In this document: one piece after another, positions 1 to 64,000 of the stretch
Position numbering within the stretch: position 1 is the stretch's first letter
Layout of the letters: each line of letters starts with the position of its first letter
Assembly (NCBI RefSeq): GCF_000422885.1
Contig: NZ_AUGX01000023.1
Span: 1 to 64,000 of the forward strand
Direction: 5' to 3'
Length of the DNA stretch: 64,000 nucleotides
Source: Ottowia thiooxydans DSM 14619
Lineage (GTDB): Bacteria > Pseudomonadota > Gammaproteobacteria > Burkholderiales > Burkholderiaceae_C
The notes under the pieces: model-generated
What the model was told of the DNA's origin: nothing
Databases searched by the model: none
Seen by the model: only the letters and a program-made list of their open reading frames with translations
Position numbers and translations under genes: made by a program

Positions 1-100
1 TGGCATATCGGCGCACGTTGGTTTGCCCATGCACAGCGACATCCAGATGGGCGCTTGCTACATCTACGCCAACAAATTGGGTAGCTTGTTGGATCTTCAT
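1..100 (-). CDS. IS110-family transposase, N-terminal part (runs off the window)
   Basis: The minus strand starts with an ATG at 98-100 and stays open to the window edge. The first residues include the segment FVGVDVASAHLDVAV, the characteristic start of the RuvC-like DEDD domain of IS110-family transposases; the first Asp of GVDVA is the expected first catalytic residue. Only about 33 residues are visible, so the rest of the catalytic core and the C-terminal serine-containing domain lie outside. IS110 elements recombine without terminal inverted repeats. Family confidence is good from the N-terminal motif; whether the element is intact cannot be judged. Confidence 0.75.
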   Translation of the reverse strand, partial: MKIQQATQFVGVDVASAHLDVAVHGQTNVRRYA

Positions 101-280
101 CGTACAAAATACGAGTGCCGGGGTGGGCCCTGCTGTCGGCGTGAGCTTGCAAGAATTGGAGATCGAGACTGCATCATGCAGGTGACGTCGCCAGGTTCCT
201 TATCGTCGCTCGGCGCAGGGATGGGGTGCTGACTCAGTAAGTCGGTCCATTGGGTCTAATGCAATGGCCGATGCCCGTCG
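101..280. other. Probable non-coding end of the IS110 element
   Basis: This stretch lies directly upstream of the IS110-type transposase start and shows no convincing gene. In IS110-group elements the long non-coding end next to the transposase start encodes the bridge RNA. The element boundary cannot be placed from one copy, so both the limits and the presence of an RNA gene are inferred. Confidence 0.3.
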
Positions 281-407
281 ATGTCCCTCCATCCCGGCTC
301 CTCGCCCTTTCTTCATGGTTGGTTGATGGAAACCAAACCATACAAGCCCGTCGAAGGGTCGAAGCCTTGCGCAACGCTACGACAGGCGCAGCCCCCAAAA
401 GTCACAT

Positions 408-929
408 TCAGGATTTACGCAGCGAACTATAAAAAGCCAACCCAGACTGCAGATGCGGTCCAAATGCGAACCCACGCTGGATCATCTGGTCCAGCTCTGC
501 TTGCTGAATCTCTATCACATAGCTTTTGGCAGTACCCACCACGCGTGTGTCTCCCACACCCAACGCCTTCATATCGCGCCCACCGTACCACTTGGCGGGG
601 TCGGCATGCCCTGCCTTATAGGTTTTGCCTGCATGTTCGATCTGCCAGCCACCATCGAGTAATACCCAGAAGCTGTCACCCCCCCGTGCGCTGCTGGCGA
701 TCACAGCACCGGGCGCAGTCGCCCATTCGCGCGAGTGGTCAATCACCCATTGCAGTTGCTCACGGGAGAGTGCCTTGAAGAAAGGCACCTTGGCCAGCAG
801 ATTCAGGTAGGTGACGGAAGCGGTCATACCCGGTCCCGGCGGAGGTGCCGAAGGCTTTTGCGCACAAGCGCCGATCGGCACGGAAGCGGCCATCAGCAAC
901 AGAGCTCTTCTATGAATCGCTTGGGACAT
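408..929 (-). CDS. Exported lipoprotein with a cyclic-nucleotide-binding (CRP-like) fold
   Basis: This 173-residue protein begins with a short basic region, a hydrophobic stretch and a lipobox-like VPIGAC at about residues 17-22, so it is probably a lipoprotein. After a Pro-rich linker, residues about 40-160 read like a cNMP-binding domain: an opening LAKVPFFKALSREQLQWV helix, a jelly-roll core and a closing helix. No HTH domain follows. The typical phosphate-binding RxA motif is not evident, so ligand binding is doubtful. The start is supported by AGGAG just upstream of the ATG. It stands alone. cNMP domains are normally cytoplasmic, so an exported copy is unusual. The fold call is moderate; the function is unknown. 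Confidence 0.6.
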   Translation of the reverse strand: MSQAIHRRALLLMAASVPIGACAQKPSAPPPGPGMTASVTYLNLLAKVPFFKALSREQLQWVIDHSREWATAPGAVIASSARGGDSFWVLLDGGWQIEHAGKTYKAGHADPAKWYGGRDMKALGVGDTRVVGTAKSYVIEIQQAELDQMIQRGFAFGPHLQSGLAFYSSLRKS

Positions 930-1357
930 GCTTTCTCCTCTTGGTGTATTGCAGCCATGCTAATGCCCTCGGTCCGTGCATACATGCTCAAGTTCCCTGA
1001 GATGACTGGACGGAATCAAACAGAGCGGGGAAACGTCCAGATGGGCTCGCCGATCAGCACGGCCTCGGTGTTTGTGAGTTTACCGATCCGGGTTTAGGCA
1101 GACTATTGCTTTTGCAAAGACTCCATTGCTATATGTCGGCGTCTTGGCGAAAACCCTTTGCTATACGATCACTACACGCAGCCCTGAAGCAACCAAGCCC
1201 AACGGATACAGCTGTCTCTCGGGCTATGCGCCATACCCTTTCATGGCCCATGAGCCTGCCGCTCCGCAGTAGGAGAAGTTGGTTATGTAAGTTCGTATGG
1301 CTGTCAGCATTCTGCTGGGAGTCGATATAGACTCGAACCTAAGACTTCGCAACTAGC
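930..1357. other. Intergenic region, no gene recognised
   Basis: About 430 bases between the cNMP-domain lipoprotein and the next gene. Open frames here lack family signatures and ribosome-binding sites. A T-loop-like GGTTCGAGTC occurs near 1330 on the minus strand, but no tRNA can be folded around it. Confidence 0.4.
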
Positions 1358-1768
1358 ATGACGAATGAGCAGATTCCCGATTGGTCGTCACAAAGCATGC
1401 CTCGCCCCAACCCGGCTGAGAGCAAGCGGCTAGCGCGCATGATTCAGTCAGGGCAGCTAATTCCCGTACTGAACCGCACCAAATGGGCAGAGCTACGTAC
1501 AGAAATGTTGGGGGCCTCGGCCGAGCAGTCACCACGCTTTAGGGTACGTGGAGTGTTCTCTCCCGAGGGCTTTCGGGCGGATTGGGAAGGTGAGTTTTAC
1601 TATCACTTGCACCCAGTAGACGTAATTGAATGGATCGAGCTAAAAGCCGCTTCAGATGAGTGGCTGCGAACTGCACTAAGACGACACAGCATCCCGTTTT
1701 CTATTGAGTCTGGTGTTGTTCGCGTCTGGGGCTACACACGGCCTGGAAAGCAACCTACCTGGTCTTGA
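1358..1768 (+). CDS. Small hypothetical protein, possibly DUF6678-like
   Basis: A 136-residue soluble protein. Residues 20-60 contain an NRTKWAELRTEML segment, followed by an aromatic-rich core (WEGEFYYHLHPVDVIEWIEL) and a basic C-terminus. The NxTKW...LR opening and the acidic/aromatic middle resemble DUF6678-type small proteins, known mainly from genomic islands and of unknown function. No signal peptide, membrane segment or catalytic motif is visible. There is no strong Shine-Dalgarno before the ATG. It is separated from neighbours by about 100 bases or more, so it is probably transcribed alone. The family link is tentative. Confidence 0.5.
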   Translation: MTNEQIPDWSSQSMPRPNPAESKRLARMIQSGQLIPVLNRTKWAELRTEMLGASAEQSPRFRVRGVFSPEGFRADWEGEFYYHLHPVDVIEWIELKAASDEWLRTALRRHSIPFSIESGVVRVWGYTRPGKQPTWS

Positions 1769-1883
1769 GCTGGCGGTGAGTTCAGGAAAAGCTCGAAAGC
1801 GGGGCAGCACATCAGATCAAGCGGATCGAAGGTGATAGCCTTGTGTATGGGCTTTAACCACTCAAGCCAGTTTTAACTTAGCC

Positions 1884-2423
1884 ATGCGAACCCCTTCTCG
1901 CACAATGCCGCCGCGTAGAACGCCATCCAGGCTTGCTCTGTGGAGCTCCTGCGCGATTCTTGCTGCCTTGCTTCTGAGCTTCCTCTGGGTCGCGTCCATT
2001 GGGATCGCGTTGCTGGTGGGCATTGCCGTTGCGGCCGTCTGGATCATAGGGCGCTGGACGCTTGGCAAGCAACGGACGCAGCTCGCACAATTGGCAGCCA
2101 CGAGACCGGATGAATCCATATGCCAGTTCGCCCGCAGCTTCGACACAGGCTCTGTAGATACATGGGTTATCCGAGCGGTCTACGAGACGCTCCAGCACGA
2201 GCTGGCGTATGCCCACTCAGCGTTTCCTTTGCGGGCGTCCGACACGCTTCAAGAACTCTTTTGCGATCCGGACGACCTGGACATGGCAGTCGCCCCCGAG
2301 GTCGGACGGCGAGCGGGGCGGTCGCTCAACGACACTGAGGCGAATCCTTACTACGGGAAAGTGCACTCCGTCACTGACCTGGTCATGTTCTTCAATGCTC
2401 AACCCAGAACCTTAGCGAACTGA
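1884..2423 (+). CDS. Hypothetical membrane protein with two N-terminal transmembrane segments
   Basis: A 179-residue protein. Residues about 16-55 form two adjacent hydrophobic helices (around SCAILAALLLSFLW and IGIALLVGIAVAAVWII), then a basic linker and a soluble domain of about 115 residues rich in acidic residues with no recognised family. The topology suggests a cytoplasmic C-terminal domain anchored by a helical hairpin. A signal for initiation is weak and a shorter start is possible. Function is not recognised. It sits in a stretch of unrelated small genes typical of acquired DNA. Confidence 0.55.
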   Translation: MRTPSRTMPPRRTPSRLALWSSCAILAALLLSFLWVASIGIALLVGIAVAAVWIIGRWTLGKQRTQLAQLAATRPDESICQFARSFDTGSVDTWVIRAVYETLQHELAYAHSAFPLRASDTLQELFCDPDDLDMAVAPEVGRRAGRSLNDTEANPYYGKVHSVTDLVMFFNAQPRTLAN

Positions 2424-2524
2424 TTCGCGGCGAGGCTGGATGGGGCGTCATCGCTTAGATGCTAGGCCAGCGCCTGAAGTTGGTGTGGCAACGGCTGCCT
2501 GACCCGCGTCAGGCTGTGCGCCCA

Positions 2525-2800
2525 TCATTCATAAGCACGAGTCCGAACAGCTATGTAGCAATGTCCTCCGGCAGGCAGCACAGTGCCGACTGAGCATAGA
2601 GGCGCATTGCCATCGTCATAGAACGAATACGGCGTGCCAACCGTCATTCCTGTGGAAACATGGCCTATCGACGCTCTTGCATAGACGCCGCCTTCATGCT
2701 CCCAGGTTGATTCGTTCCATCGATCAAATTCCAGTTCGGTTTCGAGGGGTCTATGCGTATCTTTTTGAATTACGATCCTTCCGCGCCGGCAAGAAGCCGA
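2525..2800 (-). pseudogene. Start-less reading frame, apparent 3' remnant of an unknown gene
   Basis: The minus strand is open for roughly 90 codons ending in TGA at 2525-2527. The translation looks protein-like (for example LEFDRWNESTWEHEGG and PYSFYDDGNAPLCSVGT, with mixed hydrophobic and aromatic residues), but no in-frame ATG, GTG or TTG opens it, and it runs into the 5' end of the divergent lipoprotein gene. The family is not recognised. It is most likely the tail of a gene cut by the rearrangement that placed the lipoprotein gene here. Chance openness in GC-rich DNA is the alternative. Confidence 0.35.
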
Positions 2801-2830
2801 GCGCTCTCCAACAACAACGGAAGTATTGAA

Positions 2831-3589
2831 ATGAAGTGCAGGATGGTTCTCTTGAGTGCGGCTCTGGTGCTGGCTGCGTGTGGCGGAGGTGGGGATGGAG
2901 GTTCAGCGGAGCCGGTAGCACCGACACCAACCACACCCACGACACCCGGGGGTCTTCCCCCGCCCGAGCCGGCGACCCCAGTGGCACCCGCAGGCACAAC
3001 CGCTGCCGAAATCCTCGCCCTTGCCGATGCCACCAACTTGGCCGGCACCAGCTACCCATGGAACGGTCGCTTTGCAGGCATGGTGAAACGCTGGCGTTTG
3101 CCCATTCCCGTCAAGACCAATGGCGAGGCCCGGGCCGTGCCTGCAATGGATGCGATTGAAGCCAAGCTCGGCTTCACCGTCTTTGACCGCACCAGCCTTG
3201 CCAATGCCGACGAAACCACGATCACCCGTGGCCTGGTGTTCCGCCAAGGTACTTCTTATTTGCCAGTCGGTGGAAATCCGCGGTCCTTCTGTGCAAATGT
3301 CAGCGATGCCCCGTTGAGTGGCGGCTGGTCCGCATCCATGGTTTCGCCGGGCGAACTGACGGGACGCATCTATGTGAATCTGGACAACCCGCAGTGCGTG
3401 GCAGATGCCGAGATCGTCATTCACGAAATCGGGCATGCCATGGGCCTTGCCACCCACTTCAAAGGCTTCGGTGGCGAAGATGACGATGGCGCCATCGGAC
3501 CTGAGTTCTGGCCCGTGCTGGCGACTCTCTATGCAAACCCCATCGGTACGCCCAAAGCATCCGTAGTGGTCAAGCAAATCAAAGACTGA
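2831..3589 (+). CDS. Lipoprotein with a zinc-metalloprotease motif
   Basis: A 252-residue protein. The signal peptide ends in a lipobox (VLAACGGGG), followed by a Pro/Thr-rich linker to about residue 60 and a globular domain. Residues 198-209 read HEIGHAMGLATH, the extended HExxHxxGxxH zinc site of metzincin-type proteases (ligands H198, H202, H209; base E199). It therefore probably acts as a membrane-anchored protease facing the periplasm or surface; the substrate is unknown. The ATG at 2831 is chosen because it immediately precedes the basic-hydrophobic signal sequence; an upstream ATG at 2753 would place 26 extra residues before it. A broken copy lacking the zinc site lies at 16124-16418. 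Confidence 0.75.
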   Translation: MKCRMVLLSAALVLAACGGGGDGGSAEPVAPTPTTPTTPGGLPPPEPATPVAPAGTTAAEILALADATNLAGTSYPWNGRFAGMVKRWRLPIPVKTNGEARAVPAMDAIEAKLGFTVFDRTSLANADETTITRGLVFRQGTSYLPVGGNPRSFCANVSDAPLSGGWSASMVSPGELTGRIYVNLDNPQCVADAEIVIHEIGHAMGLATHFKGFGGEDDDGAIGPEFWPVLATLYANPIGTPKASVVVKQIKD

Positions 3590-3600
3590 AGAAAGAGGTG

Positions 3601-3699
3601 ATGAAACTGATTGAAGGCCAGCTCAAACAGCGCGGGATTCCTTGCCCCGACATTGCTTCTTGGAAGGTTGACATGCTCCAAAGCCATATCGCGGAATAG
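3601..3699 (+). CDS. Possible 32-codon small ORF behind the metalloprotease gene
   Basis: An ATG at 3601 follows the protease stop by 11 bases with a purine-rich GAAAGAGGTG immediately before it. The frame runs 32 codons to TAG. The same leader and first codons (MKL) recur behind the broken copy at 16430, but the two peptides diverge after about five residues. Without sequence conservation of the peptide, coding is uncertain; it may be leftover homology. Confidence 0.25.
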   Translation: MKLIEGQLKQRGIPCPDIASWKVDMLQSHIAE

Positions 3700-3731
3700 G
3701 TCCCACACAATAAGTCCAACCTGATCTCTCT

Positions 3732-4454
3732 ATGCTGAACCACTACCCTCGATTTCATGAAGGCGCATCGACTGGTCTTGTTCACAAGATCGGAGGCCTG
3801 CCTTGGGGGTTGCCTGCGCATCTATGGCCCCTGTGTGCTGATTGCGAACGCCCAATGAGCCATTTGGGGCAGTTCCCAACTCATTCCACCGAGTTAGACG
3901 CGCCCGCGCTGCCGCACGCGCCAGATGAAGTGCTATTTCTCTTCAAATGTGAATGGGATAGCGGGTGCTTCTTCTGGGAGCATTCCGAGGGTTCAAACCA
4001 AGTACTTAGTGTGCCGAGAAAAGAGCTAGGAGACGCGCCCACACATCCGCCCACCATCGATGCGCAAGAAAACGGGGAAGAGCTAAAGGTTTTACCTGAA
4101 CTGGGTGTAACCCGTTGGATAGTGCAAGAGGATGGCGTGCCCGCCGACGTGGAAGACGATTTCTATGACTATGGGCGGCACAGCGAGTTGCCCCGTGACA
4201 TCGCCCACCCGCAGGGTTGGGCTGATCAATTTAATACTAAGTTCGGCGGAGTTCCTTACTGGACGCCAAACGGCGCGCAAGGTCAGCCCGACCTTCCCCC
4301 GGGGCGCTTACTGCTGCAAATTGATAGCTGGGTAATCATGGACGATGAAAGCTTGTCCGACGAAGTCGCAAACTTTTGCTCAGACGGAATAGCCTATATT
4401 TTCATAGACTGCTCTCAGTCACCTCCGGTGTTCTCGATGATTATTAACCGTTGA
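3732..4454 (+). CDS. YwqG/DUF1963-like protein
   Basis: A 240-residue soluble protein. Its N-terminal region contains KIGGLPWGLP followed by CADCERPMSHLGQF, the pattern of YwqG/DUF1963 proteins (a conserved GGxP segment, then a hydrophobic/Q/F stretch, with paired Cys in some members). The C-terminal half has the usual GHxxQ-type region replaced by a YWTPNGAQGQPDLPPGRLLLQIDS segment typical of the longer variants. The biochemical role of the family is unknown; members are frequent in islands and near toxins. No signal peptide. No clear operon partner, although the next gene follows at 48 bases on the same strand. Confidence 0.6.
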   Translation: MLNHYPRFHEGASTGLVHKIGGLPWGLPAHLWPLCADCERPMSHLGQFPTHSTELDAPALPHAPDEVLFLFKCEWDSGCFFWEHSEGSNQVLSVPRKELGDAPTHPPTIDAQENGEELKVLPELGVTRWIVQEDGVPADVEDDFYDYGRHSELPRDIAHPQGWADQFNTKFGGVPYWTPNGAQGQPDLPPGRLLLQIDSWVIMDDESLSDEVANFCSDGIAYIFIDCSQSPPVFSMIINR

Positions 4455-4502
4455 AGACGCGTATCGGCCAGTAGCGGTCATTGACGATACGATCTTTTTC
4501 CA

Positions 4503-4889
4503 ATGTTCATTCGATTTGTGGTCCACAACCTTGATGTTGATTCAGGCCGTCGGCAGGGCTTATTCCAGGCGTTGGACACCCTGAATTTGAGCGGCCAACT
4601 GAATGGTGCTGACAAGCAAGCATATTTCGCAGCCCGGGACTGGTTTCGAGTCAACCTGAAGACGCCAGACAGCTTTGCCCGCGCATCGCGACCGCATGCA
4701 AAGAAGGTTGCGCTGAGCTGGTTCAAAGACACAGCCAGTGAACACATTCGTCAGATGTACGGCATGGCAGAAGTCTTGAAATCGCACGAAGTTGCGGTTG
4801 AAGTCCTTCGCACGAATCGCCCTGGCTATGTCGTGTATGAGGACGAGTACCAAATAGCAGCCGAGCCGTTCACGGACACCCGCACCTAA
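4503..4889 (+). CDS. Hypothetical protein of 128 residues
   Basis: A soluble, mixed alpha/beta-looking protein with no signal peptide and no recognised catalytic motif. The C-terminal region (SHEVAVEVLRTNRPGYVVYEDEYQIAAEPF) is compact and beta-rich, and the acidic VYEDEYQ segment is the most distinctive feature. It follows the YwqG-like gene closely on the same strand and could be co-transcribed. Size and context resemble small immunity or cassette-borne proteins, but nothing in the sequence proves that. Function unknown. Confidence 0.5.
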   Translation: MFIRFVVHNLDVDSGRRQGLFQALDTLNLSGQLNGADKQAYFAARDWFRVNLKTPDSFARASRPHAKKVALSWFKDTASEHIRQMYGMAEVLKSHEVAVEVLRTNRPGYVVYEDEYQIAAEPFTDTRT

Positions 4890-4973
4890 GCGGGGATTAT
4901 GGGTGTCTGGTCGTCCGCTACGGGCCCACAAGAGACATTCCTCGTGTTTCAAAGCGGCCATTGAGGGCGCCTA

Positions 4974-5543
4974 CTAGCCGCCAGTGGCTTTGCGGATTTC
5001 GAGGAAGACAAACAATAGCGCAGCAAAGCCGAAGATGACAAAGAGCCCCAGTGCCCATCGTCTAAGCGCGCCGCCTCTTGAGGCTGGGTCCACGAGGTGA
5101 ACGACTTTGAAGCCGTCTTCGGGTGGTGTCGCGCCTCTGACCAAAAGCTCCTTCAAAACTGGTCTCGCGCATCGCCCCCACAACGCAAACTTCAACGCGC
5201 TCATACCGTCTCCAGGACGCAGATGCAGTACATCTGCTCCAGAACGAATGAGAAAAAGAGCCACTGCGCTGCGACCACCGGAACAAGCCGTCATCAACGG
5301 CGTCAGTCCAGTATCGTCGAGTAGGTTCAGATTGGCGCCGGAGGCAACAAGGAATTCAACGACATCTCTGTGCCCTTCTTCAGCTGCAACGTGAAGTGCG
5401 GTCCGCTGGTAGTGGCTGTCACGTGCGTCAACGCTCAGGTCATCGGTTAGAAGTGCGCGCACCCGAGATAGGTCACCAGCGGATGCCGCACTCACAAGAA
5501 AATTTGAAGCGGGGTCACCGCTGACCGCATAAATCAATCTCAT
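4974..5543 (-). CDS. Ankyrin-repeat protein with a C-terminal membrane anchor
   Basis: A 189-residue protein. Residues about 17-140 carry about three to four ankyrin repeats, the clearest being TALHVAAEEGHRDVVEFLVASGANLNLLD and TPLMTACSGGRSAVALFLIRSGAD (each shown in part). A degenerate repeat follows, then a hydrophobic helix at about 160-182 (ALGLFVIFGFAALLFVFLEI) and a short basic tail. Ankyrin domains mediate protein binding; here the domain would be tethered to the inner membrane on the cytoplasmic side. The partner is unknown. The gene is divergent or convergent to its neighbours and appears monocistronic. Confidence 0.75.
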   Translation of the reverse strand: MRLIYAVSGDPASNFLVSAASAGDLSRVRALLTDDLSVDARDSHYQRTALHVAAEEGHRDVVEFLVASGANLNLLDDTGLTPLMTACSGGRSAVALFLIRSGADVLHLRPGDGMSALKFALWGRCARPVLKELLVRGATPPEDGFKVVHLVDPASRGGALRRWALGLFVIFGFAALLFVFLEIRKATGG

Positions 5544-5612
5544 CTGTTTAATGCGCCTTGCTATTTTGTGCGAACGCTTAAAGGGCCGCTCCTGGCCGAA
5601 TACAGCTATAGG

Positions 5613-5915
5613 TTACTGACCGGCGCCACTGATGAATGCTGCCACTTTTTCGGCCAACGCCTGATTCGTGGAGCGCACTGCGAGAAATGAAGGTTGGCCC
5701 GCAACCGGGTCCACATCAACACGCTGGTCCGATTGACCGCGTAGCGACAGAGTCAGTTCGGTCCACTCTTCATCGTCCTGAGAGCGGCTATCTCCATCGG
5801 AGTCAACGTTGCAGTTTTCCCCCCATAGATGCTCCGCAACTCGCCAATACGCTGGTCGCCGCCCCACAGCGTTCACGCGAATGATGTGCTCTGGAAACGG
5901 TGAATGTGGAGTCAT
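5613..5915 (-). CDS. Hypothetical acidic protein of 100 residues
   Basis: A small protein opening with HIIRVNAVGRRPAYWRVAEHLWG and continuing with a strongly acidic middle (DSDGDSRSQDDEEW), then a beta-rich WTELTLSLRG segment. No signal peptide, transmembrane helix or known motif. It lies 69 bases upstream (in its own direction) of the ankyrin gene and could be co-transcribed with it. The balance of residues makes it a credible protein, but the family is not recognised. Confidence 0.45.
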   Translation of the reverse strand: MTPHSPFPEHIIRVNAVGRRPAYWRVAEHLWGENCNVDSDGDSRSQDDEEWTELTLSLRGQSDQRVDVDPVAGQPSFLAVRSTNQALAEKVAAFISGAGQ

Positions 5916-6156
5916 AACGTAAATGTCTGGTTCTGGCCGGATTCTGCCTCATGCTGATGGCCTCCAGCGGGACCTGAGCCGTCGGTGGGCCTTGGTCTTC
6001 ACAGCGGTCCAGCGGACTGCAGGACTTTTTTTCAAAAGATGTATCGTCACGGTCCGGATGTATCAATCGGGTTGTGCGGTCTATTTAACGTTATACGGCT
6101 TGTCGCGGTGCAAACACCGTCGATTGAGCATCGAGCACCTACAGTTGGAGGGAAAC

Positions 6157-6792
6157 ATGGGCAATAGATACTTGACAGTAGTCTTCACGTTCCTGCTTGC
6201 ATTTTTGACGGGTTGCGCGACACCACATTCCCATCTCATTTCCAAAAAGGAACCCCTGATCGACAGGGAGCACGGTCTGGTAGTCGTTTCTTTGGGTTCA
6301 GGCACGATGTCCATGCCGGCCATTGATGGTGTCACAACGCAGGCTGATGGCAAGCCTGCAGACTTCAGAATCACTACGACCGCAAATATGCTGGTCTATG
6401 GTGCCTGGGACGCAAAGGAGGCGGTAAGACCTGGGCCCGCCGGAGGTCGCCGCGTGTTGCTCGCCTATTCTGTCGCGCCAGGGGACTATTCCATCAGCGC
6501 CGTCCATTTATACATACCTAGTTATCCAGCGACTTACAGCGGAAAGGTTCAATTTCCTCGCCCCTATCGATTCGGAGTGGAAGCCGGGAAGGTTACCTAT
6601 CTGGGAGTTGTCGAAGTCAATATGACGACCGCGCCGAATGTGATCGGTGAAATCATTCCGGCGCTGAGCATGCAGGTGCCGGCGCGCATGAGCGTTCGAC
6701 TGCTCGATGAATTTGAGGAGGACAACAAAATCCTCATAACGATGCGGCCGGAGCTTAAGGCTGCTCCAGTACTCTTACCCGCCGGACGATGA
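6157..6792 (+). CDS. Hypothetical lipoprotein
   Basis: A 211-residue protein with a signal peptide and lipobox (FLTGC, residues about 16-20), followed by a predicted beta-rich domain. The internal segments VLLAYSVAPGDYSISAVHL and PYRFGVEAGKVTYLGVVEV resemble the carboxypeptidase-regulatory-like/DUF2846-type fold in which a periplasmic beta-sandwich is attached to the membrane; this is only a resemblance. The ATG at 6157 is chosen because TTGGAGGGAAAC precedes it and the lipobox follows at normal distance; upstream in-frame codons are not protein-like. The stop is only 8 bases before an attC-like site, so this may be a gene cassette. Confidence 0.65.
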   Translation: MGNRYLTVVFTFLLAFLTGCATPHSHLISKKEPLIDREHGLVVVSLGSGTMSMPAIDGVTTQADGKPADFRITTTANMLVYGAWDAKEAVRPGPAGGRRVLLAYSVAPGDYSISAVHLYIPSYPATYSGKVQFPRPYRFGVEAGKVTYLGVVEVNMTTAPNVIGEIIPALSMQVPARMSVRLLDEFEEDNKILITMRPELKAAPVLLPAGR

Positions 6793-6799
6793 AGTCGCC

Positions 6800-6868
6800 G
6801 TACAACTGGTTGCTCAATGCGACCCGCTACGGCGAGCCTTCGCAGTCGACTCAGCGCCGGCGTTAGAC
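6800..6868 (+). repeat. attC-like integron cassette site
   Basis: A 69-base site directly after the lipoprotein stop. It ends in GTTAGAC (matching the GTTRRRY core) at 6862-6868 and begins with GTACAAC at 6800-6806, its imperfect inverse. Inner arms GCTCAAT and ACTCAGC also pair partly. The next ATG follows at 6872, as is usual in cassette arrays. No integrase gene or second clear attC was seen, so this could be a lone cassette or a coincidence. Confidence 0.4.
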
Positions 6869-6871
6869 GGC

Positions 6872-7140
6872 ATGAGCTACTGTCCGAATTGCTCGCGACC
6901 CGTTGCCTCTGGTGCAGCCACTTGCTCCGCGTGCGGAGCAGTATTTGACGGAACCGGATGGGTGTCGGTCGACAGGCCCTCCGATCGGCACAGCGGGAAC
7001 TTGGGCATCAAGATCATCGGCGCAGGCGGAGGTTCGAGCGGTCCTGTATCCGGGTGCCACCTTTTCGGTATGGAAATCAACTTCATCGCAGCAATCGGAA
7101 CGCCAGCATTTGTCGCATCGTTCTTGGCAATCCCGGCTGG
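6872..7140 (+). pseudogene. Zinc-ribbon protein gene, 3' end lost to an IS insertion
   Basis: The frame begins MSYCPNCSRPVASGAATCSACGAVFDG, a zinc-ribbon with two CxxC knuckles (Cys at about residues 4, 7, 18, 21; quoted in parts). A glycine-rich linker and a hydrophobic stretch follow (INFIAAIGTPAFVASFLAI region), suggesting a small membrane protein with an N-terminal zinc-ribbon. Protein-like sequence stops near 7140, where transposase sequence on the opposite strand begins; the frame then runs on into IS DNA to 7255. The gene is therefore truncated. The exact junction is uncertain by about 20 bases. Confidence 0.5.
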
Positions 7141-7142
7141 AG

Positions 7143-7325
7143 TTGCCCGAATGTTGAGTTCAGTTACCTGCCGTTCAAACGTTCTGGCCATCACATTTTC
7201 GCCCAAGCGCTTGAAGCAATTCATCTTCGTCTCCACCAGTGATCTACGGTGGTAGCCACTCCAGCGTTTCCAGATATCCCGGCCCAAGCGGCGGCATGCC
7301 TTGACCGCTTCATTGCGATGCATGA
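7143..7325 (-). pseudogene. Outer IS5-family transposase, C-terminal fragment
   Basis: The minus strand encodes a segment with IWKRWSGYHRRSLVETKM and then CFKRLGENVMARTFERQV, the C-terminal region of a common IS5-family DDE transposase; the Glu of VETKM is the likely third catalytic residue. The frame is joined at 7325-7335 to the inner element and at about 7143 to the zinc-ribbon gene. It pairs with the N-terminal piece at 7970-8196 as one interrupted gene. Non-functional. Confidence 0.65.
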
Positions 7326-7334
7326 ATGCCAACC

Positions 7335-7955
7335 CTTTGCGTAGTTTCGGGCCCTGGCACACCGTGTACATGCGGCTGTATCGCTGGGCCCATAGCGGCG
7401 TACTTGCCGAAGTTCTTAACCATCTGCAGCAACAGGCACTTAGCCAGTGGGCTGTTCAAGCGTTGAGCCTGGACTCCACCATCGTCAAAGTTCACCCTGA
7501 TGGCTACGGGGCTCAGAAAAAACGGACCACAAGCCATAGGCAAGAGTCGAGGTGGATGGAGCTGCAAGATTCACATGGTCGCAGCCAGTTGCAAGGATGC
7601 ATTGATCTGGAGTTTGACGCCCGGACAAGCCGGAGACAGCCCGGAAGGCCGCAAACTCGTCGAGGCGATTGACGTGCAAGATTCAGCTGTGTATTTGCTC
7701 ATGGACAGCGCCTATGACAGCGATGACTTGCGTGCAGCAGCTGAGGATCGAAACCTTATCCCGGTTGTCCCTGCGCATCCACGACGCAAGAACCCCATGC
7801 CACTAGATAAGCAAAAATATCGCCAACGCAATGAAGTTGAACGGTTATTTCGACGGATCAAGGCCTATCGGCGAGTTTTTACCCGCTACGACAAGTTGGA
7901 TGCCATGTATGCCGCGTTTTTCTCGATGGCTTTGATCTTTGAGTTGCTTCGGTAA
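7335..7955 (+). pseudogene. Inner IS5-family (IS427-like) transposase, 5'-truncated and frameshifted
   Basis: Translation from about 7338 gives RSFGPWHTVYMRLYRWAHSG and then LDSTIVKVHPDG, the first catalytic Asp region. After a run of six A at 7517-7522 the frame shifts, and the second frame continues GPQAIGKSRGGWSCKIHMVA, then LLMDSAYDSDDLR (second Asp) and NEVERLFRRIKAYRRVFTRYDK (third catalytic Glu; quoted in part), ending at 7955. The first 60 or so residues of the family are missing. The downstream frame is +1 relative to the first, so this may be an indel in the A tract or a programmed-shift site. Either way the 5' loss makes it inactive. Confidence 0.75.
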
Positions 7956-7969
7956 CGTGAACAGGCCCT

Positions 7970-8196
7970 AAGGGTTGGCGCAAGGGCAAACCGAACAAGC
8001 ATTTGATAGTGAGGCAGAACTGAATGGCCGCGTCCGAGAACGTGCAGTTGCGACCGCGCTTGCCACTTGGCGCAGCCAACCACCGCATGTCTTTGTCCAG
8101 CCAGACGGTCAAGTCGCCTCGCGCTTTCAAAGCAGCGTTGTACGCCTTCCAGTTTGTGGTGCGGTAGCGCCTGCGACCCCAGCTCGGTTCACTCAT
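7970..8196 (-). pseudogene. Outer IS5-family transposase, N-terminal fragment
   Basis: The minus strand starts MSEPSWGRRRYRTTNWKAYN and continues through VWLDKDMRWLAAPSGKRGR to FSDAAIQFCLTIKCLFGLPL, the standard N-terminal domain of one IS5-family transposase group. Homology stops at about 7970, where the inner IS begins; the remaining open frame is inner-IS sequence. It belongs with the C-terminal piece at 7143-7325. Confidence 0.75.
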
Positions 8197-8311
8197 GCAG
8201 AGAGCCTACCGCAGCAACCGACAACATTTATGCAACAACGCCATTGCAGTAGACAGGTGCGGGGAGTGATGTCGAGGGATTTGCTGTCCGCATTCAATGT
8301 GCTGGGCGCAC

Positions 8312-8345
8312 AAAAGAAAAGGGCCTGCCCATTCAGGCAGGTCCT
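8312..8345 (-). terminator. Rho-independent terminator of the glycine-rich exoprotein gene
   Basis: On the minus strand GACCTGCC and GGCAGGCC form an 8-bp stem (one G-U) around TGAATG, followed by CTTTTCTTTTG. It lies just downstream of the stop at 8378. Confidence 0.8.
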
Positions 8346-8377
8346 TCGAGCATCGGGTGCTCGCGGCGCCCTGATGG

Positions 8378-11300
8378 CTATGCGGTGTCGCGCAGGTAGC
8401 GGCGCTGCACCACCCACGTCAGCCCCGCCAGCAACGTGGCCAGCAGCATCAGTACCCACTGGCTGAGCGCAGGCACCGGGGTCACGGGGCCGGCTACCGC
8501 CGCGCTGACCTCGGCGCTGCTGTTGCAGCGCGCGGCGGGGGCACCGCCGGCACAGCCCGGGTCGCCGCTGGTCACGCTGGCGGTGTTCGTGACGGCGGCA
8601 TCGATGGTTTTGGTGGCCACGATGGTCGCCACCTGCTCACTGGTGTCCGCGCTCACACCCGCCGCCTTGGTGCAGGTGATGGTGACCGGCCCTGCGCCCG
8701 TGGTGGGCGTGCACGACCAGCCGGCTCCGTTGGCAATGCTCTTCACCGTGAGGCCCGAGGGCACGGTGTCGGTGACCACCGTATTGGCCGCACTGGCCAC
8801 CGGCCCGCTGTTGTTGACCGACAAGGTATAGGTCACGTCGGTGGACCGTCCGGCGCTGGCTCTATCGGCGGTCTTGCTCAACGTCAGGCTGGGTTGGCTG
8901 GCGTCCTTGACCGTGGCGCTGCTGACGCAACGCCCAGCCGCTGGGCAAGCCGTGTCACCGCTGGTGATGGTGGCAGTGTTGGTCACGTCGGCGACGCTGG
9001 TCTTGGTGGCTTGCAGCGTCATCACCGTCTCGGTGGTGGGGTGGGTGTCGTCCACTGCCGCTGGCACGCCCACGGCGCGTGTGCAAGTAATGGTGGTTGC
9101 GCTGGCCCACGAACCCGCGCCCGTCGGGTTGCACGACCAGTCGCTGGAGTCCGCGGCGATCTGGGTAATGGTCACGCCGGCCGGCACGATGTCGGTAACC
9201 ACCGTGTTGGCGGCGCTGACCACCGGACCGCTGTTGCTCACCGTGACGGCATAGGAGAAGGTGCCGTCCTTGGCCGCGCTGGTAGGGCTGGTGGGTGGGC
9301 TTGTGGCCGCAGCCTTGGACAGCGTGAGGCTGGGCTGGCTGGCGTCCTTCACCGCAGCGCTGCTCACGCAGCGGTCAGCCGCTGGGCAGGCGAGATCGCC
9401 GCTGGTGATGTTCGCTGTGTTGGTGATGTCGGCGATGCTCGTTTTGGTGGCTTGCAGCGTCATCACGGTTTCCGTGGTGTTGGCTGGCACGCCCGCCGCT
9501 CGCGTACATGTGATGGTGGTTACACCCGCCCACGAGCCAGCGCCCGTCGGATTGCACGACCAGCCAGATCCCGCACTGATCTGAGTGATGGTCACGCCCG
9601 CCGCTACGGTGTCGGTGACCTGAGTATTGTCGCCACTCGTCACGACACCGCTGTTGGCTACCATGATAGCGTAACCGAATGCGCCCCCCTTGGCCACGCT
9701 GGTGGGACTGGTGGCCGGCACCGTGGCGGCACTCATGGCCAGTGTCAGGCTGGGCTGGGCAAAGTTGGCCACCACGTTCTTGTTGGCCGTAATGTTGGTC
9801 ATGACGCAGGTGGCGCCCGTGCATTGCGGATCGCCGCTCCAGCCGGTGAAGCGGTAGCCAGCGTTGGTTGTCGTGACCGTGCAGGTGCTGCTGCCGCCGC
9901 TGTTCACCGTGGTGTTGGTGCAGCTGACGCTGCCGCCGGCCACGATGGCGGCAGTGACCGTGTATTGCCGCGGGGCGCTGCACGTGGCCGTGCTGCCGGT
10001 GTTGGCACCGGTGCAGCTCCAGCCATAAGCGGTGCTGCCAGTGTTCACGCTGCTGGCGGTGCCGCTGCTACATAGATTGGTGTTCGGTGCATTTAGAACT
10101 GCGACGCCCGCCGCTGTGCCGCAAGCGCCGTTGACGATGGGCGTCAAGGTCGCAGTGACGGTGCAGTTCGCGGTGACTGCGCCGGTGGTGAAGGGACTCG
10201 TGGTGCCCGCTGCCGCGGCGGCGCAATTGGCATCACCGTTGATGCTGGTGAGCAGATAGCCGCTGTCGGGCGTGACGATGCAGGTCGTGGTGCTGCCAGC
10301 GGTAACCGGGCTGGTGCACACGACGGTGCCGCCGGTCACGATGGCGGGAGTGACTGTGTATTGCCGCGGGGCGCTGCACGTGGCCGTGCTGCCGGTGTTG
10401 GCACCGGTGCAACTCCAGCCAAAAGCGGTGCTGCCGGTGGTGACGCTGCCAGCGCTACCGCTGCTGCATAGATTCGCGCTCGGTGCGCTGAGCGCTGCAA
10501 TACCGTTAGCAGTGCCGCAAGCGCCATTAATGGGCGCTGCTTCCACCGCCCCGAGGTCACAGATGAAGCCATGCGGGCGAGGGATACCGCGTTGATCGAA
10601 TCCACCCGAGGACGTGCAAACGCCAGCGGCATCAATGGCCGGACTGCCGGCGGCTGGCATCATGGTCAGAGTGGGGCCCCCGTTGTCAGCCAATCCATCA
10701 AGCATAGGATTGCTGGTACTCGTCGGCGGGTTGTACTGCCAGGCGGTGGCACCCGCACCACTGAAAACGGATTGGCTTGATCCGATCAGGTTATTTTGGG
10801 CGTAATTCAGGGTCGCGCTATTGCCGGTATTGGCCGCGTTGTTGCCGGCCACGGCATTGTTGACGACATCTTGGCTGCCCGCACCATTGCTACCCACGGT
10901 GCCGAAGATGATGCTGTTTCTGATACTAAGTAGTACAGCGTTGGCGTTGCCGTCCTCAATTCGGTTGCCATAAGCGAGAGAATAAACCGAGGCGTTGCCC
11001 ATGCCCGATGTACTCGTGGTGCCATTGCTACCAATGACGGTATTGTTTGCCAAGGTCGAGAACGAAATGCTTACCATGCCGTTCAGATTGAAAAGCACTG
11101 CACCGAGACCGCTGGCACCGTTGGCCACATTCCCGGTCGCGGTGACATTGGTGAGCCTCACGTCGCCGCGATGATTGAATATCGCCCCGCCCATGCCAGC
11201 GCCACCGCCGCCGCTTAGGGTGCCATTCGCCCTGGCGCCTCCAAAGCCGCCGCTACCGCCGCTGGTGCCACCACCACGGCTCGCGCCACCGCCGCCTCCA

Positions 11301-12496
11301 AAGCCGCCGTTTCCGTCCGCTGCCCCCCCGCCACCGCCGAAGCCGCCGCCACCGCCGCCACTCGCGCTACCGCCACCTCCGCCACCCACTCCGCCGCCAC
11401 CACCTCCGCCCCCGTTCGCTATGTTGCCGTAAGCGCTGCCGCCGCCGAAGCCGAAACTGCCACCGCCGCCGTTTCCTAGATAACCGATGCCGCCGCCGCC
11501 ACCGTCACCGCCGCTTCCGCCGAAAGCGCCTGAAGCACCTAGAGCCCCTGAACCGCCCCCGTTTAGGCCAGATGCGTCTGCCGTTACCAGAAAGCCGCCC
11601 CCGCCGCCGCCGCCGTTGCTTATTACACCGCCACTACCCGCGCCGCCGAAGCCGCTGCCAAAGGTGCCACCAAAGCCGCCGCTTCCGTCGCTGCCCATGC
11701 CCCCCCCTGGACCCGGAACACCGCCGGAGAAACAACAGGCAGCACCGCTACCTCCGACAGCGCTGTTGTTGTTGAGGGTTACGGCATTCAGTTCTAGCTC
11801 ACCCTGATTGAAGATGGCGCCGCCCATGCCAGCGCCACCACCACCGCCACCACCGCCAGGGGCATTGCCGCCCTTGGCGATGCCACCACTCAAACTCAGA
11901 TTTTTAAGATTCAGGCTACCGTTGCGTAAGCCAGAGAGCCCACCAGAGACATAAAAAAAGCGGAAGTTACCTGCTGCTTGGGTGGCCACCAGATCAATGC
12001 CGCGCGTGCCGCCGTCTATGACGATACTGCTGGCAATCGGCGGCAGGGCATTGGGCCCATACCACCAGTTGTCAGCAACAGTGAAAGTTTGGGTTTTTGA
12101 AACCGCGCCCGCGAAGACAATGGTGTTGGTGCCAAGCACCGCCCCGCTGCAACTGCCCAGATTGGTGGTGTTGGAGAAGATGGTGGCCGCCGTCAGCCCA
12201 CCGTTCAAGTTGGCCGCATTGGCCGCGGCGATGGCTTGGTTCAGGGTGCAGGTGCTGTTGCTTGGCGTGACGGACATGTCGTCTGTGACGGTGATAGCAC
12301 CCCAAGCAGTCTGGGCGACCGTGCAGACGAGCAGACCGATCAACCCAAGCACTGTTGCGCGCAGTATCTGCGCTGCGCGAATCCAAGCGTTATTGGTTAA
12401 AACGGACAGTGTGTGGATGCCTATGCGAGCTGCGCTTGCGAAGCGACCGGCAACTGTTTCAAGGCATGGATGCGGCGTAACATGACGACAACGCAT
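8378..12496 (-). CDS. Giant glycine-rich exported protein with DUF11 repeats and an IPTL-CTERM-like tail
   Basis: A protein of about 1,372 residues. It starts with an unusually long basic leader and a hydrophobic signal segment ending near AWGA (about residue 67). A CSLP-like, choice-of-anchor-Q-type beta-helix region follows, interrupted at about 210-435 by an extreme Gly-rich stretch. Near 600-660 come NPMLDGLADNGGPTLTM and DQRGIPRP, the choice-of-anchor Q signature. Cys-containing repeats and InlB-like YTVT blocks follow, then three DUF11 repeats (about 920-1330). The tail VPALSQWVLMLLATLLAG plus RR is an IPTL-CTERM variant, the sorting signal of exosortase-H systems. It is probably secreted or surface-exposed, for adhesion or the matrix. 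GGGAGTG precedes the ATG at 12496. No exosortase gene is in the window. Confidence 0.85.
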   Translation of the reverse strand: MRCRHVTPHPCLETVAGRFASAARIGIHTLSVLTNNAWIRAAQILRATVLGLIGLLVCTVAQTAWGAITVTDDMSVTPSNSTCTLNQAIAAANAANLNGGLTAATIFSNTTNLGSCSGAVLGTNTIVFAGAVSKTQTFTVADNWWYGPNALPPIASSIVIDGGTRGIDLVATQAAGNFRFFYVSGGLSGLRNGSLNLKNLSLSGGIAKGGNAPGGGGGGGGAGMGGAIFNQGELELNAVTLNNNSAVGGSGAACCFSGGVPGPGGGMGSDGSGGFGGTFGSGFGGAGSGGVISNGGGGGGGFLVTADASGLNGGGSGALGASGAFGGSGGDGGGGGIGYLGNGGGGSFGFGGGSAYGNIANGGGGGGGGVGGGGGGSASGGGGGGFGGGGGAADGNGGFGGGGGASRGGGTSGGSGGFGGARANGTLSGGGGAGMGGAIFNHRGDVRLTNVTATGNVANGASGLGAVLFNLNGMVSISFSTLANNTVIGSNGTTSTSGMGNASVYSLAYGNRIEDGNANAVLLSIRNSIIFGTVGSNGAGSQDVVNNAVAGNNAANTGNSATLNYAQNNLIGSSQSVFSGAGATAWQYNPPTSTSNPMLDGLADNGGPTLTMMPAAGSPAIDAAGVCTSSGGFDQRGIPRPHGFICDLGAVEAAPINGACGTANGIAALSAPSANLCSSGSAGSVTTGSTAFGWSCTGANTGSTATCSAPRQYTVTPAIVTGGTVVCTSPVTAGSTTTCIVTPDSGYLLTSINGDANCAAAAAGTTSPFTTGAVTANCTVTATLTPIVNGACGTAAGVAVLNAPNTNLCSSGTASSVNTGSTAYGWSCTGANTGSTATCSAPRQYTVTAAIVAGGSVSCTNTTVNSGGSSTCTVTTTNAGYRFTGWSGDPQCTGATCVMTNITANKNVVANFAQPSLTLAMSAATVPATSPTSVAKGGAFGYAIMVANSGVVTSGDNTQVTDTVAAGVTITQISAGSGWSCNPTGAGSWAGVTTITCTRAAGVPANTTETVMTLQATKTSIADITNTANITSGDLACPAADRCVSSAAVKDASQPSLTLSKAAATSPPTSPTSAAKDGTFSYAVTVSNSGPVVSAANTVVTDIVPAGVTITQIAADSSDWSCNPTGAGSWASATTITCTRAVGVPAAVDDTHPTTETVMTLQATKTSVADVTNTATITSGDTACPAAGRCVSSATVKDASQPSLTLSKTADRASAGRSTDVTYTLSVNNSGPVASAANTVVTDTVPSGLTVKSIANGAGWSCTPTTGAGPVTITCTKAAGVSADTSEQVATIVATKTIDAAVTNTASVTSGDPGCAGGAPAARCNSSAEVSAAVAGPVTPVPALSQWVLMLLATLLAGLTWVVQRRYLRDTA

Positions 12497-12687
12497 ATTC
12501 AATCACTCCCTGCATGATTGGCCTCATTAAAGCATAGAGCGCAGTAAGTAGATTCTGCTCCATCCGCGAACCTCAACGACTGCGCCCGCGCTTATCCTGC
12601 GACGGATCGCCCCCGCCTGATTCGCACCCGGTTTGAGGGCCGGAGGCTTTGGCGAAGCGCTTTGCTGAAGCCCTTGGGCGTAGGGTG

Positions 12688-13144
12688 TCAGCGTGTCAGA
12701 GCCCGCATTTGATCGCGGTAGGCCGGGTCGGTTTCCATCTTTTTGCTGGCATCTACCATCTTCGCGCCCATCGCCTGCAGCCAGGCTTCGTCCTAGCGCT
12801 CGGCCTGCGGCTTGAGCGTAGAAGCCCGGTGAATAGCGCCCTTCACGGTAGCCGGTTTCAAGCGCTGTGGAGAGTCTTTCGTGGATACGGTCACGGTTGC
12901 CTTCTTTCTCAAGTGTGGGGAGTGAACCCCCTCCGGTGTGAAACGATTGCTTGCCGGGGTTGTTGTCCAACACCGCCAAGCTTACTCTGTGTCCGAAGCG
13001 GTCATGTATCTGACGCAAGCCCTCGGGCAACTTTCCCTGTATGTCAGCCATCACATTGATGGATGCCCCGCGCCCATTGTTTCGATCCAGATAGCGGGAG
13101 TTAGTTCGCTCAAGTGCTACTTCGGGCTCAACATGCACTGCCAC
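12688..13144 (-). pseudogene. Frameshifted and nonsense-mutated gene of unknown family
   Basis: The minus strand opens with GTG at 13144 and encodes a protein-like sequence (for example ADIQGKLPEGLRQIHDRFGH and RVSLAVLDNNPGKQSF) to about 12800. Good coding then jumps to another frame: LKPQAER, an in-frame TAG, then DEAWLQAMGAKMVDASKKME and AYRDQMRALTR ending in TGA at 12688-12690. One frameshift and one nonsense codon therefore break it. The original product would be about 150 residues, soluble and hydrophilic. I do not recognise the family. It lies upstream of the Gly-rich exoprotein gene on the same strand. Confidence 0.5.
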
Positions 13145-13690
13145 GATTGAAACCTGATTGAAACCTTGAACCCTTTGTCTACCTTCGGGATTGCATAACT
13201 CGATTCAATTGGCACCACCTACTCTGACCGTAGTGTCGAGCCATGGCCAAGGGGGGGCAGAGCGTCGTTTGATCCCGCTCCGCCTCCCTGAGGTTGAGAG
13301 TGCCACCGACCAGCTTTGGCGTTGATGAGGCGCCCCCAACGATTGTGTAGGTCGAGGCATGCTTGACGCTATGAATGTCCGCTTCGCGGCGTTGAATCTC
13401 GCGACGCCTACACCCGCTTTGGGTCGACACGAGCCTATCGCGGCACGCAGTAGCAGTCCTTCGAGCTGGTACGTGGCGAACCGCACAATCAAGCGTCCGG
13501 TCCCGATGCTGAAGCGGCCGTCTAGGACAGGCAACGCTCAACGACTGGTGTTGATTGTTGCTGCCGCACAGGCAACGGACCGTGAATGACTCAGATCAGC
13601 CTAAAGCGGCAGGAAATCCGCATGGCTACGCTGCTCTTAACCGCAGGATCTTGTTGGGGGCGCAATTGTGAAAGCGCTGAACTTCCTTTC
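13145..13690. repeat. Intergenic repeat region, no gene
   Basis: About 545 bases without a convincing gene. The stretch 13590-13684 (CAGCCTAAAGCGGC... to ...GTGAAAGCGCTGAA) is clearly similar to 23012-23101, so it belongs to a dispersed intergenic repeat family of the kind often mis-called as short ORFs. The preceding 13359-13540 looks like more of the same material. Confidence 0.55.
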
Positions 13691-14026
13691 TCAACACTGC
13701 GTGTTGATGCTCGACGCCCCTTGGCCTGTAACGCCGTGACCGATCTCGATGAGCTCCCAATCCAGGGTGCGCATGTCGAGCATGTCCAGGACTTTGCCCG
13801 CGGCGAGTGCCTGTGTCAGGTGATCCATGGCACCTCGGGCATCGGCAACTGAAGCCCAGAGCATCACGTCCACCAGAGTACCGTTCCCCTTCACGGCTAG
13901 CCGCCGAAACCGGAACCCAGCACGGGTGGCGAGCCAAGCATCAATGACTTTGTTTGCAGCGACGAACTCCTCAAGAGAGTGCTTCTTCTTGAGCCGGAAG
14001 GTGGCTATCTCAAGTGCCTCGGTCAT
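13691..14026 (-). CDS. Small dimeric-barrel (ABM-like) protein
   Basis: A 111-residue protein with the layout of a dimeric alpha/beta-barrel monooxygenase-type domain: an EIATFRLKKKHSLEEFVAAN opening (strand then helix), AGFRFRRLAVKGNGTLVDVM strands, a helix with DHLTQALAAGK and a closing strand. The classical His and Asn residues of active ABM enzymes are not obvious, so catalysis is uncertain. It lies 11 bases after the SDR gene on the same strand, so they probably form an SDR-ABM operon controlled by the divergent AraC-type regulator. A redox or stress-detoxifying role is an inference from context. Confidence 0.65.
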   Translation of the reverse strand: MTEALEIATFRLKKKHSLEEFVAANKVIDAWLATRAGFRFRRLAVKGNGTLVDVMLWASVADARGAMDHLTQALAAGKVLDMLDMRTLDWELIEIGHGVTGQGASSINTQC

Positions 14027-14037
14027 GGCTGGCGATT

Positions 14038-14769
14038 TCAGAGCTGCAGTGCAGTGGGGCGGACAACGAGCTCGTTGATGTCGACGCTCGCCGGTTGAGC
14101 AACGGCAAAGGCGATGGCTTCGGCGATAGCGAGCGCGGGAATGGCGATCTGGGTCAGCCCCTGGAACATGTCCCGGGTGGCGGCAGAGCTGATGCTATCG
14201 AAGAGCTCCGTCTGAGTAATGCCCGGGCTGACCAGCGTCGCGCGCAGGATTGGCGTCTCGGTGCGCAAGGACTCGGTGATGGCCCGAACGGCGTATTTGG
14301 TCGCGCTGTAGACCGAAGTGGTGGGGCCAGCACTGCGGGCAGCAACAGAGGCAATGTTGATCACGTGCCCCGACTTCTGGGCCGTCATGATGGGCAACAC
14401 TGCGGCGATGCCGTAGAGGACGCCGCGCAGGTTGACATCGATCATTCGCTCCCATTCGTCCACCTTGAGCTCGTCAAGACGCGAGAGGGGCATGACGCCC
14501 GCGTTGTTAACCAGCACATCGATGCGGCCGTGCCGGGTATGTGCGAACTTGACGAACGAATCGACGTCAGCGCGGTCGGTAACGTCGAGTTGCTGGGCGC
14601 TCGCTGCATGGCCGCAACCCCGAATTTCTGCCGCGATACGGTCAATGCGATCCAATCTGCGAGAGCCGAGGACGACCGTGTGGCCTTGAGAGGCCAGCAA
14701 GCGTGCGGTGGCCTCGCCGATGCCGCTGCTTGCGCCAGTGACGAGAATGACTTTCTGTTCCGAGGGCAT
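14038..14769 (-). CDS. SDR-family NAD(P)-dependent oxidoreductase
   Basis: A 243-residue classical short-chain dehydrogenase. TGASSGIG (about residues 11-18) is the nucleotide-binding motif; LDVTD, NNAG (about 88-91) and the catalytic pair Y..xK in SVYSATKYA (about 153-161, with Ser upstream in INIASVA) follow. Length is normal for the family. An Arg-rich segment after the first strand (GSRRLDR) suggests NADP(H). The ATG at 14769 is preferred over a TTG one codon upstream because GGAG lies at the right distance. It is the first gene of an operon with the ABM-like gene, divergent from the AraC-type regulator. The substrate is not predictable. Confidence 0.85.
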   Translation of the reverse strand: MPSEQKVILVTGASSGIGEATARLLASQGHTVVLGSRRLDRIDRIAAEIRGCGHAASAQQLDVTDRADVDSFVKFAHTRHGRIDVLVNNAGVMPLSRLDELKVDEWERMIDVNLRGVLYGIAAVLPIMTAQKSGHVINIASVAARSAGPTTSVYSATKYAVRAITESLRTETPILRATLVSPGITQTELFDSISSAATRDMFQGLTQIAIPALAIAEAIAFAVAQPASVDINELVVRPTALQL

Positions 14770-15031
14770 CAAAGGCTCCGATCCTGTGGTGTGTCGGGCT
14801 GCGGCCCGAGAAGGAGACTACTGTGCAATGTCGCGAGGTCTTGGCGTTACAAGCATCCTGCAGATGTTTTGCCCGATCCTGCAAATCTTCAAAGACGGAG
14901 GAAAATGGCTCCGTACCGATCCGCTAAATATCCCCTTGTTTTCTGGCTCTGCAGGGGTTCTTATAAAATTCGAGATAATCTCTACATGCTCAATCCTGCT
15001 CGGCGAGCAATCGAGCTGCGATACTCCAGAC

Positions 15032-15961
15032 ATGGGCATGAACAAGGCGGACGACACCTTCGGTGAGTTGGCAGCGCTCGTATCGCGACACGCTGGAAGG
15101 ACACATGGGCCGAGCAACTGTGCGATCGACGGGCTGCACTTCGGCTGGGGCGCTTCGCCGACATCGCCCATGCAGCTTTCGCAGTGGCCTTGCCTGGCGA
15201 TGGTCGTGCAAGGCCAGAAGAGCGTCGGGATCGGGGACGAGGTCTACTTCTATGGCGTGGGCGACTACCTGATTGTGTCGCTTGACCTGCCAGTGGTCTC
15301 TGCCGTGACCAAGGCGAGCCCGTCCTCGCCCTATCTCGGATTGGGCATGGCCATCAACCCGGTCCGCGTCAAGGAAGTCATGGGACGTATGCCCGGGCTC
15401 GCAGGGGTGCGCCAGCGAAGCCCGTTGCGCAGCGTCTCGGTTCATCAGGCCAGCCAGGAACTGCTCGATGCCGTCCTCAGGCTCTTGCACCTGATCGATT
15501 CGCCTGACGACATCGCGGCACTGGCGCCGCTGATGGAGCAGGAAATCCTCTATCGCGTCCTACAGGGGCCGGCGGGACCGCAACTGCTGGACATCGCCTT
15601 GTCCGAATCGCCAGGCAACCGCATCTACCGGGCAGTCTCCTGGCTGCAGGAAAACTACATGCGTCCGCTGCGGATGCAGGAGTTGGCCAGGTTCGTGGGT
15701 ATGAGTGTGTCCTCGCTGCATCACCGTTTCAAGGAGATGACGGCGATGACGCCGCTGCAGTACCAGAAGCAGGTCCGGCTGCATGAGGCTCACCGCCTCA
15801 TGCTCGTCGAGCGGCTGGACGTCGGGAGCGCGGGGTTTGCCGTGGGCTACCAGAGCCAGTCGCATTTCAGCCGAGAGTACAGCAGGCACTTCGGCGCGCC
15901 GCCGTTCAGGCATCTCGCGGAGTCCCGCCAGCTGGCGAGAGTCGCCAAACCCGAGACCTGA
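15032..15961 (+). CDS. AraC-family transcriptional regulator (YqhC-like)
   Basis: A protein of about 309 residues. The N-terminal AraC_N-type domain (about 20-170; QLSQWPCLAMVVQGQKSVGI begins the characteristic segment) is of the kind found in YqhC-like regulators that control aldehyde/ketone reductase genes. The C-terminal domain (about 195-295) has two HTH units: MQELARFVGMSVSSLHHRFK and VGSAGFAVGYQSQSHFSREY. Two ATGs six bases apart (15032, 15038) are both possible starts. Transcribed divergently from the SDR-ABM operon, which it probably activates in response to a reactive carbonyl or oxidant; that is inferred from family and gene order. Confidence 0.8.
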   Translation: MGMNKADDTFGELAALVSRHAGRTHGPSNCAIDGLHFGWGASPTSPMQLSQWPCLAMVVQGQKSVGIGDEVYFYGVGDYLIVSLDLPVVSAVTKASPSSPYLGLGMAINPVRVKEVMGRMPGLAGVRQRSPLRSVSVHQASQELLDAVLRLLHLIDSPDDIAALAPLMEQEILYRVLQGPAGPQLLDIALSESPGNRIYRAVSWLQENYMRPLRMQELARFVGMSVSSLHHRFKEMTAMTPLQYQKQVRLHEAHRLMLVERLDVGSAGFAVGYQSQSHFSREYSRHFGAPPFRHLAESRQLARVAKPET

Positions 15962-16012
15962 CGCGGCAGCACGCTTGGCCATCGCAACCGAGACTGGCGC
16001 GAGCGTGAGGTC

Positions 16013-16122
16013 TCATGGCGGCTCGGTCCAGTTCACGGCCTGCATGAACTGGAAGAGCGCCCGCAGCTTGCCGGGCATCTGCGCCCGGTTGGGGTAGTAG
16101 AGATAGAAGGATTCGGACGGGC
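16013..16122 (-). pseudogene. LysR-family regulator, C-terminal remnant
   Basis: The minus strand ends with PSESFYLYYPNRAQMPGKLR followed by ALFQFMQAVNW, the typical closing segment of LysR-type regulators (the effector-domain strand and last helix). Only about 35 codons survive. The sequence changes abruptly at 16122/16123 into the duplicated lipoprotein fragment. The lost gene would have been convergent to the AraC regulator; LysR-AraC-SDR clusters are a common arrangement. Confidence 0.65.
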
Positions 16123-16123
16123 G

Positions 16124-16418
16124 GGTGAAACGCTGGCGTTTGCCCATTCCCGTCAAGACCAATGGCGAGGCCCGGGCCGTGCCTGCAATGGATGCGATTG
16201 AAGCCAAGCTCGGCTTCACCGTCTTTGACCGCACCAGCCTTGCCAATGCCGACGAAACCACGATCACCCGTGGCCTGGTGTTCCGCCAAGGTACTTCTTA
16301 TTTGCCAGTCGGTGGAAATCCGCGGTCCTTCTGTGCAAATGTCAGCGATGCCCCGTTGAGTGGCGGCTGGTCCGCGTCCATGAAAGCATCTGTGGTGGTC
16401 AAGCAAATCAAAGACTGA
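16124..16418 (+). pseudogene. Broken second copy of the metalloprotease lipoprotein
   Basis: Positions 16124-16382 are near-identical to 3082-3340 and 16383-16451 continues with homology to 3554 onward. The 213 bases between (3341-3553, exactly 71 codons) are missing, so the frame is kept but the zinc-binding HEIGHAMGLATH is gone. The signal peptide and lipobox are also absent because the copy starts internally, joined to a LysR remnant. It cannot make an exported protease; a GTG at 16125 could start a 97-residue relic. The few substitutions suggest a recent duplication. Confidence 0.8.
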
Positions 16419-16429
16419 AGAAAGAGGTG

Positions 16430-16537
16430 ATGAAACTGCTTGAAGACCAACCCGAGGGCGAAGTATTCGCTGATTCAGATTGGCGAGCGCACGTCACCAA
16501 CGTGATGATGGGCAGGAAGCTGAACAACTTCTTGTAG
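16430..16537 (+). CDS. Possible 35-codon small ORF behind the broken copy
   Basis: An ATG at 16430 follows the stop by 11 bases and has the same AAGAGGTG leader as the ORF at 3601. The peptide (starting MKLLEDQPEG) diverges from its counterpart after a few residues. Coding is uncertain; the shared leader may only mark the end of the duplicated block. Confidence 0.2.
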   Translation: MKLLEDQPEGEVFADSDWRAHVTNVMMGRKLNNFL

Positions 16538-16672
16538 GACGTACTTGAGTGCCGGGTTCGGGGCGTTCTTGGCGGTGTTTGAACTGTGGTTCTATGGGCT
16601 GCCGTTGCTGGACAGTATTCGCATCGCTGGGGGTGGTAGCGTGAGGGTCTGAGGCCTACGGCTCCCAATGGA

Positions 16673-16698
16673 AGAAGCCCGCTGATGCGGGCTTCTTT
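16673..16698 (+). terminator. Rho-independent terminator
   Basis: AGAAGCCCGC and GCGGGCTTCT form a 10-bp stem around TGAT, followed by TTGTT. It faces rightward; the gene it served is probably one of the rearranged fragments to its left. Confidence 0.7.
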
Positions 16699-16743
16699 GT
16701 TCTCGGGTGTGTTGTCAGTACGCCGTGCGCAGCAGGCGAGATT

Positions 16744-17170
16744 ATGGACAGCCTATCCGCACGCACCGGCGCAACGGTTCTGCTGTCGCGGCTGCATGGG
16801 CTCAAGGTCGTTTGCATTCGCGAGGTGCGAGGGCCATCGGCGCCGGCAGCTGCCTGCTACGAGCGCGGACGTGCGATGCCGCTGTTCCAAGGCGCGACCT
16901 CAAAAGCAATCATGGCCCACCTAAGCCTAGACCAGTTGGAAAAGCTCGCCCAGCAGCATGGGCAAGAGCTATGCGCAGCGAACCTTCCGACTTCGCGAGG
17001 AGCCTTGGGTAGCGCAATGGCGGGGGTGCGTGCTTCTGGCGCGTGTTTCACCTGCAACGAAATCAGCCACGGTACGCAAGCCTGGGCTGTCCTCATCCAC
17101 CACGGCAGGAAGCTGCTGGGGAGTATGAACTTGGTCACACGTCCCGATGGGCTGAGCCGATGGGAATGTC
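16744..17170 (+). pseudogene. IclR-family regulator lacking its DNA-binding domain
   Basis: The frame gives VLLSRLHGLKVVCIREVRGP and then ERGRAMPLFQGATSKAIMAHL, the effector-binding domain of IclR regulators (the GRxxPLxxGA(T/S)xKA(I/L)LA motif; quoted in part). It continues through CNEISHGTQAWAVLIHHGRK to about 17170. The N-terminal winged HTH is absent: a terminator and unrelated sequence precede the ATG. The frame then overruns antisense to the serine-hydrolase gene. It is thus a headless relic that cannot bind DNA. Confidence 0.6.
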
Positions 17171-17264
17171 CATTTCGAAGGCATCCCAGCGGCTCAGGAG
17201 GCCGCCTCATTCGCTTGTCGCCGGAAAGGTGGATCAGTCGCCATTCGTCATACGCGCAGCAGAC

Positions 17265-18389
17265 TCATTGCTCCTCCGCTCGGCAGCGTGCTGCAGCCAG
17301 CATTCGCGCGGCGCGGAGGAACGCCACGGGCCCGACCCAGCTGACGTTCCAGTTACCCGCTACTGGCACCTCGCGCTTGTGCGCGATCACCATATCGCGT
17401 TTCGGTAAGACCAGGATGTACTGTCCATGCACGCCCCACGCCATGTATGCACCGCTCAGGGGCGAGTCCTGCGGTTCTTCGAGCAACCACCACAGGTAGC
17501 CGTACCCGAAGCCACGCCGTGCCGTGTGCGGCGGATGCATCTGTGCAGCGGCCGTGGTTTGGCTCGTCATTTGTTTGACCCAGTCAGCCGGCACGAGCTG
17601 TTGGCCGCGCCAATTTCCCTGGCGCAACATCAAATAACCCAGACGTGCCATGTCGCGCGTGGAAAGGTAGAAGGGATAAGCCAAATGCTGCGAGCGCCGC
17701 GCATCGCCACTGTGTGCATGGCGGGCCAAGTTGAAATCCTCGAGCTGCAGAGGTGTTGCCAAATCCTCGGCGAAAGCCTGGTAAATGTTTCGCTTGGTCA
17801 GACGTTCGAAGGCAGTTCCCGCAGCGTTGAAATCCCAGTTGTTGTACAAGAAGTAGCTGCCTGGTAGATGCGAGCCGCGTGGGGGCGCTGCCGCCGCATC
17901 GTCGCCGCCATTGGATGCTGGGTGGTAGACCCCAGAGCGCGCGGCGAGCAGGTCGCGCAGCCTCGCCTGTCGCTCGATGGGCAGCAAGCCACGCAAGTCG
18001 TCGATGTCCAGGTCGGCCAGCGTGCGGTCGAGGTCGATGGTGCCGTTGGCCACGTACTTGCCGTACATCATCGAGAGCACGCTCTTGCGCACCGAGAACA
18101 CGATGCTCACGGCCTGGACCGGGCCTTCACTGAAAAACACTCGGCCGTCTTGCACCGCGATGAGAGCTGTCGTGTCCAGCGTGCGTATGTAGCCGCGGGC
18201 GGCGTCCAGGTCGCGGCCACAGCCGCTGCCTGGTTCAGTCTCGGGCGCTGCTGCCCAAGATGATTCCGGGAAGACAAGCGGCGCAGCAGGCGCTGCGGTA
18301 GCGCATCCGAATGGGAGCAGCAGCGCGAAGACACGCGATCGGCACAGTAGCCACTCCCACCTGGAGCGGATTGGCTTAGCAAGCTTCAT
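17265..18389 (-). CDS. Exported beta-lactamase-fold serine hydrolase
   Basis: A 374-residue protein of the class-C beta-lactamase / penicillin-binding-protein-like family. The N-terminus has a signal peptide with a possible lipobox (PFGC, residue 29). SxxK is S99-V-R-K102 in VFSVRKSVLSMMYG; the YxN element is Y182-N-N184 in FLYNNWDFN; a C-terminal HGQY segment precedes the place of the KTG box, which is replaced. Family members include esterases and D-amino-peptidases, so drug resistance should not be assumed. It is transcribed alone; the headless IclR relic abuts its 3' end on the other strand. Confidence 0.75.
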   Translation of the reverse strand: MKLAKPIRSRWEWLLCRSRVFALLLPFGCATAAPAAPLVFPESSWAAAPETEPGSGCGRDLDAARGYIRTLDTTALIAVQDGRVFFSEGPVQAVSIVFSVRKSVLSMMYGKYVANGTIDLDRTLADLDIDDLRGLLPIERQARLRDLLAARSGVYHPASNGGDDAAAAPPRGSHLPGSYFLYNNWDFNAAGTAFERLTKRNIYQAFAEDLATPLQLEDFNLARHAHSGDARRSQHLAYPFYLSTRDMARLGYLMLRQGNWRGQQLVPADWVKQMTSQTTAAAQMHPPHTARRGFGYGYLWWLLEEPQDSPLSGAYMAWGVHGQYILVLPKRDMVIAHKREVPVAGNWNVSWVGPVAFLRAARMLAAARCRAEEQ

Positions 18390-18638
18390 TTCGAGCAGTT
18401 GGCGTTAAATTTGAGGGAGTGTGTGTGAGGATTCAGTTGAGGCATGCACCCGCCATTCTCCCGAGACCGGCGGGTGCCTTGCGTGGGCCGTCGGCCTGCT
18501 GAATGCAAGCAGCAACGCCGGGCGAACTTTCGCTCTTGGCCGAATTCTGCCCGATGTGGTCTGGCGGCAGGGGGCCCATAGCGGCTCTACACCTCGCCCC
18601 GAAGGGGCCGCTCGTATATTTAGATGTGGGCTAACCAA

Positions 18639-19433
18639 TCATCGCTCCTGCCGATTCCATGAATAAACAAGAAACTCGCGCGTTCGCCGGAAACCCAGCG
18701 CTTGCGCAAGGCGCATGGACGACAAATTGCTCTCGTAGCAATCCCAGGTTGGTTGCACCCCGCGCTGAATGCATTCGGCGACGAACATCTGAGCGACAGC
18801 CCTTGCCAGCCCAAACCGTCTGAACTTCTCAATCGTCAGTATGTCAATGGCGTAGCTGCCGTGAGAGACGAAGACTGAATAGCAGAGACTAACAACCCCT
18901 TCGTCTGTCGATGCGCAAACCCCAATGCCGCGCTCCTCGAAGGCGACTGCAGACCTCCAAGTGCCGCCCATCCAAGGGTACACAGTCGCCTCGACTTTTC
19001 GCATCAAAGCCGCATTGATCGGGGTCACTCGAATGTCCGCTGGAAGATGCGGATCCGAGCGCAATGCCTCAAATTTTTCCCTATCAAGTTGAAAGGCAAC
19101 GCGCCGAACTTTTTGCGTTATAGCGCTCTTGGCTTCTTCGAGAATTGGCAGCCAACAATCGTGACTCGGATAGAGGATGAAAAAATCCTGATGCCGATAG
19201 TCGTAGAGCCATTGAAGACACGCTCTTGCAAACTCAGGATTCGGGATCGAGCCCGCTAGTACACAAAAGCCGTTGTCATAGATGAAGGCCACCTGGTCTT
19301 CGTCCTGAGCGCTGACGAACACTTTGCCCTGCGAGTTGCCCGCGAGAACCATACCCGCGACCTCTGCGCCGACGTGCTCGGCCCTAAATAGATGGGTCAC
19401 AGAGCCATAGTCTTCTGTCGCTAGTTCAAGCAT
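18639..19433 (-). CDS. GNAT-family N-acetyltransferase
   Basis: A 264-residue protein. The N-terminal half matches the longer GNAT_acetyltran type (segments GKVFVSAQDEDQVAFIYDNG and FCVLAGS), and the C-terminal half holds the acetyl-CoA site: YAIDILTIEKFRRFGLARAV (motif A, R-R-x-G-L-A in place of Q/RxxGxG/A) and then NLSSMRLAQALGFRRTREF (motif B). The acceptor is unknown; the long type often modifies small molecules. AGGA precedes the ATG. Downstream, on the minus strand, a GC-rich 9-bp stem (18447-18479) may end transcription, although no T-run follows. It flanks the ATPase-methylase module but is divergent from it. Confidence 0.75.
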   Translation of the reverse strand: MLELATEDYGSVTHLFRAEHVGAEVAGMVLAGNSQGKVFVSAQDEDQVAFIYDNGFCVLAGSIPNPEFARACLQWLYDYRHQDFFILYPSHDCWLPILEEAKSAITQKVRRVAFQLDREKFEALRSDPHLPADIRVTPINAALMRKVEATVYPWMGGTWRSAVAFEERGIGVCASTDEGVVSLCYSVFVSHGSYAIDILTIEKFRRFGLARAVAQMFVAECIQRGVQPTWDCYESNLSSMRLAQALGFRRTREFLVYSWNRQER

Positions 19434-19695
19434 ATCGTCCTACGGTGATGAATCGCCTTCGAGAAATTAAACCCCATGGACCGGCGGCCTTCTCCTGGCC
19501 GACAGCCGAAGTCTAGCGTTCAGGTGCGTCTGTTGAGCAGCTTGGGTTTCGGCCGTACTGCGCTTGTTCTGCCCCACCGGCCTGCAAGATCCTTTCCTCC
19601 TCTCTGCGAAAATAGGAGTATCCGAGCAATGCGCGGGGATCGGCCGCACGCCGGCCTCACGCCGAAGGCCCATCCAAGACAAACACTGACATCTG

Positions 19696-21369
19696 ATGAA
19701 CACAATGCTCGCAGGCAAGCGCAAGACGGAACTAGGTCACTCGGACAACAAGGACATCCCCATCAAGTCAATCCTGGGGATCAGAATCGAGCGCTTCCGC
19801 TCATTTCGAGAGCGCTCCCTGGTAATGGGTGAGCACGTCACCGTCCTGTCTGGCCGCAACGGGACGATGAAGACCTCGCTGATGGGCCTCCTCGCGCATC
19901 CGTTTTCGAGCGAGGCGAAGGACGCGTTCGGGGCGGACTTGAAAACGACTTTGCACGAAGTGTTCAAGCTCTCCCCGGAATTTGACAAGGAAAACTATCT
20001 ATACGACCTTGTGCTGCGCACCGGGACTGGCAAAACCCTGAGCGAGCCGGTTTCTATCTACCGCGTGCAAGAGAAAACGAATCGCCATAGGGTTGTCGTC
20101 TCAGGGGCGGAGAAGGGTGACGGTAACTTTGCCTACAACACATCGTTTCTGAACCTCAAACGTTTATTCCCCCTGGTCGACACCAATGCGGCCCCTGCGA
20201 CGGACGGATCGTTCGACCTGTCTACCTCCGAGGCGGCCGACCTCAAGGACTTCTACGAGACCGTCTTCCCAAGCTCCGACTACGAGGCCTTCGTTCCGGT
20301 TCACCAGAAGAAGGTCAAGACGACTTTCGCTTTGGCTGGAGCAGGTGCGAAGTACAACTGGCAGGCAATCTCCTCTGGGGAAGATAACCTCGGGGCAATC
20401 TTCAACCGTCTCCTCGGCTTTCAAAGGGCCTTCGTCAATGAGCAGACGACTGGCAACGGAATCCTCTGCATCGACGAGTTCGAAAGCAGCCTACACCCCG
20501 TGGCTCAACTACGCCTCCTGGACTATCTCTACCGATGGAGCGCGCGGTACAGGGTGCAAGTAGTCATTTCGACTCATTCGCTGCATCTGATCCAGCACCT
20601 GTACTTGAAGCACGCGCCTAATCTCTCGGCGGGACGGATTGTCGTCAACTTCATCAGCAAGTCCGACGCCACCGAAGGCAACTTCCCGATCCTCCAGAAC
20701 CCACCCTACGATCTTGCATATAAGGAGTTGACTCTCACCAGTCCTGCCAAGGTCGCCGCAGCGCGCAAGGTCAAGGTCTTCTGTGAGGATGAATACGCCA
20801 TCCATTTCGCCAAGCGGCTGATTAAATCACAAGCCGTTTTGCAGGTGGTGGAGTTCCACAGTTCACTGAATCCGGGTGGTGACAACCCCGGCACAAGCTG
20901 GTCGGCCCTGCGCTCGCTCTGCGTACAGTTTCCGCTTCTACTGCAGGGCTCTCTTGCGTTGTTCGACGCCGATGTCAAAGCGTCTCAACTGGCCAAGATT
21001 AAAGACCCGGCTCTTTACCTGACTTTGCCCGATGGCGACTCGATAGCCATTGAGCGCAGGATAATGGTCCACATTCTCGGCCTGGGCAACGACGATCAGT
21101 TTTTTAAGAAGTTTGACCAGGAGCGGGACTCCTTCCTGGCCGAATTCAAGGCCGCTGGAGTCAAGTCCCTAAAGATCGCTGACGTGATGGACGAGTCCAA
21201 GACTCCGATCGAACGATGTAAGGCGTGGGCAGATACCGACAAGGCCAAGTTCAAGCGCTGCATCACTGATTACTGCGATCATTCGACCTTGAAGGACGAA
21301 TTTCGCTTGAGGTTCGTTGAACGAATCAACAGGATCAATCAGCAGGTGGGCCTGCCGAGCATCCAATGA
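19696..21369 (+). CDS. AAA ATPase with a TOPRIM-like C-terminal domain (OLD-like)
   Basis: A 557-residue protein. A RecF/SMC-like N-terminus (IRIERFRSF) leads to a P-loop GRNGTMKT (53-60), in which the usual GK is MK, a form I recall in related defence ATPases. Signature SSGED is at 226-230, Walker B ILCIDE at 256-261, and the H-loop STHS at 292-295. Residues about 355-470 look TOPRIM-like: FCEDE (362-366) and LFDADV (D424, D426) supply the acidic Glu...DxD set. This is the plan of OLD-family ATPase-nucleases. It is followed 25 bases later by a DNA adenine methylase, with probable co-transcription. Anti-phage or restriction-like function is inferred. Confidence 0.75.
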   Translation: MNTMLAGKRKTELGHSDNKDIPIKSILGIRIERFRSFRERSLVMGEHVTVLSGRNGTMKTSLMGLLAHPFSSEAKDAFGADLKTTLHEVFKLSPEFDKENYLYDLVLRTGTGKTLSEPVSIYRVQEKTNRHRVVVSGAEKGDGNFAYNTSFLNLKRLFPLVDTNAAPATDGSFDLSTSEAADLKDFYETVFPSSDYEAFVPVHQKKVKTTFALAGAGAKYNWQAISSGEDNLGAIFNRLLGFQRAFVNEQTTGNGILCIDEFESSLHPVAQLRLLDYLYRWSARYRVQVVISTHSLHLIQHLYLKHAPNLSAGRIVVNFISKSDATEGNFPILQNPPYDLAYKELTLTSPAKVAAARKVKVFCEDEYAIHFAKRLIKSQAVLQVVEFHSSLNPGGDNPGTSWSALRSLCVQFPLLLQGSLALFDADVKASQLAKIKDPALYLTLPDGDSIAIERRIMVHILGLGNDDQFFKKFDQERDSFLAEFKAAGVKSLKIADVMDESKTPIERCKAWADTDKAKFKRCITDYCDHSTLKDEFRLRFVERINRINQQVGLPSIQ

Positions 21370-21394
21370 GGTTAATACTCAGAATGACCTGACG

Positions 21395-22270
21395 ATGTAT
21401 TCAAACAAGCTATATACGCCACTACGCTATCCCGGCGGCAAGGCACGCTTCGCGCCCTTTATTGCCGAGACGATGCAGGCCAACGGCTTGGATGGTGGGC
21501 ACTATCTGGAGCCGTATGCGGGCGGCGCTGGTGTTGCGTTGGAGCTGCTCTTTCACGGGCACGCATGTCACGTCCACATCAACGACCTCGACCCGGCGAT
21601 CAACGCGTTCTGGATCAGCGCGACGCGCCACCCGGAGCAGCTTCTTCGGCTGCTATACGACACTCCCATCGACATGGATCAGTGGTTTCGGTGGAGGAGG
21701 GTTCTGCGCGGCGAGACCGAGGCTACGCTGGTCGAAAGGGGGTTTGCAACCCTGTTCATGAACCGGACTAACCGCTCCGGGATACTAAAGGCTGGAGTGA
21801 TCGGGGGCATGGCCCAAACGGGCGAATATAAACTCGATGCCCGGCTCGACAAGCCAACGCTAAGCGCGCGCATTGAGCGTATCGCTGATCGCGCCGATGA
21901 CATTTCTGTCTACTGCGAAGATGCGCACGCCTTGCTGACTAGATGCAGCGACTTCCTTCCTACCGCATCGCTGATCTACCTTGACCCGCCTTACTATGTA
22001 AAAGGCCGAGGGCTTTACCGAAATTTCTACATGCACGAGGACCACTTGGCCATCGCTAAGCTATTGCAATCGCAGGAGTTTTCAAGGCTTTGGGTCGTCT
22101 CGTATGATAATGTGGAGGAGATTTGCGCCATGTATCAGATGAGCGAAAGACTGACCTATGCCCTGAACTACACGGCGCAGAAACGCTACATAGGCAGTGA
22201 AGTGATGTTCTTCAGCCGTGATTTGGCTATCGACGAGAAAAGCATTCCACAGTCCAAAGAGGTTGCCTAA
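21395..22270 (+). CDS. DNA adenine N6-methyltransferase, Dam/D12 class
   Basis: A 291-residue alpha-class adenine methylase. RYPGGK (11-16) is the Dam/D12 opening motif, followed by the SAM-binding YLEPYAGGAGVALELL segment, NDLDPAI, and the catalytic DPPY at 197-200 in IYLDPPYYVKG. The Dam-like central segment FATLFMNRTNRSG is present. It transfers a methyl group from SAM to adenine in a target not deducible here. The ATG at 21395 fits the motif distances; an upstream in-frame start inside the ATPase gene is unlikely. It lies directly behind the ATPase-TOPRIM gene, which suggests a modification partner for self/non-self marking. Confidence 0.9.
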   Translation: MYSNKLYTPLRYPGGKARFAPFIAETMQANGLDGGHYLEPYAGGAGVALELLFHGHACHVHINDLDPAINAFWISATRHPEQLLRLLYDTPIDMDQWFRWRRVLRGETEATLVERGFATLFMNRTNRSGILKAGVIGGMAQTGEYKLDARLDKPTLSARIERIADRADDISVYCEDAHALLTRCSDFLPTASLIYLDPPYYVKGRGLYRNFYMHEDHLAIAKLLQSQEFSRLWVVSYDNVEEICAMYQMSERLTYALNYTAQKRYIGSEVMFFSRDLAIDEKSIPQSKEVA

Positions 22271-22470
22271 GCGCGTAAGCCGGCGCGGCATGTCCAGTCA
22301 ACGTGTGGCTTGCTGATGCACAGAACGACGGATATCGCACACCCTGATTTGAACTTCGACCGGCTGTTGTGGGCCCATAGGCATACGCGTCATTCGAATC
22401 GACTCGGAAAACGAACGCTTCGCAGCCAAGTCCACAAGCCGAGACTCATAGTCCGGCAGAGAGGGGACGC

Positions 22471-22476
22471 TATAAT
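22471..22476 (+). promoter_or_regulatory. Perfect -10 box (TATAAT) of an orphan transcription unit
   Basis: TATAAT at 22471-22476 matches the sigma-70 -10 consensus, but no good -35 lies 17 bases upstream. A strong terminator follows at 22763-22795, giving a possible transcript of about 310 bases. Confidence 0.4.
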
Positions 22477-22621
22477 TCTCGCAGTTAAAAAGCTTGCCTG
22501 CTCTGCTGTACGTAGGTGGGACCGGAGATTTCCTCGGTGGACTAATCGCCTTTATCGCTTGTTCCGTGAAGGTTCAGGCGAGCCTCTCATTCAAAGCCAA
22601 CGCCAAGAAAGGGAAACGCAA

Positions 22622-22702
22622 ATGAAGATTGAAAAGATCCAGGTGAAATGCACTGTGAACGGCGCCAAGTCTCTGGGGGTTAAGGCGTTTAGTCCACCGT
22701 GA
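22622..22702 (+). CDS. Possible 26-codon small ORF in the orphan unit
   Basis: ATG at 22622 preceded by GAAAGGGAAACGCAA; the peptide starts MKIEKIQVKC and ends with SPP. It lies between the TATAAT at 22471 and the terminator at 22763. The Lys-rich, mixed composition could be a real small protein or a chance frame in an RNA gene. Confidence 0.3.
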   Translation: MKIEKIQVKCTVNGAKSLGVKAFSPP

Positions 22703-22762
22703 TGGAAAAGAGGGTTTCGGGACGATCAGCAACATGAGGGCGAGAGAGACTCCCCCGCCATT

Positions 22763-22795
22763 CAAAAGCACCTCCGATTGGAGGTGTTTTTCTTT
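22763..22795 (+). terminator. Strong rho-independent terminator
   Basis: CACCTCC and GGAGGTG form a perfect 7-bp stem around GATT, followed by TTTTTCTTT. It closes the orphan unit behind the methylase gene. Confidence 0.85.
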
Positions 22796-22799
22796 GTCC

Positions 22800-23250
22800 G
22801 ACGTAGATGAGAGAACACGCGTTCTCTGGACACTTACGCGCTTACCCGCCACCGTCGCAACTCCCAGAACTTTGTTTGCAACCCCGCATGAAGCAGTATC
22901 AAAGCCGGAACGAACCGAAGGACGGCAGCCCGATGCCGTCTCTCGACTCTCTGCATTGAAGGACTGTTCATGGTCGATAGTGCGCATTCGCGCGAACGAA
23001 GCGAGCGTCCGCAGTCAGCCTAAAGCGGCTGTAAGTCAGCATGAGCACGCTGCTTTTACCGCAGAAACGTGTTGGGGCGCACGTTGTGAAGGCGCTGAAG
23101 TTGCCCGTGTAAAGCAGTAGGGCTCGCAAATTCAATGCGGTGGACTTGGTCTTACCTTGCAGAAATTGCGATCTAGCATAGGCAACTGCTGGCCGTCAAG
23201 AACACTGTCCCGATGGCTACGCAGCAGCTACACGCACCCCAGAAACAACA
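22800..23250. repeat. Intergenic repeat region, no gene
   Basis: Holds a second copy (23012-23101) of the dispersed repeat also seen at 13590-13684. No gene is supported. Confidence 0.5.
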
Positions 23251-23251
23251 A

Positions 23252-23274
23252 AGCCCAGCGGGTTAGGCTGGGCT
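23252..23274 (-). terminator. Probable original tRNA terminator, left behind by island insertion
   Basis: On the minus strand AGCCCAGC and GCTGGGCT pair around CTAACCC, followed by TTGTTGTTTC. It sits just downstream of the displaced tRNA 3' end, in the position of a tRNA terminator. Confidence 0.65.
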
Positions 23275-23289
23275 AGGTCGTTGTTTATA

Positions 23290-23338
23290 TTGGTGGCGCT
23301 TCACGGATTCGAACCGCGGACCTGTGGATTATGATTCC
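23290..23338. repeat. Left attachment repeat of the island (49 bp)
   Basis: Identical to 45193-45241 in the same orientation. The sequence is the 3' part of the tRNA(CAU) gene from the CCA end through the anticodon loop, which is the usual core for tyrosine integrases. Confidence 0.9.
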
Positions 23339-23456
23339 CTGAATTTGGGTATTTGCCTATGTCGATTTATGTAGATAGAATTCATATAAATCAATAGGTT
23401 GTGTTAATTTTGGTTGGCCGACGTGTTGATTGGTATTCCTCGTTTCCGAGGAAAAA

Positions 23457-23477
23457 CTCTTACATCCGCCGTTACAT
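23457..23477 (+). repeat. 21-bp repeat near the left end of the island
   Basis: CTCTTACATCCGCCGTTACA plus T, identical and in the same orientation at 45091-45111 near the other end. It may be an integrase or excisionase arm site, or the trace of an older insertion; here it overlaps the integrase leader. Confidence 0.6.
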
Positions 23478-23482
23478 CGAGC

Positions 23483-24919
23483 ATGCCAAAAGTAGCCTTC
23501 ACTGCGCCCAGGGTGGCCAAATTCAAATGTCCGCCTGACAAGGCTCAGGCATTCCTCTGGGATGCCACTGCCCGCGGTCTGGGCCTTCGAATCACGCCCG
23601 ATGGCAGACCGTCGTACGTTTTCCAGGGTCTTTGGCAGGGGAAGACCATTAGGATCACCATCGGTAGTCCGGATGCCTGGACGATCCCCGACGCGCAAGC
23701 CAAGGCTCGAGAGCTGCAACGACAAATCGATGAGGGCTTCGATCCAAGAGAAGTCCGGCGAGAGGCTCAAGTTGCTCAGGAGAAGAAAAGAGCGGCGGAA
23801 GTTACTGCCGCCGAGCAGGCCGTTCGAGATGCAGCCGCAGCGACATTGACCGTTGGTGAAGTGTGGGCCGTGTACTTGAATGCTCGCCGCCCTCATTGGG
23901 GTGAGTTGCATTACCGCGACCACATCAAACTGGCGCGCGCAGGAGGAGAAGTCGCCAAGCGCGGTGTCAAGGGCAATAAGCTCACCATAGCCATGCCTTT
24001 GCATAGCCTTATGAGCCTGCCGCTGCGCAGCCTCGATGCCCCAAAGATTGAGGCATGGGCGGCCAAGGAGGCTCAAACCCGTCCAACTAGTGCCCGTCTC
24101 GCGTGGCGCCTTCTGAAGGTGTTTCTTAACTGGTGTAGTGAGCAGACCGAGTACGCCCAGTTGTTGCCCTCGGCAAAAGCCGCTGCAACACGAAAGACCC
24201 GCGAGGCGCTTGGTAAGCCTAGAGTCAAGACAGATAACCTCTTGCGCGAGCAGCTACCAAACTGGTTCTCGGCAGTGCGCAAGATCAACAACCCGGTGAT
24301 ATCAGCGGCCCTGCAAGTCATGCTTCTCACCGGAGCACGACCGGGAGAAGTTCTGCCCATGCGGTGGTCTGATGTGGATCTCCAATGGCAGCGCTTGACC
24401 ATTAGAGACAAGGTGGAGGGGGCGCGGGTGATCCCCTTGACGCCCTACGTGAAGTACCTGCTAGGGGGACTGCCTCGGCGAAACGAATGGGTGTTTGCCA
24501 GCACACGTACTGTGAGTATGGATGAAAAGAATATGGCTCGGCGCGAGCGGCGGGCATCCGCTAAGGGTGAACTGGCAGCAGTGGAAGAGGTGGTACAGGC
24601 CAGCGCTACCGGTCATATCTCTGAGCCACGCAGTCACCACGCGTGCGCTTGTCAGACCGCAGGCATCGAGGATCTAAGCCTTCATGGCCTGCGTCGTAGC
24701 TTCAAGAGCTTGACGGAGTGGTTGGAAATTCCAGCTGGCATCGTTGCACAGATCCAAGGTCACAAGCCCAGTGCCACTGCGGAGAAGCATTACACAGTAC
24801 GGCCGGTGGACTTGCTGAGGGTGCACCATGTGCGTATAGAGGCTTGGATGCTCAAGGAAGCTGGAGTTGATTTCGAATCAGCGCAGGCGCATCCCACTCT
24901 GCGAGTCGTCGGGGCATGA
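23483..24919 (+). CDS. Tyrosine-type site-specific integrase
   Basis: A 478-residue P4/phage-like integrase with an N-terminal DUF4102-type domain (KGLGLRI-like ARGLGLRITPDGRPSYVFQG, then GKTIRITIG) and a C-terminal catalytic domain. Catalytic residues are R286 (TGARPGE), H401 and R404 (HGLRRSF), H427 (GHKP) and Y437 (AEKHYT). The acidic/basic alpha linker at about 75-110 is typical. The ATG at 23483 is preferred because an upstream TTG would read through the 21-bp repeat. It lies 145 bases inside the left attachment repeat and would catalyse integration and excision at the tRNA(CAU) gene. Confidence 0.95.
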   Translation: MPKVAFTAPRVAKFKCPPDKAQAFLWDATARGLGLRITPDGRPSYVFQGLWQGKTIRITIGSPDAWTIPDAQAKARELQRQIDEGFDPREVRREAQVAQEKKRAAEVTAAEQAVRDAAAATLTVGEVWAVYLNARRPHWGELHYRDHIKLARAGGEVAKRGVKGNKLTIAMPLHSLMSLPLRSLDAPKIEAWAAKEAQTRPTSARLAWRLLKVFLNWCSEQTEYAQLLPSAKAAATRKTREALGKPRVKTDNLLREQLPNWFSAVRKINNPVISAALQVMLLTGARPGEVLPMRWSDVDLQWQRLTIRDKVEGARVIPLTPYVKYLLGGLPRRNEWVFASTRTVSMDEKNMARRERRASAKGELAAVEEVVQASATGHISEPRSHHACACQTAGIEDLSLHGLRRSFKSLTEWLEIPAGIVAQIQGHKPSATAEKHYTVRPVDLLRVHHVRIEAWMLKEAGVDFESAQAHPTLRVVGA

Positions 24920-25031
24920 AAGGTCAACAGAGGAGACGCGACTGCAGAGGTCTCGCTTCGGTCTTCTAGACCCGCTGCGGCCACAACCTTTCAATCGATT
25001 TTGTTGATCTGGCAACCGTACACTTAGGCAG

Positions 25032-25826
25032 ATGCAAAGAAAGCAACCCTCTGAAGGGCCGATCCCACAATCCGTGGCAGGAGAGGCGGATGCTGGTCAC
25101 GAGATCAGAGCAACCCATTGTGAGGAGCAGGAACAGTTGATTGGGTGGTACGACGCGACCATAGGGGCGTCGTATTGGTTGGGGCTACCCACCGTAACGG
25201 GACTCGAGGCTGCGCAACTCTTGTGCGCCGAGAACCCCGTCAATGCGAAGACCACAGATGACTGGCTGAATGCCACTAGCTGGAAGGAGAACGTAGGCGG
25301 CATCGCCCTCATGGATCCTGAGAATAGAAGACGACTCCTGCGCGGATTCCTGGGAGAGGGCAGTGAGAGGGCTCTACTCGAATGGCTGCAAATCGCCAAA
25401 AGACACGGATGGCGGTACGACCCGTGGATTGATAAGTATATAGAGGCGCTCAGAATCACCTCTGACAATGGAAGTCGTCGCGATCGGCAGGTGTTCACTG
25501 ACAAACCTGCGACGGCAAGACTTCCCGAGCCAGGATGGGAGCTACACAAACCAGAACGATTTGTTGGCTACGGTAACGCGCTGTACAAGACGCTTTTTAA
25601 CGTGCGCCAGGCAGGAGGGCATCGCCCCACGGCTCGTGAAGTCTTGGATATCTGGCAATTGGACAAACCGATTGACATCGCAATGGTGCTGCCGAACTCC
25701 ATTGATTACTACGATGCCAAAGGCAACACGAAACCCGCGGATCTGGATGCAATTCGGAAGGCCATCGGCCGCATGACGGACCCTAAGCGGACGTCAGAGC
25801 CAACAAGCGGACGACAGAGCCGATAA
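25032..25826 (+). CDS. Island-associated hypothetical protein
   Basis: A 264-residue soluble protein. The N-terminal half contains SYWLGLPTVTGLEAAQLLCAEN (quoted in part here) and a DWLNATS segment; the C-terminal part has the segment ARLPEPGWELHKPERFVGYG and a predicted HTH-like HRPTAREVLDIWQLDKP. No catalytic motif is recognised. Proteins of this design are often found between integrase and alpA genes of betaproteobacterial tRNA islands, so a role in island maintenance or regulation is plausible. This is inference from gene order only. Confidence 0.55.
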   Translation: MQRKQPSEGPIPQSVAGEADAGHEIRATHCEEQEQLIGWYDATIGASYWLGLPTVTGLEAAQLLCAENPVNAKTTDDWLNATSWKENVGGIALMDPENRRRLLRGFLGEGSERALLEWLQIAKRHGWRYDPWIDKYIEALRITSDNGSRRDRQVFTDKPATARLPEPGWELHKPERFVGYGNALYKTLFNVRQAGGHRPTAREVLDIWQLDKPIDIAMVLPNSIDYYDAKGNTKPADLDAIRKAIGRMTDPKRTSEPTSGRQSR

Positions 25827-25883
25827 GCATTGGAGATCGGCGCTTTAAAGGGATAGTGAATACATCCAAATTTTCAAGGATGT

Positions 25884-26129
25884 ATGCCAGTGATTCCCCA
25901 AGCCAATCAACCCGCCATTTCCTGTAACACACAGTTCCCACTGCTGGAGCACGTTACCAGCCCCACGGTCAACACAGCAGCAGCGGCGTACTATCTAAAT
26001 CGTCAGCCGCAAACTCTTCGAGGTTGGGCATCTGCCGAAAACTTTCCATCAGGCCTTAGGGCGCTTCGCGTTCATGGACGACTGATGTGGCCCACCGCAG
26101 ACATTCGTCGCCTGTTGGGAGTTGCCTGA
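25884..26129 (+). CDS. AlpA/excisionase-like DNA-binding protein
   Basis: An 81-residue protein whose C-terminal half reads like a MerR-type winged helix: NTAAAAYYLNRQPQTLRGWA (HTH) followed by RVHGRLMWPTADIRRLLGV (wing and final helix). This matches AlpA/excisionase proteins that control integrase activity or direct excision in tRNA islands. It lies between integrase and primase-type genes, as usual for such islands. Moderate confidence: the domain is clear, the exact function is inferred. Confidence 0.7.
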   Translation: MPVIPQANQPAISCNTQFPLLEHVTSPTVNTAAAAYYLNRQPQTLRGWASAENFPSGLRALRVHGRLMWPTADIRRLLGVA

Positions 26130-26208
26130 TGGTGATGTCGTCAATCTTTTCAGGAAATCACAGTCGAGGAGAGCCTGACTTCAACCTCACGGAGTTTCGG
26201 AGGCTACG

Positions 26209-26655
26209 GTGAAACGATCTTTGCTTGTCCAGTCCAACTTTGACGTCAAGATCGAAACAATTCTTTCCCGCCTGGAGGGGGTGCGGAAACAAGGGTGTGG
26301 CTTTGCGGCACGTTGCCCCGCCCATCAAGATCGCTCTCCGTCCTTGAGTCTCCGAGAGGGCGACGGGGGACGCATCCTGATTTACTGCCACGCAGGATGT
26401 ACCGCTGAAGCGGTGACCAGCTCGATCGGAATGACTGTGGGCGATCTCTTCCCTGACGACCCAAAACTGCGGAGACCGATTCCTATTCCCGGCGTCACGC
26501 GATCGCGTCTGCGCGAGGCAGCAGAAATCGAACGGGGAATTCTGTTCATCGTCAATGCAGACCGCCATGCGAACAAGCCAGTGAACGTTAATGACGAAGC
26601 CCGTGCCACGCTCGCAAGTCAGCGAATAGCCATGGCCAGGAGGTTTGGATGCTGA
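26209..26655 (+). CDS. CHC2-type zinc-finger (primase N-terminal) protein
   Basis: A 148-residue protein carrying the primase zinc-binding module: RCPAHQDRSPSLSL (C36, H39) and IYCHAGCTAEAV (C60, C64). It stops before any TOPRIM catalytic domain, so it cannot be a full primase. In related islands a short CHC2 protein precedes a DUF3987 protein, as here: the next gene starts 7 bases before this one ends, implying translational coupling. Together they probably initiate or regulate island replication. Length is short for a primase but normal for this island type. Confidence 0.75.
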   Translation: MKRSLLVQSNFDVKIETILSRLEGVRKQGCGFAARCPAHQDRSPSLSLREGDGGRILIYCHAGCTAEAVTSSIGMTVGDLFPDDPKLRRPIPIPGVTRSRLREAAEIERGILFIVNADRHANKPVNVNDEARATLASQRIAMARRFGC

Positions 26656-28190
26656 CAAGTATTCAAGAGACGGATGTTTGGAATGCCCTTGAGAGCACTT
26701 GGCCCATTCCTCGGGAGATCAAAAATGACCTGCCACCAGCCCCGGTGTTTGAAGCCGAACTTATGTTGCCACCCGTTCTTGCCAGTTTCGTATTGGACGA
26801 AGCGGACAGGATGCCTTGCGCACCGGACTACATCGCAGCCGCTTTGATCGTGTCCCTGGGGTCTGTGATCGGTGCGCTCTGCGCTATTAAGCCCAAGCGA
26901 CGAGATGACTGGATCGTCACGCCGAACCTTTTCGGAGGCATCGTGGGTGATCCCAGCAGCAAGAAATCGCCGGCCCTGAGTACGGTGACAAGGTATTTGG
27001 ATCGGCTAGAGGCTAAGGAAGCCGAATCACTGGCGAAGGATCAAAAGATATTTCAAGCGGAAGCAGCTGCGTTTGAAGCCCAGCAAGCGGTAGTGAAAGC
27101 TAGCATGAAGAAGGCAGCCATCAGCAACGGAGATGGTCGCAAGATGGCCTCGGCATTAGCTGACATGCAAGCACTTATCGCTCCTGAAGAGCCCCGCGTG
27201 CGCCGCTTTAAGTCTAACGACAGCACGGTCGAAAAACTGGGCGACCTGCTCTCCACCAATCCTCAAGGGCTCCTGGTCTTGCGTGATGAGTTGGTTGGCT
27301 TGTTATCAAGCTGGGAGAAGGATGGGCGCGAAGGAGATCGATCTTTCTACCTGGAAGGATGGAATGGAACAGGTAGCTTCAATATTGACCGTATCACCAG
27401 AGGCAGCTTGCACATTCCTAACTTGTGTTTGAGTGTGTTTGGTGGCATTCAGCCCGAATTGTTAGAGCGGTACTTGTCCGCTATGGCGAGCAGTCTTGAT
27501 AACGATGGAAGGATTCAGAGGTTCCAGGTGCTCGTGTATCCGGAGCCCGTAGCGTGGCACTGGCGTGACCGCAAACCTGCCGAGGGTGCTCGAGAGGCCG
27601 TACGTGATCTGTTCGAACGTTTGGCTCACCTTGACCCAGTGAAAAGCGGAGCAATTCCTGCGGATGACTTCGTGAAACTACCTCATTTCCACTTCGATGA
27701 CGCTGCACAAAGTGTGTTTGTGGAGTGGTGCCTGACATTGAATACGAAATTGATCCCTGATGAATCTAGTCTCATGCTGCGCCAGCACTACGGAAAGTAT
27801 GAGAAGCTTTTCTGTGCCCTTGCGTTGATCTTGCATTTGGTTGATGGCCACTGGGGACCGGTGGGAGCAGATAGCGCTCTTCGAGCTGCGGTTTGGTGCG
27901 AGTATCTTGCTGGGCATGCTCGCCGGGTGTACGGGCTGGTAGAGGCAGCGAAGGTAGGCACGGCGTGCACTGTCGGGCGAAAGATTGCAGAGGGCAAACT
28001 CGAAGACGGCTTCACGGTGCGGGATGTGGTGAGAAAGCAATGGACTGGCCTCACGACCACCCTACAGGCGGAAGGCGCGCTCGCCAGCTTGGAAGAGCAC
28101 GGATGGATCGTAGGCGTGCCAACGGAACCTGCCAGCGGACGACCGACCACCCGGTTCCATATCAATCCTCGGTATCGGGAGGCCATATGA
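26649..28190 (+). CDS. DUF3987 (YfjI-like) protein, putative island replication ATPase
   Basis: A 513-residue protein of the DUF3987/YfjI family. GGIVGDPSSKKSPALSTVT holds a Walker-A-like GDPSSKKS loop; a coiled, Lys/Ala-rich segment follows at about 115-160; then LLVLRDELVGLLSSWEKDG, with a Walker-B-like acidic pair, and NLCLSVFGGIQPELLERYL, a family signature. Members occur next to primase zinc-finger genes in phages and islands, and are thought to act in replication. Starts inside the 3' end of the CHC2 gene and ends by overlapping the next ATG, so all three are coupled. Confidence 0.8.
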   Translation: MLTSIQETDVWNALESTWPIPREIKNDLPPAPVFEAELMLPPVLASFVLDEADRMPCAPDYIAAALIVSLGSVIGALCAIKPKRRDDWIVTPNLFGGIVGDPSSKKSPALSTVTRYLDRLEAKEAESLAKDQKIFQAEAAAFEAQQAVVKASMKKAAISNGDGRKMASALADMQALIAPEEPRVRRFKSNDSTVEKLGDLLSTNPQGLLVLRDELVGLLSSWEKDGREGDRSFYLEGWNGTGSFNIDRITRGSLHIPNLCLSVFGGIQPELLERYLSAMASSLDNDGRIQRFQVLVYPEPVAWHWRDRKPAEGAREAVRDLFERLAHLDPVKSGAIPADDFVKLPHFHFDDAAQSVFVEWCLTLNTKLIPDESSLMLRQHYGKYEKLFCALALILHLVDGHWGPVGADSALRAAVWCEYLAGHARRVYGLVEAAKVGTACTVGRKIAEGKLEDGFTVRDVVRKQWTGLTTTLQAEGALASLEEHGWIVGVPTEPASGRPTTRFHINPRYREAI

Positions 28191-28525
28191 GCTGGCTTGC
28201 GCGTGCAAAAGCGCATTTTCAAACCAATGGTCAATGCCCCACTGACAGAACTGACGAAAGCCAGGTTTCGTCAGTTTTGGCAGTGCCTTCCGGAGGAGTC
28301 TATGAGATCCAACATGAAGTTTCGTCAGTATCGTCAGCAGGGGCCGCATACGTTACTGAAAAGAACGTCTCACCTGAAGAACTGTTGGAAGCCGCGATGC
28401 GGGCATGCGACTTTCACGGCGATAACTCTGCAGCACGGGAGCAGATGCGACGAGAGTGCCTCGAGCTTTCTACGACCGTGCGAGCCGACCTCCTCGAATA
28501 CTTCCATCGCATGTACCCGAGTTAG
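28187..28525 (+). CDS. Small island protein coupled to the DUF3987 gene
   Basis: A 112-residue soluble protein. Its ATG overlaps the TGA of the DUF3987 gene (ATGA), a strong sign of coupled translation. The N-terminus (MSWLARAKAHFQ) is basic, the middle Ser/Val-rich, and the C-terminal helix region (LLEAAMRACDFHGDN and REQMRRECLELS) is helical. No family recognised with certainty, though proteins of this kind often follow DUF3987 genes. Function unknown, presumably replication-associated. Confidence 0.6.
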   Translation: MSWLARAKAHFQTNGQCPTDRTDESQVSSVLAVPSGGVYEIQHEVSSVSSAGAAYVTEKNVSPEELLEAAMRACDFHGDNSAAREQMRRECLELSTTVRADLLEYFHRMYPS

Positions 28526-28578
28526 CAGTTCCCTCAATTCCGTGTGCTCCAGCGTCAGCTTTCTTATAGAACCAACGG

Positions 28579-28971
28579 GTGAACTCCTTTGACCAGTTTC
28601 GAATCCACCCGCAGAGTCAACCTTTGAGCTGCAATCCAATGCCTCAAAAATTACCAGAAACTAACTCCAATACTGCTCGCGCATCGAATGCTGACCTGCT
28701 CACCAGCGGCCGGCTTATGAATGCTTCTATCACGGAGAGTTATCTAGGAGTTACCTCCATAGGTCTTCGCGAACTCATGGAAAGCATTGACCGTCAAGCC
28801 GAAGCAGTCTGCAGAGGAGATCTTCGTGGAATCGAGGCTATGCTGGTGGGTCAAGCGATATCCATGCAGCGCCTGTTCAATGATCTCGCGATCCGCTTCG
28901 AGCCTCAGCTGGAGACTCATCAAACGCTACTGTTGCTAGCATCTGCGATCATCTGTTCACGGTTTTATTGA
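28579..28971 (+). CDS. Island protein, apparently shortened at the C-terminus
   Basis: A 130-residue protein. Residues about 75-115 (SIDRQAEAVCRGDLRGIEAM, then LVGQAISMQRLFNDLA) resemble a recurring tRNA-island family in which an Ala/Gln-rich helical core (xGDxxxxExMLVxQAxxLQxxF) is followed by a longer C-terminal part. Here the similarity ends and the frame finishes in a short hydrophobic tail, LLLASAIICSRFY, at the edge of an AT-rich stretch. This suggests truncation by an indel or replacement. The start is uncertain; an internal ATG at 28639 is possible. Confidence 0.5.
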   Translation: MNSFDQFRIHPQSQPLSCNPMPQKLPETNSNTARASNADLLTSGRLMNASITESYLGVTSIGLRELMESIDRQAEAVCRGDLRGIEAMLVGQAISMQRLFNDLAIRFEPQLETHQTLLLLASAIICSRFY

Positions 28972-29295
28972 GCAGTCGTGTTAGCCCCTCTAATGCTGGA
29001 ATGTGTCTAGATTAGAAGCAGTCAACATAGCAAATTTTCTCGCAAAAAATCAAATACAAAAGAATTAAAAATAGGTAAAAATACACTTGCGTACGTTGAT
29101 CAAGTAACCCGTTGCACCTCATGCGACCTTTGGCTTGTCCGCTTCACTTAAATCCTTAATATCCTCGCAGAACGGCTTGCAAATTACATTCAATTTGATA
29201 AGTGCTTATATAAGTAATAGAATTATCCACTTTAAAAATAATTAAACCACTTCTTATGTTGCAAAAGCCATTCTATCAAATTCACTTGGATTAAT
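28972..29295. other. AT-rich intergenic stretch inside the island
   Basis: About 320 bases, much richer in A and T than its surroundings, with no gene. It precedes an equally AT-rich small gene and probably entered with it. Confidence 0.4.
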
Positions 29296-29661
29296 ATGAA
29301 TGGATTATTCAAGCCAACATCCGTTGGCGCCAATTATAAGCTTTCATATTTGAATACCAACGCATTAATAGAGCAGTTGGAAGATATAATTCAGGCTCTT
29401 CTTGAAATTTTACCTCAAGACGAGTCATGGCAGCGCATTTTAATAAGGCAACTCAATCAAGCTGATTGTGATATTAAAGATCTCCGCTCAATGGTTTCCA
29501 AACCAAAAAAAAAGGAGGAATTTAATCGCCTTTCGCATTTGCTGCACGAGCATATATCTGAATCGAGTATGCAGGTTGAAGGGAGCTGTGCGGACAAGAC
29601 CTCCAAGAGTGCAATGAGATTTGCAAAGGCACTCTCTGCAGATATTTGCCATAAGGACTAG
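29296..29661 (+). CDS. Hypothetical protein encoded by AT-rich foreign DNA
   Basis: A 121-residue soluble, largely helical protein (for example NALIEQLEDIIQALLEILPQ and ILIRQLNQADCDIKDLRSMV). No known domain. Base composition and codon use (AAA, ATA, TTA) differ sharply from neighbours, pointing to acquisition from a low-GC donor. No Shine-Dalgarno is obvious. An antisense frame at 29488-29775 (VSVHLERLFENLVFGNYQSL) is an alternative coding possibility for the 3' part. Confidence 0.45.
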   Translation: MNGLFKPTSVGANYKLSYLNTNALIEQLEDIIQALLEILPQDESWQRILIRQLNQADCDIKDLRSMVSKPKKKEEFNRLSHLLHEHISESSMQVEGSCADKTSKSAMRFAKALSADICHKD

Positions 29662-29809
29662 CTGTGAAGCCTCAATGGGTTGTAGAGGGGTGTCATCCAG
29701 ATCGGGTTTGAGAGACTGGTAGTTGCCAAACACCAAATTCTCAAAGAGCCGCTCCAGATGAACACTCACAAGCATGCCTGACTTACCTATGCCCCTCGCC
29801 TCCAGCTAG

Positions 29810-30250
29810 GCCGACAGATGACCGAGGAAGGTTTGGGCGCTTGCGAATCAGCCGCGTTGCACGGCGTACCCCGCCGACGGCCAGGAGGTGGCTGGGCCGC
29901 TATCTGGCCGATGGCGAGCAATCCTTGGCCGATACCTCCTCATGACCGTGGCGCTCACCGCGTTGCATCGATGCGGCCAAGGCATTCTTGATCGTGGAAA
30001 TGCGCCGCCGCCGGATGCTGCAATCTTGCCCCGCCAGCAGCGTGAGCGAGTCCACCGTCAGCCGGGTACTCAGGCGCGCGGGTCTGTCCAGCCTGAGCGA
30101 TCTGAAACCTGCCGAGCCTGTGGTCGCTACGAACACGAGGTTGCAGGCGAATTGCTGCACATCCACACCAGGAAGCTCGGGCGCATCGTGCGGTCCAGCC
30201 ACCGCGTGACGGGCAACCGGCGCGACTCGGTCGACGGAGCCGGCTGGGAG
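29810..30250 (+). pseudogene. IS481-family transposase remnant, N-terminal half, frameshifted
   Basis: Across two or three frames the translation follows an IS481 transposase: EEGLGACESAALHGV, then WLGRYLADGEQSLAD, SVSESTVSRVLRRAGLSSLS DLKPAEPVV (in parts) and finally RYEHEVAGELLHIHTRKLGR, where the expected first catalytic Asp of the LLHIDxKKLGR motif is His. It then reaches HRVTGNRRDSVDGAGWE and stops near 30250. The rest of the DDE domain is missing. Several frameshifts make it non-functional. Confidence 0.65.
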
Positions 30251-30591
30251 GCATGCGCCATGGGTATCCTGTCGAGCTCCACGTCCAGGAACATCTCCGT
30301 GAAGGTAGAAAGGATGCTGTCATGAATCGCATCCTCATCCAGCAGCGGCACCTTGGTGTCGGTGGCAAGAAGGCCGGCCATCCGGCGCGCCTGCCTGGCG
30401 CTGATGGCGTCGCCGCGGTCATGGCCGTAACGGTTGAATGACGGCTGCGACAGCCCTGCGCGGAAGCGCCACTGGTCGCCATCATAGGTCAGCCGCGACT
30501 GTCCGCCCAGCTGGGCAAACCATTGCAGATTCTTGGGACAGTTGGCCAGGTGCTTGCGCAGCACGCTATCGGCGTCATCCAAGTCCTGCAT
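30250..30591 (-). pseudogene. Unidentified gene fragment next to the IS481 remnant
   Basis: The minus strand reads MQDLDDADSVLRKHLANCPK and onward through LGGQSRLTYDGDQWRFRAGL, SFNRYGHDRGDAISARQARR and TEMFLDVELDR, which looks like a real protein, from an ATG at 30591 to about 30250. There it meets IS481 sequence. The 3' end is therefore lost. I do not recognise the family. Confidence 0.4.
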
Positions 30592-30791
30592 CACCTCTGC
30601 ATCTGCCGGGCCATCTGCGTGTGAGGCGCCATGCCCATGGTGATTGGGCAATCCGTAATTTTAATGAGAAGTTCTCACTGAAACACAGAGACCAGCCAAG
30701 CCGGAGAACGTCCTCTATTACGCATGATAAGGAAAGGGACAAATGGAGAAATTTCTTGGCGGCTATGTTCTGGCACTAGAACCGTTGTGCC

Positions 30792-30836
30792 CAAAAAAAA
30801 AGGGGAATTGCACGCTCGTGCAACTCCCCCTTTTTC
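30792..30836. terminator. Bidirectional rho-independent terminator
   Basis: AGGGG..TTGCAC and GTGCAA..CCCCT form a long stem around GCTC, flanked by nine A on the left and five T on the right. It ends the minus-strand exported-protein gene that follows. Confidence 0.85.
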
Positions 30837-30852
30837 GCTAAGCCCTATTACA

Positions 30853-32415
30853 TCAAGGCCGCTGACGGCGGCGCAGCGCCAAGCCGCCCAAGCCAGCGCT
30901 CAGCAAGCCCAGCAGGCCCAGGCCACCCAGGCCCAGAACAGGCACCGCAGTGGGGGTAGGTGCTACAGCAGGCGGCGTCACGACAGGATCCACTCCAGTA
31001 CACGCAGCTGTCACATAGAAGTCTGCCATGGCAGCCATAGCACATACTCCACTCGGGCAGTCGTTAGTAGCTTGCAGACCATCCAGCATCAGACCAATAG
31101 TGTTCTGGCCACGCGCGAAACCCGGGATATTAGGCGTCGTGGCAATGTCGAATGAATCATATCCGTTAGGCAGATAGAGACCCGAGTTGTCGAAGACCGG
31201 TGCTCCGCCCGCAGGCTGCACAAAAACGGTATTGCCATAGTCGTCAAACGCAAATCGACCATCCAACTTGATGGACGCCAGATCCACGTTGTTGCCCACG
31301 GTGATGGGTTGATTCATCACAAATACGGAAGCGTGGTAACCCGCCTTTGCCTGTCCAGTCGCCGCTGGATAAGGCAGCCCGGGAACATCGCTTGCGCCCG
31401 GATTTGTTGTACCAGGGCTAATCCAACGAGCGTTGGTTTCCTCGCCTGCTGGTAGCGTTGCTGGATTGACGTAGGCACCAGCCCAACTATAGTTGTCGAA
31501 CAAGGGCTGCTCAACATTCTCCAAAGCCGTGCCCGCCGCATTTGTGCGCCAGGTCCATTTCCAGTCACGCGCGTTGGTGGTGAACGGGCCAACGCGAACT
31601 GTCTGGCCTGCTGTATTGCCAACAGGGCAAATCAGGGCTGCCGTAGGCTGCGGTGCCGGTGGGGTCAGGCAGTCCGCCGTGATTTCCACGTCGAGCATCA
31701 TCCCGGTGGGCCAGACCGCGGTCGTGCCATCGCCGCTCAGGGAAACGCCAATGGTGTTGTCGCCGTAGTAAAAGCCCAGGTTGCCATCTTCCATATTGAT
31801 GGCCTGCGGTGCAGTCCAGCCATTGATCATGGCGGTGCTCTTGAACCAGTTGGTGGTGTTGGAGACACCGCCGGGCAATGTAGAGGGCTTGACCACGAAG
31901 CGCCCGTCAAAGTCGGCACCGCCTGTGCCAACGATCTTGATGGTGGTCAGGTCCACATTGGTCCCGACGGTGATGGGCTCGGTACGGATGAACATCACGC
32001 GACCAGCAGTCCAGGCCCCATTGGCGGTGACACCGGTAACGTTCACAACCGGATCCCCGTCCCCCCCCGTACCAAATGACAGCCATTGACCCTGTAGAGG
32101 CTGCCCGGCCAGCGTACCGGCGCCCGAGCCATGCATGACTCCAACTGGATCGAAATAGGTGCCCGCCCCAGTCCACCGCTTGTCCAGCACTGTGGCCATG
32201 GGGTTACCTCCTGGATCGGTCGCGTACTTGGCATCGCTCGTCCAACCCGATGCCGACGTTGTGCTCACTCGCAACGGCGTGCTCCCACATGTCAGTTGTG
32301 CTGCTTGTACGCTAGTTGCCGACATTAGGCACAGAAGCGCCATAGAAAGCAGGGGCAACTTTGGACTACCACGTCTCGGATCGCCCGATTTGGTGGTTAA
32401 TGGGCGTGTATTCAT
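30853..32415 (-). CDS. Exported two-domain protein with an exosortase-type C-terminal tail
   Basis: A 520-residue protein: basic N-terminus, hydrophobic segment (LLSMALLCLMSATSVQA) as signal peptide, then two related domains of about 200 residues (about 40-245 and 255-475). Each ends with a Cys and shares EPITVGTNVDL / QPITVGNNVDLASIKLDGRF-type and NTIGxxL segments. A Pro/Val/Thr linker leads to VPVLGLGGLGLLGLLSAG plus RRR, an IPTL-CTERM/XrtH-like sorting signal. The ATG at 32415 has GGGGGAGCTT before it. The leader region is AT-rich. Probably secreted or surface-attached; binding function unknown. Confidence 0.8.
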   Translation of the reverse strand: MNTRPLTTKSGDPRRGSPKLPLLSMALLCLMSATSVQAAQLTCGSTPLRVSTTSASGWTSDAKYATDPGGNPMATVLDKRWTGAGTYFDPVGVMHGSGAGTLAGQPLQGQWLSFGTGGDGDPVVNVTGVTANGAWTAGRVMFIRTEPITVGTNVDLTTIKIVGTGGADFDGRFVVKPSTLPGGVSNTTNWFKSTAMINGWTAPQAINMEDGNLGFYYGDNTIGVSLSGDGTTAVWPTGMMLDVEITADCLTPPAPQPTAALICPVGNTAGQTVRVGPFTTNARDWKWTWRTNAAGTALENVEQPLFDNYSWAGAYVNPATLPAGEETNARWISPGTTNPGASDVPGLPYPAATGQAKAGYHASVFVMNQPITVGNNVDLASIKLDGRFAFDDYGNTVFVQPAGGAPVFDNSGLYLPNGYDSFDIATTPNIPGFARGQNTIGLMLDGLQATNDCPSGVCAMAAMADFYVTAACTGVDPVVTPPAVAPTPTAVPVLGLGGLGLLGLLSAGLGGLALRRRQRP

Positions 32416-33644
32416 AAGCTCCCCCTTAATAAGTCGATAGATCAAATAACAAGATGCAACGAAAAAATTCGTGAAGCAACTAGGCACTTTAGATTTATAG
32501 CTTCTAAAGAAAAAGTGAAAGTTTGGTTAATTTTAAAAATATTTGCAAAACTTAACTTCAAGAGAAATTTCTCTCAGCCGTTGTAGCACCACAACATCGC
32601 AGCAGTCCTGCGTCTAAACATTCTCATCCCTGCGTGGCCATGAGTTGCTTCTGCTTCATCTACTGATTACCCAGCGCAAACAGCATCGTCAGTCGCGCTG
32701 CTTTTGCGCGGCCGTAACGCCAAAGGCACCAAACCGATCAAGCTTCGCCCGCAAGAGGCCGGAGTTGCGATCCAGCTCGCTAACGGCCAGACCGAGTAGC
32801 CGGGGGTCAGGTGGTGGACCAGGCGGAGGCGATCGCGCGCGTGCGGCGGGCTTTGCCCGAGGGCGCGCGGATATTTTTGCCGGCGAGCGTCACCTCACGG
32901 GCTGGAGTGCCCCCACGAGTGAATTTGAGCATGTCTGCCAGCGCTGCCGCACGCAAGGTTTGATCCTCGAGCGCGTGCGACATGGCGATGTACTGGAGCG
33001 GCAGGCCTGGTGCTGCGGAGGCGGGCCTCGTGGAGGTGGTTGGGAGCCGGCGAAGATGCGCCGGCCGGTGACGTCAACGGGTGTTGAGGATGTGGCTGAA
33101 TGGCTGTCCAACGACCCAGATCTGACCGAAGAAGGGCCGTGCGCATGGACGCCTACCGGACGGTTCGTGTGGCGCCGTGCAGGTCGAAGCGCAACTGGCT
33201 GAAGCCGGCGGGCTGTGGCGCGCGGGCAGCGGTGTCAGCGGTAGCCGAGGGGATCAAGGTCGATCCTGCACAGGATCGGTTGAATATGTCGATCTACGAC
33301 CCACTCGGTGGTTTGGAACCATCCGAAAACACGTCGCAGCTACAGAAGTTGACATTGATCATTTTCTTGCGCCACTGCGGCTCCCTCTAGCAGGCGAACA
33401 TGGCGCACATATTCGTTGAGGATGAAAGCTTAACGCATTGTCATTGTGGGGTTTGCAACTGACATGTGCGTGACGTTGACGGCCATGGATGCGCGGATGT
33501 CTGGATACGAGGTCTGGACCCGTCGAGATTGCACAGCCGCGGAATCGTCCGTTCGAAAGCAGCAAGCGCTTGGGCAGCTCGAGAGAGCGTTCAAATGCAA
33601 CGTAAAAGCCGCAGGCTCAAGAGGAGCGGTAGAAAGGAAGTCAA
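32416..33644. other. Gene-poor region with decayed fragments
   Basis: 32416-32640 is an AT-rich promoter region. From about 32690 to 33400 short protein-like pieces occur in different plus frames without starts (GRNAKGTKPIKLRPQEAGVA ending at a TAG near 32800; AIARVRRALPEGARIFLPAS; WFGTIRKHVAATEVDIDHFL). They look like remnants of degraded genes. None can be named. Confidence 0.35.
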
Positions 33645-34103
33645 GTGCTGGATCTTGAGCTGCCAGCGATGGAGCTGATCAATCGAGCAGGGGCTGTTTA
33701 TGTGCTGCTGCTTCTAATGATGCGCTTGAGTGGCAAGCGCACCGTTGGCCAATTTACTCCCTTCGATTTACTTGTCGTTATGCTCGTAAGCGAAGCCGCA
33801 GGTCCTTCTATGACTGGCAAGGATCAATCATTGTGGGGTGGCCTTTTGGTCTGCGCGGTCTTGATCGCTATCAATATGCTCGTCGGCATTTTGACTGCAA
33901 GATCAAGAGTTGCAGAAAAAATGCTTGAGGGCGAAGCAATCCTTCTAGGACGGGATGGCGAAATTTTTGAATCCGTGCCCAAGCGACACCGAGTTTCACA
34001 AAACGACATAGAAAAAGCTCTACGCGGGGCGGACTGCGAACGACAAGAAGTGAGGTACGCGTTCTTGGAAGCTGACGGGAGCATTTGCATTCTAAAAAGC
34101 TAG
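33645..34103 (+). CDS. DUF421 (YetF-like) membrane protein
   Basis: A 152-residue protein with an N-terminal membrane part containing YVLLLLMMRLSGKRTVGQFT and PFDLLVVMLVSEAAG, the DUF421 signature, then further hydrophobic helices (LLVCAVLIAINMLVGIL) and a small soluble beta domain (LLGRDGEIFESVPKRHRVSQ and ICIL). Family members are small inner-membrane proteins of unknown function, in some species linked to stress or spore biology. The GTG at 33645 is supported by AAGGAAG just upstream. Stands alone. Confidence 0.85.
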   Translation: MLDLELPAMELINRAGAVYVLLLLMMRLSGKRTVGQFTPFDLLVVMLVSEAAGPSMTGKDQSLWGGLLVCAVLIAINMLVGILTARSRVAEKMLEGEAILLGRDGEIFESVPKRHRVSQNDIEKALRGADCERQEVRYAFLEADGSICILKS

Positions 34104-34307
34104 TAGAAGCTTGGGTTCAAATAGCATCACCCCGTGCCCGGCAATCTCTCCTGCTAGAAATCCCAGGGCGCTCGACCGCAAAGCTGGTGAGAAGCCGAGG
34201 CAACTCAGCACCGTGAAGGCGTCATAGGAGCGCTTCAGATGCCGCCGAGGGCAGCGAGTTGATCAGCATAGCCTCCGACTGCGACAAGCTCCGGCGAAAA
34301 GTTCAGC

Positions 34308-34685
34308 TCACTTGTCCTTGTTGTGACTGCTACCTACGGGACCATACACCCGCTCATCGAGGAAACTCTGAAGGGCCACCCGGTCCACCGGGGACAACTG
34401 AGCGGCCTTGAGAATTACTTCAGCTAGATCGTCATCGTCACAGTAGAGATAGGCGAGTGGCACTCGCAGTTCCTGAGAGATCCGGCGTGCGATTGAAACT
34501 GGCGGAGCATGCACCCCCGTCTCGTATCGACTCATGCGCGCACTAGCGCTGCCCTCGTCTATACCAATCAGCACTCCAAGACGGTCCTGCGGAAGACCCA
34601 GGCGCTCGCGAGCGGCACGCATCCTGAGGCCGAAGATGGCACTGGGCGTAATCGCCTTGGATGAGGGTGCATGAGATTTTGACAC
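34308..34685 (-). CDS. XRE-family (helix-turn-helix) transcriptional regulator
   Basis: A protein of about 126 residues with an HTH_3 domain: RMRAARERLGLPQDRLGVLIG and then RMSRYETGVHAPPVSIARRI (in parts), ending with a short acidic helical tail. The start is unsettled: a GTG at 34685 gives a normal length, while a TTG at 34745 would add 20 residues. It is transcribed divergently from the lipoprotein gene at 34768, and a palindrome at 34720-34734 between them is a plausible operator, so autoregulation and control of the lipoprotein gene is inferred. Confidence 0.75.
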   Translation of the reverse strand: MSKSHAPSSKAITPSAIFGLRMRAARERLGLPQDRLGVLIGIDEGSASARMSRYETGVHAPPVSIARRISQELRVPLAYLYCDDDDLAEVILKAAQLSPVDRVALQSFLDERVYGPVGSSHNKDK

Positions 34686-34719
34686 CCTTCGAATTTCGTA
34701 AATTAGCGATACAATTTCT

Positions 34720-34734
34720 CTACGTATTACGTAG
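34720..34734. promoter_or_regulatory. Palindrome between XRE regulator and lipoprotein gene
   Basis: CTACGTA-T-TACGTAG, perfect 7-bp arms. A candidate operator for the XRE regulator. A TACAAT (34710-34715) for the rightward promoter lies beside it. Confidence 0.45.
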
Positions 34735-34767
34735 ATTTGTAGCAATCACATCAATCGGAGGAGAATC

Positions 34768-35523
34768 ATGTATTTCAAACCTTTGGCCATCCTGCCCCTG
34801 GCTCTATTTCTCGCTGCCTGCGGTGGAGGGGGCGACGACGGGGACACCGGGTCTGGCGGTGGACAAGGGACCCCAACGAATGTGGCCGCCATTAGCGGAG
34901 CATGGCAAGGCACCTCTCCTGACGGCACTCTGTTGAATGCCGTGGTATTGGACGATGGACAGCTGTGGTTGGTGGGCGCATTAAGGAGTGCGCCAGCAGT
35001 TCAGGTCTATGCGAGGACCCAGGGTGGATCAGGCCAATTCCAGTCCAACAACGTCCGCTATGTTGATTACGCATCCAACCGGCAATTCACCGGCACCCTT
35101 CAAGGGACCTACGTGGCGGGCAGCTCAATCTCTGCAAATTTGGCGCTCAACGGTGCGCAGGCAGGCACATACAACCTGACTCCTATACCTAAGACCACGT
35201 TCGACTACCACCGCGCGGCCTCCCTCAGTGATCTTGCTGGATCGTGGACTTCAGGCAGCACTCGAATCCTGGTCGGCGCCAATGGTGCTGTCCAGACTGT
35301 GGATAGCACGACTGGTTGCAATAGCAATGGAACAGTGGCGCCTCACGCCAGCAAAAAGAACGTGTTCGACTTGAGCGTGACCTTCGGCGCAGCCCCATGC
35401 TCGCTGCCAGGCCAGAAGCTCGATGGCATTGTGGTGACCTGGGCGGCAGGTGGGCAATCCACGCTCCTGGCGACCGCACTGAATCAAAGCGCCAGCCTGA
35501 CGCTTGTGGCTGCTCGTCAGTAA
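34768..35523 (+). CDS. Hypothetical lipoprotein
   Basis: A 251-residue lipoprotein: signal peptide, lipobox LAACGGGG at about residues 15-18, Gly/Asp-rich linker, then two similar beta-rich modules (about 40-125 and 145-250), each opening with a SGAWQG / AGSWTS-type motif. This resembles small lipoproteins with repeated lipocalin-like or META-like barrels, but no family is certain. Its start has GGAGGAGAATC upstream, a strong ribosome-binding site. It follows the divergent XRE regulator and precedes a second lipoprotein gene by 50 bases, with probable co-transcription. Confidence 0.7.
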   Translation: MYFKPLAILPLALFLAACGGGGDDGDTGSGGGQGTPTNVAAISGAWQGTSPDGTLLNAVVLDDGQLWLVGALRSAPAVQVYARTQGGSGQFQSNNVRYVDYASNRQFTGTLQGTYVAGSSISANLALNGAQAGTYNLTPIPKTTFDYHRAASLSDLAGSWTSGSTRILVGANGAVQTVDSTTGCNSNGTVAPHASKKNVFDLSVTFGAAPCSLPGQKLDGIVVTWAAGGQSTLLATALNQSASLTLVAARQ

Positions 35524-35572
35524 ATTCTGTCTCCCCTCGACCCTATCCACTTCACGAACCAGGAAGCTCTAG

Positions 35573-36019
35573 ATGCAAGGTTTGAATTGTTTGAGATCTG
35601 CGGCCCTGATTGGCTTGCTGGCCATCGCAGGCGTCCTCAGTGGCTGTGCCAGCACCAACTCCATGGCGCCTGTGGGAGGCGCTGCACCTACGATGTTCCC
35701 ACTCAGCGATGAGCAAGCGGACAGAGTGTTGGCTACAGCCATGGGCAGTGAGTTCACAGGTTCGCCCATCTCCCGGGTTGAGTTTCCTAACAAGGGCTAC
35801 ACCACCACGATAAGGTTTCTGTTTGACTCCCACCAGATTACTGCGGTGCGGGTGCCTGCCAAGGGTATAGATGGTGCTCAAACCGTGGACGGGTACTACT
35901 TTGAGGTCAACGACGCTGGCACCCTTTTAATCTCTGGCAGAAGTCGCGCCACCAAGGTCTACGAGCGGGTCGTACACGAAGCGGGACTATTGACGAAGGC
36001 ATTGCCGCAGCGCCGATGA
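35573..36019 (+). CDS. Small hypothetical lipoprotein
   Basis: A 148-residue lipoprotein with lipobox VLSGCAS at about residues 20-26. The mature part has a helix with DEQADRVLATAMG and beta strands (GYTTTIRFLFDSHQITAVRV and GYYFEVND), consistent with a small two-layer fold. No family recognised. It lies 50 bases after the previous lipoprotein gene on the same strand; a joint envelope function under the XRE regulator is possible but unproven. Confidence 0.6.
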   Translation: MQGLNCLRSAALIGLLAIAGVLSGCASTNSMAPVGGAAPTMFPLSDEQADRVLATAMGSEFTGSPISRVEFPNKGYTTTIRFLFDSHQITAVRVPAKGIDGAQTVDGYYFEVNDAGTLLISGRSRATKVYERVVHEAGLLTKALPQRR

Positions 36020-36598
36020 CCTGCTGGTCGAGGCACTAAATTCATTGTTTGTTGCTGCCCAAGCTGCGGCTCCCAACTGCTCTAAGCGCCACAAAAGCCG
36101 AGGTACACCCGAGCAGGATCACAACAGCTCGCTGCGCACTACGCACTGAAAGTAGTGCGTACGACGTGCGTATTTACTAATGCCCCGAGTGAGATTTCAG
36201 TTACACAATGGCTCATGTGCAATCGATATGTGAGTCTGGACGAGCAAGATATTGAAGATTTCTCACATATTGGTCGGCGCAATCGACCTCGCTCGAATGT
36301 CGGTGTCCCCCCGTGCGCTACAGGTCGGCATTTCCCTCGCACTTATCTTGACTTGACATCAGCTTCAGGACTGAGTTGATCGCCGACCAGTGAGACTTGA
36401 TCCCCTTGGTTGCGAAAGCCTCACGTACCCTACCAGCACGCACGATAAGGAGTGGGCGCAGACCCCGGATGCATAGAACCCCAGCCAGCACAGCATCTTC
36501 TCGATCAAACTTACAGACGTGTATCTATGTCCCACATCGGCGCCAATCGAGTGAAGCTTGGCTCAGGGGGCTCTAGTCTTTTTTAATCGCCCAAGACG
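36020..36598. other. Intergenic region holding the SRAP remnant
   Basis: Apart from the SRAP remnant at 36215-36310, nothing is recognised in this stretch of about 580 bases. Confidence 0.35.
36215..36310 (+). pseudogene. SRAP (YedK/HMCES-like) protein, N-terminal remnant
   Basis: The frame begins MCNRYVSLDEQDIEDFSHIG followed by RRNRPR, the conserved start of SOS response-associated peptidases: catalytic Cys2 in MCNRY and the HIGRxN segment. After about 30 codons the similarity ends and the frame soon stops. The family normally has about 200-230 residues, so this is a truncated relic. It is notable beside umuDC, another SOS-linked cargo of the island. Confidence 0.6.
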
Positions 36599-38140
36599 TC
36601 AATCAACTTGAGAATGGGTGTTTCTTTGAGCGGCTGCGATGATCGCGCATTTCAACTCACTGGCCGAACGAAGTGCTATCAGCGGTGGCGGGGGAGCCTC
36701 CCCCAACCATGATGGAGCATTGCGGCATTCTTCCATTGTGAAAAGGAAGAATTGGAGAGCAGTTTTGTCCTCTTGCATCTGTGCCAACAGCACCCAATCA
36801 GCAGCTGGAAACCGGGACTTCTTCGGGAACTGCCAGCGTTTGATGAGAAGTGCGCTTCGCGGCCACGTTAGTTGGAGCCTAAGCCTGCAACGACTCTCGA
36901 TGATCAGGACGCGGCTCCGGGTATGGATATGGCAAGCGATGCCTTCCGAGGCAATGAGTGCGGCGATATCGTGACTAAGTCGATTTCCGACATTACGTCC
37001 AACCACTTTGCGCTTTTCGTGCAACGAGCGCGCTGCTCGCGAATCTCTGCCTGCAAGCTCCAGGGCCTTAGCCACAGAGCCAAAGGCATTCGTATAGGCC
37101 TTCCTCGATCTGATGCCAATTGCTTCGAGATCTAGTGTGCTGACGTTTGGATCCTGGGCCAACTTGGCCCGCAGGATTTCCAAAAGCTCTTCCTTATCGG
37201 GATGCTGTCTTCTACGCTCCCAGAGCTTACGCTGTACCTGGTCCCATAATTCTTTCTGCACCACCCGCTCGATAACGCCTTCCGCCCTGGTTGCTGGCCG
37301 TTTTCTTATGGCTTTGCCCGCCGCTTGGTGCACCCGTCCCCAGACGAAATTTCCAGCGAACGCCTCACACCTTAGTAATCGATCAACAACAGGCGCCCTA
37401 AATTGATTTCCACTTGGCGTCAAAACGCCTTCTTCTTGAAGTGTCCTCGCCGTCTTTTTAATGGTCCCGCCCTCAGCGGCGTACAGTTCAAAAATGCGAT
37501 TCACGAGCTTGACCTCGCTTTCCGGCCCAAGTACCCAGGCAATGCGTTCGTTCTGCAAGCCCTTCCTCTGGAATGGTGCCAACGGTCGCCTGTTTCCCCA
37601 TCGATCAATCGCAACCCGCCTTAAACCCAAAGGTGGTAGGGATCCCATCTGAAATCCCAGTTGAATTGCCCGGTCCTGTCCCGCCCGTGTTTTCACACCT
37701 AATTCGCGAGCGTACTCCGCCGCCATTGCCCTTTTTAGAGTCTTCAGCAATGCGGTTAGAGGATCAATATCCGAGCCGAAGGGCTCTTGAACATAGACCA
37801 CACGGACACCATTCATGCGGCAGGTGTACTCGTAGTAGGCAGCTGCGTCGATGTCCTGAAAGCGGCCCCAACGGCTTACGTCATAGACCAGTACCACCTC
37901 GAAAGGCGGTGGCACCTCTAAAACATCCCGAAGGAGTTCCTTCATTCCATCGCGGTTTTCGATTCTGAGGCCGCTTTTTGCTGCGTCCTGGTAGATCTTG
38001 ATAAGCGTGAGGCCATTCTTAAATGCGTACGACCGGATCGCCTCCAGTTGGGTGCTGAGAGAAAGATCTTGCTTGTCACTCGACATTCGCAGATACGCGG
38101 ATGCCCGTAGATCCGGCAGCGGCTTCGTGACGGCGGTCAT
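36599..38140 (-). CDS. Large serine recombinase
   Basis: A 513-residue recombinase. The N-terminal resolvase domain starts with ASAYLRMSSDKQDLSLSTQ; catalytic Ser is S20. DVSRWGRF carries the active-site Arg. A recombinase domain (about 170-300; for example MGSLPPLGLRR and then TARTLQEEGVLTPSG) follows, then a long basic C-terminal part to 513 that ends in an unusual region rich in Arg/Lys. The ATG at 38140 fits the family. It is the second recombinase of the island, probably from a separate insertion event or for an internal element; no second pair of attachment repeats was found. Confidence 0.85.
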   Translation of the reverse strand: MTAVTKPLPDLRASAYLRMSSDKQDLSLSTQLEAIRSYAFKNGLTLIKIYQDAAKSGLRIENRDGMKELLRDVLEVPPPFEVVLVYDVSRWGRFQDIDAAAYYEYTCRMNGVRVVYVQEPFGSDIDPLTALLKTLKRAMAAEYARELGVKTRAGQDRAIQLGFQMGSLPPLGLRRVAIDRWGNRRPLAPFQRKGLQNERIAWVLGPESEVKLVNRIFELYAAEGGTIKKTARTLQEEGVLTPSGNQFRAPVVDRLLRCEAFAGNFVWGRVHQAAGKAIRKRPATRAEGVIERVVQKELWDQVQRKLWERRRQHPDKEELLEILRAKLAQDPNVSTLDLEAIGIRSRKAYTNAFGSVAKALELAGRDSRAARSLHEKRKVVGRNVGNRLSHDIAALIASEGIACHIHTRSRVLIIESRCRLRLQLTWPRSALLIKRWQFPKKSRFPAADWVLLAQMQEDKTALQFFLFTMEECRNAPSWLGEAPPPPLIALRSASELKCAIIAAAQRNTHSQVD

Positions 38141-38263
38141 ATCACACTCCAGTATGGTCAGCCTCAAGGTACAACCATACCGCCAAATTCGAGGGGTTGG
38201 GATTTATTCGTTCCTCGGTCGGCTCCACCATAAGGAGACATCGCTATACAGATCAACCGTTCC

Positions 38264-39229
38264 ATGCGCGCTCTCGGCATTTCCGGGCTTCTGCTCGCCA
38301 TGTTGGCCGGCCCACTGGCCGCGCAGCCGGCGTGGCCCAACTGTACGGTCAAATTCGTCGTTCCCAGCAATGCCGGCGGCAGCCCCGACCGCGTCACGCG
38401 GCTGCTGGCCGAGCGGCTATCCAAGAAGTGGGGGCAGCCGACAGTCGTTGAGAACAAGGCCGGCGCCACGTCCATCATCGGGACCGACTTCGTGGCCAAA
38501 TCGCCCGCCGACGGCTACACGCTGCTATCCACCTTCACCTCGCTCGTGCAGGTGCCGGCGCTGTTCAAACGCGTACCCTACGACACCGAACGCGACCTTG
38601 TGGCGGTTACGCAGACCGTGGCTGTGGACGTGCTGTTCCTCGTGCGTGCCGATTCGCCATACAAGACCCTGCAGGACTTCGCCGCAGCCGCTAAAACCGC
38701 CAAACCGCCGCTGAGCTATGGCTCCTTCGGCAACGGGTCGTCATTCCACATCTATGGCGAGAAACTCGCGCAATCCATGGGTGCTGACCTGACCCACGTG
38801 CCCTACAAGGGAGAACTGCCATCCACGACAGATCTGCTGGGCGGACAGCTTAACTCCTCCTTCGCCTCTGTCGGCACGGCCTTGCCTTTCCTGACCGATG
38901 GCCGTCTGCGCCCGCTGGGCGTAGCCTCAACCAAGCGCTCACCGGTTTTGCCGAACGTGCCGACGCTGGGCGAGCTGGGCATGAACATGCCCGATCTCGT
39001 GGGATGGTTCGGGGTGCTCGCGCCCGCCGGCACGCCTGCACCCATCATCCAGAAAGTTGCCGCCGACATCCGCGAGATTCTCACCCAGCCTGACGTCGTG
39101 AAAATACTGCGTGATCAAGGGTTGGAGCCGGTTGCCAGTTCCCCCGAGGCGTTCCAACGTCGGCTCCAAGACGATCTTGTGCAGTGGAAAAAACTGCTGC
39201 CCGAGGTCGGCATCAAGCCCGCAGATTGA
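38264..39229 (+). CDS. Bug/TctC-family extracytoplasmic solute receptor
   Basis: A 321-residue periplasmic binding protein with an N-terminal signal peptide (GLLLAMLAGPLAAQPA). Family features: KFVVPSNAGGSPDRVTRLLA (first beta-alpha motif), GQPTVVENKAGA, GTDFVAKSPADGYTLL, and HVPYKG. These are typical of tripartite tricarboxylate receptors expanded in Burkholderiales. It binds a small carboxylate-like ligand, unknown here; no TctAB membrane genes accompany it. It is near, but not clearly in an operon with, the DMT-RpiR and PanE-TauE genes. Confidence 0.9.
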   Translation: MRALGISGLLLAMLAGPLAAQPAWPNCTVKFVVPSNAGGSPDRVTRLLAERLSKKWGQPTVVENKAGATSIIGTDFVAKSPADGYTLLSTFTSLVQVPALFKRVPYDTERDLVAVTQTVAVDVLFLVRADSPYKTLQDFAAAAKTAKPPLSYGSFGNGSSFHIYGEKLAQSMGADLTHVPYKGELPSTTDLLGGQLNSSFASVGTALPFLTDGRLRPLGVASTKRSPVLPNVPTLGELGMNMPDLVGWFGVLAPAGTPAPIIQKVAADIREILTQPDVVKILRDQGLEPVASSPEAFQRRLQDDLVQWKKLLPEVGIKPAD

Positions 39230-39327
39230 AGCCCGGCGGCCGCTCGGCACAATCTGCGCCGGCCGGAACTCTTGTCCACGGGGCAATGTCATCCAAAGCG
39301 ACAAGTGGCCACTCATCGCTTGGCGTG

Positions 39328-40188
39328 TCAAAAACTGATCGCCGCGATCCCGGCAAGCACGACCGCCGCCCCGGCAAGCCTGCGTGCGAGATGGTCCTCT
39401 CCAAAGAGCTTCCACGCGAGGAGAGAGCCAATGACGATGGAAGACTCGCGCAGGGGCGCGATGAGCGCCACGGGCGCGCTCTGCATGGCGGTGAGAACGA
39501 GGATATAGGCTAGCGGCGAGAACACGGCCACTATGATGATTGGTACGGCGTCACTACGCATGGCCGCTTGGATTCGATGCCGTCGGCGCAGCGCGATAGG
39601 GGTCAGCATCAGGCTCTGCAGCAGCAGAGTGCCTGCGTAGTAGCTCACGGGCGCCAAGTGCAACGAGTTGACCGAGTAGCTATCCCAGAGGGTATAGCAG
39701 GCTATGGTGGCACCCGTTGCAGTACCCCAAATCATTCCCTGCAGCGGGCGGCGGCTCCCGCTCTTGAAAGGGTTGCCAATAACGACGAGGATGCCCGCGA
39801 CGACAAGGAGCGCGCCGAGTATCGCGATGGGGGTGAGCCGCTCGCCCAGGATGAGCATCGCGAACAGCATGGTTAGTACCGGCCCTGTTCCACGGGCAAC
39901 AGGATAAATCACCCCAAGCTCGGAGCGGTCGTAGCCAGCCTGCAGAGTCAGGGAGTACGCGAGGTGCAACGCGGCTGAAACGGCAGAGCCCACCGCGAAG
40001 CGCCAATCGAACGCCTGTTGCCCCTTAGCCACGAGGGCGATTGCAATAGGGACGCACAGCAATGCCGAAGCGCAGGTGTAAGCCCAGACGAACAACACGG
40101 TATCTTCCCGCTTGTACTTGGAGGCCAGGTTCCACACCGCATGGGCTACTGCCGCAGTCAGGACGATCGCGACAGTGCCTGATTGCAT
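39328..40188 (-). CDS. EamA/DMT-family transporter
   Basis: A 286-residue protein with about ten transmembrane helices in two EamA repeats; the segment PVARGTGPVLTMLFAMLILG in the first half is the recognisable EamA motif. Likely exports or takes up a small metabolite. Its ATG overlaps the stop of the RpiR-type regulator gene (TAATG), so the two are translationally coupled and share a promoter controlled from 41074-41087. The substrate is unknown; a link with the divergent ketopantoate-reductase-like enzyme is suggested by position. Confidence 0.8.
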   Translation of the reverse strand: MQSGTVAIVLTAAVAHAVWNLASKYKREDTVLFVWAYTCASALLCVPIAIALVAKGQQAFDWRFAVGSAVSAALHLAYSLTLQAGYDRSELGVIYPVARGTGPVLTMLFAMLILGERLTPIAILGALLVVAGILVVIGNPFKSGSRRPLQGMIWGTATGATIACYTLWDSYSVNSLHLAPVSYYAGTLLLQSLMLTPIALRRRHRIQAAMRSDAVPIIIVAVFSPLAYILVLTAMQSAPVALIAPLRESSIVIGSLLAWKLFGEDHLARRLAGAAVVLAGIAAISF

Positions 40189-41072
40189 TAGGAGATGTCG
40201 GGCAGGTCGATGCCGGCCCGCTCCGCCCGGCGGCTTCGCTCTGGGTCGCGCAAAGCGATCGCGGCGACCAGTGCGTCGATGACAACGAGTTGGGCCAATC
40301 GACTCCCTGCAGCCGCCATCTGTGCCGGCAGTGGCGCACCGCCAACGACAAGCGCGATGTCCGCGAGAGTCGCTAGGGGTGTGCCGTACTGGTTGGTGAC
40401 CGCGATGAGCGAGGCTCCGGCGGAGGAAGCCGCATCGGCGATGGCGAGCGTTGTTGAGGTACGTCCGGTCGAACTGACGGCGATGACGACATCGCCAGGT
40501 CCAAGGAGCCGGGTCGCGATCATCGCAGACAAATAGTCCGGGATACTGACCGTCGTCACGCCTACCGCGCGCAGACGGAAGACCGCGTCGGCGGCGACAG
40601 TAGCCGAAGTGCCAGCACCAAATGCGATGACCTGACGCGCATGTTGGATTACGCCGACTGCGTTGTCGAGCGCGGTGAGCTCGACAGCCCCACCGAGCGC
40701 AGTGAGTGCGTCGGTGCCGGCGCGGATGGATGTTTCGAGCACCGTCGACAAATTTGCGTCCGTGGTAAGTGCTTCAGGAGGCGCGAAGAATCGAGTTGTG
40801 CCGCGGGCGCGAGCGATCTCGATCTTGAGCTCGGTGAACCCTGTGAACCCGATCGCACGCGCGGCGCGGATCACGCTGGGCGGCGAAACGCCAGCACGGG
40901 CTGCAACCTGCGCGGTCGTGCTGGCGCCGACAAACAAAGGATCGGCGAGCAGAAGAGCAACCACTTTCGCCTCACTTGCAGCGAGATCGCCGCTGCGGGC
41001 CTGAATGCTTCCAATCCATTGGCCAAGCCGCCCGCCCTCGCCTGAAACTCCATTACCAATTTCTTCTTTCAT
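40188..41072 (-). CDS. MurR/RpiR-family transcriptional regulator
   Basis: A 294-residue regulator. The N-terminal HTH_6 domain includes TTAQVAARAGVSPPSVIRAA and the helix pair before it; the C-terminal SIS domain shows VIAFGAGTSATVAADAVFRL and VVIAVSSTGRTSTTLAIADA (in parts), the sugar-phosphate-binding loops. The ATG at 41072 is adjacent to a perfect palindrome TGTAATATATTACA (41074-41087) that should be its operator. It drives leftward to the DMT gene and would repress or activate the divergent PanE-like and TauE genes. The effector is unknown, probably a phosphorylated or carboxylated metabolite. Confidence 0.85.
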   Translation of the reverse strand: MKEEIGNGVSGEGGRLGQWIGSIQARSGDLAASEAKVVALLLADPLFVGASTTAQVAARAGVSPPSVIRAARAIGFTGFTELKIEIARARGTTRFFAPPEALTTDANLSTVLETSIRAGTDALTALGGAVELTALDNAVGVIQHARQVIAFGAGTSATVAADAVFRLRAVGVTTVSIPDYLSAMIATRLLGPGDVVIAVSSTGRTSTTLAIADAASSAGASLIAVTNQYGTPLATLADIALVVGGAPLPAQMAAAGSRLAQLVVIDALVAAIALRDPERSRRAERAGIDLPDIS

Positions 41073-41073
41073 T

Positions 41074-41087
41074 TGTAATATATTACA
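41074..41087. promoter_or_regulatory. Perfect 14-bp palindrome, candidate RpiR operator
   Basis: TGTAATATATTACA, arms of 7 with no spacer, immediately before the RpiR start and in the divergent promoter of the PanE-like gene. It matches the general shape of RpiR-family sites. Confidence 0.65.
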
Positions 41088-41157
41088 GGGATCGTCAAAA
41101 AAACACAACCATCGCGTGAGCGGATGGTCTGCAACACAGCCAAAGGAGTCCGATTCC

Positions 41158-42054
41158 ATGAGTACAGAAATCAATACATCCGTCGCTGTTGTGGGCCCAG
41201 GTGCTATCGGCACCACGGTCGCGGCGGCGCTTCACGAAGTCGGCCGAACGCCGTCGCTGTGTGGCCGCACACCCCGCGAGCGCTTGACGCTGCGGGATGG
41301 CGATCAACTCATCACCGTGCCCGGACCCGTCCGGACGGATCCCGCACAGATCGATGGTCCGGTCGATCTCGTCTTTCTTGCGGTCAAGGCGACGCAAATC
41401 GAGGCGGCAGCAGAATGGCTCGCGGCGTTAAGCGCTCCGGAAACCGTCGTATGCGTTCTGCAGAACGGGATCGAACAGTTGGAGATGGTCACTCCGCATT
41501 GCCCGCGCGGGCGTATCGTTCCCGCTGTCGTATGGTTTCCTGCGCAGACGCAATCCGATGGCTCGGTGCTCTTGCGCGGCGACGCGCGCCTCAGCCTGCC
41601 AGACACGTCGGCCTCGCGGGTGGTGGCCGAGGCGCTGCAAGGCACTCGGTGCTCCGTAGATCTAACCGCAAACTTCAGCTCTCTAGCTTGGCGCAAGCTG
41701 CTGCAGAACGCAGTGGCTGGACTTATGGTCCTCACGCACCGCCGCTCGGGCATGTTCGGCCGGCCCGACATCGCCAGGCTCACCCTCGCCTATTTGCGGG
41801 AATGCTTGTCAGTGGCCCGCGCCGAGGGAGCTGAACTTGGCTACGAGGTGCCGCAGGAGATCCTGGACAAGTTCCAGGCATCTCCCGCCGACATGGGCAC
41901 CTCCATACTCACGGATCGGGAAGCTGGCCGCGCCCTCGAATGGGATATTCGCAACGGTGTAGTCTCGCGTCGCGGCCGGGCTCACGGCATCCCCACGCCC
42001 ATTAGCGACATATTGGTGCCTCTCCTCGCGGCCGCGAGCGACGGCCCTGGGTAA
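41158..42054 (+). CDS. PanE/ApbA-like ketopantoate reductase-family enzyme
   Basis: A 298-residue NAD(P)-dependent reductase of the 2-dehydropantoate 2-reductase family. VAVVGPGAIGTTVAAAL is the nucleotide-binding GxGxxG segment; LAVKATQIEAAAEWLAAL and VCVLQNGIEQLE (the QNG motif) are family-typical; the catalytic Lys region is WRKLLQNAVAG. Paralogous to housekeeping panE; substrate uncertain because such paralogues often act on other 2-oxo acids. AAAGGAG precedes the ATG at 41158. It is followed 11 bases later by a TauE transporter gene, so they form an operon under the RpiR regulator. Confidence 0.85.
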   Translation: MSTEINTSVAVVGPGAIGTTVAAALHEVGRTPSLCGRTPRERLTLRDGDQLITVPGPVRTDPAQIDGPVDLVFLAVKATQIEAAAEWLAALSAPETVVCVLQNGIEQLEMVTPHCPRGRIVPAVVWFPAQTQSDGSVLLRGDARLSLPDTSASRVVAEALQGTRCSVDLTANFSSLAWRKLLQNAVAGLMVLTHRRSGMFGRPDIARLTLAYLRECLSVARAEGAELGYEVPQEILDKFQASPADMGTSILTDREAGRALEWDIRNGVVSRRGRAHGIPTPISDILVPLLAAASDGPG

Positions 42055-42065
42055 CCCGGCGACCT

Positions 42066-42806
42066 ATGATCGCGCTGTCACTCCTCTTCCTTCTCGCCCT
42101 TTGTGCCGGAGTCCTCAGCGGCGTCGTCGGCACCGGCTCGTCGCTGATCATGCTTCCCGTCCTAGTCGCTCAGTACGGGCCTCGGATAGCCGTTCCCGTG
42201 ATGGCGATCGCCTCCCTGCTCGGCAACATCGGGCGCGTGATCGTCTGGTGGCACGAGATCCGCTGGCGGCCGGTGCTCGCCTACTCGTTGACGGGTGTTC
42301 CCGCAGCCATGCTGGGCGCTCACACGTTGATGAGCGTCCCACCCGTCGTCGTAGACGTCTTCCTGGCCGCCTTCTTCCTGGCGATGATCCCGCTGCGACG
42401 CCTGCTCAGGCGCTCGCAAATCCACCTTCGAGTCTGGCACATGGCGGTCGCCGGAGGAATCGTCGGATTCCTGACTGGATTCGTGCTGTCCACCGGGCCG
42501 CTCAGCGTGCCGATATTCACGGGGTACGGAATGAGCGGCGGCGCGTTCCTCGGGTCGGAGGCCGCAAGCGCGGTCTTGCTCTACGCGGGCAAGCTCGGCA
42601 CCTTCGGGGTGGCTGGCGTCCTCACTCCGCTCGTCATTGCACGCGGCCTCGCCATCGGCCTCGCGCTGCTCGTCGGTTCGATGATTGCCAAACGTCTGGT
42701 TCAGCGGCTCCAGACGCACACCTTCGAGTTTCTCATTGATGCGGTGCTCGTCGCTGGGGCGGCATCAATGATTGCGCCTCAATGCAACTGCTGGGCGATG
42801 CACTGA
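42066..42806 (+). CDS. TauE/SafE-family membrane transporter
   Basis: A 246-residue protein with about seven or eight transmembrane helices. The opening LSLLFLLALCAGVLSGVVGTGSS (in parts) and the second-repeat segment GGIVGFLTGFVLSTGPLSVP are the TauE/SafE signatures. Members move small organic or inorganic anions such as sulfite, sulfonates or related acids. Encoded directly after the PanE-like gene; a role in exporting or importing the enzyme's substrate or product is an inference. Downstream 42807-43031 holds only a short unassigned fragment. Confidence 0.85.
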   Translation: MIALSLLFLLALCAGVLSGVVGTGSSLIMLPVLVAQYGPRIAVPVMAIASLLGNIGRVIVWWHEIRWRPVLAYSLTGVPAAMLGAHTLMSVPPVVVDVFLAAFFLAMIPLRRLLRRSQIHLRVWHMAVAGGIVGFLTGFVLSTGPLSVPIFTGYGMSGGAFLGSEAASAVLLYAGKLGTFGVAGVLTPLVIARGLAIGLALLVGSMIAKRLVQRLQTHTFEFLIDAVLVAGAASMIAPQCNCWAMH

Positions 42807-43031
42807 ATGTTGGCGCGTGCCCAAGGATTCACGCCTCTCGATCTACTGAAGGTTGCCGAAGTAACCGCCACTTGTTCAGCAAGCGCCAAAATGGCTGGCG
42901 ATGCCATTACCGGCGGAAGCCATCGTCACCTTATTCTCCAATCTGCTCCATTCGATCTATTAAAAGACTCGACTCAAGATCAAGCTTGGCGTCGACACTC
43001 TTTAAGACTGTGAAAAGGCTGCCACTGGCCA

Positions 43032-44330
43032 TTAGGCTCGAGCTACAGGAATCTCCATGAAGTTGGTCGTGTAGTTAGGAGTTCGACGCTCCTGCCTCAT
43101 GCCCCACTGCCGGGACTCGCCTGGAACGCCTGTACTGGCCAGATGCAATGTGCCCTTCCCGTAGCGGAAGTTGAGTGCATCAAGGGCGGACATTAGGCGA
43201 CTTCTATCTGGTCCAGTGTCTTGGTCTAGATTCAACTCTCCCTGCTGCACATGGTCAGGCAAGAGATCAAGAAGCATCACCCCGGCCTTTGTTAGCTGAT
43301 ACCCGGGTTCGTAAATGCGGCGGACCCCGGACAAAGCAGCTTGAGCGAGCAACGCAGTGTCGGCGGTCGGTCGGCGTAAAGGCAACGTGATACTGCGGTT
43401 GAATCTTGGCCCGGTGCGGTGTGGAGAGGTGTGCGCGAACACCAGGACCTGGCTGGCAAGACCAGATTGCTTGCGCAGCTTCTCCGCCGCTCTGCCCACA
43501 AACTCAGAGACCGCCTCAATCAAGGGTGCCAGGTCGGTGATCGGTCGTCCGAAGCTCCGAGTGGACGCAATCTCCTTCTTGGGCGATGGCTCGTCGTCCA
43601 AGCCGATGCACGGAACGCCCTGCAACTCGAGAACCGTCCTTTCCAGAACGACGCTCCAGCGGCTTCGCACCGTCGCAGGATCCATGCGAGCGAGATCCCA
43701 CACAGTTTGAACTCCTGCATCACGTAATTGAGCGCCGATGCGCCGACCTACGCCCCACACTTCACCGACATCAGTGGCGGCTAATGTTGCCTCCAGGGTT
43801 TGAGCGGATAGGGCTGAGAGGTTGCATATCTGACTCATTTCCCCCGGATAGCTGGTCGGTTTCCGCTCTGCGGTTTTGGCAATGTGGTTGGCGAGTTTCG
43901 CCAACGTCTTCGTTGTTCCAATGCCAATACCGCATGGGATGCCAGTCCATTGAAGAATGCGATCTCGAACGCGACGAGACCTTTCAGTCAGGTCGCCTCG
44001 CACGCCATGAAGGCCGACGAACGATTCGTCAATGGAGTAAATCTCTTGCTGGGGACCTAAGCCTGCCGCCAGAGACATCACCCGGTCACTCATGTCGCCA
44101 TAAAGGGGGAAATTCGCCGAGAGCGCAACCAAACCATCACTTTCGGCCAAGTGTCGAATCTGAAACCACGGGGCGCCCATCGCCACGCCGAGCTCCTTGG
44201 CTTCATTACTCCGCGCAATTGCACAACCGTCATTATTTGACAGCACAACCACGGGACGACCCTGCAAGCTGGGTCTAAAAACCCGTTCACAACTCACGTA
44301 GAAGTTGTTGCCATCCACCAGCGCAAACAT
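43032..44330 (-). CDS. umuC: Translesion DNA polymerase V subunit UmuC
   Basis: A 432-residue Y-family polymerase. [20 protein letters not shown] is the catalytic start (D6; the palm); [19 protein letters not shown] and [10 protein letters not shown] (the SIDE-like motif with the catalytic Asp-Glu) follow; [19 protein letters not shown] is the helix-hairpin region. The C-terminal little-finger domain and UmuC-type tail are present. The start overlaps nothing, 2 bases after the umuD stop, so the two are an operon. Functions in error-prone synthesis across DNA damage with UmuD'. Complete and plausibly functional. Confidence 0.95.
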
Positions 44331-44332
44331 GG

Positions 44333-44767
44333 TCAAGTCTGGAAGCGTTTTATGCTGCTGGTGACAACGCCCCAAACTTCGATGGTCTGATCGTTCCCCG
44401 GAGAGATGTCAGGATAGGTCGGGTTGGCTGCCTTGAGCTTGATGCGGCCAGCGCGCTGGTACAGAGTCTTCACCGTGAATTCCCCATCCACGACGGCAAC
44501 CACAATATGACCGTGTCGAGGCTTCAGCGCGCGATCAACTATGAGCGTATCTCCATCAAAGATTCCAGCGTCACGCATGGACTCTCCGCGGACCCGAATC
44601 AAGAAGGTAGCTTGGGGGTGCTTTACTAGCTCTGCCGTAAGATCAATGCGCTTGACTGCGAAGTCCTCAGCGGGCGATGGGAATCCCGCGCATACGCGAT
44701 CACCGACCAGCGGCAGCAAAAGCGCCGGAGCCCTGGTCTCGGGTGGCAACCGCAAAACACTGATCAT
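44333..44767 (-). CDS. umuD: UmuD, self-cleaving SOS mutagenesis protein
   Basis: A 144-residue LexA/UmuD-type serine peptidase. The cleavage site is A27-G28 in [13 protein letters not shown]; the catalytic Ser63 is in RGESMRDAG, and the Lys100 in VDGEFTVK completes the dyad. RecA-stimulated autocleavage yields UmuD', the partner of UmuC. The ATG at 44767 lies within a LexA-type box (44760-44775), so start placement is unusual; a GTG six codons upstream (44785) would be a possible alternative. First gene of a LexA-controlled umuDC operon in the island. Confidence 0.92.
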
Positions 44768-44775
44768 ACATACAG
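44760..44775. promoter_or_regulatory. LexA-type SOS box in front of umuD
   Basis: CTGATCATACATACAG, a CTG-N10-CAG site, with TATACT-like -10 sequence beside it. It overlaps the chosen umuD start codon. This fits a LexA-controlled promoter with a very short or absent leader. Confidence 0.75.
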
Positions 44776-44785
44776 TATAAGGCAC

Positions 44786-45138
44786 TGCCGCAACGCCGGT
44801 AACCCACTTTTTGAAGCGTCAGCCTGCTTGTGTGTTGCCACGCGAGCTGCGATTATGGGTTGACCTCAGAGTCAAGAGAAGACTAACTTCCGCAGAGAGC
44901 TGGGCCAGCTCAAGAGGACGTTTCGGAAGCAAAGCATCTCGCGCGGATCGAAGCGATCTCACGAGAAAATTGCAGCGGTAAGGTTTCGTCCATTGTGCAG
45001 TAACGCGGGCATTGATTTTCCCGCGCAGCCTGGTTCACGCATTAGGTTCCACATAGCCCCGCGCGCGCAGACCTATTGACCGCCGAAATGCTCTTACATC
45101 CGCCGTTACATTGGCCAAGTTAGAGCACCAAAGAGAAA
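44786..45138. other. Island right-end non-coding region
   Basis: About 350 bases between umuD and the tRNA terminator. No gene seen. It contains the 21-bp repeat at 45091-45111. Confidence 0.5.
45091..45111 (+). repeat. 21-bp repeat near the right end of the island
   Basis: Identical to 23457-23477, same orientation. It lies about 80 bases inside the right attachment repeat, whereas the left copy lies about 120 bases inside the left one. Confidence 0.6.
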
Positions 45139-45170
45139 GCCCCGCACTACTGTATTTGTAGCAACGGGGC
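45139..45170 (-). terminator. tRNA terminator brought by the island
   Basis: On the minus strand GCCCCG and CGGGGC form the outer stem (with CTAC/GTAG inside), followed by TTTCTCTTT. It serves the tRNA(CAU) gene in its present position. Confidence 0.75.
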
Positions 45171-45192
45171 CTAGAGCCACAAGGGCTTATGT

Positions 45193-45241
45193 TTGGTGGC
45201 GCTTCACGGATTCGAACCGCGGACCTGTGGATTATGATTCC
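45193..45241. repeat. Right attachment repeat of the island (49 bp)
   Basis: Identical to 23290-23338. Here the repeat lies within the intact tRNA gene, so this end carries the reconstituted tRNA 3' half. Confidence 0.9.
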
Positions 45242-45270
45242 ATCGCTCTAACCGACTGAGCTAAAGCGCC
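45194..45270 (-). tRNA. tRNA-Met (anticodon CAU)
   Basis: A 77-base gene including the encoded CCA (45194-45196). The 7-bp acceptor stem GGCGCTT/AAGCGCC, the D-arm GCTC...GAGC, an anticodon loop ATCATAA with CAU, and the T-arm with GGTTCGAAT all fold. The first anticodon-stem pair is an A-C mismatch. Elongator Met is the best call; an Ile tRNA with a lysidine-modified CAU is the alternative. It is the insertion site of the island. Confidence 0.9.
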
Positions 45271-45279
45271 AAGCCCTCT

Positions 45280-45309
45280 ATTATAGGGCACAAAAAATGG
45301 CGTGTGCAA
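45280..45309 (-). promoter_or_regulatory. Promoter of the tRNA gene
   Basis: TTGCAC (45309-45304), 18-bp spacer, perfect TATAAT (45285-45280), ending 9 bases before the tRNA 5' end. Confidence 0.75.
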
Positions 45310-45316
45310 GCGCCGT

Positions 45317-46465
45317 TCAAAAATGGCGCATTGCTGGCTGAAATGCCACGTGGGTACTCGCTTCGTCCAGTGCCGACATCCCCAGCATGGCCATGGAGCG
45401 CAGGATTTCTTCTCGCAGGAGGCGGATGGCATGGACCACGCCGTCTTGACCTCCCGAAATGACTGCGTACATCATCGGCCGCCCCACGAAAGCTAAGTGA
45501 GCACCTACTCCTAGTGCCTTGATGACATCGTTTCCACGCCTGATGCCGCCGTCGCAGAATAACCCGGCGGTTAGTTCTGAGCGGTTGATCTCGGGCAGAG
45601 CCTCTATAGGGGAGATTGTGCAGTCGAGTTGCCGTCCGCCGTGATTCGAGACGACGACTGCGTCGGCCCCTATGGCCGCTGCGCGGTGTATATCGGCCGT
45701 ATGCAAAAGTCCCTTAATCACGAAGCGGCCAGGCCAGGCGTCGCGAAGCGCTTTCAGGGACTCCCACGTCTGGTGGATTCTTTGAAGGTCTTGCTGCGGC
45801 CTGAAAGCAATCATCGGTAAGCGCTCGCCTGCTAGATTCTCGAAGTGAGGTAGGCCATGCCGGATGTACGATGCCAGCGCGTTTTTGACCAACCAGGACG
45901 GGCGAGACATCAAAGAGCAAGCGAGCCGAAATGATGGCCTCAAGGGTGAGCTGTAGCCATTGCGGATATCGCATTCGCGCTTGCCGCCCACTGGCACGTC
46001 TACAGTGACCACCAGAGTCTTGAACCCGGCGCGCTGCGCACGATGAACAAGCGCACGTGATTTCTCCGCTGTGCTGGCGTACATCTGAAACCACGCGCGG
46101 GGATTTGCCTGGATCACCGTTTCCAGTGGTGTGACCGATGCGCCACTCAGCACAAAGGGAACGTTCTCTGCGGCGGCTGCTCTGGCAAGCTTCACATCGG
46201 CATCCATGGCGAAAGCTGCGGCCGCGCCCATTGGGGCAATGCCGAACGGCGCAGACCAGGTTTCACCCCATAGATGAAAAGCGCTCGATCGCTCCGCTGA
46301 CTTTTGCTCCATGTGAGGAATGAGCCGCAAAGAGGCGAACGCCGCCAGGTTGGCACTGGCGGTGACGCCGTCTTCTGCTACGCCGGCGATGAACTCGAAT
46401 ATCGTTCGCGGCAAAACACGTTGAGCCCTGCGTTCAAAGTCGGCAAGGTTGACGATTTCTTTCAT
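45317..46465 (-). CDS. FMN-dependent alpha-hydroxy-acid dehydrogenase (LldD-like)
   Basis: A 382-residue TIM-barrel flavoenzyme of the lactate dehydrogenase / glycolate oxidase / mandelate dehydrogenase family. APFGIAPMGAAAAFAMDADV is the FMN-phosphate region opening; WFQMYAS holds the conserved Tyr; VSNHGGRQLD contains the catalytic His and Arg. LFCDGGIRRGNDVIKAL and GVGAHLAFVGRPMMYA close the phosphate site. It oxidises a 2-hydroxyacid to the 2-oxoacid. It lies beside a Bug receptor and a D-2-hydroxyacid dehydrogenase, suggesting a pathway for one hydroxyacid. Confidence 0.9.
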   Translation of the reverse strand: MKEIVNLADFERRAQRVLPRTIFEFIAGVAEDGVTASANLAAFASLRLIPHMEQKSAERSSAFHLWGETWSAPFGIAPMGAAAAFAMDADVKLARAAAAENVPFVLSGASVTPLETVIQANPRAWFQMYASTAEKSRALVHRAQRAGFKTLVVTVDVPVGGKRECDIRNGYSSPLRPSFRLACSLMSRPSWLVKNALASYIRHGLPHFENLAGERLPMIAFRPQQDLQRIHQTWESLKALRDAWPGRFVIKGLLHTADIHRAAAIGADAVVVSNHGGRQLDCTISPIEALPEINRSELTAGLFCDGGIRRGNDVIKALGVGAHLAFVGRPMMYAVISGGQDGVVHAIRLLREEILRSMAMLGMSALDEASTHVAFQPAMRHF

Positions 46466-46596
46466 GTGACTTGGACTCGCCAGTTCAAAGCAGATGGCAG
46501 GCGCAGCTCAGCGCCTGCATGGATGGTGCTCATCGCCCGTGCCAATGCGGGCCCGAGATGAATGCCAGACCTCCCGCAGCACCCAGTTTGAAATAG

Positions 46597-47598
46597 CTAG
46601 TCAAGCTTGATGTTCGATTCCTTGGCGATCCTTTCGTAGACAGTGAGTTGTTGGCGCCAGTACTTGTCAAACTCTTGCGGTGTCGAGCCCACGCCTTCTA
46701 TCCCTGCGTCCGCGAGTCGTTTGGCTGTCTCTGGGGAGTTCACTGCCTTGCGGACTTCATCCGCAAATCTCTCAACAATGTGTTTGGGCGTTTTGGCGGG
46801 CGCAAATATCCCCGTCCAGAAGGGAATGTCATATTCGGGAAGGGCCTCACTCATGGATGGCACGTCCGGTAGTTTGGGCGAGCGCGAGGTGGTGGTGACA
46901 GCCAGTGCTCGAACCTTGCCTGAGGCGATGTGCTGAGCCTGAGGAGGCAGCCCGTCGATGAGCATGTCGACTCTTCCCGCCAGCAAGTCAGGGACGACTG
47001 CGACCGTTCCCTTGTACGGTACATGAACTATGTTCGTCTTCGCCAGCTTGTTGAAGAGCTCCGCCGCCAGGTGGATGCTGGTGCCAACTCCGGAAGACCC
47101 GTAGGAGTATTTGCCTGGGTTTTCCCGGGTCAACGCGATGAACTCTTGCAGGTTCTTCGCGGGCAGTCCGGGATGGACGACAAGCACCAGTGGAAAGCGC
47201 GATGCTAACGTGACCGGTGCGAAATCATTGATCGGGTCGTAGCGCAAGTTCTTCATGGTCACGGCGTTGACCACGGCTCCAGATACTGAGTGGAAGACAA
47301 AGGTGTAGCCGTCAGCAGGTGCTCGCGCAACCATCGCAGATGCAATGGTTCCGCCTCCGCCACCCTGGTTTTCGATGACGATGGGCTGGCCAATCTGCTT
47401 GGACACACGCTCAGCAATGACGCGGGCTACGTTATCCACCCCACCTCCGGGTGGGAACGGAACATACATCTTGATCGGTTTGGAGGGCCAGGCGGAGTCT
47501 GCCGGCTGAGCCAGCGCGACGTTGAACGATGCAAGGGCGGGCATGGCAAGGATGCTGAGCCAGCATATGGACCTTCTGAGTTTTCTTCCTGCGAACAT
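46597..47598 (-). CDS. Bug/TctC-family extracytoplasmic solute receptor
   Basis: A 333-residue periplasmic receptor with signal peptide (WLSILAMPALASFNVALAQ). Family motifs: KMYVPFPPGGGVDNVARVIA, VIENQGGGGGTIASAMVARA (in parts), ADGYTFVF and HVPYKGTVAVVPDLLAG. It probably binds a 2-hydroxy- or dicarboxylic acid given its neighbours. It is upstream of the FMN-hydroxyacid dehydrogenase on the same strand (131 bases apart) and divergent from the D-2-hydroxyacid dehydrogenase; the shared promoter region holds an inverted-repeat cluster. No TctAB genes are nearby. Confidence 0.92.
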   Translation of the reverse strand: MFAGRKLRRSICWLSILAMPALASFNVALAQPADSAWPSKPIKMYVPFPPGGGVDNVARVIAERVSKQIGQPIVIENQGGGGGTIASAMVARAPADGYTFVFHSVSGAVVNAVTMKNLRYDPINDFAPVTLASRFPLVLVVHPGLPAKNLQEFIALTRENPGKYSYGSSGVGTSIHLAAELFNKLAKTNIVHVPYKGTVAVVPDLLAGRVDMLIDGLPPQAQHIASGKVRALAVTTTSRSPKLPDVPSMSEALPEYDIPFWTGIFAPAKTPKHIVERFADEVRKAVNSPETAKRLADAGIEGVGSTPQEFDKYWRQQLTVYERIAKESNIKLD

Positions 47599-47758
47599 AT
47601 TTGTCTCTCTTCGTTAGTTGCTGACGAGTTGGGTGGGTGTCTCATCTGCCGTGGGATTGAGGGCTTTCTGATGGTCCATATGCTGGAATGAGAAAGGCTC
47701 AAAGAATCATCAATGCAAATAAAATTTCGTGCAACATCACGGACAATGTTTCAAATTC

Positions 47759-47786
47759 TGGAACTGAAAGTTCCATTAGTTGGAAC
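47759..47786. promoter_or_regulatory. Inverted-repeat cluster in the divergent promoter
   Basis: TGGAACT-GAA-AGTTCCA (47759-47775, perfect 7-bp arms) overlaps a second inverted repeat GTTCCA-TTAGT-TGGAAC (47770-47786). The shape is like IclR-type sites (TGGAA...TTCCA). No intact IclR gene is adjacent. Confidence 0.55.
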
Positions 47787-47953
47787 ATTTTTCATATCGT
47801 TGTGCTAACGATCAGTGCCATTCATGATGAAGCTCGTGAGCAGCTGATTTGGAGGTTCGGTGCTGCCATTGCGAGGAAGAGGGCGAGCGCATCGCAGCGC
47901 AGCGCTGGCCATGCTCTGCTGCTCTCATCAACTGACTCCACTTACATGGTGAT

Positions 47954-48907
47954 ATGGAAAGATCTATCAGAGTTGCGCTGCCGGGTATTCATAAGGAGCT
48001 GTTGGAATCAAAACTCCCGAGCTGGTTGTCACCGAGCTGGTTCTACTCGTTTGACGACGGCCTTGAGGCAGTTCGCGATGCCGAGATCGGGTGGGTAGAT
48101 CTACCAGACAAGAAAGACATGTCAGCCTTGGTTCATCAATCGAGCGGGCTGAGGTGGGTCAATACGGTATTGGTCGGGATGGACGGCTTGCCAGTGGATC
48201 TCATGGCGCAGAGGAACATCACTCTCACCAACGGTGCAGGGCTGAACTCCGTTGCAGTAGCCGAGTTCATCGTTTTGTCCATGCTGGTGGTCGCCAAGGG
48301 CTATGACCAGATCGCGCATGCCAGGACTACGGCCACTTGGCTCACTCAGGCGCCCGGCAGGTTGGAGTTGTCAGGAACCAAAGCGCTCATCATTGGGTAT
48401 GGCTCGATTGGCCGCGCCGTCGAGAGCCGCCTGCAAGCTTTCGGTGTAAGTGTGACCGTGGTGCGCAGGTCGCCCTCGAACGAACTGCATGTACTGGGTC
48501 CGGGGCAATGGCAAGAGAAACTTCCGAACTTCGACTGGGTGATCTTGACCGTGCCAGCCACAGCTGAAACGGTCAAGATGTTTGGTGTAGCGGAATTCCG
48601 CGCCATGAAGTCAACCGCGTTTTTTCTGAATTTCTCTCGTGGCTCGTTGGTCGATCAGCCGGCTTTGGTACACGCGCTGGCCCAGAAAAGCATTGGCGGA
48701 GCTTTCCTGGACGTCACTGATCCGGAACCACTGCCAATTGATCATCCGCTGTGGCGGATGGAAAACGTCGGCATTTCGATGCACTTGTCTGGCCGCTCGC
48801 AAACAAGGATAGGGCCGCGCGCCTGTGACTTGTTCTTGCGGAATCTGGATCGATACCGGCGAGGTGAGCCATTGGACAATGCTGTTGACTTGAAGGTCGG
48901 CTACTGA
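47954..48907 (+). CDS. D-isomer-specific 2-hydroxyacid dehydrogenase
   Basis: A 317-residue NAD(P)-dependent enzyme. The Rossmann motif GYGSIG is in KALIIGYGSIGRAVESRL; the catalytic Arg is in FSRGSLVDQPALVHAL, with Glu in DPEPLP and His in ISMHLSG. A short N-terminal substrate domain precedes. It interconverts a D-2-hydroxyacid and its 2-oxoacid, the reverse direction of its FMN-enzyme neighbour. Divergent from the Bug receptor with the repeat cluster in between. Its stop overlaps convergently with the VWA gene by 7 bases. Confidence 0.88.
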   Translation: MERSIRVALPGIHKELLESKLPSWLSPSWFYSFDDGLEAVRDAEIGWVDLPDKKDMSALVHQSSGLRWVNTVLVGMDGLPVDLMAQRNITLTNGAGLNSVAVAEFIVLSMLVVAKGYDQIAHARTTATWLTQAPGRLELSGTKALIIGYGSIGRAVESRLQAFGVSVTVVRRSPSNELHVLGPGQWQEKLPNFDWVILTVPATAETVKMFGVAEFRAMKSTAFFLNFSRGSLVDQPALVHALAQKSIGGAFLDVTDPEPLPIDHPLWRMENVGISMHLSGRSQTRIGPRACDLFLRNLDRYRRGEPLDNAVDLKVGY

Positions 48908-50433
48908 GTGTGCACAGGTAGCCGCGCCAACTCATCACGCACCAGTTTCACGATCAATCGATCGAGCGTATCCACTGAGTAGCCGCTCACGTCATGTGAA
49001 GTCTCACGGCCTGGGCCGCTGCTGGGCTTGCTGGCATCGGCATAGGTCAGGAAGACGAAGCGTCCGCCTGTGTACTGAGCAATCTGGCGCTGAATGTATT
49101 CGCCCTGGCGATCCAGACCACTGGCGCCTACGCTGAACACCTTGATGCCCTTGCCCAGGGCTGCCAACATGTCGTTGTCGTATTGCGGGCCTCCGTAATC
49201 AAGATGGGGCGGCGCATCTGCCAGCAGCACGACCAAACGCGTCGTGCCGTCGCCACGCCAGCTCAAGTTGTGTACGGTTTCATTCAGGGCTTCGTTCATG
49301 GCTTCCGGTGTGTCACCGCCGCCGTCAGCGCGCAGGGCATTCAGCACCTTCTGGAAAGCACTCAGGTCGTTGGTGAAATCGTGGCTGCGCAGTAAAAAGG
49401 CATCGCCTTTGTCTCGATAAGCCACCATGCCAAAGCACAGATCTGGCTGGCTGGGTAAGCGGGCCACTTCATTGGCAATTCCTGCGAGGCTGGTTTTGAG
49501 TTTGTCGATCTCGTCTGCCATGGAGCCGGTGGCGTCTATCAGGAACACAAGATCCAGTTGAGCGCGTGCGGGCAAGGGGGTAGAAGAAAGGGTGATGTCC
49601 ACAGCGCTTTTTTGCCCTCTGCGCAAGAAGCCGCGCGCTTCCTGGCCGCCTTGGCGTACTGAAACTTCGTAGACTGAACTACGTGAGGGGTCGAAGGCAT
49701 TCGGGTGAACCCACACGCGTCCTCCGGTGTCGGTGCGTGCCCACATCGCCGCGCCTTGTGGGGAGCGTACGGCCACTTCTGCATCGGCCACGGCCCGGCC
49801 CGCCCGGTCTTTCACCAGCAGTTGATATCGCTCGCTGACATCTCGCGCACGATGCTCCACCCGATTCCGACCACGGAAGTCCAGATAGGCTGAAAAGTCT
49901 GCGTTGTCGTCCACCATGCCAGCGGTCACAGGGGCCGGACGGCGCTGGAGGGTTTGCCGAGCGGGCTCCATGGCAACTGACCCAGCTGCCGGGCTGAAGC
50001 TATCTTCAGCGACAGCGCTGGATTTGGCCTCCGCGCGGGGCGATCGTGCAGTTGCCACAGGAGCGGCAGGTGCAGGCGCTGGCGATGCAAGCTTTTCTCG
50101 CGCGGCGTATCCATGTGACCGGTCGCTTCGGGCGCTGGCCTCGGATTCTTGTCGCCAACCAGCCTCGCGGCCAGGAACTTCACGGGTCTGGATAGGGCGG
50201 CGGCAGTTCTGTGCGCTGGGAGCCTGGAAGTCTGGAGCGAAGAGCGCCGGAGGCAGCGGGTGCACGGCAGATGGTTGCTGTGGCCGGGAGGGTTGCGGCA
50301 AAGGCTGGGGGCGCGGTTCAGGCCAGACGGTGGGCTGAGGAATGGGGCTCAATGCCTGAGCGGTGCAGGCAGCCAAAAGCACGTGAGTGCAAACCAGCAT
50401 GGCAAGGCTGCGGCGGGCAAGGGGGCGGGACAT
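48901..50433 (-). CDS. VWA-domain lipoprotein
   Basis: A protein of about 510 residues. A signal peptide with lipobox VLLAACTA leads to a long Pro-rich low-complexity stretch (about 35-190), then a beta-sandwich-like region and a von Willebrand A domain. The MIDAS motif is in LVFLIDATGSMADEIDKLK, with the DxSxS variant D-A-T-G-S, followed by GDTPEAMNEAL. The ATG at 50433 is preferred because GGAG lies 6 bases before it; an upstream ATG at 50445 is possible. Probably a surface or periplasmic adhesion/metal-binding protein. Monocistronic and convergent with the preceding gene. Confidence 0.8.
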   Translation of the reverse strand: MSRPLARRSLAMLVCTHVLLAACTAQALSPIPQPTVWPEPRPQPLPQPSRPQQPSAVHPLPPALFAPDFQAPSAQNCRRPIQTREVPGREAGWRQESEASARSDRSHGYAAREKLASPAPAPAAPVATARSPRAEAKSSAVAEDSFSPAAGSVAMEPARQTLQRRPAPVTAGMVDDNADFSAYLDFRGRNRVEHRARDVSERYQLLVKDRAGRAVADAEVAVRSPQGAAMWARTDTGGRVWVHPNAFDPSRSSVYEVSVRQGGQEARGFLRRGQKSAVDITLSSTPLPARAQLDLVFLIDATGSMADEIDKLKTSLAGIANEVARLPSQPDLCFGMVAYRDKGDAFLLRSHDFTNDLSAFQKVLNALRADGGGDTPEAMNEALNETVHNLSWRGDGTTRLVVLLADAPPHLDYGGPQYDNDMLAALGKGIKVFSVGASGLDRQGEYIQRQIAQYTGGRFVFLTYADASKPSSGPGRETSHDVSGYSVDTLDRLIVKLVRDELARLPVHTQ

Positions 50434-50569
50434 GGTGTGCTCCATCGGTTGTGATGAAGACTGACACGGGTGAACGCGCTGGATGGGGTTAAAAAACTTT
50501 AAAAAATTTCCTAACGACTAATTTTGGAAGGCGTTGAGAGCGCTTTTAGGCTCCAAGTTCGAGGTCCTT

Positions 50570-51517
50570 CTAGAGCGATTCCACGTGCGCGATCATGCGC
50601 TGGCGGCCTTTTTCGTCAGGAAGGCGTCCGGTTCCCGCGCCCAGGTTGTCGATCAGATTGCGTTCATTACTGGTGGCGGGGGTGGCCACGGTCACGGCCG
50701 GGTGCGAAATCGCGAATTTCAGGAAAAACTGGCCCCAGGTGGCGATGTCGTATTCGGTCGCCCACTCCGGGACGGTGTGCCCTTTTACTTTTTGCCACAG
50801 GCGGTCACGGCCGAAAGGCTGATAGGCCAGAACGCCAATGCTTTTCTGCTGCGCCAGAGGAAAAATGCGTTCTTCCATGATGCGGTTGTCGATGGCGTAG
50901 TCCACACCGATGAAGTTGAGTTCATGCTCGCGCATGACACGCTCAAGCTGTTCGTAGTGTTGCGGGAAAGTGGTGGTTACCCCCACGTAGCGGACGCGCC
51001 CGGCCTTTTGATATTCCTTGAGCAAGCCTAACTGGGTGGGCACATCACCCATGTTGTGCACCTGGATCAAGTCAACCGGCGTTTTTCCCAGCCGTTCAAT
51101 GGAGCGGTCCAGCTGCGCGCGTGCCGCCTTGGGGTCGGCGTGGCTGCCTCCAAAGCCGGCCACGTTCACTTTGGTGGCCCAGAATAATTTCTGATTGACG
51201 CCGCTCGTACGCGCCACGCCGGCAGCCACTTCTTCTGAGGCGCCGTAACTGGGTGCAGTATCAAACACCGAGTTCGGGATTTTCGCCAGGTGCTCCAGCA
51301 GTTTTTGAATGACGTCGGTCTCTCCGGCCCCTGCAATGCGCGCGAAGGAGGCGGAGCTTCCCAGCCCAATCACGGGCAGGCGTTCTGAAGTGCCTGGAAT
51401 GGTCCGGGTGATCAAGGCGCGTTGGCCGCCTTCAGCGGCGAGCAAGGCTTTGGGGGCTGCGGCCAGGGTGACGCCTGCCGAGGCGGCAAGTTGCAGGTAG
51501 TCGCGTCGTGAAATCAT
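50570..51517 (-). CDS. Exported aldo/keto reductase
   Basis: A 315-residue AKR-fold protein. It begins MISRRDYLQLAASAGVTLAA, a Tat-type signal (SRRDY), so the enzyme is probably exported folded with its nicotinamide cofactor or used in the periplasm. The core has VFDTAPSYGASEEVA with the catalytic Asp/Tyr pair, FWATKVN with the Lys and IQVHNMGD with the His. The ATG at 51517 has AAGGAG before it. Encoded 16 bases after the MFS gene, so likely an operon. A periplasmic AKR is unusual; substrate unknown. Confidence 0.8.
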   Translation of the reverse strand: MISRRDYLQLAASAGVTLAAAPKALLAAEGGQRALITRTIPGTSERLPVIGLGSSASFARIAGAGETDVIQKLLEHLAKIPNSVFDTAPSYGASEEVAAGVARTSGVNQKLFWATKVNVAGFGGSHADPKAARAQLDRSIERLGKTPVDLIQVHNMGDVPTQLGLLKEYQKAGRVRYVGVTTTFPQHYEQLERVMREHELNFIGVDYAIDNRIMEERIFPLAQQKSIGVLAYQPFGRDRLWQKVKGHTVPEWATEYDIATWGQFFLKFAISHPAVTVATPATSNERNLIDNLGAGTGRLPDEKGRQRMIAHVESL

Positions 51518-51533
51518 GAGGGGCTCCTTGTGT

Positions 51534-52895
51534 TCAGAAGGTGGCGGCGGAAATGGGGCTCCTGTCTGGTGGAGAGGCGGGCGCTGCGTCGGCTGAGGCC
51601 GTTTGGCGGGCAATGCTTTGCTGCTTGCGGCCAAGCCAATATCCCAGGGCTGCCCAGACCAGAGCCAGGGGCACGGCTACGCTGGTAAGTGCGGCCAGGC
51701 CCATGCCCAGGCGTCCCAGCGCACCTTCTACCTGCGCACCCGCCACATCGCCGCTGCGATAGCCAAAGGTATCGATGAACGCCTTGGATTTGTATTTGTC
51801 TTCGCGGCTGGTTACGGTGTAGAGAGTTTCACGGGCAGGGCGTGTGATGGCCCGTTGTATGGCCTTGAATGCGGCATCGAAGCTGATCAGCATGGCCAAG
51901 GTACCCACCATGGCGAGGCCTATGAATCCGAGAGCGACCGTCAAAGGCAGCAGCGTGAGGGTAATGTGCACGCCAAAGCGTTTCATCAATTTGCCAGCGA
52001 ATACGGCTTGCAAGACCAGGGTGGCGATTTGGGTCAGCATGTCGATGCGTGCGAACATGGCGGTGCGCGTGTCTACATCCTGGCCCAGGGCCGCCACCAT
52101 CTGCAAGCGGGTGAAATACAAGAAGGTGGCCACGATGCTCATCAAGATCACATACCCGGCGATGCCCAGGAGGTAGGGTGAGCGGAACACCGCCTTGAGG
52201 CCTTCCCAAGCACTGCCACCGATGACCGAATGATCTTCCGGGTTGGTCGCTACGGTCTGAGAGCCTTTGGAGCTCCCTTGGCTATGAGCCACGGTCCAGG
52301 CGAGGATCATCGCCAAGATCAGAAAGCCAGCGGACACCAGCAGCAACGCCGGTGTGCCCAGTGGGCGAGCGAGCATAGAAGCCAGCCAGGGGCCAAAGAT
52401 GGCCCCCAGCGTTCCACCGACCGCAATCAGCGCGAAGAAGCGCTTGCTCTGCTCCAGTGCAAAGCGATCGGCCATGAGCGCCCAGAACAGCATGGTGGCA
52501 AACAGATTGAAGACGCTGAACCAGATATAGAACACTTCACCGCTGGTGGTGCCGACCGCGCTGGGCGCAGCCACCAACAATAGGAAAAATCCCACCAGGC
52601 TCAGTGCAAAGAAGGCATAGGTGCAGGCGATGAACTGCACACGCCGGAAGCGGCTCACAAGCCAGCCGAAAACGGGGTTGGCCAGCAGCGTGACCACCGC
52701 AGTGCCCACAAACAGCCAGCGCACCGCTTCAATGCCGCGCTGCATGCCCAGTGCATCGCGCGCCGGGCGCAGCAGCATGAGCGCGGTCAGCACGCAAAAG
52801 AAGAATGCCCCCGACAGGAGTACCGGTATGACCTCTTCGCGCCGGATATTGAATAGTCCAGACACCCGAGATGAAAGCGTGCTCTTATGGGACAT
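51534..52895 (-). CDS. MFS-type carrier (NTP/NDP-exchange-like)
   Basis: A 453-residue integral membrane protein with about twelve transmembrane helices. The segments LMLLRPARDALGMQRGIEAV (early loop) and AITRPARETLYTVTSREDKY (second half) resemble the nucleotide-carrier-like MFS branch often seen in free-living proteobacteria; free-living members are not proven nucleotide exchangers. The ATG at 52895 is chosen for its fit to the first helix and cytoplasmic basic N-terminus. First gene of an operon with the exported aldo/keto reductase. Confidence 0.78.
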   Translation of the reverse strand: MSHKSTLSSRVSGLFNIRREEVIPVLLSGAFFFCVLTALMLLRPARDALGMQRGIEAVRWLFVGTAVVTLLANPVFGWLVSRFRRVQFIACTYAFFALSLVGFFLLLVAAPSAVGTTSGEVFYIWFSVFNLFATMLFWALMADRFALEQSKRFFALIAVGGTLGAIFGPWLASMLARPLGTPALLLVSAGFLILAMILAWTVAHSQGSSKGSQTVATNPEDHSVIGGSAWEGLKAVFRSPYLLGIAGYVILMSIVATFLYFTRLQMVAALGQDVDTRTAMFARIDMLTQIATLVLQAVFAGKLMKRFGVHITLTLLPLTVALGFIGLAMVGTLAMLISFDAAFKAIQRAITRPARETLYTVTSREDKYKSKAFIDTFGYRSGDVAGAQVEGALGRLGMGLAALTSVAVPLALVWAALGYWLGRKQQSIARQTASADAAPASPPDRSPISAATF

Positions 52896-53130
52896 ACGAC
52901 CTTTGAGGAACGATGGCAGAGAGGCGGGCGGTTTGGTGTGGCAGTGGTAAAACGCTGCCAATTCGGCGGCACATGAGCACAGTAGCTGCCCTCACCGATC
53001 AGGTTTTTCATGATACGCCATGGATCACAAATTGGCGTGTTTATCGTTTGCTTTCAATGGGTTAAGTTCGAATGGTGTCTTGTCGCAATTGCGAGCATGG
53101 GCTCTGGAGCGCCACGAAGCTTGGTTTTTC

Positions 53131-53170
53131 TCCCTCTCCCACGCCTGGGAGAGGGCAGGGGTGAGGGTAG
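53131..53170. repeat. REP-like palindromic element
   Basis: CCCTCTCCCA-CGCC-TGGGAGAGGG, a perfect 10-bp stem, followed by CAGGGGTGAGGG. This is a common intergenic repeat in Comamonadaceae-type genomes and could act as a transcription stop. Confidence 0.7.
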
Positions 53171-53256
53171 ACGGCCTTTCAATTTCATCGAACCTTTGCC
53201 TGGAACCAAATGAGTTCAGCGTTGAGCATGTGCTCTTAATATGTGACGGCTGCAGG

Positions 53257-54459
53257 TCAGCAAAGCCGCCAATGGTTGTCGAACTGCAGTGCTTGAACAG
53301 CACCTGAGGCGTCAGCGGCGTGCCAGAGCTTGTCCTTGGGCACGTGACGACCTACTTCATGCCCACCGCCACTCCACAGCAGTGAACCATCTAGCGCCAG
53401 GGGGCAAACGTCAGTCTGCGCTACGGTGCTCAAGAAACGGCCCTCTGAGCTGAACCAGGCGGTGCAATCGGACTTGGGGCAGCTCACGACGAACCCCCCG
53501 TCGGCACCCGGGGAGCATTCCACGCTGCCGCCGTAGCCTGCCAGGCTGGGTTGCCCCTGGGCCAGGTTCAGCGCGGTGCCATCCCATATTGCAAAGATAG
53601 GCGCACGCGTGCGTTGCTCGTCGTCATGCTCGGCTTGCAGCGCAATGCCCAGCAACTGGCGTTTGGCGTCCCAGGCCAGGTGGCGAATGGACAGGCGTGG
53701 ATCAGGCAGGCGCCATTGCCCCAACAGGCGCCCGTCCTCAGGATGAAGCGCCACCAGGGAAGGCTCCATGCGATCAATCCACTTTTTGCTGCGGCCAGTC
53801 TCGCTTTGCGTGGGTATGCCGCCATTGGCCACGACCACAGTACCCGCAGGGTAGTCGCCGAGAGCGCACGGCAGCACCAGCAGCTCGTGCGGGTCCATGC
53901 CATGGGTGGACCATTCGGCCAGCTTCTCCAGCGATTGGGCGCTGCGCAGACCTATGCAACCCTGGCTGTTTTCCAGGTCTGTTTCAGTGGTCAGCAGGAT
54001 GTCACCAGCAACTGCTTTTGAGTGGGCCTTTGTGTGGGCCCGTACAGTGGACGAATGGCCGACGACGACATGGCCATTGAAGCAGCGATCTTCTTCCATC
54101 CAGGCCCAGTGGGCCTCTGCCTTGGATGGTTGCCAGCGCACCAGCCAGTCGCCGGGCCGCCGCGCGGCAAACAGCAGTTGGCCGTCTGGCAGGCGTTGCA
54201 CACCGTGGCCGCGCGTGGGCAGTTTCAAGCTTGCGCCGATACGCCATGAAAAGCCATGGCCGTGTGGGTCAATGTGCAGCAGCCCCGCCCAATCTTGCAC
54301 CCCACCGGCTGACTTGTCTTGCCACACGGCGGCCAAGGTCGCAGAGCCCGCACTGCTGATGGTTCGACTCTCGCCAGCCATCGCATGACCAGCCAAGCCC
54401 GGAAGTCCGGCAGTGCCGCCACTGAGGGCCAGCCAGCGGAGCAGGGTACGCCGCTGCAT
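53257..54459 (-). CDS. DUF1513 periplasmic protein
   Basis: A 400-residue exported protein starting MQRRTLLRWLALSGG, a Tat-like signal. The mature part is a predicted beta-propeller with family segments GHGVQRLPDGQLLFAARRPG, CFNGHVVVGHSS, HELLVLPCALGDY and VVANGGIPTQ. DUF1513 proteins are encoded with imelysins and a di-haem oxidase in iron-regulated operons, as here; their biochemical role is not established. Last gene of the four-gene operon, starting 16 bases after the second imelysin stop. Confidence 0.85.
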   Translation of the reverse strand: MQRRTLLRWLALSGGTAGLPGLAGHAMAGESRTISSAGSATLAAVWQDKSAGGVQDWAGLLHIDPHGHGFSWRIGASLKLPTRGHGVQRLPDGQLLFAARRPGDWLVRWQPSKAEAHWAWMEEDRCFNGHVVVGHSSTVRAHTKAHSKAVAGDILLTTETDLENSQGCIGLRSAQSLEKLAEWSTHGMDPHELLVLPCALGDYPAGTVVVANGGIPTQSETGRSKKWIDRMEPSLVALHPEDGRLLGQWRLPDPRLSIRHLAWDAKRQLLGIALQAEHDDEQRTRAPIFAIWDGTALNLAQGQPSLAGYGGSVECSPGADGGFVVSCPKSDCTAWFSSEGRFLSTVAQTDVCPLALDGSLLWSGGGHEVGRHVPKDKLWHAADASGAVQALQFDNHWRLC

Positions 54460-54475
54460 GCCCTGCGTGTCTCCG

Positions 54476-55672
54476 CTAGTCACCGTCTGCATCGCTGAAG
54501 CCCAGCGGAATGTCGAGCGCCGGCGCGACTTCAGATTGGTAGAGCGCGGTGATGGATTTGAGCCGGGCCGCCGCCGCAAGCACAGATGAATTCAAGCGCG
54601 TGTCTCGGGCGTTGCCTGAGCTTGCCCGCAAGCTACCGATGGCGGCATTGGCAGCGCCTAAAGCTTCGCGCCAACGCTGGGCCAACTGGATGTGGCCTTT
54701 ACCTAAAAGCAGCGCCTCAATGGGCAGCACCTCTTTGTCCGGATCAGGCGGTGTTTGGCGCTGCGCGGGTTTGAGTAAGGCTTGGTTTTGCAGGGCTTGC
54801 CACTGGGTCTGCCAGTCTGTGAGGTTGTCGGCGAGCGCTTGACGGGCGAAGGCGGGCGGCTTGCTGGAGCCTTCCACCGCTTTGACCGGTTTTTCCATCT
54901 GAGCCCAGCGCAGGCGCTCCAGGCCCCCCAGCCACTGGTTGACCCATTCGGCCATGGCTGCGCCTGTTTCCTCGGCTGCCTTGGCAGCTTGCGCCTCATC
55001 TATTTCGCTTTCTTCGGCTTGCGGGGCGTTGTTCCAGGAAGCGCTCTGCATCGCCTTGAGATCGTTGGCGATGCCCTGCGCTTCGCGAGTGATGGCTTGT
55101 GCCACCTGCCCGGCATAGGCGCATTCCGCAGACGCGGGTTTAAGCCCCTTGGTCAGCAGCCAATCCAAGGCGCCGAAGCCCTTGGCGGGGGTTCCCACCA
55201 ACTCCATGTCAGAGGCTGACGAGGGGGCTTTGATAACGGCGCGTTCAATCAGCTGTGGCCGTATGGGGGTGAAGTCAATTTGCCGCAAAGAACGCCGCAC
55301 CACCAATGGCCCCACGCTAGGGGTAGACAACTGTAGCCATGCATTCAGCGCTTGGCGCCAGCTTGTGCGTATGGCTTCTGTGGTGGGGCGAGTAGCGCCG
55401 CTCGCAGCCGAGCACCAGCTCGCAAGTGTTTGCTCTTGCGCCTGGCTGGCTTGCACGAAGCTGGCCGCATGCGCAGACAAGTGCTGGCCATACAGGCCAC
55501 GCAAAACCTGTGCAGCGCTGTAGTAGGGCATAGGGGTGTCATTGGCTGCAGACTGAGCGTGCGTCAAAGCACTGGCGGCCAGGCACAGTGCCGCCACCAG
55601 CGGGTGACCCATGCGTGTACTTGGGCGTGCCCTTGTGCAAATAGCATCAAAAGTGGAGGCAAGGCGTTTCAT
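54476..55672 (-). CDS. Imelysin-family protein lacking the GxHxxE motif
   Basis: A 398-residue exported protein of the imelysin/IrpA superfamily: signal peptide ending near THAQ, then the helical imelysin bundle. The conserved GxHxxE of active members is replaced at residues 165-170 by GFGALD, so metal handling at that site is likely lost or changed. The Q/A-rich region at about 215-240 is an extra. Its ATG overlaps the stop of the di-haem oxidase gene (ATGA), giving coupled translation. Probably a structural or partner protein for the first imelysin or for the oxidase. Confidence 0.82.
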   Translation of the reverse strand: MKRLASTFDAICTRARPSTRMGHPLVAALCLAASALTHAQSAANDTPMPYYSAAQVLRGLYGQHLSAHAASFVQASQAQEQTLASWCSAASGATRPTTEAIRTSWRQALNAWLQLSTPSVGPLVVRRSLRQIDFTPIRPQLIERAVIKAPSSASDMELVGTPAKGFGALDWLLTKGLKPASAECAYAGQVAQAITREAQGIANDLKAMQSASWNNAPQAEESEIDEAQAAKAAEETGAAMAEWVNQWLGGLERLRWAQMEKPVKAVEGSSKPPAFARQALADNLTDWQTQWQALQNQALLKPAQRQTPPDPDKEVLPIEALLLGKGHIQLAQRWREALGAANAAIGSLRASSGNARDTRLNSSVLAAAARLKSITALYQSEVAPALDIPLGFSDADGD

Positions 55673-57237
55673 AGCGACTCCACAAATTTGACTAAAGCTT
55701 GGCGCTCTTTAGCTGACATTTTTAGCACGCGCTGCTTGGCATCTTCGGCTTCGCCGCCATGCCACAGGACAGCTTCCAGCACACCGCGGGCGCGTCCGTC
55801 GTGCAGCAGGCGCTGGTGGCCGTTGACGTCTTTCAGCAGCCCAATGCCCCACAACGGAGGGGTGCGCCACTGTTGGCCACTGGCCAGAAAATCGGGCCGG
55901 CCGTCAGCCAGATCCTTGCCCATGTCGTGCAGCAGCAGGTCCGTATACGGCCAGATACGCTCGCCCGCGATGGACTTGGCCGTCAGGTGGGGGAAGGGCC
56001 CTTCGCGGGTGACATAGCTCGGCTTGTGGCAAACCGCGCACTGCGCGTTGGCAAACAGCGCTTGCCCTTGTTTGACGGCAAGGTCGTGCACATTTCGGCG
56101 TGCGGGGGGTGCTATGGTGGCCTGATAGAAGATCACGTCATGCAGAGTTTTGTCGTCTATTTCAGGAGACTTTGCACTGGCCTGCTTGGCGGTCAGTCCC
56201 TTGGAAGAGCCGCCTCCATGAGGTGCGGCCAGGCAATCGGTCTGGGCAGATGTGCAGGCTTCGTTGGGAGCCACGCTTGAAGTGATGCCGATATCGCCTA
56301 AAAAAGCATGTGCTGTCTGATGTGCGACGCTAGGCGCATTCGCTTTCCAGCCAAAACGGCCAATCGACTCGCGCTGGCTGACGGCGTCCCAAACGCGGTT
56401 AACCTGCCCTTTGATGGGGCCGCCCAGCGCAGCCTGTTCACGGACATTGGCCAGAATTTCGGTGTCGGGAATGGCTTCGAGCAAGCCCACGCCTATTACT
56501 TGCGGGGCAATGCGAGGGCTGATCATCACGTCTTTGGCCATGGGGCCGTAGGCCAAGTCGGTCAACTTGTAGAGTGGTTTGATCAGCTCGTACTTGGTGC
56601 CATCCGCAAAACGACCACGCAAAGGCTCCTGGTGAATACGCACCACGCCTTCGGGCTTCACGCCTTGTACCGCCGCGTTGCCAAATTGGTCTCCATAGGT
56701 GGGTTCGGGTACGACGCCCGCGCGCGGATCAGCCTTTCCGGGAACAGACAAGCGTATGAGCAGGGCCACCGTGGGCTCGGGCTCCGGGCCGAGCGTGCGG
56801 GAATAATCAGGTGGCTCACCGCGACCGTCCAGCACATGGCAGCCTGCGCAACTGCGTGCAATGAAATGGGGCCCTAGTCCATCGCGTACTCGGGTGGAGG
56901 CCGGCGCTTCGACCCAGTTGCGCTTAAAGAAGGAGTTGCCAATGACAAACCGCGTACGCTCTTCATCACTCAGGTTGGCAAACGGGAATGAGAACGCATT
57001 TTTGCCGGTAGCGAACACGGTGGTTTTCCCGCCAGTGAGTTCGCTGGGATCCGGTGCCGCGCGCGCCGTATTCGCTTTTGCAGTGGGCTGTGCATCAGCC
57101 CCAAACGGGAGTAACAAGGCGGTGGCCACCACCGCGCACAGGCTGGCACCTGCCCAAGCCAAAGCTACGCCTTGCTGGCGGAACCAAGTTTTTTCCCGTT
57201 TAGTTTCGCCAGCGTGCGCGTTCTTCGATCCCGTCAT
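55669..57237 (-). CDS. Di-haem oxidoreductase (DHOR / DUF1111 family)
   Basis: A 522-residue periplasmic cytochrome-type enzyme with an N-terminal membrane/signal segment (LAWAGASLCAVVATALLLPF). Two haem-attachment sites are present: CAGCH at 130-134 and CAVCH at 400-404. The family (thiol-oxidoreductase-like) typically pairs with imelysins in iron-responsive operons. It may oxidise or reduce iron delivered by the imelysins, but that is inferred from gene association. The start 20 bases after the first imelysin stop and the ATGA overlap with the next gene show tight operon structure. Confidence 0.88.
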   Translation of the reverse strand: MTGSKNAHAGETKREKTWFRQQGVALAWAGASLCAVVATALLLPFGADAQPTAKANTARAAPDPSELTGGKTTVFATGKNAFSFPFANLSDEERTRFVIGNSFFKRNWVEAPASTRVRDGLGPHFIARSCAGCHVLDGRGEPPDYSRTLGPEPEPTVALLIRLSVPGKADPRAGVVPEPTYGDQFGNAAVQGVKPEGVVRIHQEPLRGRFADGTKYELIKPLYKLTDLAYGPMAKDVMISPRIAPQVIGVGLLEAIPDTEILANVREQAALGGPIKGQVNRVWDAVSQRESIGRFGWKANAPSVAHQTAHAFLGDIGITSSVAPNEACTSAQTDCLAAPHGGGSSKGLTAKQASAKSPEIDDKTLHDVIFYQATIAPPARRNVHDLAVKQGQALFANAQCAVCHKPSYVTREGPFPHLTAKSIAGERIWPYTDLLLHDMGKDLADGRPDFLASGQQWRTPPLWGIGLLKDVNGHQRLLHDGRARGVLEAVLWHGGEAEDAKQRVLKMSAKERQALVKFVESL

Positions 57238-57257
57238 AAGTCAGTGCAATTTCAAGA

Positions 57258-58445
57258 TTACGGCTGAACCAGCGTCAGCTTGGTGATACCAATGGCATTG
57301 GCCGATTGCACCAATAGTTTGGATTGCTCGGTGGCACTATCCACCGCGGCCTGGATGCGCTTGCGGCCCGGCGCATTGGCGCCACCGATGATCTCGCGAT
57401 CAAACGGTGCCTGGATGCCTTCCGTGGCTTTGACTGTCTGCGCGATCTGCGCGCTCGTCTTGCTGACCAGCTCAGTGTTTTTAGCTGCAACGAGCTCCGA
57501 AAGCGAAGCGACTTTTAGAGCGGTTCCATCCAGACGGGTGTACTGACCCAGCCACACATTCTGGATGCCCTTGGCATTGGTCACCATGTCGCGGTGGGTG
57601 TTATCTGAGAAGCAGGAGTGCTCATCTTCCTGATCCTGCGAGTTCAGGGCGACTTCCATTCTCTCGCCAGCCAGTTCGCCGCGCGAAAGCGAGCCCAGGC
57701 CCACGATGATCTTGCGTACGGATTCCATACCACCTGCTTCGAAGCGCGAGCGGTAGTTCTTCTTGCCCGGTGCCCAGGCTTGAGTGACTTGGGTAAGGTC
57801 GTCAATGAGCAACTCGGTCACTACCTTCAGGTAGGTGCGGCGGCGATCGGCGTGTGGCCGTTTGCCGTCTACGTAGTCTTCAAAAGGGCGGTTGCCGGGG
57901 CCGGACTCAGACAAATCCTGGCCCCACAGCAGAAATTCAATCGCATGCCAGCCGGTGGCGATGTTCTCTTCGCCGCCACGCTCATTTTGCTTGGCCAGGT
58001 TGGCTTTGGTGATTTTGAACTTCGGGTTGTTGATGAGGCCGGTGTTGGCCTTGCCTTCCACGTAGTCCACGTAGGATTCATCCATGGGCCAGGCGTTGAT
58101 CTGGCCTTCGGGGCCTTTGTCGTCGTCGATGGGGCCGCCATAGAAGCGGAAAGCCTCGGTCTGGCCGTAGAACTCACGTGCTGCCAGCCAAGTCTTGCGG
58201 GCCGCGTCCAGCGAGGCTTGTGAGGGGGCCGCCAGGAACGCTGCAATCACCTTCTGCATATCGCGTGCTGCGGCCAAGGTGTCACTGTAGTTGGCAAATA
58301 CTAGCTCGGCATAACCTGCCGCCACGGTCTTTGCGGTCACGCTGGCGGTTTGCGCATTTGCCATGGATATCCAGGCCGGCATTGCGCTCAGCCCCGCTCC
58401 CAACATTCCCCCCAGCACTACTCGGCGGGCAACACGAAGCGTCAT
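57258..58445 (-). CDS. Imelysin-family iron-associated protein (IrpA-like)
   Basis: A 395-residue exported protein. After a signal peptide ending near MANAQ, the imelysin bundle carries TGWHAIEFLLWG, with the GxHxxE motif at residues 165-170, and typical DDKGPEGQINAWPMDESYVD and NERGGEENIATGWH segments (in parts). Family members are periplasmic or surface iron-regulated proteins. It is the first gene of a four-gene operon behind a Fur-type box (58509-58527), so induction under iron limitation is likely. Unlike the second imelysin of the operon, its motif is intact. Confidence 0.9.
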   Translation of the reverse strand: MTLRVARRVVLGGMLGAGLSAMPAWISMANAQTASVTAKTVAAGYAELVFANYSDTLAAARDMQKVIAAFLAAPSQASLDAARKTWLAAREFYGQTEAFRFYGGPIDDDKGPEGQINAWPMDESYVDYVEGKANTGLINNPKFKITKANLAKQNERGGEENIATGWHAIEFLLWGQDLSESGPGNRPFEDYVDGKRPHADRRRTYLKVVTELLIDDLTQVTQAWAPGKKNYRSRFEAGGMESVRKIIVGLGSLSRGELAGERMEVALNSQDQEDEHSCFSDNTHRDMVTNAKGIQNVWLGQYTRLDGTALKVASLSELVAAKNTELVSKTSAQIAQTVKATEGIQAPFDREIIGGANAPGRKRIQAAVDSATEQSKLLVQSANAIGITKLTLVQP

Positions 58446-58508
58446 ACTATTTTTCCTTGAATGAGAGATTGGCTAATCGCTGTCGGACGAAGCCCTTGGC
58501 GGTGAGGC

Positions 58509-58527
58509 CGAAATGATAATCGTTCTT
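58509..58527 (-). promoter_or_regulatory. Fur-box-like site upstream of the imelysin operon
   Basis: CGAAATGATAATCGTTCTT matches 13 of 19 positions of the Fur consensus GATAATGATAATCATTATC. It lies about 65 bases before the first imelysin start codon. Confidence 0.65.
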
Positions 58528-58647
58528 AAATGAGATGTGGTGCCGGATGGAACTTCCGACCTACCCCGGATGTACATGAGTCCGGACTATAAGCGGACGC
58601 AATCTCTCCAATGGCACCAGGTGCGAAGCCTTAACAGGACCGAGTAA

Positions 58648-58676
58648 CACCACATAGGAACAGGGCCTGTGTGGTG
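58648..58676 (+). promoter_or_regulatory. Stem-loop upstream of the sigma-factor gene
   Basis: CACCACATAGG pairs with CCTGTGTGGTG (11 bp, one G-U) around AACAGGG. No T-run follows, so it may be a protein-binding or mRNA-leader structure rather than a terminator. Confidence 0.4.
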
Positions 58677-58764
58677 GTCTGAGGCGCCATCGGTCAAGGG
58701 GATTTGTAAAGAGTTGACCCCATTGGGTGCTGGCAAGCGTGCAAGCTGATGTGAGAATAACCAT

Positions 58765-59388
58765 ATGTTTCCCCATCGCGCTGTTGAAGCCTTGACCGAC
58801 GACGAACTGATGCTAGCCTACGCCCAAGGTGATACCCCCGCCTTTGATGCGCTGTATGCGCGCCACGAGAGTGCGTTGCTGCGGTTCGTTCGGCGCCTGC
58901 TGGGGCATGGGCTCGCAGCGCAAGCAGAAGAGGTGTTTCAAGACACCTGGATGCGAATCATTGCGGCGCGAGAGAAATATGCGGCGCGAGGCGATGCCAG
59001 TTGGCGAACCTGGGCTTTCACCATTGCCCACAATGCCGCTATGGACCGGTTGCGTGTGAGCGGGCGTGAGAAGCCGTTGGAGTTGCCTGACGATGCCGAC
59101 GATTCCATGGAGTGGTTGCAGGCTGCGCTGGATTTGAACCACCCTTCCACCGAAGACGTGGCCTTCTGGAGGGCCGCAGGCCAGCAGTTACTTGATTGCC
59201 TGGACGCGTTGCCGGCTGTCCAGCGTGCGGCCTTTTTGTTGCACCACGAAGATGGCACTTCGGTGGAAGACCTCGCACACCGCCTCGCACTACCGTTCGA
59301 AACTGCCAAGAGCCGGTTGCGGTATGCGTTGCAAAAACTGCGCGGGTGTATGCAGGCCTATCTGGTCGTGCTGGAGGTGCGCACATGA
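58765..59388 (+). CDS. ECF-type RNA polymerase sigma factor
   Basis: A 207-residue extracytoplasmic-function sigma factor. Region 2: DDELMLAYAQGDTPAFDALY, VFQDTWMRII, WAFTIAHNAAMDRLR (in parts). Region 4: LDALPAVQRAAFLLHHEDGT and VEDLAHRLALPFETAKSRLR, with YALQKLR ending. It directs polymerase to a small regulon. Its stop overlaps the start of the next gene (ATGA), whose product is a membrane-anchored protein, the usual sigma/anti-sigma pairing. A stem-loop lies about 90 bases upstream. Confidence 0.9.
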   Translation: MFPHRAVEALTDDELMLAYAQGDTPAFDALYARHESALLRFVRRLLGHGLAAQAEEVFQDTWMRIIAAREKYAARGDASWRTWAFTIAHNAAMDRLRVSGREKPLELPDDADDSMEWLQAALDLNHPSTEDVAFWRAAGQQLLDCLDALPAVQRAAFLLHHEDGTSVEDLAHRLALPFETAKSRLRYALQKLRGCMQAYLVVLEVRT

Positions 59389-60587
59389 GTGACACAGATC
59401 CGCGGCCAACGGAGGCCAATGAAGGGTCTCAGAAATTGCTAGACGCGCGCCTGGCGAAGGCCCTCGAGCATGCGCCAGATGCACATATGCACCCAGATGC
59501 GTCCGTGCGAGCCTCCATATTGGCGGCAGCGCGGGAGGCCGTGAAGCCTGCGGCCCAGGAAGAACGCAGGTCTCGCGGGTGGTTGTCTTGGTGGCGTGGC
59601 GAGGGAGCGCCGCGTTCGCGTATGCCGTGGAATGCTGCGCTGGCTTCCTTGTTGGTGGCTAGCTTCGTTACCCTCATGTGGCAAGGCGAGCCAGTGCCTG
59701 AAGCGCGTTTGGATGGCGAGCCGGCTTTTCAAGCTGAGGTACCAGCGGTGGCTTCGCCTTTGCCGGAGGCCAAGGAAAGCACGCCGCCTCGCCCTGAACC
59801 AGAGAAGGCTGCTGCCGGCGAGCCTGTTTATCGAGCACCCATGCCCGAGGCACCGGTTCGCGCTACGGCCACTCCACCTCCTGCGAAAAAGCCTGCGCCC
59901 TCGGAACCTGTTCCGCCACCAGCACCAGCACCAGCACCAGCACCAGCACCAGCACCAGCACCAGCACCAGCACCGGAGGCGGACCCCTCAGCGAAGGTGC
60001 TTGAGCGGAGTACTGCTCCCGCAGAAGACCGTGCCATGAAGGCGGAAGAAGCTCGTGCAGCGCAAGCGATGCGGAATACGCAAAAAGAAGCGTCGTCCTT
60101 GGGGGCTGAACGCCGCTTGGAGAGTGAGCGCGCCAGAGGGGCTGCCGCCGCCGGCGCAAGCGTAGGAGAAACATCAACCGCCATGGCCCCCGCGCCCGCT
60201 GCGGCGCCTCGTATGGCGCCCCGTGCTCAGGTGGCTTCTCCAATGGCAGATGCCCTTGCCTCTTCTGCGTGGCCGCCCAACTGGACCCATTTACGGAGAT
60301 TGCCAGAAGGCCCGGCTCTCCCGCGTTCGCAAGCCGGAGGTTTGGCTCAAATGATGGTGGCCCTGCCGCAGGGGGAGGCGGCGCCTGCCCAAGGGATGGC
60401 GGAGGCTGCCAGGGCGAGCGTGGAGTTGTTGAGCAATGGCCTGCCCTTGGGGGTGCTGGAGCTCTATTCGCGCTATTGGCGGTTCAAGCCAGCAGATTCA
60501 GGCTTGGCAGAGCGCTCGGGCCCAATCGAGGCGTCGGCCTTGGCGCGCTTCGTGGAAGAGTTGGGGCGCTTACCCCAAACCCGGTAG
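59385..60587 (+). CDS. Probable membrane-anchored anti-sigma factor
   Basis: A 400-residue protein. Residues 1-80 form an acidic/basic cytoplasmic part, a single transmembrane helix follows at 82-99 (AALASLLVASFVTLMWQ), then a periplasmic region with a Pro/Ala-rich stretch (about 120-200) including an (Ala-Pro) run encoded by a 6-bp tandem repeat, and an Ala-rich helical end with a conserved-looking WPPNWTHLRRLPEGPAL and VLELYSRYWRF. Overlap with the sigma gene and topology support an anti-sigma role; the N-terminal domain is not a classic zinc anti-sigma domain, so this is inference. Confidence 0.7.
   Translation: MSDTDPRPTEANEGSQKLLDARLAKALEHAPDAHMHPDASVRASILAAAREAVKPAAQEERRSRGWLSWWRGEGAPRSRMPWNAALASLLVASFVTLMWQGEPVPEARLDGEPAFQAEVPAVASPLPEAKESTPPRPEPEKAAAGEPVYRAPMPEAPVRATATPPPAKKPAPSEPVPPPAPAPAPAPAPAPAPAPAPEADPSAKVLERSTAPAEDRAMKAEEARAAQAMRNTQKEASSLGAERRLESERARGAAAAGASVGETSTAMAPAPAAAPRMAPRAQVASPMADALASSAWPPNWTHLRRLPEGPALPRSQAGGLAQMMVALPQGEAAPAQGMAEAARASVELLSNGLPLGVLELYSRYWRFKPADSGLAERSGPIEASALARFVEELGRLPQTR
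59917..59970 (+). repeat. Tandem 6-bp repeat inside the anti-sigma gene
   Basis: CACCAG repeated 9 times, encoding alternating Ala and Pro. Being 6 bp, copy-number change would keep the frame but alter the length of a periplasmic linker. Confidence 0.9.
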
Positions 60588-61013
60588 GCGGCTGCCAGAG
60601 GGCGCGCCGAGGTGAATGCGAGGGTTGTTCCCCGGGCTTTCCTGTGAAGCTGCCTAGTCATCGTAGTTTGCGAACTAGATAGGGCCTCGAGCCCAGCGCT
60701 TTGAGGTCCATGACGGCTCTTGAGGTATCGCTACCCCCGGTATCTGGGGGGCGCGTTCCATATTGAGCTGATTTCTCGCCCATCGAATGGCAGTTGGAGA
60801 TACCGTTAAAGAATGCATCGAGGGATTTTCGCGACGTGAATCCACGCGGAGAGTGAGACGCTGACGCATTTCTCGATTCCCGCCAAATGCAATTCTCTCG
60901 CCTACTGTGTAAACGAAGCATTTCTGTTTAGTTCAAATGAATGAACCGGTCGGATTAATGTGCGGAGTAGTTGTTTAGGTGCATCTTTTCGCTATCCGCA
61001 GCGGCCATCCAGG
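60588..61013. other. Intergenic region, no gene recognised
   Basis: About 425 bases between the anti-sigma gene and the next promoter. Short open frames here have no protein-like features. Confidence 0.4.
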
Positions 61014-61042
61014 TTGACAGGAGGCGGTTTGTGCAGCAGTAT
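61014..61042 (+). promoter_or_regulatory. Promoter of the first paralogous exported-protein gene
   Basis: TTGACA (61014-61019), 17-bp spacer, CAGTAT (61037-61042). The same elements and spacing occur at 62390-62418 before the second paralogue. Confidence 0.65.
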
Positions 61043-61227
61043 GAGATGAAAAGTAAACTGGTCACTCTTCGAAGTGGTAAGTTGAATTCTGATTTTGTAT
61101 TTATTCAGTTGTTTTTAGGTAAACGGCTGTTGCCTATTTGTAATTTAAATCCCAAGCCTGAATGGGTAGGAATCAAAGTTAAATTTTAGTAAGCGAAATA
61201 TATCTCGTAATCAAGTGGAGGAAGTTC

Positions 61228-62061
61228 ATGAAAATTAAGTCAATTCTTGCGTGTTCGGCATTTCTAAGCCTATCTGCCGTAAATTTTGCGGTCGCAGCGC
61301 CCCAAACTGGGCTATGGATGATCGCGTCCGGAGAAAACGCCTATGGCGGTGATCTTATAAATATCGACGTCCAAGACAACAAGGTTTTTATTATTTTCGC
61401 GGTTGGAGCTGTACCAAATAATACCTATTTTCTCTATGGTACAGGCACTCTAGATGGTGACAATGTCGCGGTGGAGCTTACTTCCTCCAAGGATTTGACA
61501 AAAAAGCAAGTGACGGGTAGTTTCAATAGTAGTACAACCGGTGTGATGACTTTTGAAGGTGTCGGGAGTCGCACCGTATTCCGAGTACAGTTAGCTGACA
61601 CAACCAAGCCTCAGACTATGCTTGGCTCCTGGATTTTTACTTATGTAAACACTTCAACAGCGAAGGGAACGTCTCAAGGTCGCCTTTTGAATTCCATCCT
61701 GCCAGCATCAGTTAACGGTGGTGGCATTTCCGTTGATGGCTCAGGGAAATTTGGATGTGAATTCCAAACGGGAGGGACGTATAAAGGGTATACAGTTTGC
61801 GTCGATGTAACCAACCCCTCGCAGCAATTGAACTACTTTCTGAAGCGCAGTGCAGATGAGGCTGGTGGGGTGTATATGGTGAGCAATGCTATTAACGGGA
61901 CGACCATAGCCTTGGCAAGAAGAGTGGGTACATCAGACGGAAAAAGCCTGGTAACGCCGAAATCAGCAAATGAGTCGCAAAAAATTCTGTCTTCTGCCAT
62001 TGAGAATTTCTTGTACAACTACGGAGCTATCGCCAAACAAGAACTCTTGAATAAAGAGTAG
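61228..62061 (+). CDS. Exported protein, first of a tandem paralogous pair
   Basis: A 277-residue protein. Signal peptide (LACSAFLSLSAVNFAVAA) cleaved before PQTG; the mature part is beta-rich with shared blocks: PQTGLWMIASGENAYGGDLI, IIFAVGAVPNNTYFLYGTGT, TSSKDL, GSFNSSTTGVM, KFGCEFQ and the C-terminal ENFLYNYG. Two Cys (GCEF and YTVCVD) may form a disulfide. It has an AT-richer, foreign-looking codon use. AAGTGGAGGAAGTTC before the ATG is a strong ribosome-binding site. The paralogue at 62498 repeats gene and promoter. Secreted or periplasmic; function unknown. Confidence 0.75.
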   Translation: MKIKSILACSAFLSLSAVNFAVAAPQTGLWMIASGENAYGGDLINIDVQDNKVFIIFAVGAVPNNTYFLYGTGTLDGDNVAVELTSSKDLTKKQVTGSFNSSTTGVMTFEGVGSRTVFRVQLADTTKPQTMLGSWIFTYVNTSTAKGTSQGRLLNSILPASVNGGGISVDGSGKFGCEFQTGGTYKGYTVCVDVTNPSQQLNYFLKRSADEAGGVYMVSNAINGTTIALARRVGTSDGKSLVTPKSANESQKILSSAIENFLYNYGAIAKQELLNKE

Positions 62062-62389
62062 GCGAATCATATTGTCACTTCGCCGCCCTCTGCGATAGAG
62101 GCCGGTCAGCGCAGGCCTGCGATGCGTGGGCTTGCTGTCAGAGTTTTCTCTAGCGTAGAGACGCGCGCGTCATCTTATGCTGGGTGCACGTGGGTAGTGG
62201 CGCCTTAGTGTAGTTCGCGGATAGAGCGGCTGCCCCTGAACTCGCGGATCGTTACAGCCCGATCAAGTATCGACTAGGGAACGGTTCTTGGCGGTTCTGG
62301 AGCGCAAGCCTCCAATCCAGTGAAAACTCTAAGAAGCGTTGGGTGACCCCGCCCAAGGCTCACATCGCCGTTGAACTGATTGCTTCTTG
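62062..62389. other. Intergenic region between the paralogues
   Basis: About 330 bases, more GC-rich than the flanking genes, no gene seen. Its right end leads into the second promoter. Confidence 0.4.
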
Positions 62390-62418
62390 TTGACAGGCAG
62401 TTGCTTATGCATCAGTAT
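62390..62418 (+). promoter_or_regulatory. Promoter of the second paralogous exported-protein gene
   Basis: TTGACA (62390-62395), 17-bp spacer, CAGTAT (62413-62418), identical in design to the promoter at 61014-61042; flanking bases are also similar. Confidence 0.65.
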
Positions 62419-62497
62419 AGGAATACTGCTTAAACTAATGTCGTCATTAAAAATGAGAACTAAGTTTCTATATTTTTAAATCAGATCAGGAGAGTGT

Positions 62498-63328
62498 ATG
62501 GGCATTGAATCTAAAATTATTTGTTCTCTGGCTTTTGGTCTTTCAGCGATAAGCTGTGCGGCTGCAGCGCCTCAAACAGGAACTTGGCTGATTGCGAATG
62601 GGCAAAACGCCTATGGTGGCGATATTATAAATATCGATGCACAAAACAATAAGCTATTTGTTATATTTGCCGTTGGGGCGGTTCCAAATAATACCTATTT
62701 CCTTTATGGACGAGGGACTATAGACGATAGTAATGTTGTTTTAGACCTAACATCCTCCAAAGACTCGTCTGTCAAAAGAGTCACAGGAAGTTTCAATACC
62801 AGTACAACCGGGGTTTTGAATTTCCCGGGTGTGGGTCAGCGCTCAGTGTATCGGGTAAAGCTTGAAGATGAATCAAACCCGGTAAATATGATGGGGGTTT
62901 GGAATTTTAGTCATATTCCCGGGGAAAGTGATACTGGGGTGGCTCAATATCGAGAGTTCAATTCGGTTATTCCAGGAACCGTTGAAGGCTCCGGCATTGC
63001 CTTGGATCGTACGCAAAAATTTGGATGCGAATATAAGTTGCGTGGAGAGTTTCAAGGACATGTCGTCTGCATAGATATGGCCAATCCATCTGTCTCTGCT
63101 GGATATATTTTAAAGCGAAGTGCAAATGAATTGGCTGGATACTATATTCAAAACGATAGTTATCGTGGTAGGGGATATGGGCAAAGACTCGTGGCGTCCG
63201 ACGGGGAAACGATTTTGATTCTCAAGCAGGGGGGTGAAGCACAAAATCTAATGCGGTCTGCCATGGAGAATTTTTCATACAACTACGGAAGTATGGTGAA
63301 AAATTTAATTTTGAAGGAAGCTAAGTAA
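62498..63328 (+). CDS. Exported protein, second of a tandem paralogous pair
   Basis: A 276-residue paralogue of the preceding protein. Signal peptide ends at AAAPQTG; the mature part repeats APQTGTWLIANGQNAYGGDI, IFAVGAVPNNTYFLYGRGTI, TSSKDSS, GSFNTSTTGVL, the Cys pair (GCEYK and HVVCIDM) and the C-terminal MENFSYNYG. The two diverge most in the middle third. GGAGAGTGT precedes the ATG. Independent but near-identical promoter, so the two are probably co-regulated without sharing a transcript. Function unknown. Confidence 0.75.
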   Translation: MGIESKIICSLAFGLSAISCAAAAPQTGTWLIANGQNAYGGDIINIDAQNNKLFVIFAVGAVPNNTYFLYGRGTIDDSNVVLDLTSSKDSSVKRVTGSFNTSTTGVLNFPGVGQRSVYRVKLEDESNPVNMMGVWNFSHIPGESDTGVAQYREFNSVIPGTVEGSGIALDRTQKFGCEYKLRGEFQGHVVCIDMANPSVSAGYILKRSANELAGYYIQNDSYRGRGYGQRLVASDGETILILKQGGEAQNLMRSAMENFSYNYGSMVKNLILKEAK

Positions 63329-63633
63329 GTTTTCCGATTTTTTTGCATGACCCTGTCGGTCAAGGTTCAGTGGTAAAAAAATCGATAGAAGCACCAAAAA
63401 AATAAATTCAATCCGCAAATTAAAATACTCCGAGGATTATTTTTAGTAACCGCAGGCGTATTTTTATAAATTAAATCGGCGAGCCGTTGACAAGTGCTGC
63501 TGATTCCAGTGATTGTTTTTTGCGGTACTGGCGTGCGATTTTTCTATCGCGGGGAAATTAATTTTCTCAATTCACAAATTGCTGAACGTGCCCAAACATC
63601 GGTCTCCTGGGGCTCGGTCGTTCTGGAAGCAGC
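63329..63633. other. AT-rich intergenic region, nothing recognised
   Basis: About 300 bases with T and A tracts. A TTGACA occurs near 63487 but no matching -10 follows it. Confidence 0.35.
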
Positions 63634-64000
63634 TTACCGATGAGTGAGCGGCACCTTGCGCTTGTTTGCAAAAGCGCCCGTTCCTTCTTTCTGAACGCTA
63701 CCGGCAAATAGAGGCCGGAATCGGCGGTCTTCTAAAGCACGATTCACACTTTTCGTGCCAGCCATGACGGCGAGGTGGCCGTAATCGCATATCGTCAGGC
63801 CCGCACCCAGGGCTTCTTCCATCAGCTTTTCCAGCGACACCACACGGCTGGCTAAACCGGCGCGCTCGGCTTTTTCCGCATTCATCATGCGGCCGGTGAG
63901 CACCAGGTCCATGGCTTTGGATTTGCTTATTGGGCGGGGCAGGCGCTGCGCGCCAGAGGCCTTTCTGTGCTGGATTTCTGTCTCGGGCACCATCGCAACG
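63634..64000 (-). pseudogene. Enoyl-CoA hydratase/isomerase gene, degenerate 3' part (runs off the window)
   Basis: The minus strand encodes the C-terminal half of a crotonase-family enzyme: AQRLPRPISKSKAMDLVLTG and then MMNAEKAERAGLASRVV, as in the RxxGxxxAxxxxLTGRxxxAxEAxxxGLV core. The C-terminal part (KSVNRALEDRRFRPLFAGSV ... QKEGTGAFANKRK) lacks about 15 residues present in normal members between SVNRA and the FAT.DQKEG motif. The oxyanion-hole region would lie outside the window. The upstream frame is open to the edge, so the gene continues. The deletion suggests decay, but a functional variant cannot be excluded. Confidence 0.6.

Follow-up and report, generated by a model that had tools for sequence, protein, structure and literature searches.

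The interval from 23290 to 45241 of the analyzed DNA, a stretch of 64,000 nucleotides from Ottowia thiooxydans DSM 14619 (the window), is very probably an integrative element of the IntF-like subfamily of tyrosine integrases, inserted in the anticodon stem-loop of an elongator tRNA-Met gene. The element itself is of an ordinary, known kind. Its integrase gene (int) lies at the end opposite the intact tRNA, beside a displaced antisense 3′ fragment of that tRNA, and this reversed layout is the rule for the integrase's subfamily and not a peculiarity of the O. thiooxydans copy.

Bounds and attachment sites

The first-pass annotation had described a ~22-kb island bounded by perfect 49-bp tRNA repeats, and this was borne out: the two copies are identical, no further base matches on either side, and the right copy runs from nucleotide 30 to the CCA end, plus one base, of the intact tRNA(CAU) gene (Table 1). 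The pair ranks fourth-longest among the exact direct repeats of the 64-kb window and encloses ~21.9 kb. The left copy is a 3′ tRNA fragment in the same orientation as the intact gene. An intact tRNA gene with a same-orientation 3′ fragment on its 3′ side and a tyrosine integrase gene within the island, which the Islander approach looks for (PMC4383910), were both found. Int also sits where the annotation had placed it, inside the left end and away from the intact tRNA, starting 145 bp inward of the left repeat. The proposal that each end has its own terminator held for the left end, where a clear intrinsic terminator is read on the minus strand (23274-23252); at the right end, there is a stable predicted hairpin (~45137-45172; -24.5 kcal/mol, z -2.1) with a T-rich run behind it, although the terminator pattern scan did not pick up this one. 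For the circular form, a joint of 45241 to 23338 had been suggested, which we correct here: an excised circle would contain one core copy in 21,903 bp, with the junction 45192-core-23339.

Table 1. Features of the element and its edges (window coordinates)
Feature	Position	Strand	Evidence
Degenerate tandem resembling an arm repeat (GCTAC-N6-GCTAC), 74 bp outward of the displaced fragment	23216..23231		weak
Intrinsic terminator, outside the displaced fragment	23252..23274	-	terminator pattern scan and folding
Left att core, formed by the displaced elongator tRNA-Met 3′ part (nt 30 through CCA plus 1 base)	23290..23338	-	exact 49-bp match
Candidate int promoter TTGCCT-17-TAGAAT, within the element	23353..23381	+	promoter pattern
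IHF-type site (WATCAANNNNTTR)	23389..23401	+	consensus match
Arm-type tandem repeat CTCTTACATCCGCCGTTACAT, adjoining int	23457..23477	+	repeat comparison
Tyrosine integrase, 478 aa, IntF-like	23483..24919	+	domain and similarity searches
Small winged-helix protein, candidate recombination directionality factor	25884..26129	+	tblastn and predicted fold
Small CHC2-type zinc-ribbon protein and DUF3987 protein, candidate replication module	26209..28190	+	domain search (CHC2 slightly below Pfam cutoff)
Large serine recombinase, cargo or nested element	36599..38167	-	domain search
Metabolic/transport cargo cluster TctC, EamA, RpiR, ApbA, TauE	38264..42806		domain search; plasmid relatives found
umuD-umuC, error-prone polymerase genes	43032..44785	-	domain search; LexA-type box 44759-44777 by consensus match
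21-bp arm-type repeat, second copy, tRNA end	45091..45111	+	repeat comparison
Right att core, within the intact tRNA gene	45193..45241	-	exact 49-bp match
Intact elongator tRNA-Met (CAU)	45194..45270	-	tRNA typing

The integrase has Arm-DNA-bind_3 and Phage_integrase domains, and a search for solved structures related to it in sequence found none. The arm-type repeat beside it ends 5 bp ahead of the int start codon. Int, the frame of the small winged-helix protein, and both arm repeats are uninterrupted in the island.

In the mechanism that we propose, the integrase would recombine attP with the tRNA gene, crossing over at the GA-N7-TC stem-loop; the element would bring a tRNA 3′ part with which the gene is rebuilt, and the old 3′ part would be pushed 21.9 kb off. 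The attP would follow the plan of phage P4, with tandem arms on both sides of the core and int by one arm, except that the tRNA segment is reversed; because this segment faces the other way in attP, int would end up beside the displaced fragment. Int would be driven by its own promoter between the core and arm sites and, since this promoter lies inside attP, would not need the tRNA promoter and should be read in the same way whether integrated or circular. IHF would bend the arm, and integrase on the arm repeats would probably repress the int promoter; for E. coli IntF, repression of its own promoter by about 23-fold is reported (PMC2951348). The small winged-helix protein is likely the excision factor and would probably drive excision: a tblastn match to it was found in 57 of 89 int loci, and its predicted fold resembles BldC, RdfS, and Pukovnik Xis at E values of 0.01-0.07, none below 0.001, the likeness to the winged-helix fold of the RdfS excisionase and Pukovnik Xis being weak (E 0.025-0.066).

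Reversed layout across integrase relatives

All of the best 80 of 544 integrase relatives were looked at, and an antisense tRNA 3′ fragment was found 145-253 bp upstream of int in 77 of them. Two of the three loci without a fragment have just 169 and 73 bp upstream of int; the third, L145, is a true exception, with 345 bp upstream of int, an IHF-type site, and no tRNA fragment found. Among farther relatives from IMG/VR, the reversed layout was seen in 26/39 and the usual layout in 0/39. As a control set, we used the best 30 P4-Int loci out of 399 genomes of the host family: an intact same-strand tRNA or tmRNA stood 156-216 bp upstream in 15 of these, and an antisense fragment reaching from anticodon stem through 3′ end in none. 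Short antisense tRNA-like matches occurred in nine control loci, with E values of 0.1 or worse; at L210, antisense nt 28-51 lie 171 bp upstream, which is pattern-like but ends before the 3′ end. No second integrase was found in the relatives' loci, and the O. thiooxydans genome contains two further elements of the same clade. The two sets of relatives' genomes are not summed, and some members are probably identical (e.g., L094 and L122). The first-pass annotation had called the layout less usual, which agrees with a survey of pairs of integrases and annotated tRNAs (PMC2951348) but not with the integrase's own subfamily; we found no statement of the layout as a subfamily rule in the literature searched.

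The sites within the attachment region are conserved as well. By best match to the O. thiooxydans tRNA panel, the fragments among the 77 relatives derive from about eight tRNA types, the type counts being approximate because 3/16 "Lys" fragments have a CAU loop and one "His" fragment has a Gln-like loop. In 75 of the 77 relatives with a fragment, the tRNA is broken at nt 25-31, and GA-N7-TC spans the anticodon loop in 75 of the 77 fragments; in the genome panel, the motif was found by script in 11/39 tRNAs, or in 12 counting tRNA-Cys, which the script did not place and which was read by eye. A promoter-like site is present in 61/77 relatives (mean of 15.7 in single-base shuffles), and an IHF-type site, called by consensus match, in 68/77 (shuffle mean, 0.5), the pattern being absent from the other nine. 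In 62/67, 52-53 bp separate the IHF-type site from the GA motif, and the distance from this site to the arm (n = 67) is 68-71 bp in 19, 78-82 bp in 47, and 91 bp in one. When both ends of an element were seen, the int-side arm repeat was found again close to the intact tRNA and with its orientation unchanged in 20/22 cases (not in L126 and L134), with 10-29 bp common to the two ends and only 10-12 bp shared in L104, L116, L148, and L170. The arm sequence varies between elements, and its class tracks the int tree (74 relatives plus the window; L137, L159, and L168 omitted as short), with 11 changes versus at least 32 in shuffles.

E. coli K-12 CP4-6 (thrW, intF) is a known precedent for the reversed layout, and its IntF is 41% identical to the island integrase. 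In this region, which we examined in its F-plasmid copy, int lies opposite the intact tRNA-Thr(CGT) and beside an antisense 3′ fragment of that tRNA, and 16 bp of the arm repeat are found again at the other end. In contrast, CP4-6 has a different tRNA, different cargo, and no match to the IHF pattern, and its tRNA fragment carries CATTCGTAATG where the island clade has GA-N7-TC. The island's int is divergent from the adjacent tRNA fragment, which is the "opposite and divergent" arrangement given for IntF-like integrases (PMC2951348). With phage P4, the island shares the Arm-DNA-bind_3 integrase plan and a core flanked on either side by tandem arm repeats, with int by one of them (12-bp repeats in P4, X51522 annotation). 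Where an intact tRNA was found in P4-Int relatives, it lies upstream of int and on its strand, whereas the island's int adjoins no such gene, its tRNA segment is reversed, and its break lies within the anticodon stem.

Target gene, cargo, and alternative readings

The elongator tRNA-Met gene is the only one among the 43 of 44 tRNA places of the genome that were typed (C34:85-157 left out), and a genome search with it as query returned no other close copy. Two further CAU genes encode fMet and tRNA-Ile2; all three names are assigned from sequence features. The repeats had been said to define both the element and its ancestral site, of which only the former is supported. The six relatives, out of 60, with the best tRNA matches (L177-L182) have miaB 0.3-0.8 kb downstream of the tRNA-Met gene, and no integrase of the IntF-like kind was found in the 17-20 kb inspected. 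The miaB of O. thiooxydans is on a different contig, with the upstream ORF kept, the tRNA absent, and no second displaced tRNA-Met fragment found nearby; the 23-kb left flank of the island has genes other than the miaB neighborhood. Comparison with an empty site, as earlier suggested, yielded none matching the window flanks: a joined-flank query (with only 17 bp of left flank in it) found none in 60 relatives, and the last 800 bp of the left flank had no match elsewhere in 29 genomes of the genus, its own included, save a weak one of 57 bases. Against the six tRNA loci, the left flank gave no match and the right flank matched once, in an enoyl-CoA hydratase region at 63.7 kb; we distrust this match as synteny because paralogues are common in such genes.

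The degenerate tandem outside the displaced fragment might possibly be a faint trace of an older tandem element. In a tandem-array check, a clearer outer arm was present in the loci of 7/72 relatives, against a background of 46/1420 random 300-bp pieces of relatives' loci that match somewhere too. With a degenerate repeat only, a tandem array in the left flank was kept as a possibility and not adopted.

The relatives have int and the small protein in common and other island genes seldom. No relaxase or type IV secretion family, which an integrative and conjugative element would carry, was found in 25 island ORFs searched against Pfam. A helper-dependent phage satellite or prophage remnant would fit the CHC2/DUF3987 replication-type genes, an HTH regulator among the island ORFs, the SOS-type umuDC, and the int relatives on 39 IMG/VR contigs. 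We nevertheless judge such an origin improbable, since no phage packaging or structural family was found in the island ORFs (25 against Pfam and 10 against PHROGs), 50,697 phage records gave one weak int match, and so little beyond int and the small protein is shared. A conventional P4-type island with a later internal inversion, or a composite with int from another island, is very improbable: these hosts often carry the usual layout (15/30 P4-Int loci), and a serine recombinase and a weak match to a transposase occur within the island, but the reversed layout recurs in 77/80 relatives on about eight tRNA types, and the two arm repeats match over 21 bp with orientation and spacing as in relatives.

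Partial tRNA copies can also arise in other ways, and the repeat might be such a duplicate, made by chance or through homology, with no att site. The recurrence of the break point at nt 25-31, beside int, in 75/77 relatives makes this scarcely credible. That the island is fixed and has lost its mobility is more plausible, though we consider it unlikely: the transposase remnant (a weak match), the loss of the conserved miaB neighbor, and the failure to find an empty site are consistent with fixation, whereas no damage is seen in int, in the candidate excision factor, or in either arm or core, and the two other same-clade elements in the genome also argue against it. The IntF-like element in tRNA-Met may still be mobile.

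Implications for integration specificity

Taken jointly, the following picture seems to us evenly balanced between holding and failing. IntF-like integrases would form a broad class with a polarity-reversed attP that reads the anticodon stem (GA-N7-TC in this clade) instead of the tRNA 3′ end, so that one lineage could move among some eight tRNA types. The int promoter would lie inside attP, so that int transcription would depend neither on the tRNA promoter nor on whether the element is integrated or circular, and the arm repeats would change with the integrase at a fixed core-IHF-arm spacing. The class may have seemed rare in earlier surveys because the neighbor of int is an unannotated tRNA fragment, and such elements would escape methods that match integrases to annotated tRNA genes. 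Elements of the subfamily can be delimited by searching upstream of int for a tRNA 3′ fragment in antisense, so that a remark on a single island becomes a testable rule. The GA-N7-TC target rule, the paired arms, and the constant IHF spacing lead to direct predictions about integration specificity and int switching.

The tRNA-Met island and its flanks

The first-pass annotation had proposed a tRNA island, and the 22-kb interval is indeed a real island of known kind. When repeats within the window were compared, the 49-bp repeat proved exact and its limits agreed with those first proposed, with copies at 23290-23338 and 45193-45241 that are separated by a span of 21.9 kb. On the right, the repeat belongs to an intact tRNA(CAU) gene, of which it forms the 3' part; on the left stands a displaced fragment running from tRNA nt 30 to the CCA end. 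Among the 43 of 44 tRNA places of the genome that were typed, this gene is the sole elongator tRNA-Met, the other CAU-type genes being one fMet and one Ile2, and a search of the genome with the gene returned no second close copy. A 21-bp arm repeat, CTCTTACATCCGCCGTTACAT, lies 118 bp from the left core, directly before the integrase gene (int), and a second copy lies 81 bp from the right core.

Features of the island, its left flank and related elements in the same genome
Feature	Coordinates	Remark
AAA ATPase gene, then methyltransferase	19696-22270	just outside the island's left end
IntF-like integrase	23483-24919
Small winged-helix protein	25884-26129	candidate excision factor
CHC2/DUF3987 genes		island
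Large serine recombinase	36599-38167	island
Transport and metabolism (oxidoreductase) cluster	38264-42806	island
LexA-type box	44759-44777	at umuDC start
umuDC		tRNA end of island
Intact tRNA(CAU)	45194-45270	right repeat copy
Element in tRNA-Asn	G000:C1:75026-96879 (L187, L088)	~21.8 kb
Element in tRNA-Phe	G000:C5:20543-27908 (L089)	~7.3 kb

The serine recombinase may mark a nested element, and parts of the transport and oxidoreductase cluster have plasmid kin in Klebsiella variicola, Stutzerimonas and Variovorax (75-79% identity). The LexA-type box suggests SOS control of the island umuDC.

The repeats had also been taken to define the ancestral site, a claim that the analysis did not support. 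Among relatives, the six loci that best match the tRNA have miaB 0.3-0.8 kb after tRNA-Met, and in genome G084 miaB lies 9.6 kb beyond that genome's own displaced fragment. In the window's genome, miaB is on contig 4, at position 413.7 kb, where its upstream ORF is kept and the tRNA-Met that precedes it in relatives is gone (L220, 13216-15052), a rearrangement of this genome. Since miaB sits elsewhere and the left flank carries other genes, the island's neighbour has been replaced, either by rearrangement or by an older island. At 74 bp beyond the displaced fragment, a degenerate repeat resembling an arm gives a hint of an older tandem element. The left-flank methyltransferase matches PD-Lambda-5_B (E 1.5e-108) and the adjoining AAA ATPase matches many defence ATPase models, among 25 of 66 matches listed; the two possibly form a phage-defence pair. 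The left flank also holds two direct duplications (3082-3340/16124-16382, 99.6%; 13596-13684/23015-23102, 81%), and a run of CACCAG repeats occupies 59917-59974.

Integrase position across the subfamily

Genome contigs of 84,980 species were scanned with an alignment of 19 integrases, the best 80 of 544 relatives were kept, and tRNA fragments were sought with the window genome's own tRNAs as probes. From the named kin of the integrase, the host would be Comamonadaceae-like. An antisense tRNA 3' fragment was found 145-253 bp upstream of int in 77 of these 80 loci; its first base falls at nt 25-31 in 75 of them and at nt 19 in the other two. The best-matching types were His (21), Lys (16), Ile2 (12), Met (8), Ser(CGA) (7), Asn (5), Phe (5) and Cys (3). 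Where the intact cognate tRNA on the far side was in reach (20 loci and CP4-6, the E. coli K-12 element), its orientation was that of the fragment. Two loci lacking a fragment, L165 and L167, have just 169 and 73 bp of sequence upstream of int. The third, L145, showed no tRNA fragment in the 345 bp upstream of int (positions 1-345), where an IHF-type site is present; it is a true exception to the layout, and its integrase may use another target.

Among 39 int relatives from IMG/VR, mostly 36-48% identical, the reversed layout was seen in 26 and the usual layout in none; four had an antisense piece that stopped short, and nine had no match or too little sequence. As a control, 399 genomes from the host's family were searched with P4 Int as the query, and the 30 best loci were examined. 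In 15 of them an intact tRNA or tmRNA stood 156-216 bp upstream of int and shared its strand; the remaining 15 had none so placed. An antisense fragment reaching from the anticodon stem as far as the 3' end was found in none of these 30 loci; short antisense matches (E 0.1 or worse) occurred in nine, and locus L210 (nt 28-51) came nearest to the reversed pattern. The odd integrase position is a stable trait of the subfamily, with few exceptions.

Arms, targets and a candidate excision factor

In 20 of 22 elements with both ends compared (the window, CP4-6 and 20 loci), an arm repeat of the element's own was common to both ends; its sequence varies from element to element, and four of the 20 have only 10-12 bp in common. 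No shared repeat was found between the ends of L126 and L134. The arrangement of tandem arm repeats is also the one annotated in the record of phage P4. Seven loci (L099, L103, L119, L124, L127, L136 and L139) have further arm-like tandem repeats at 71-95 bp beyond the displaced fragment, in six of them of a class unlike the element's own; these possibly represent tandem elements. An IHF pattern was present in 68 of the 77 fragment loci (shuffles: mean 0.52, largest 5), at 52-53 bp from the stem-loop GA in 62 of 67. The IHF-to-arm distances fall into groups ~11 bp apart, which may reflect helical phase or an 11-bp repeat unit that has been gained or lost. In 61 of 77 there is a promoter-like pair (single-base shuffles: mean 15.7).

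The motif GA-N7-TC spans the anticodon loop in 75 of the 77 fragments, the other two being near misses. It occurs in 11 of 39 tRNAs of the window's genome, or 12 with Cys, and all eight target types fall within these 12. Unlike the window's clade, CP4-6 is without the motif, and the rule is therefore confined to that clade rather than shared by IntF kin at large. Mapped onto the integrase tree, tRNA type shows 26 changes against 41 or more in shuffles, and arm class 11 against 32 or more; these counts serve as comparisons with shuffles and not as probabilities, the related sequences being non-independent. Arms thus track the integrase closely, whereas targets switch more often. The two further elements of this integrase clade in the genome have an arm class identical to the window's.

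The 89 int loci, a set that includes short contigs, yielded kin of the small 81-aa protein in 57 cases. The fold predicted for this protein (mean pLDDT 79) best matched BldC, RdfS and Pukovnik Xis, with weak E-values; according to PMC11963761, RdfS can be superposed on both Pukovnik Xis and BldC to within less than 2 A.

Layout and integrase control

Anticodon-centred sites as such are common, since PMC4383910 counts them in 2083 of 3919 islands. In PMC2951348, tRNA-integrase pairs fall into four layouts, of which opposite-divergent and one other together make up < 8%; E. coli intF, adjoining ptwF, is given there as opposite-divergent and self-repressing. State-dependent promoter switching is described in PMC13023037 for an integrase gene that neighbours its tRNA. 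Because the candidate int promoter lies inside the element, we infer that the reversed layout should escape such state-dependent promoter switching.
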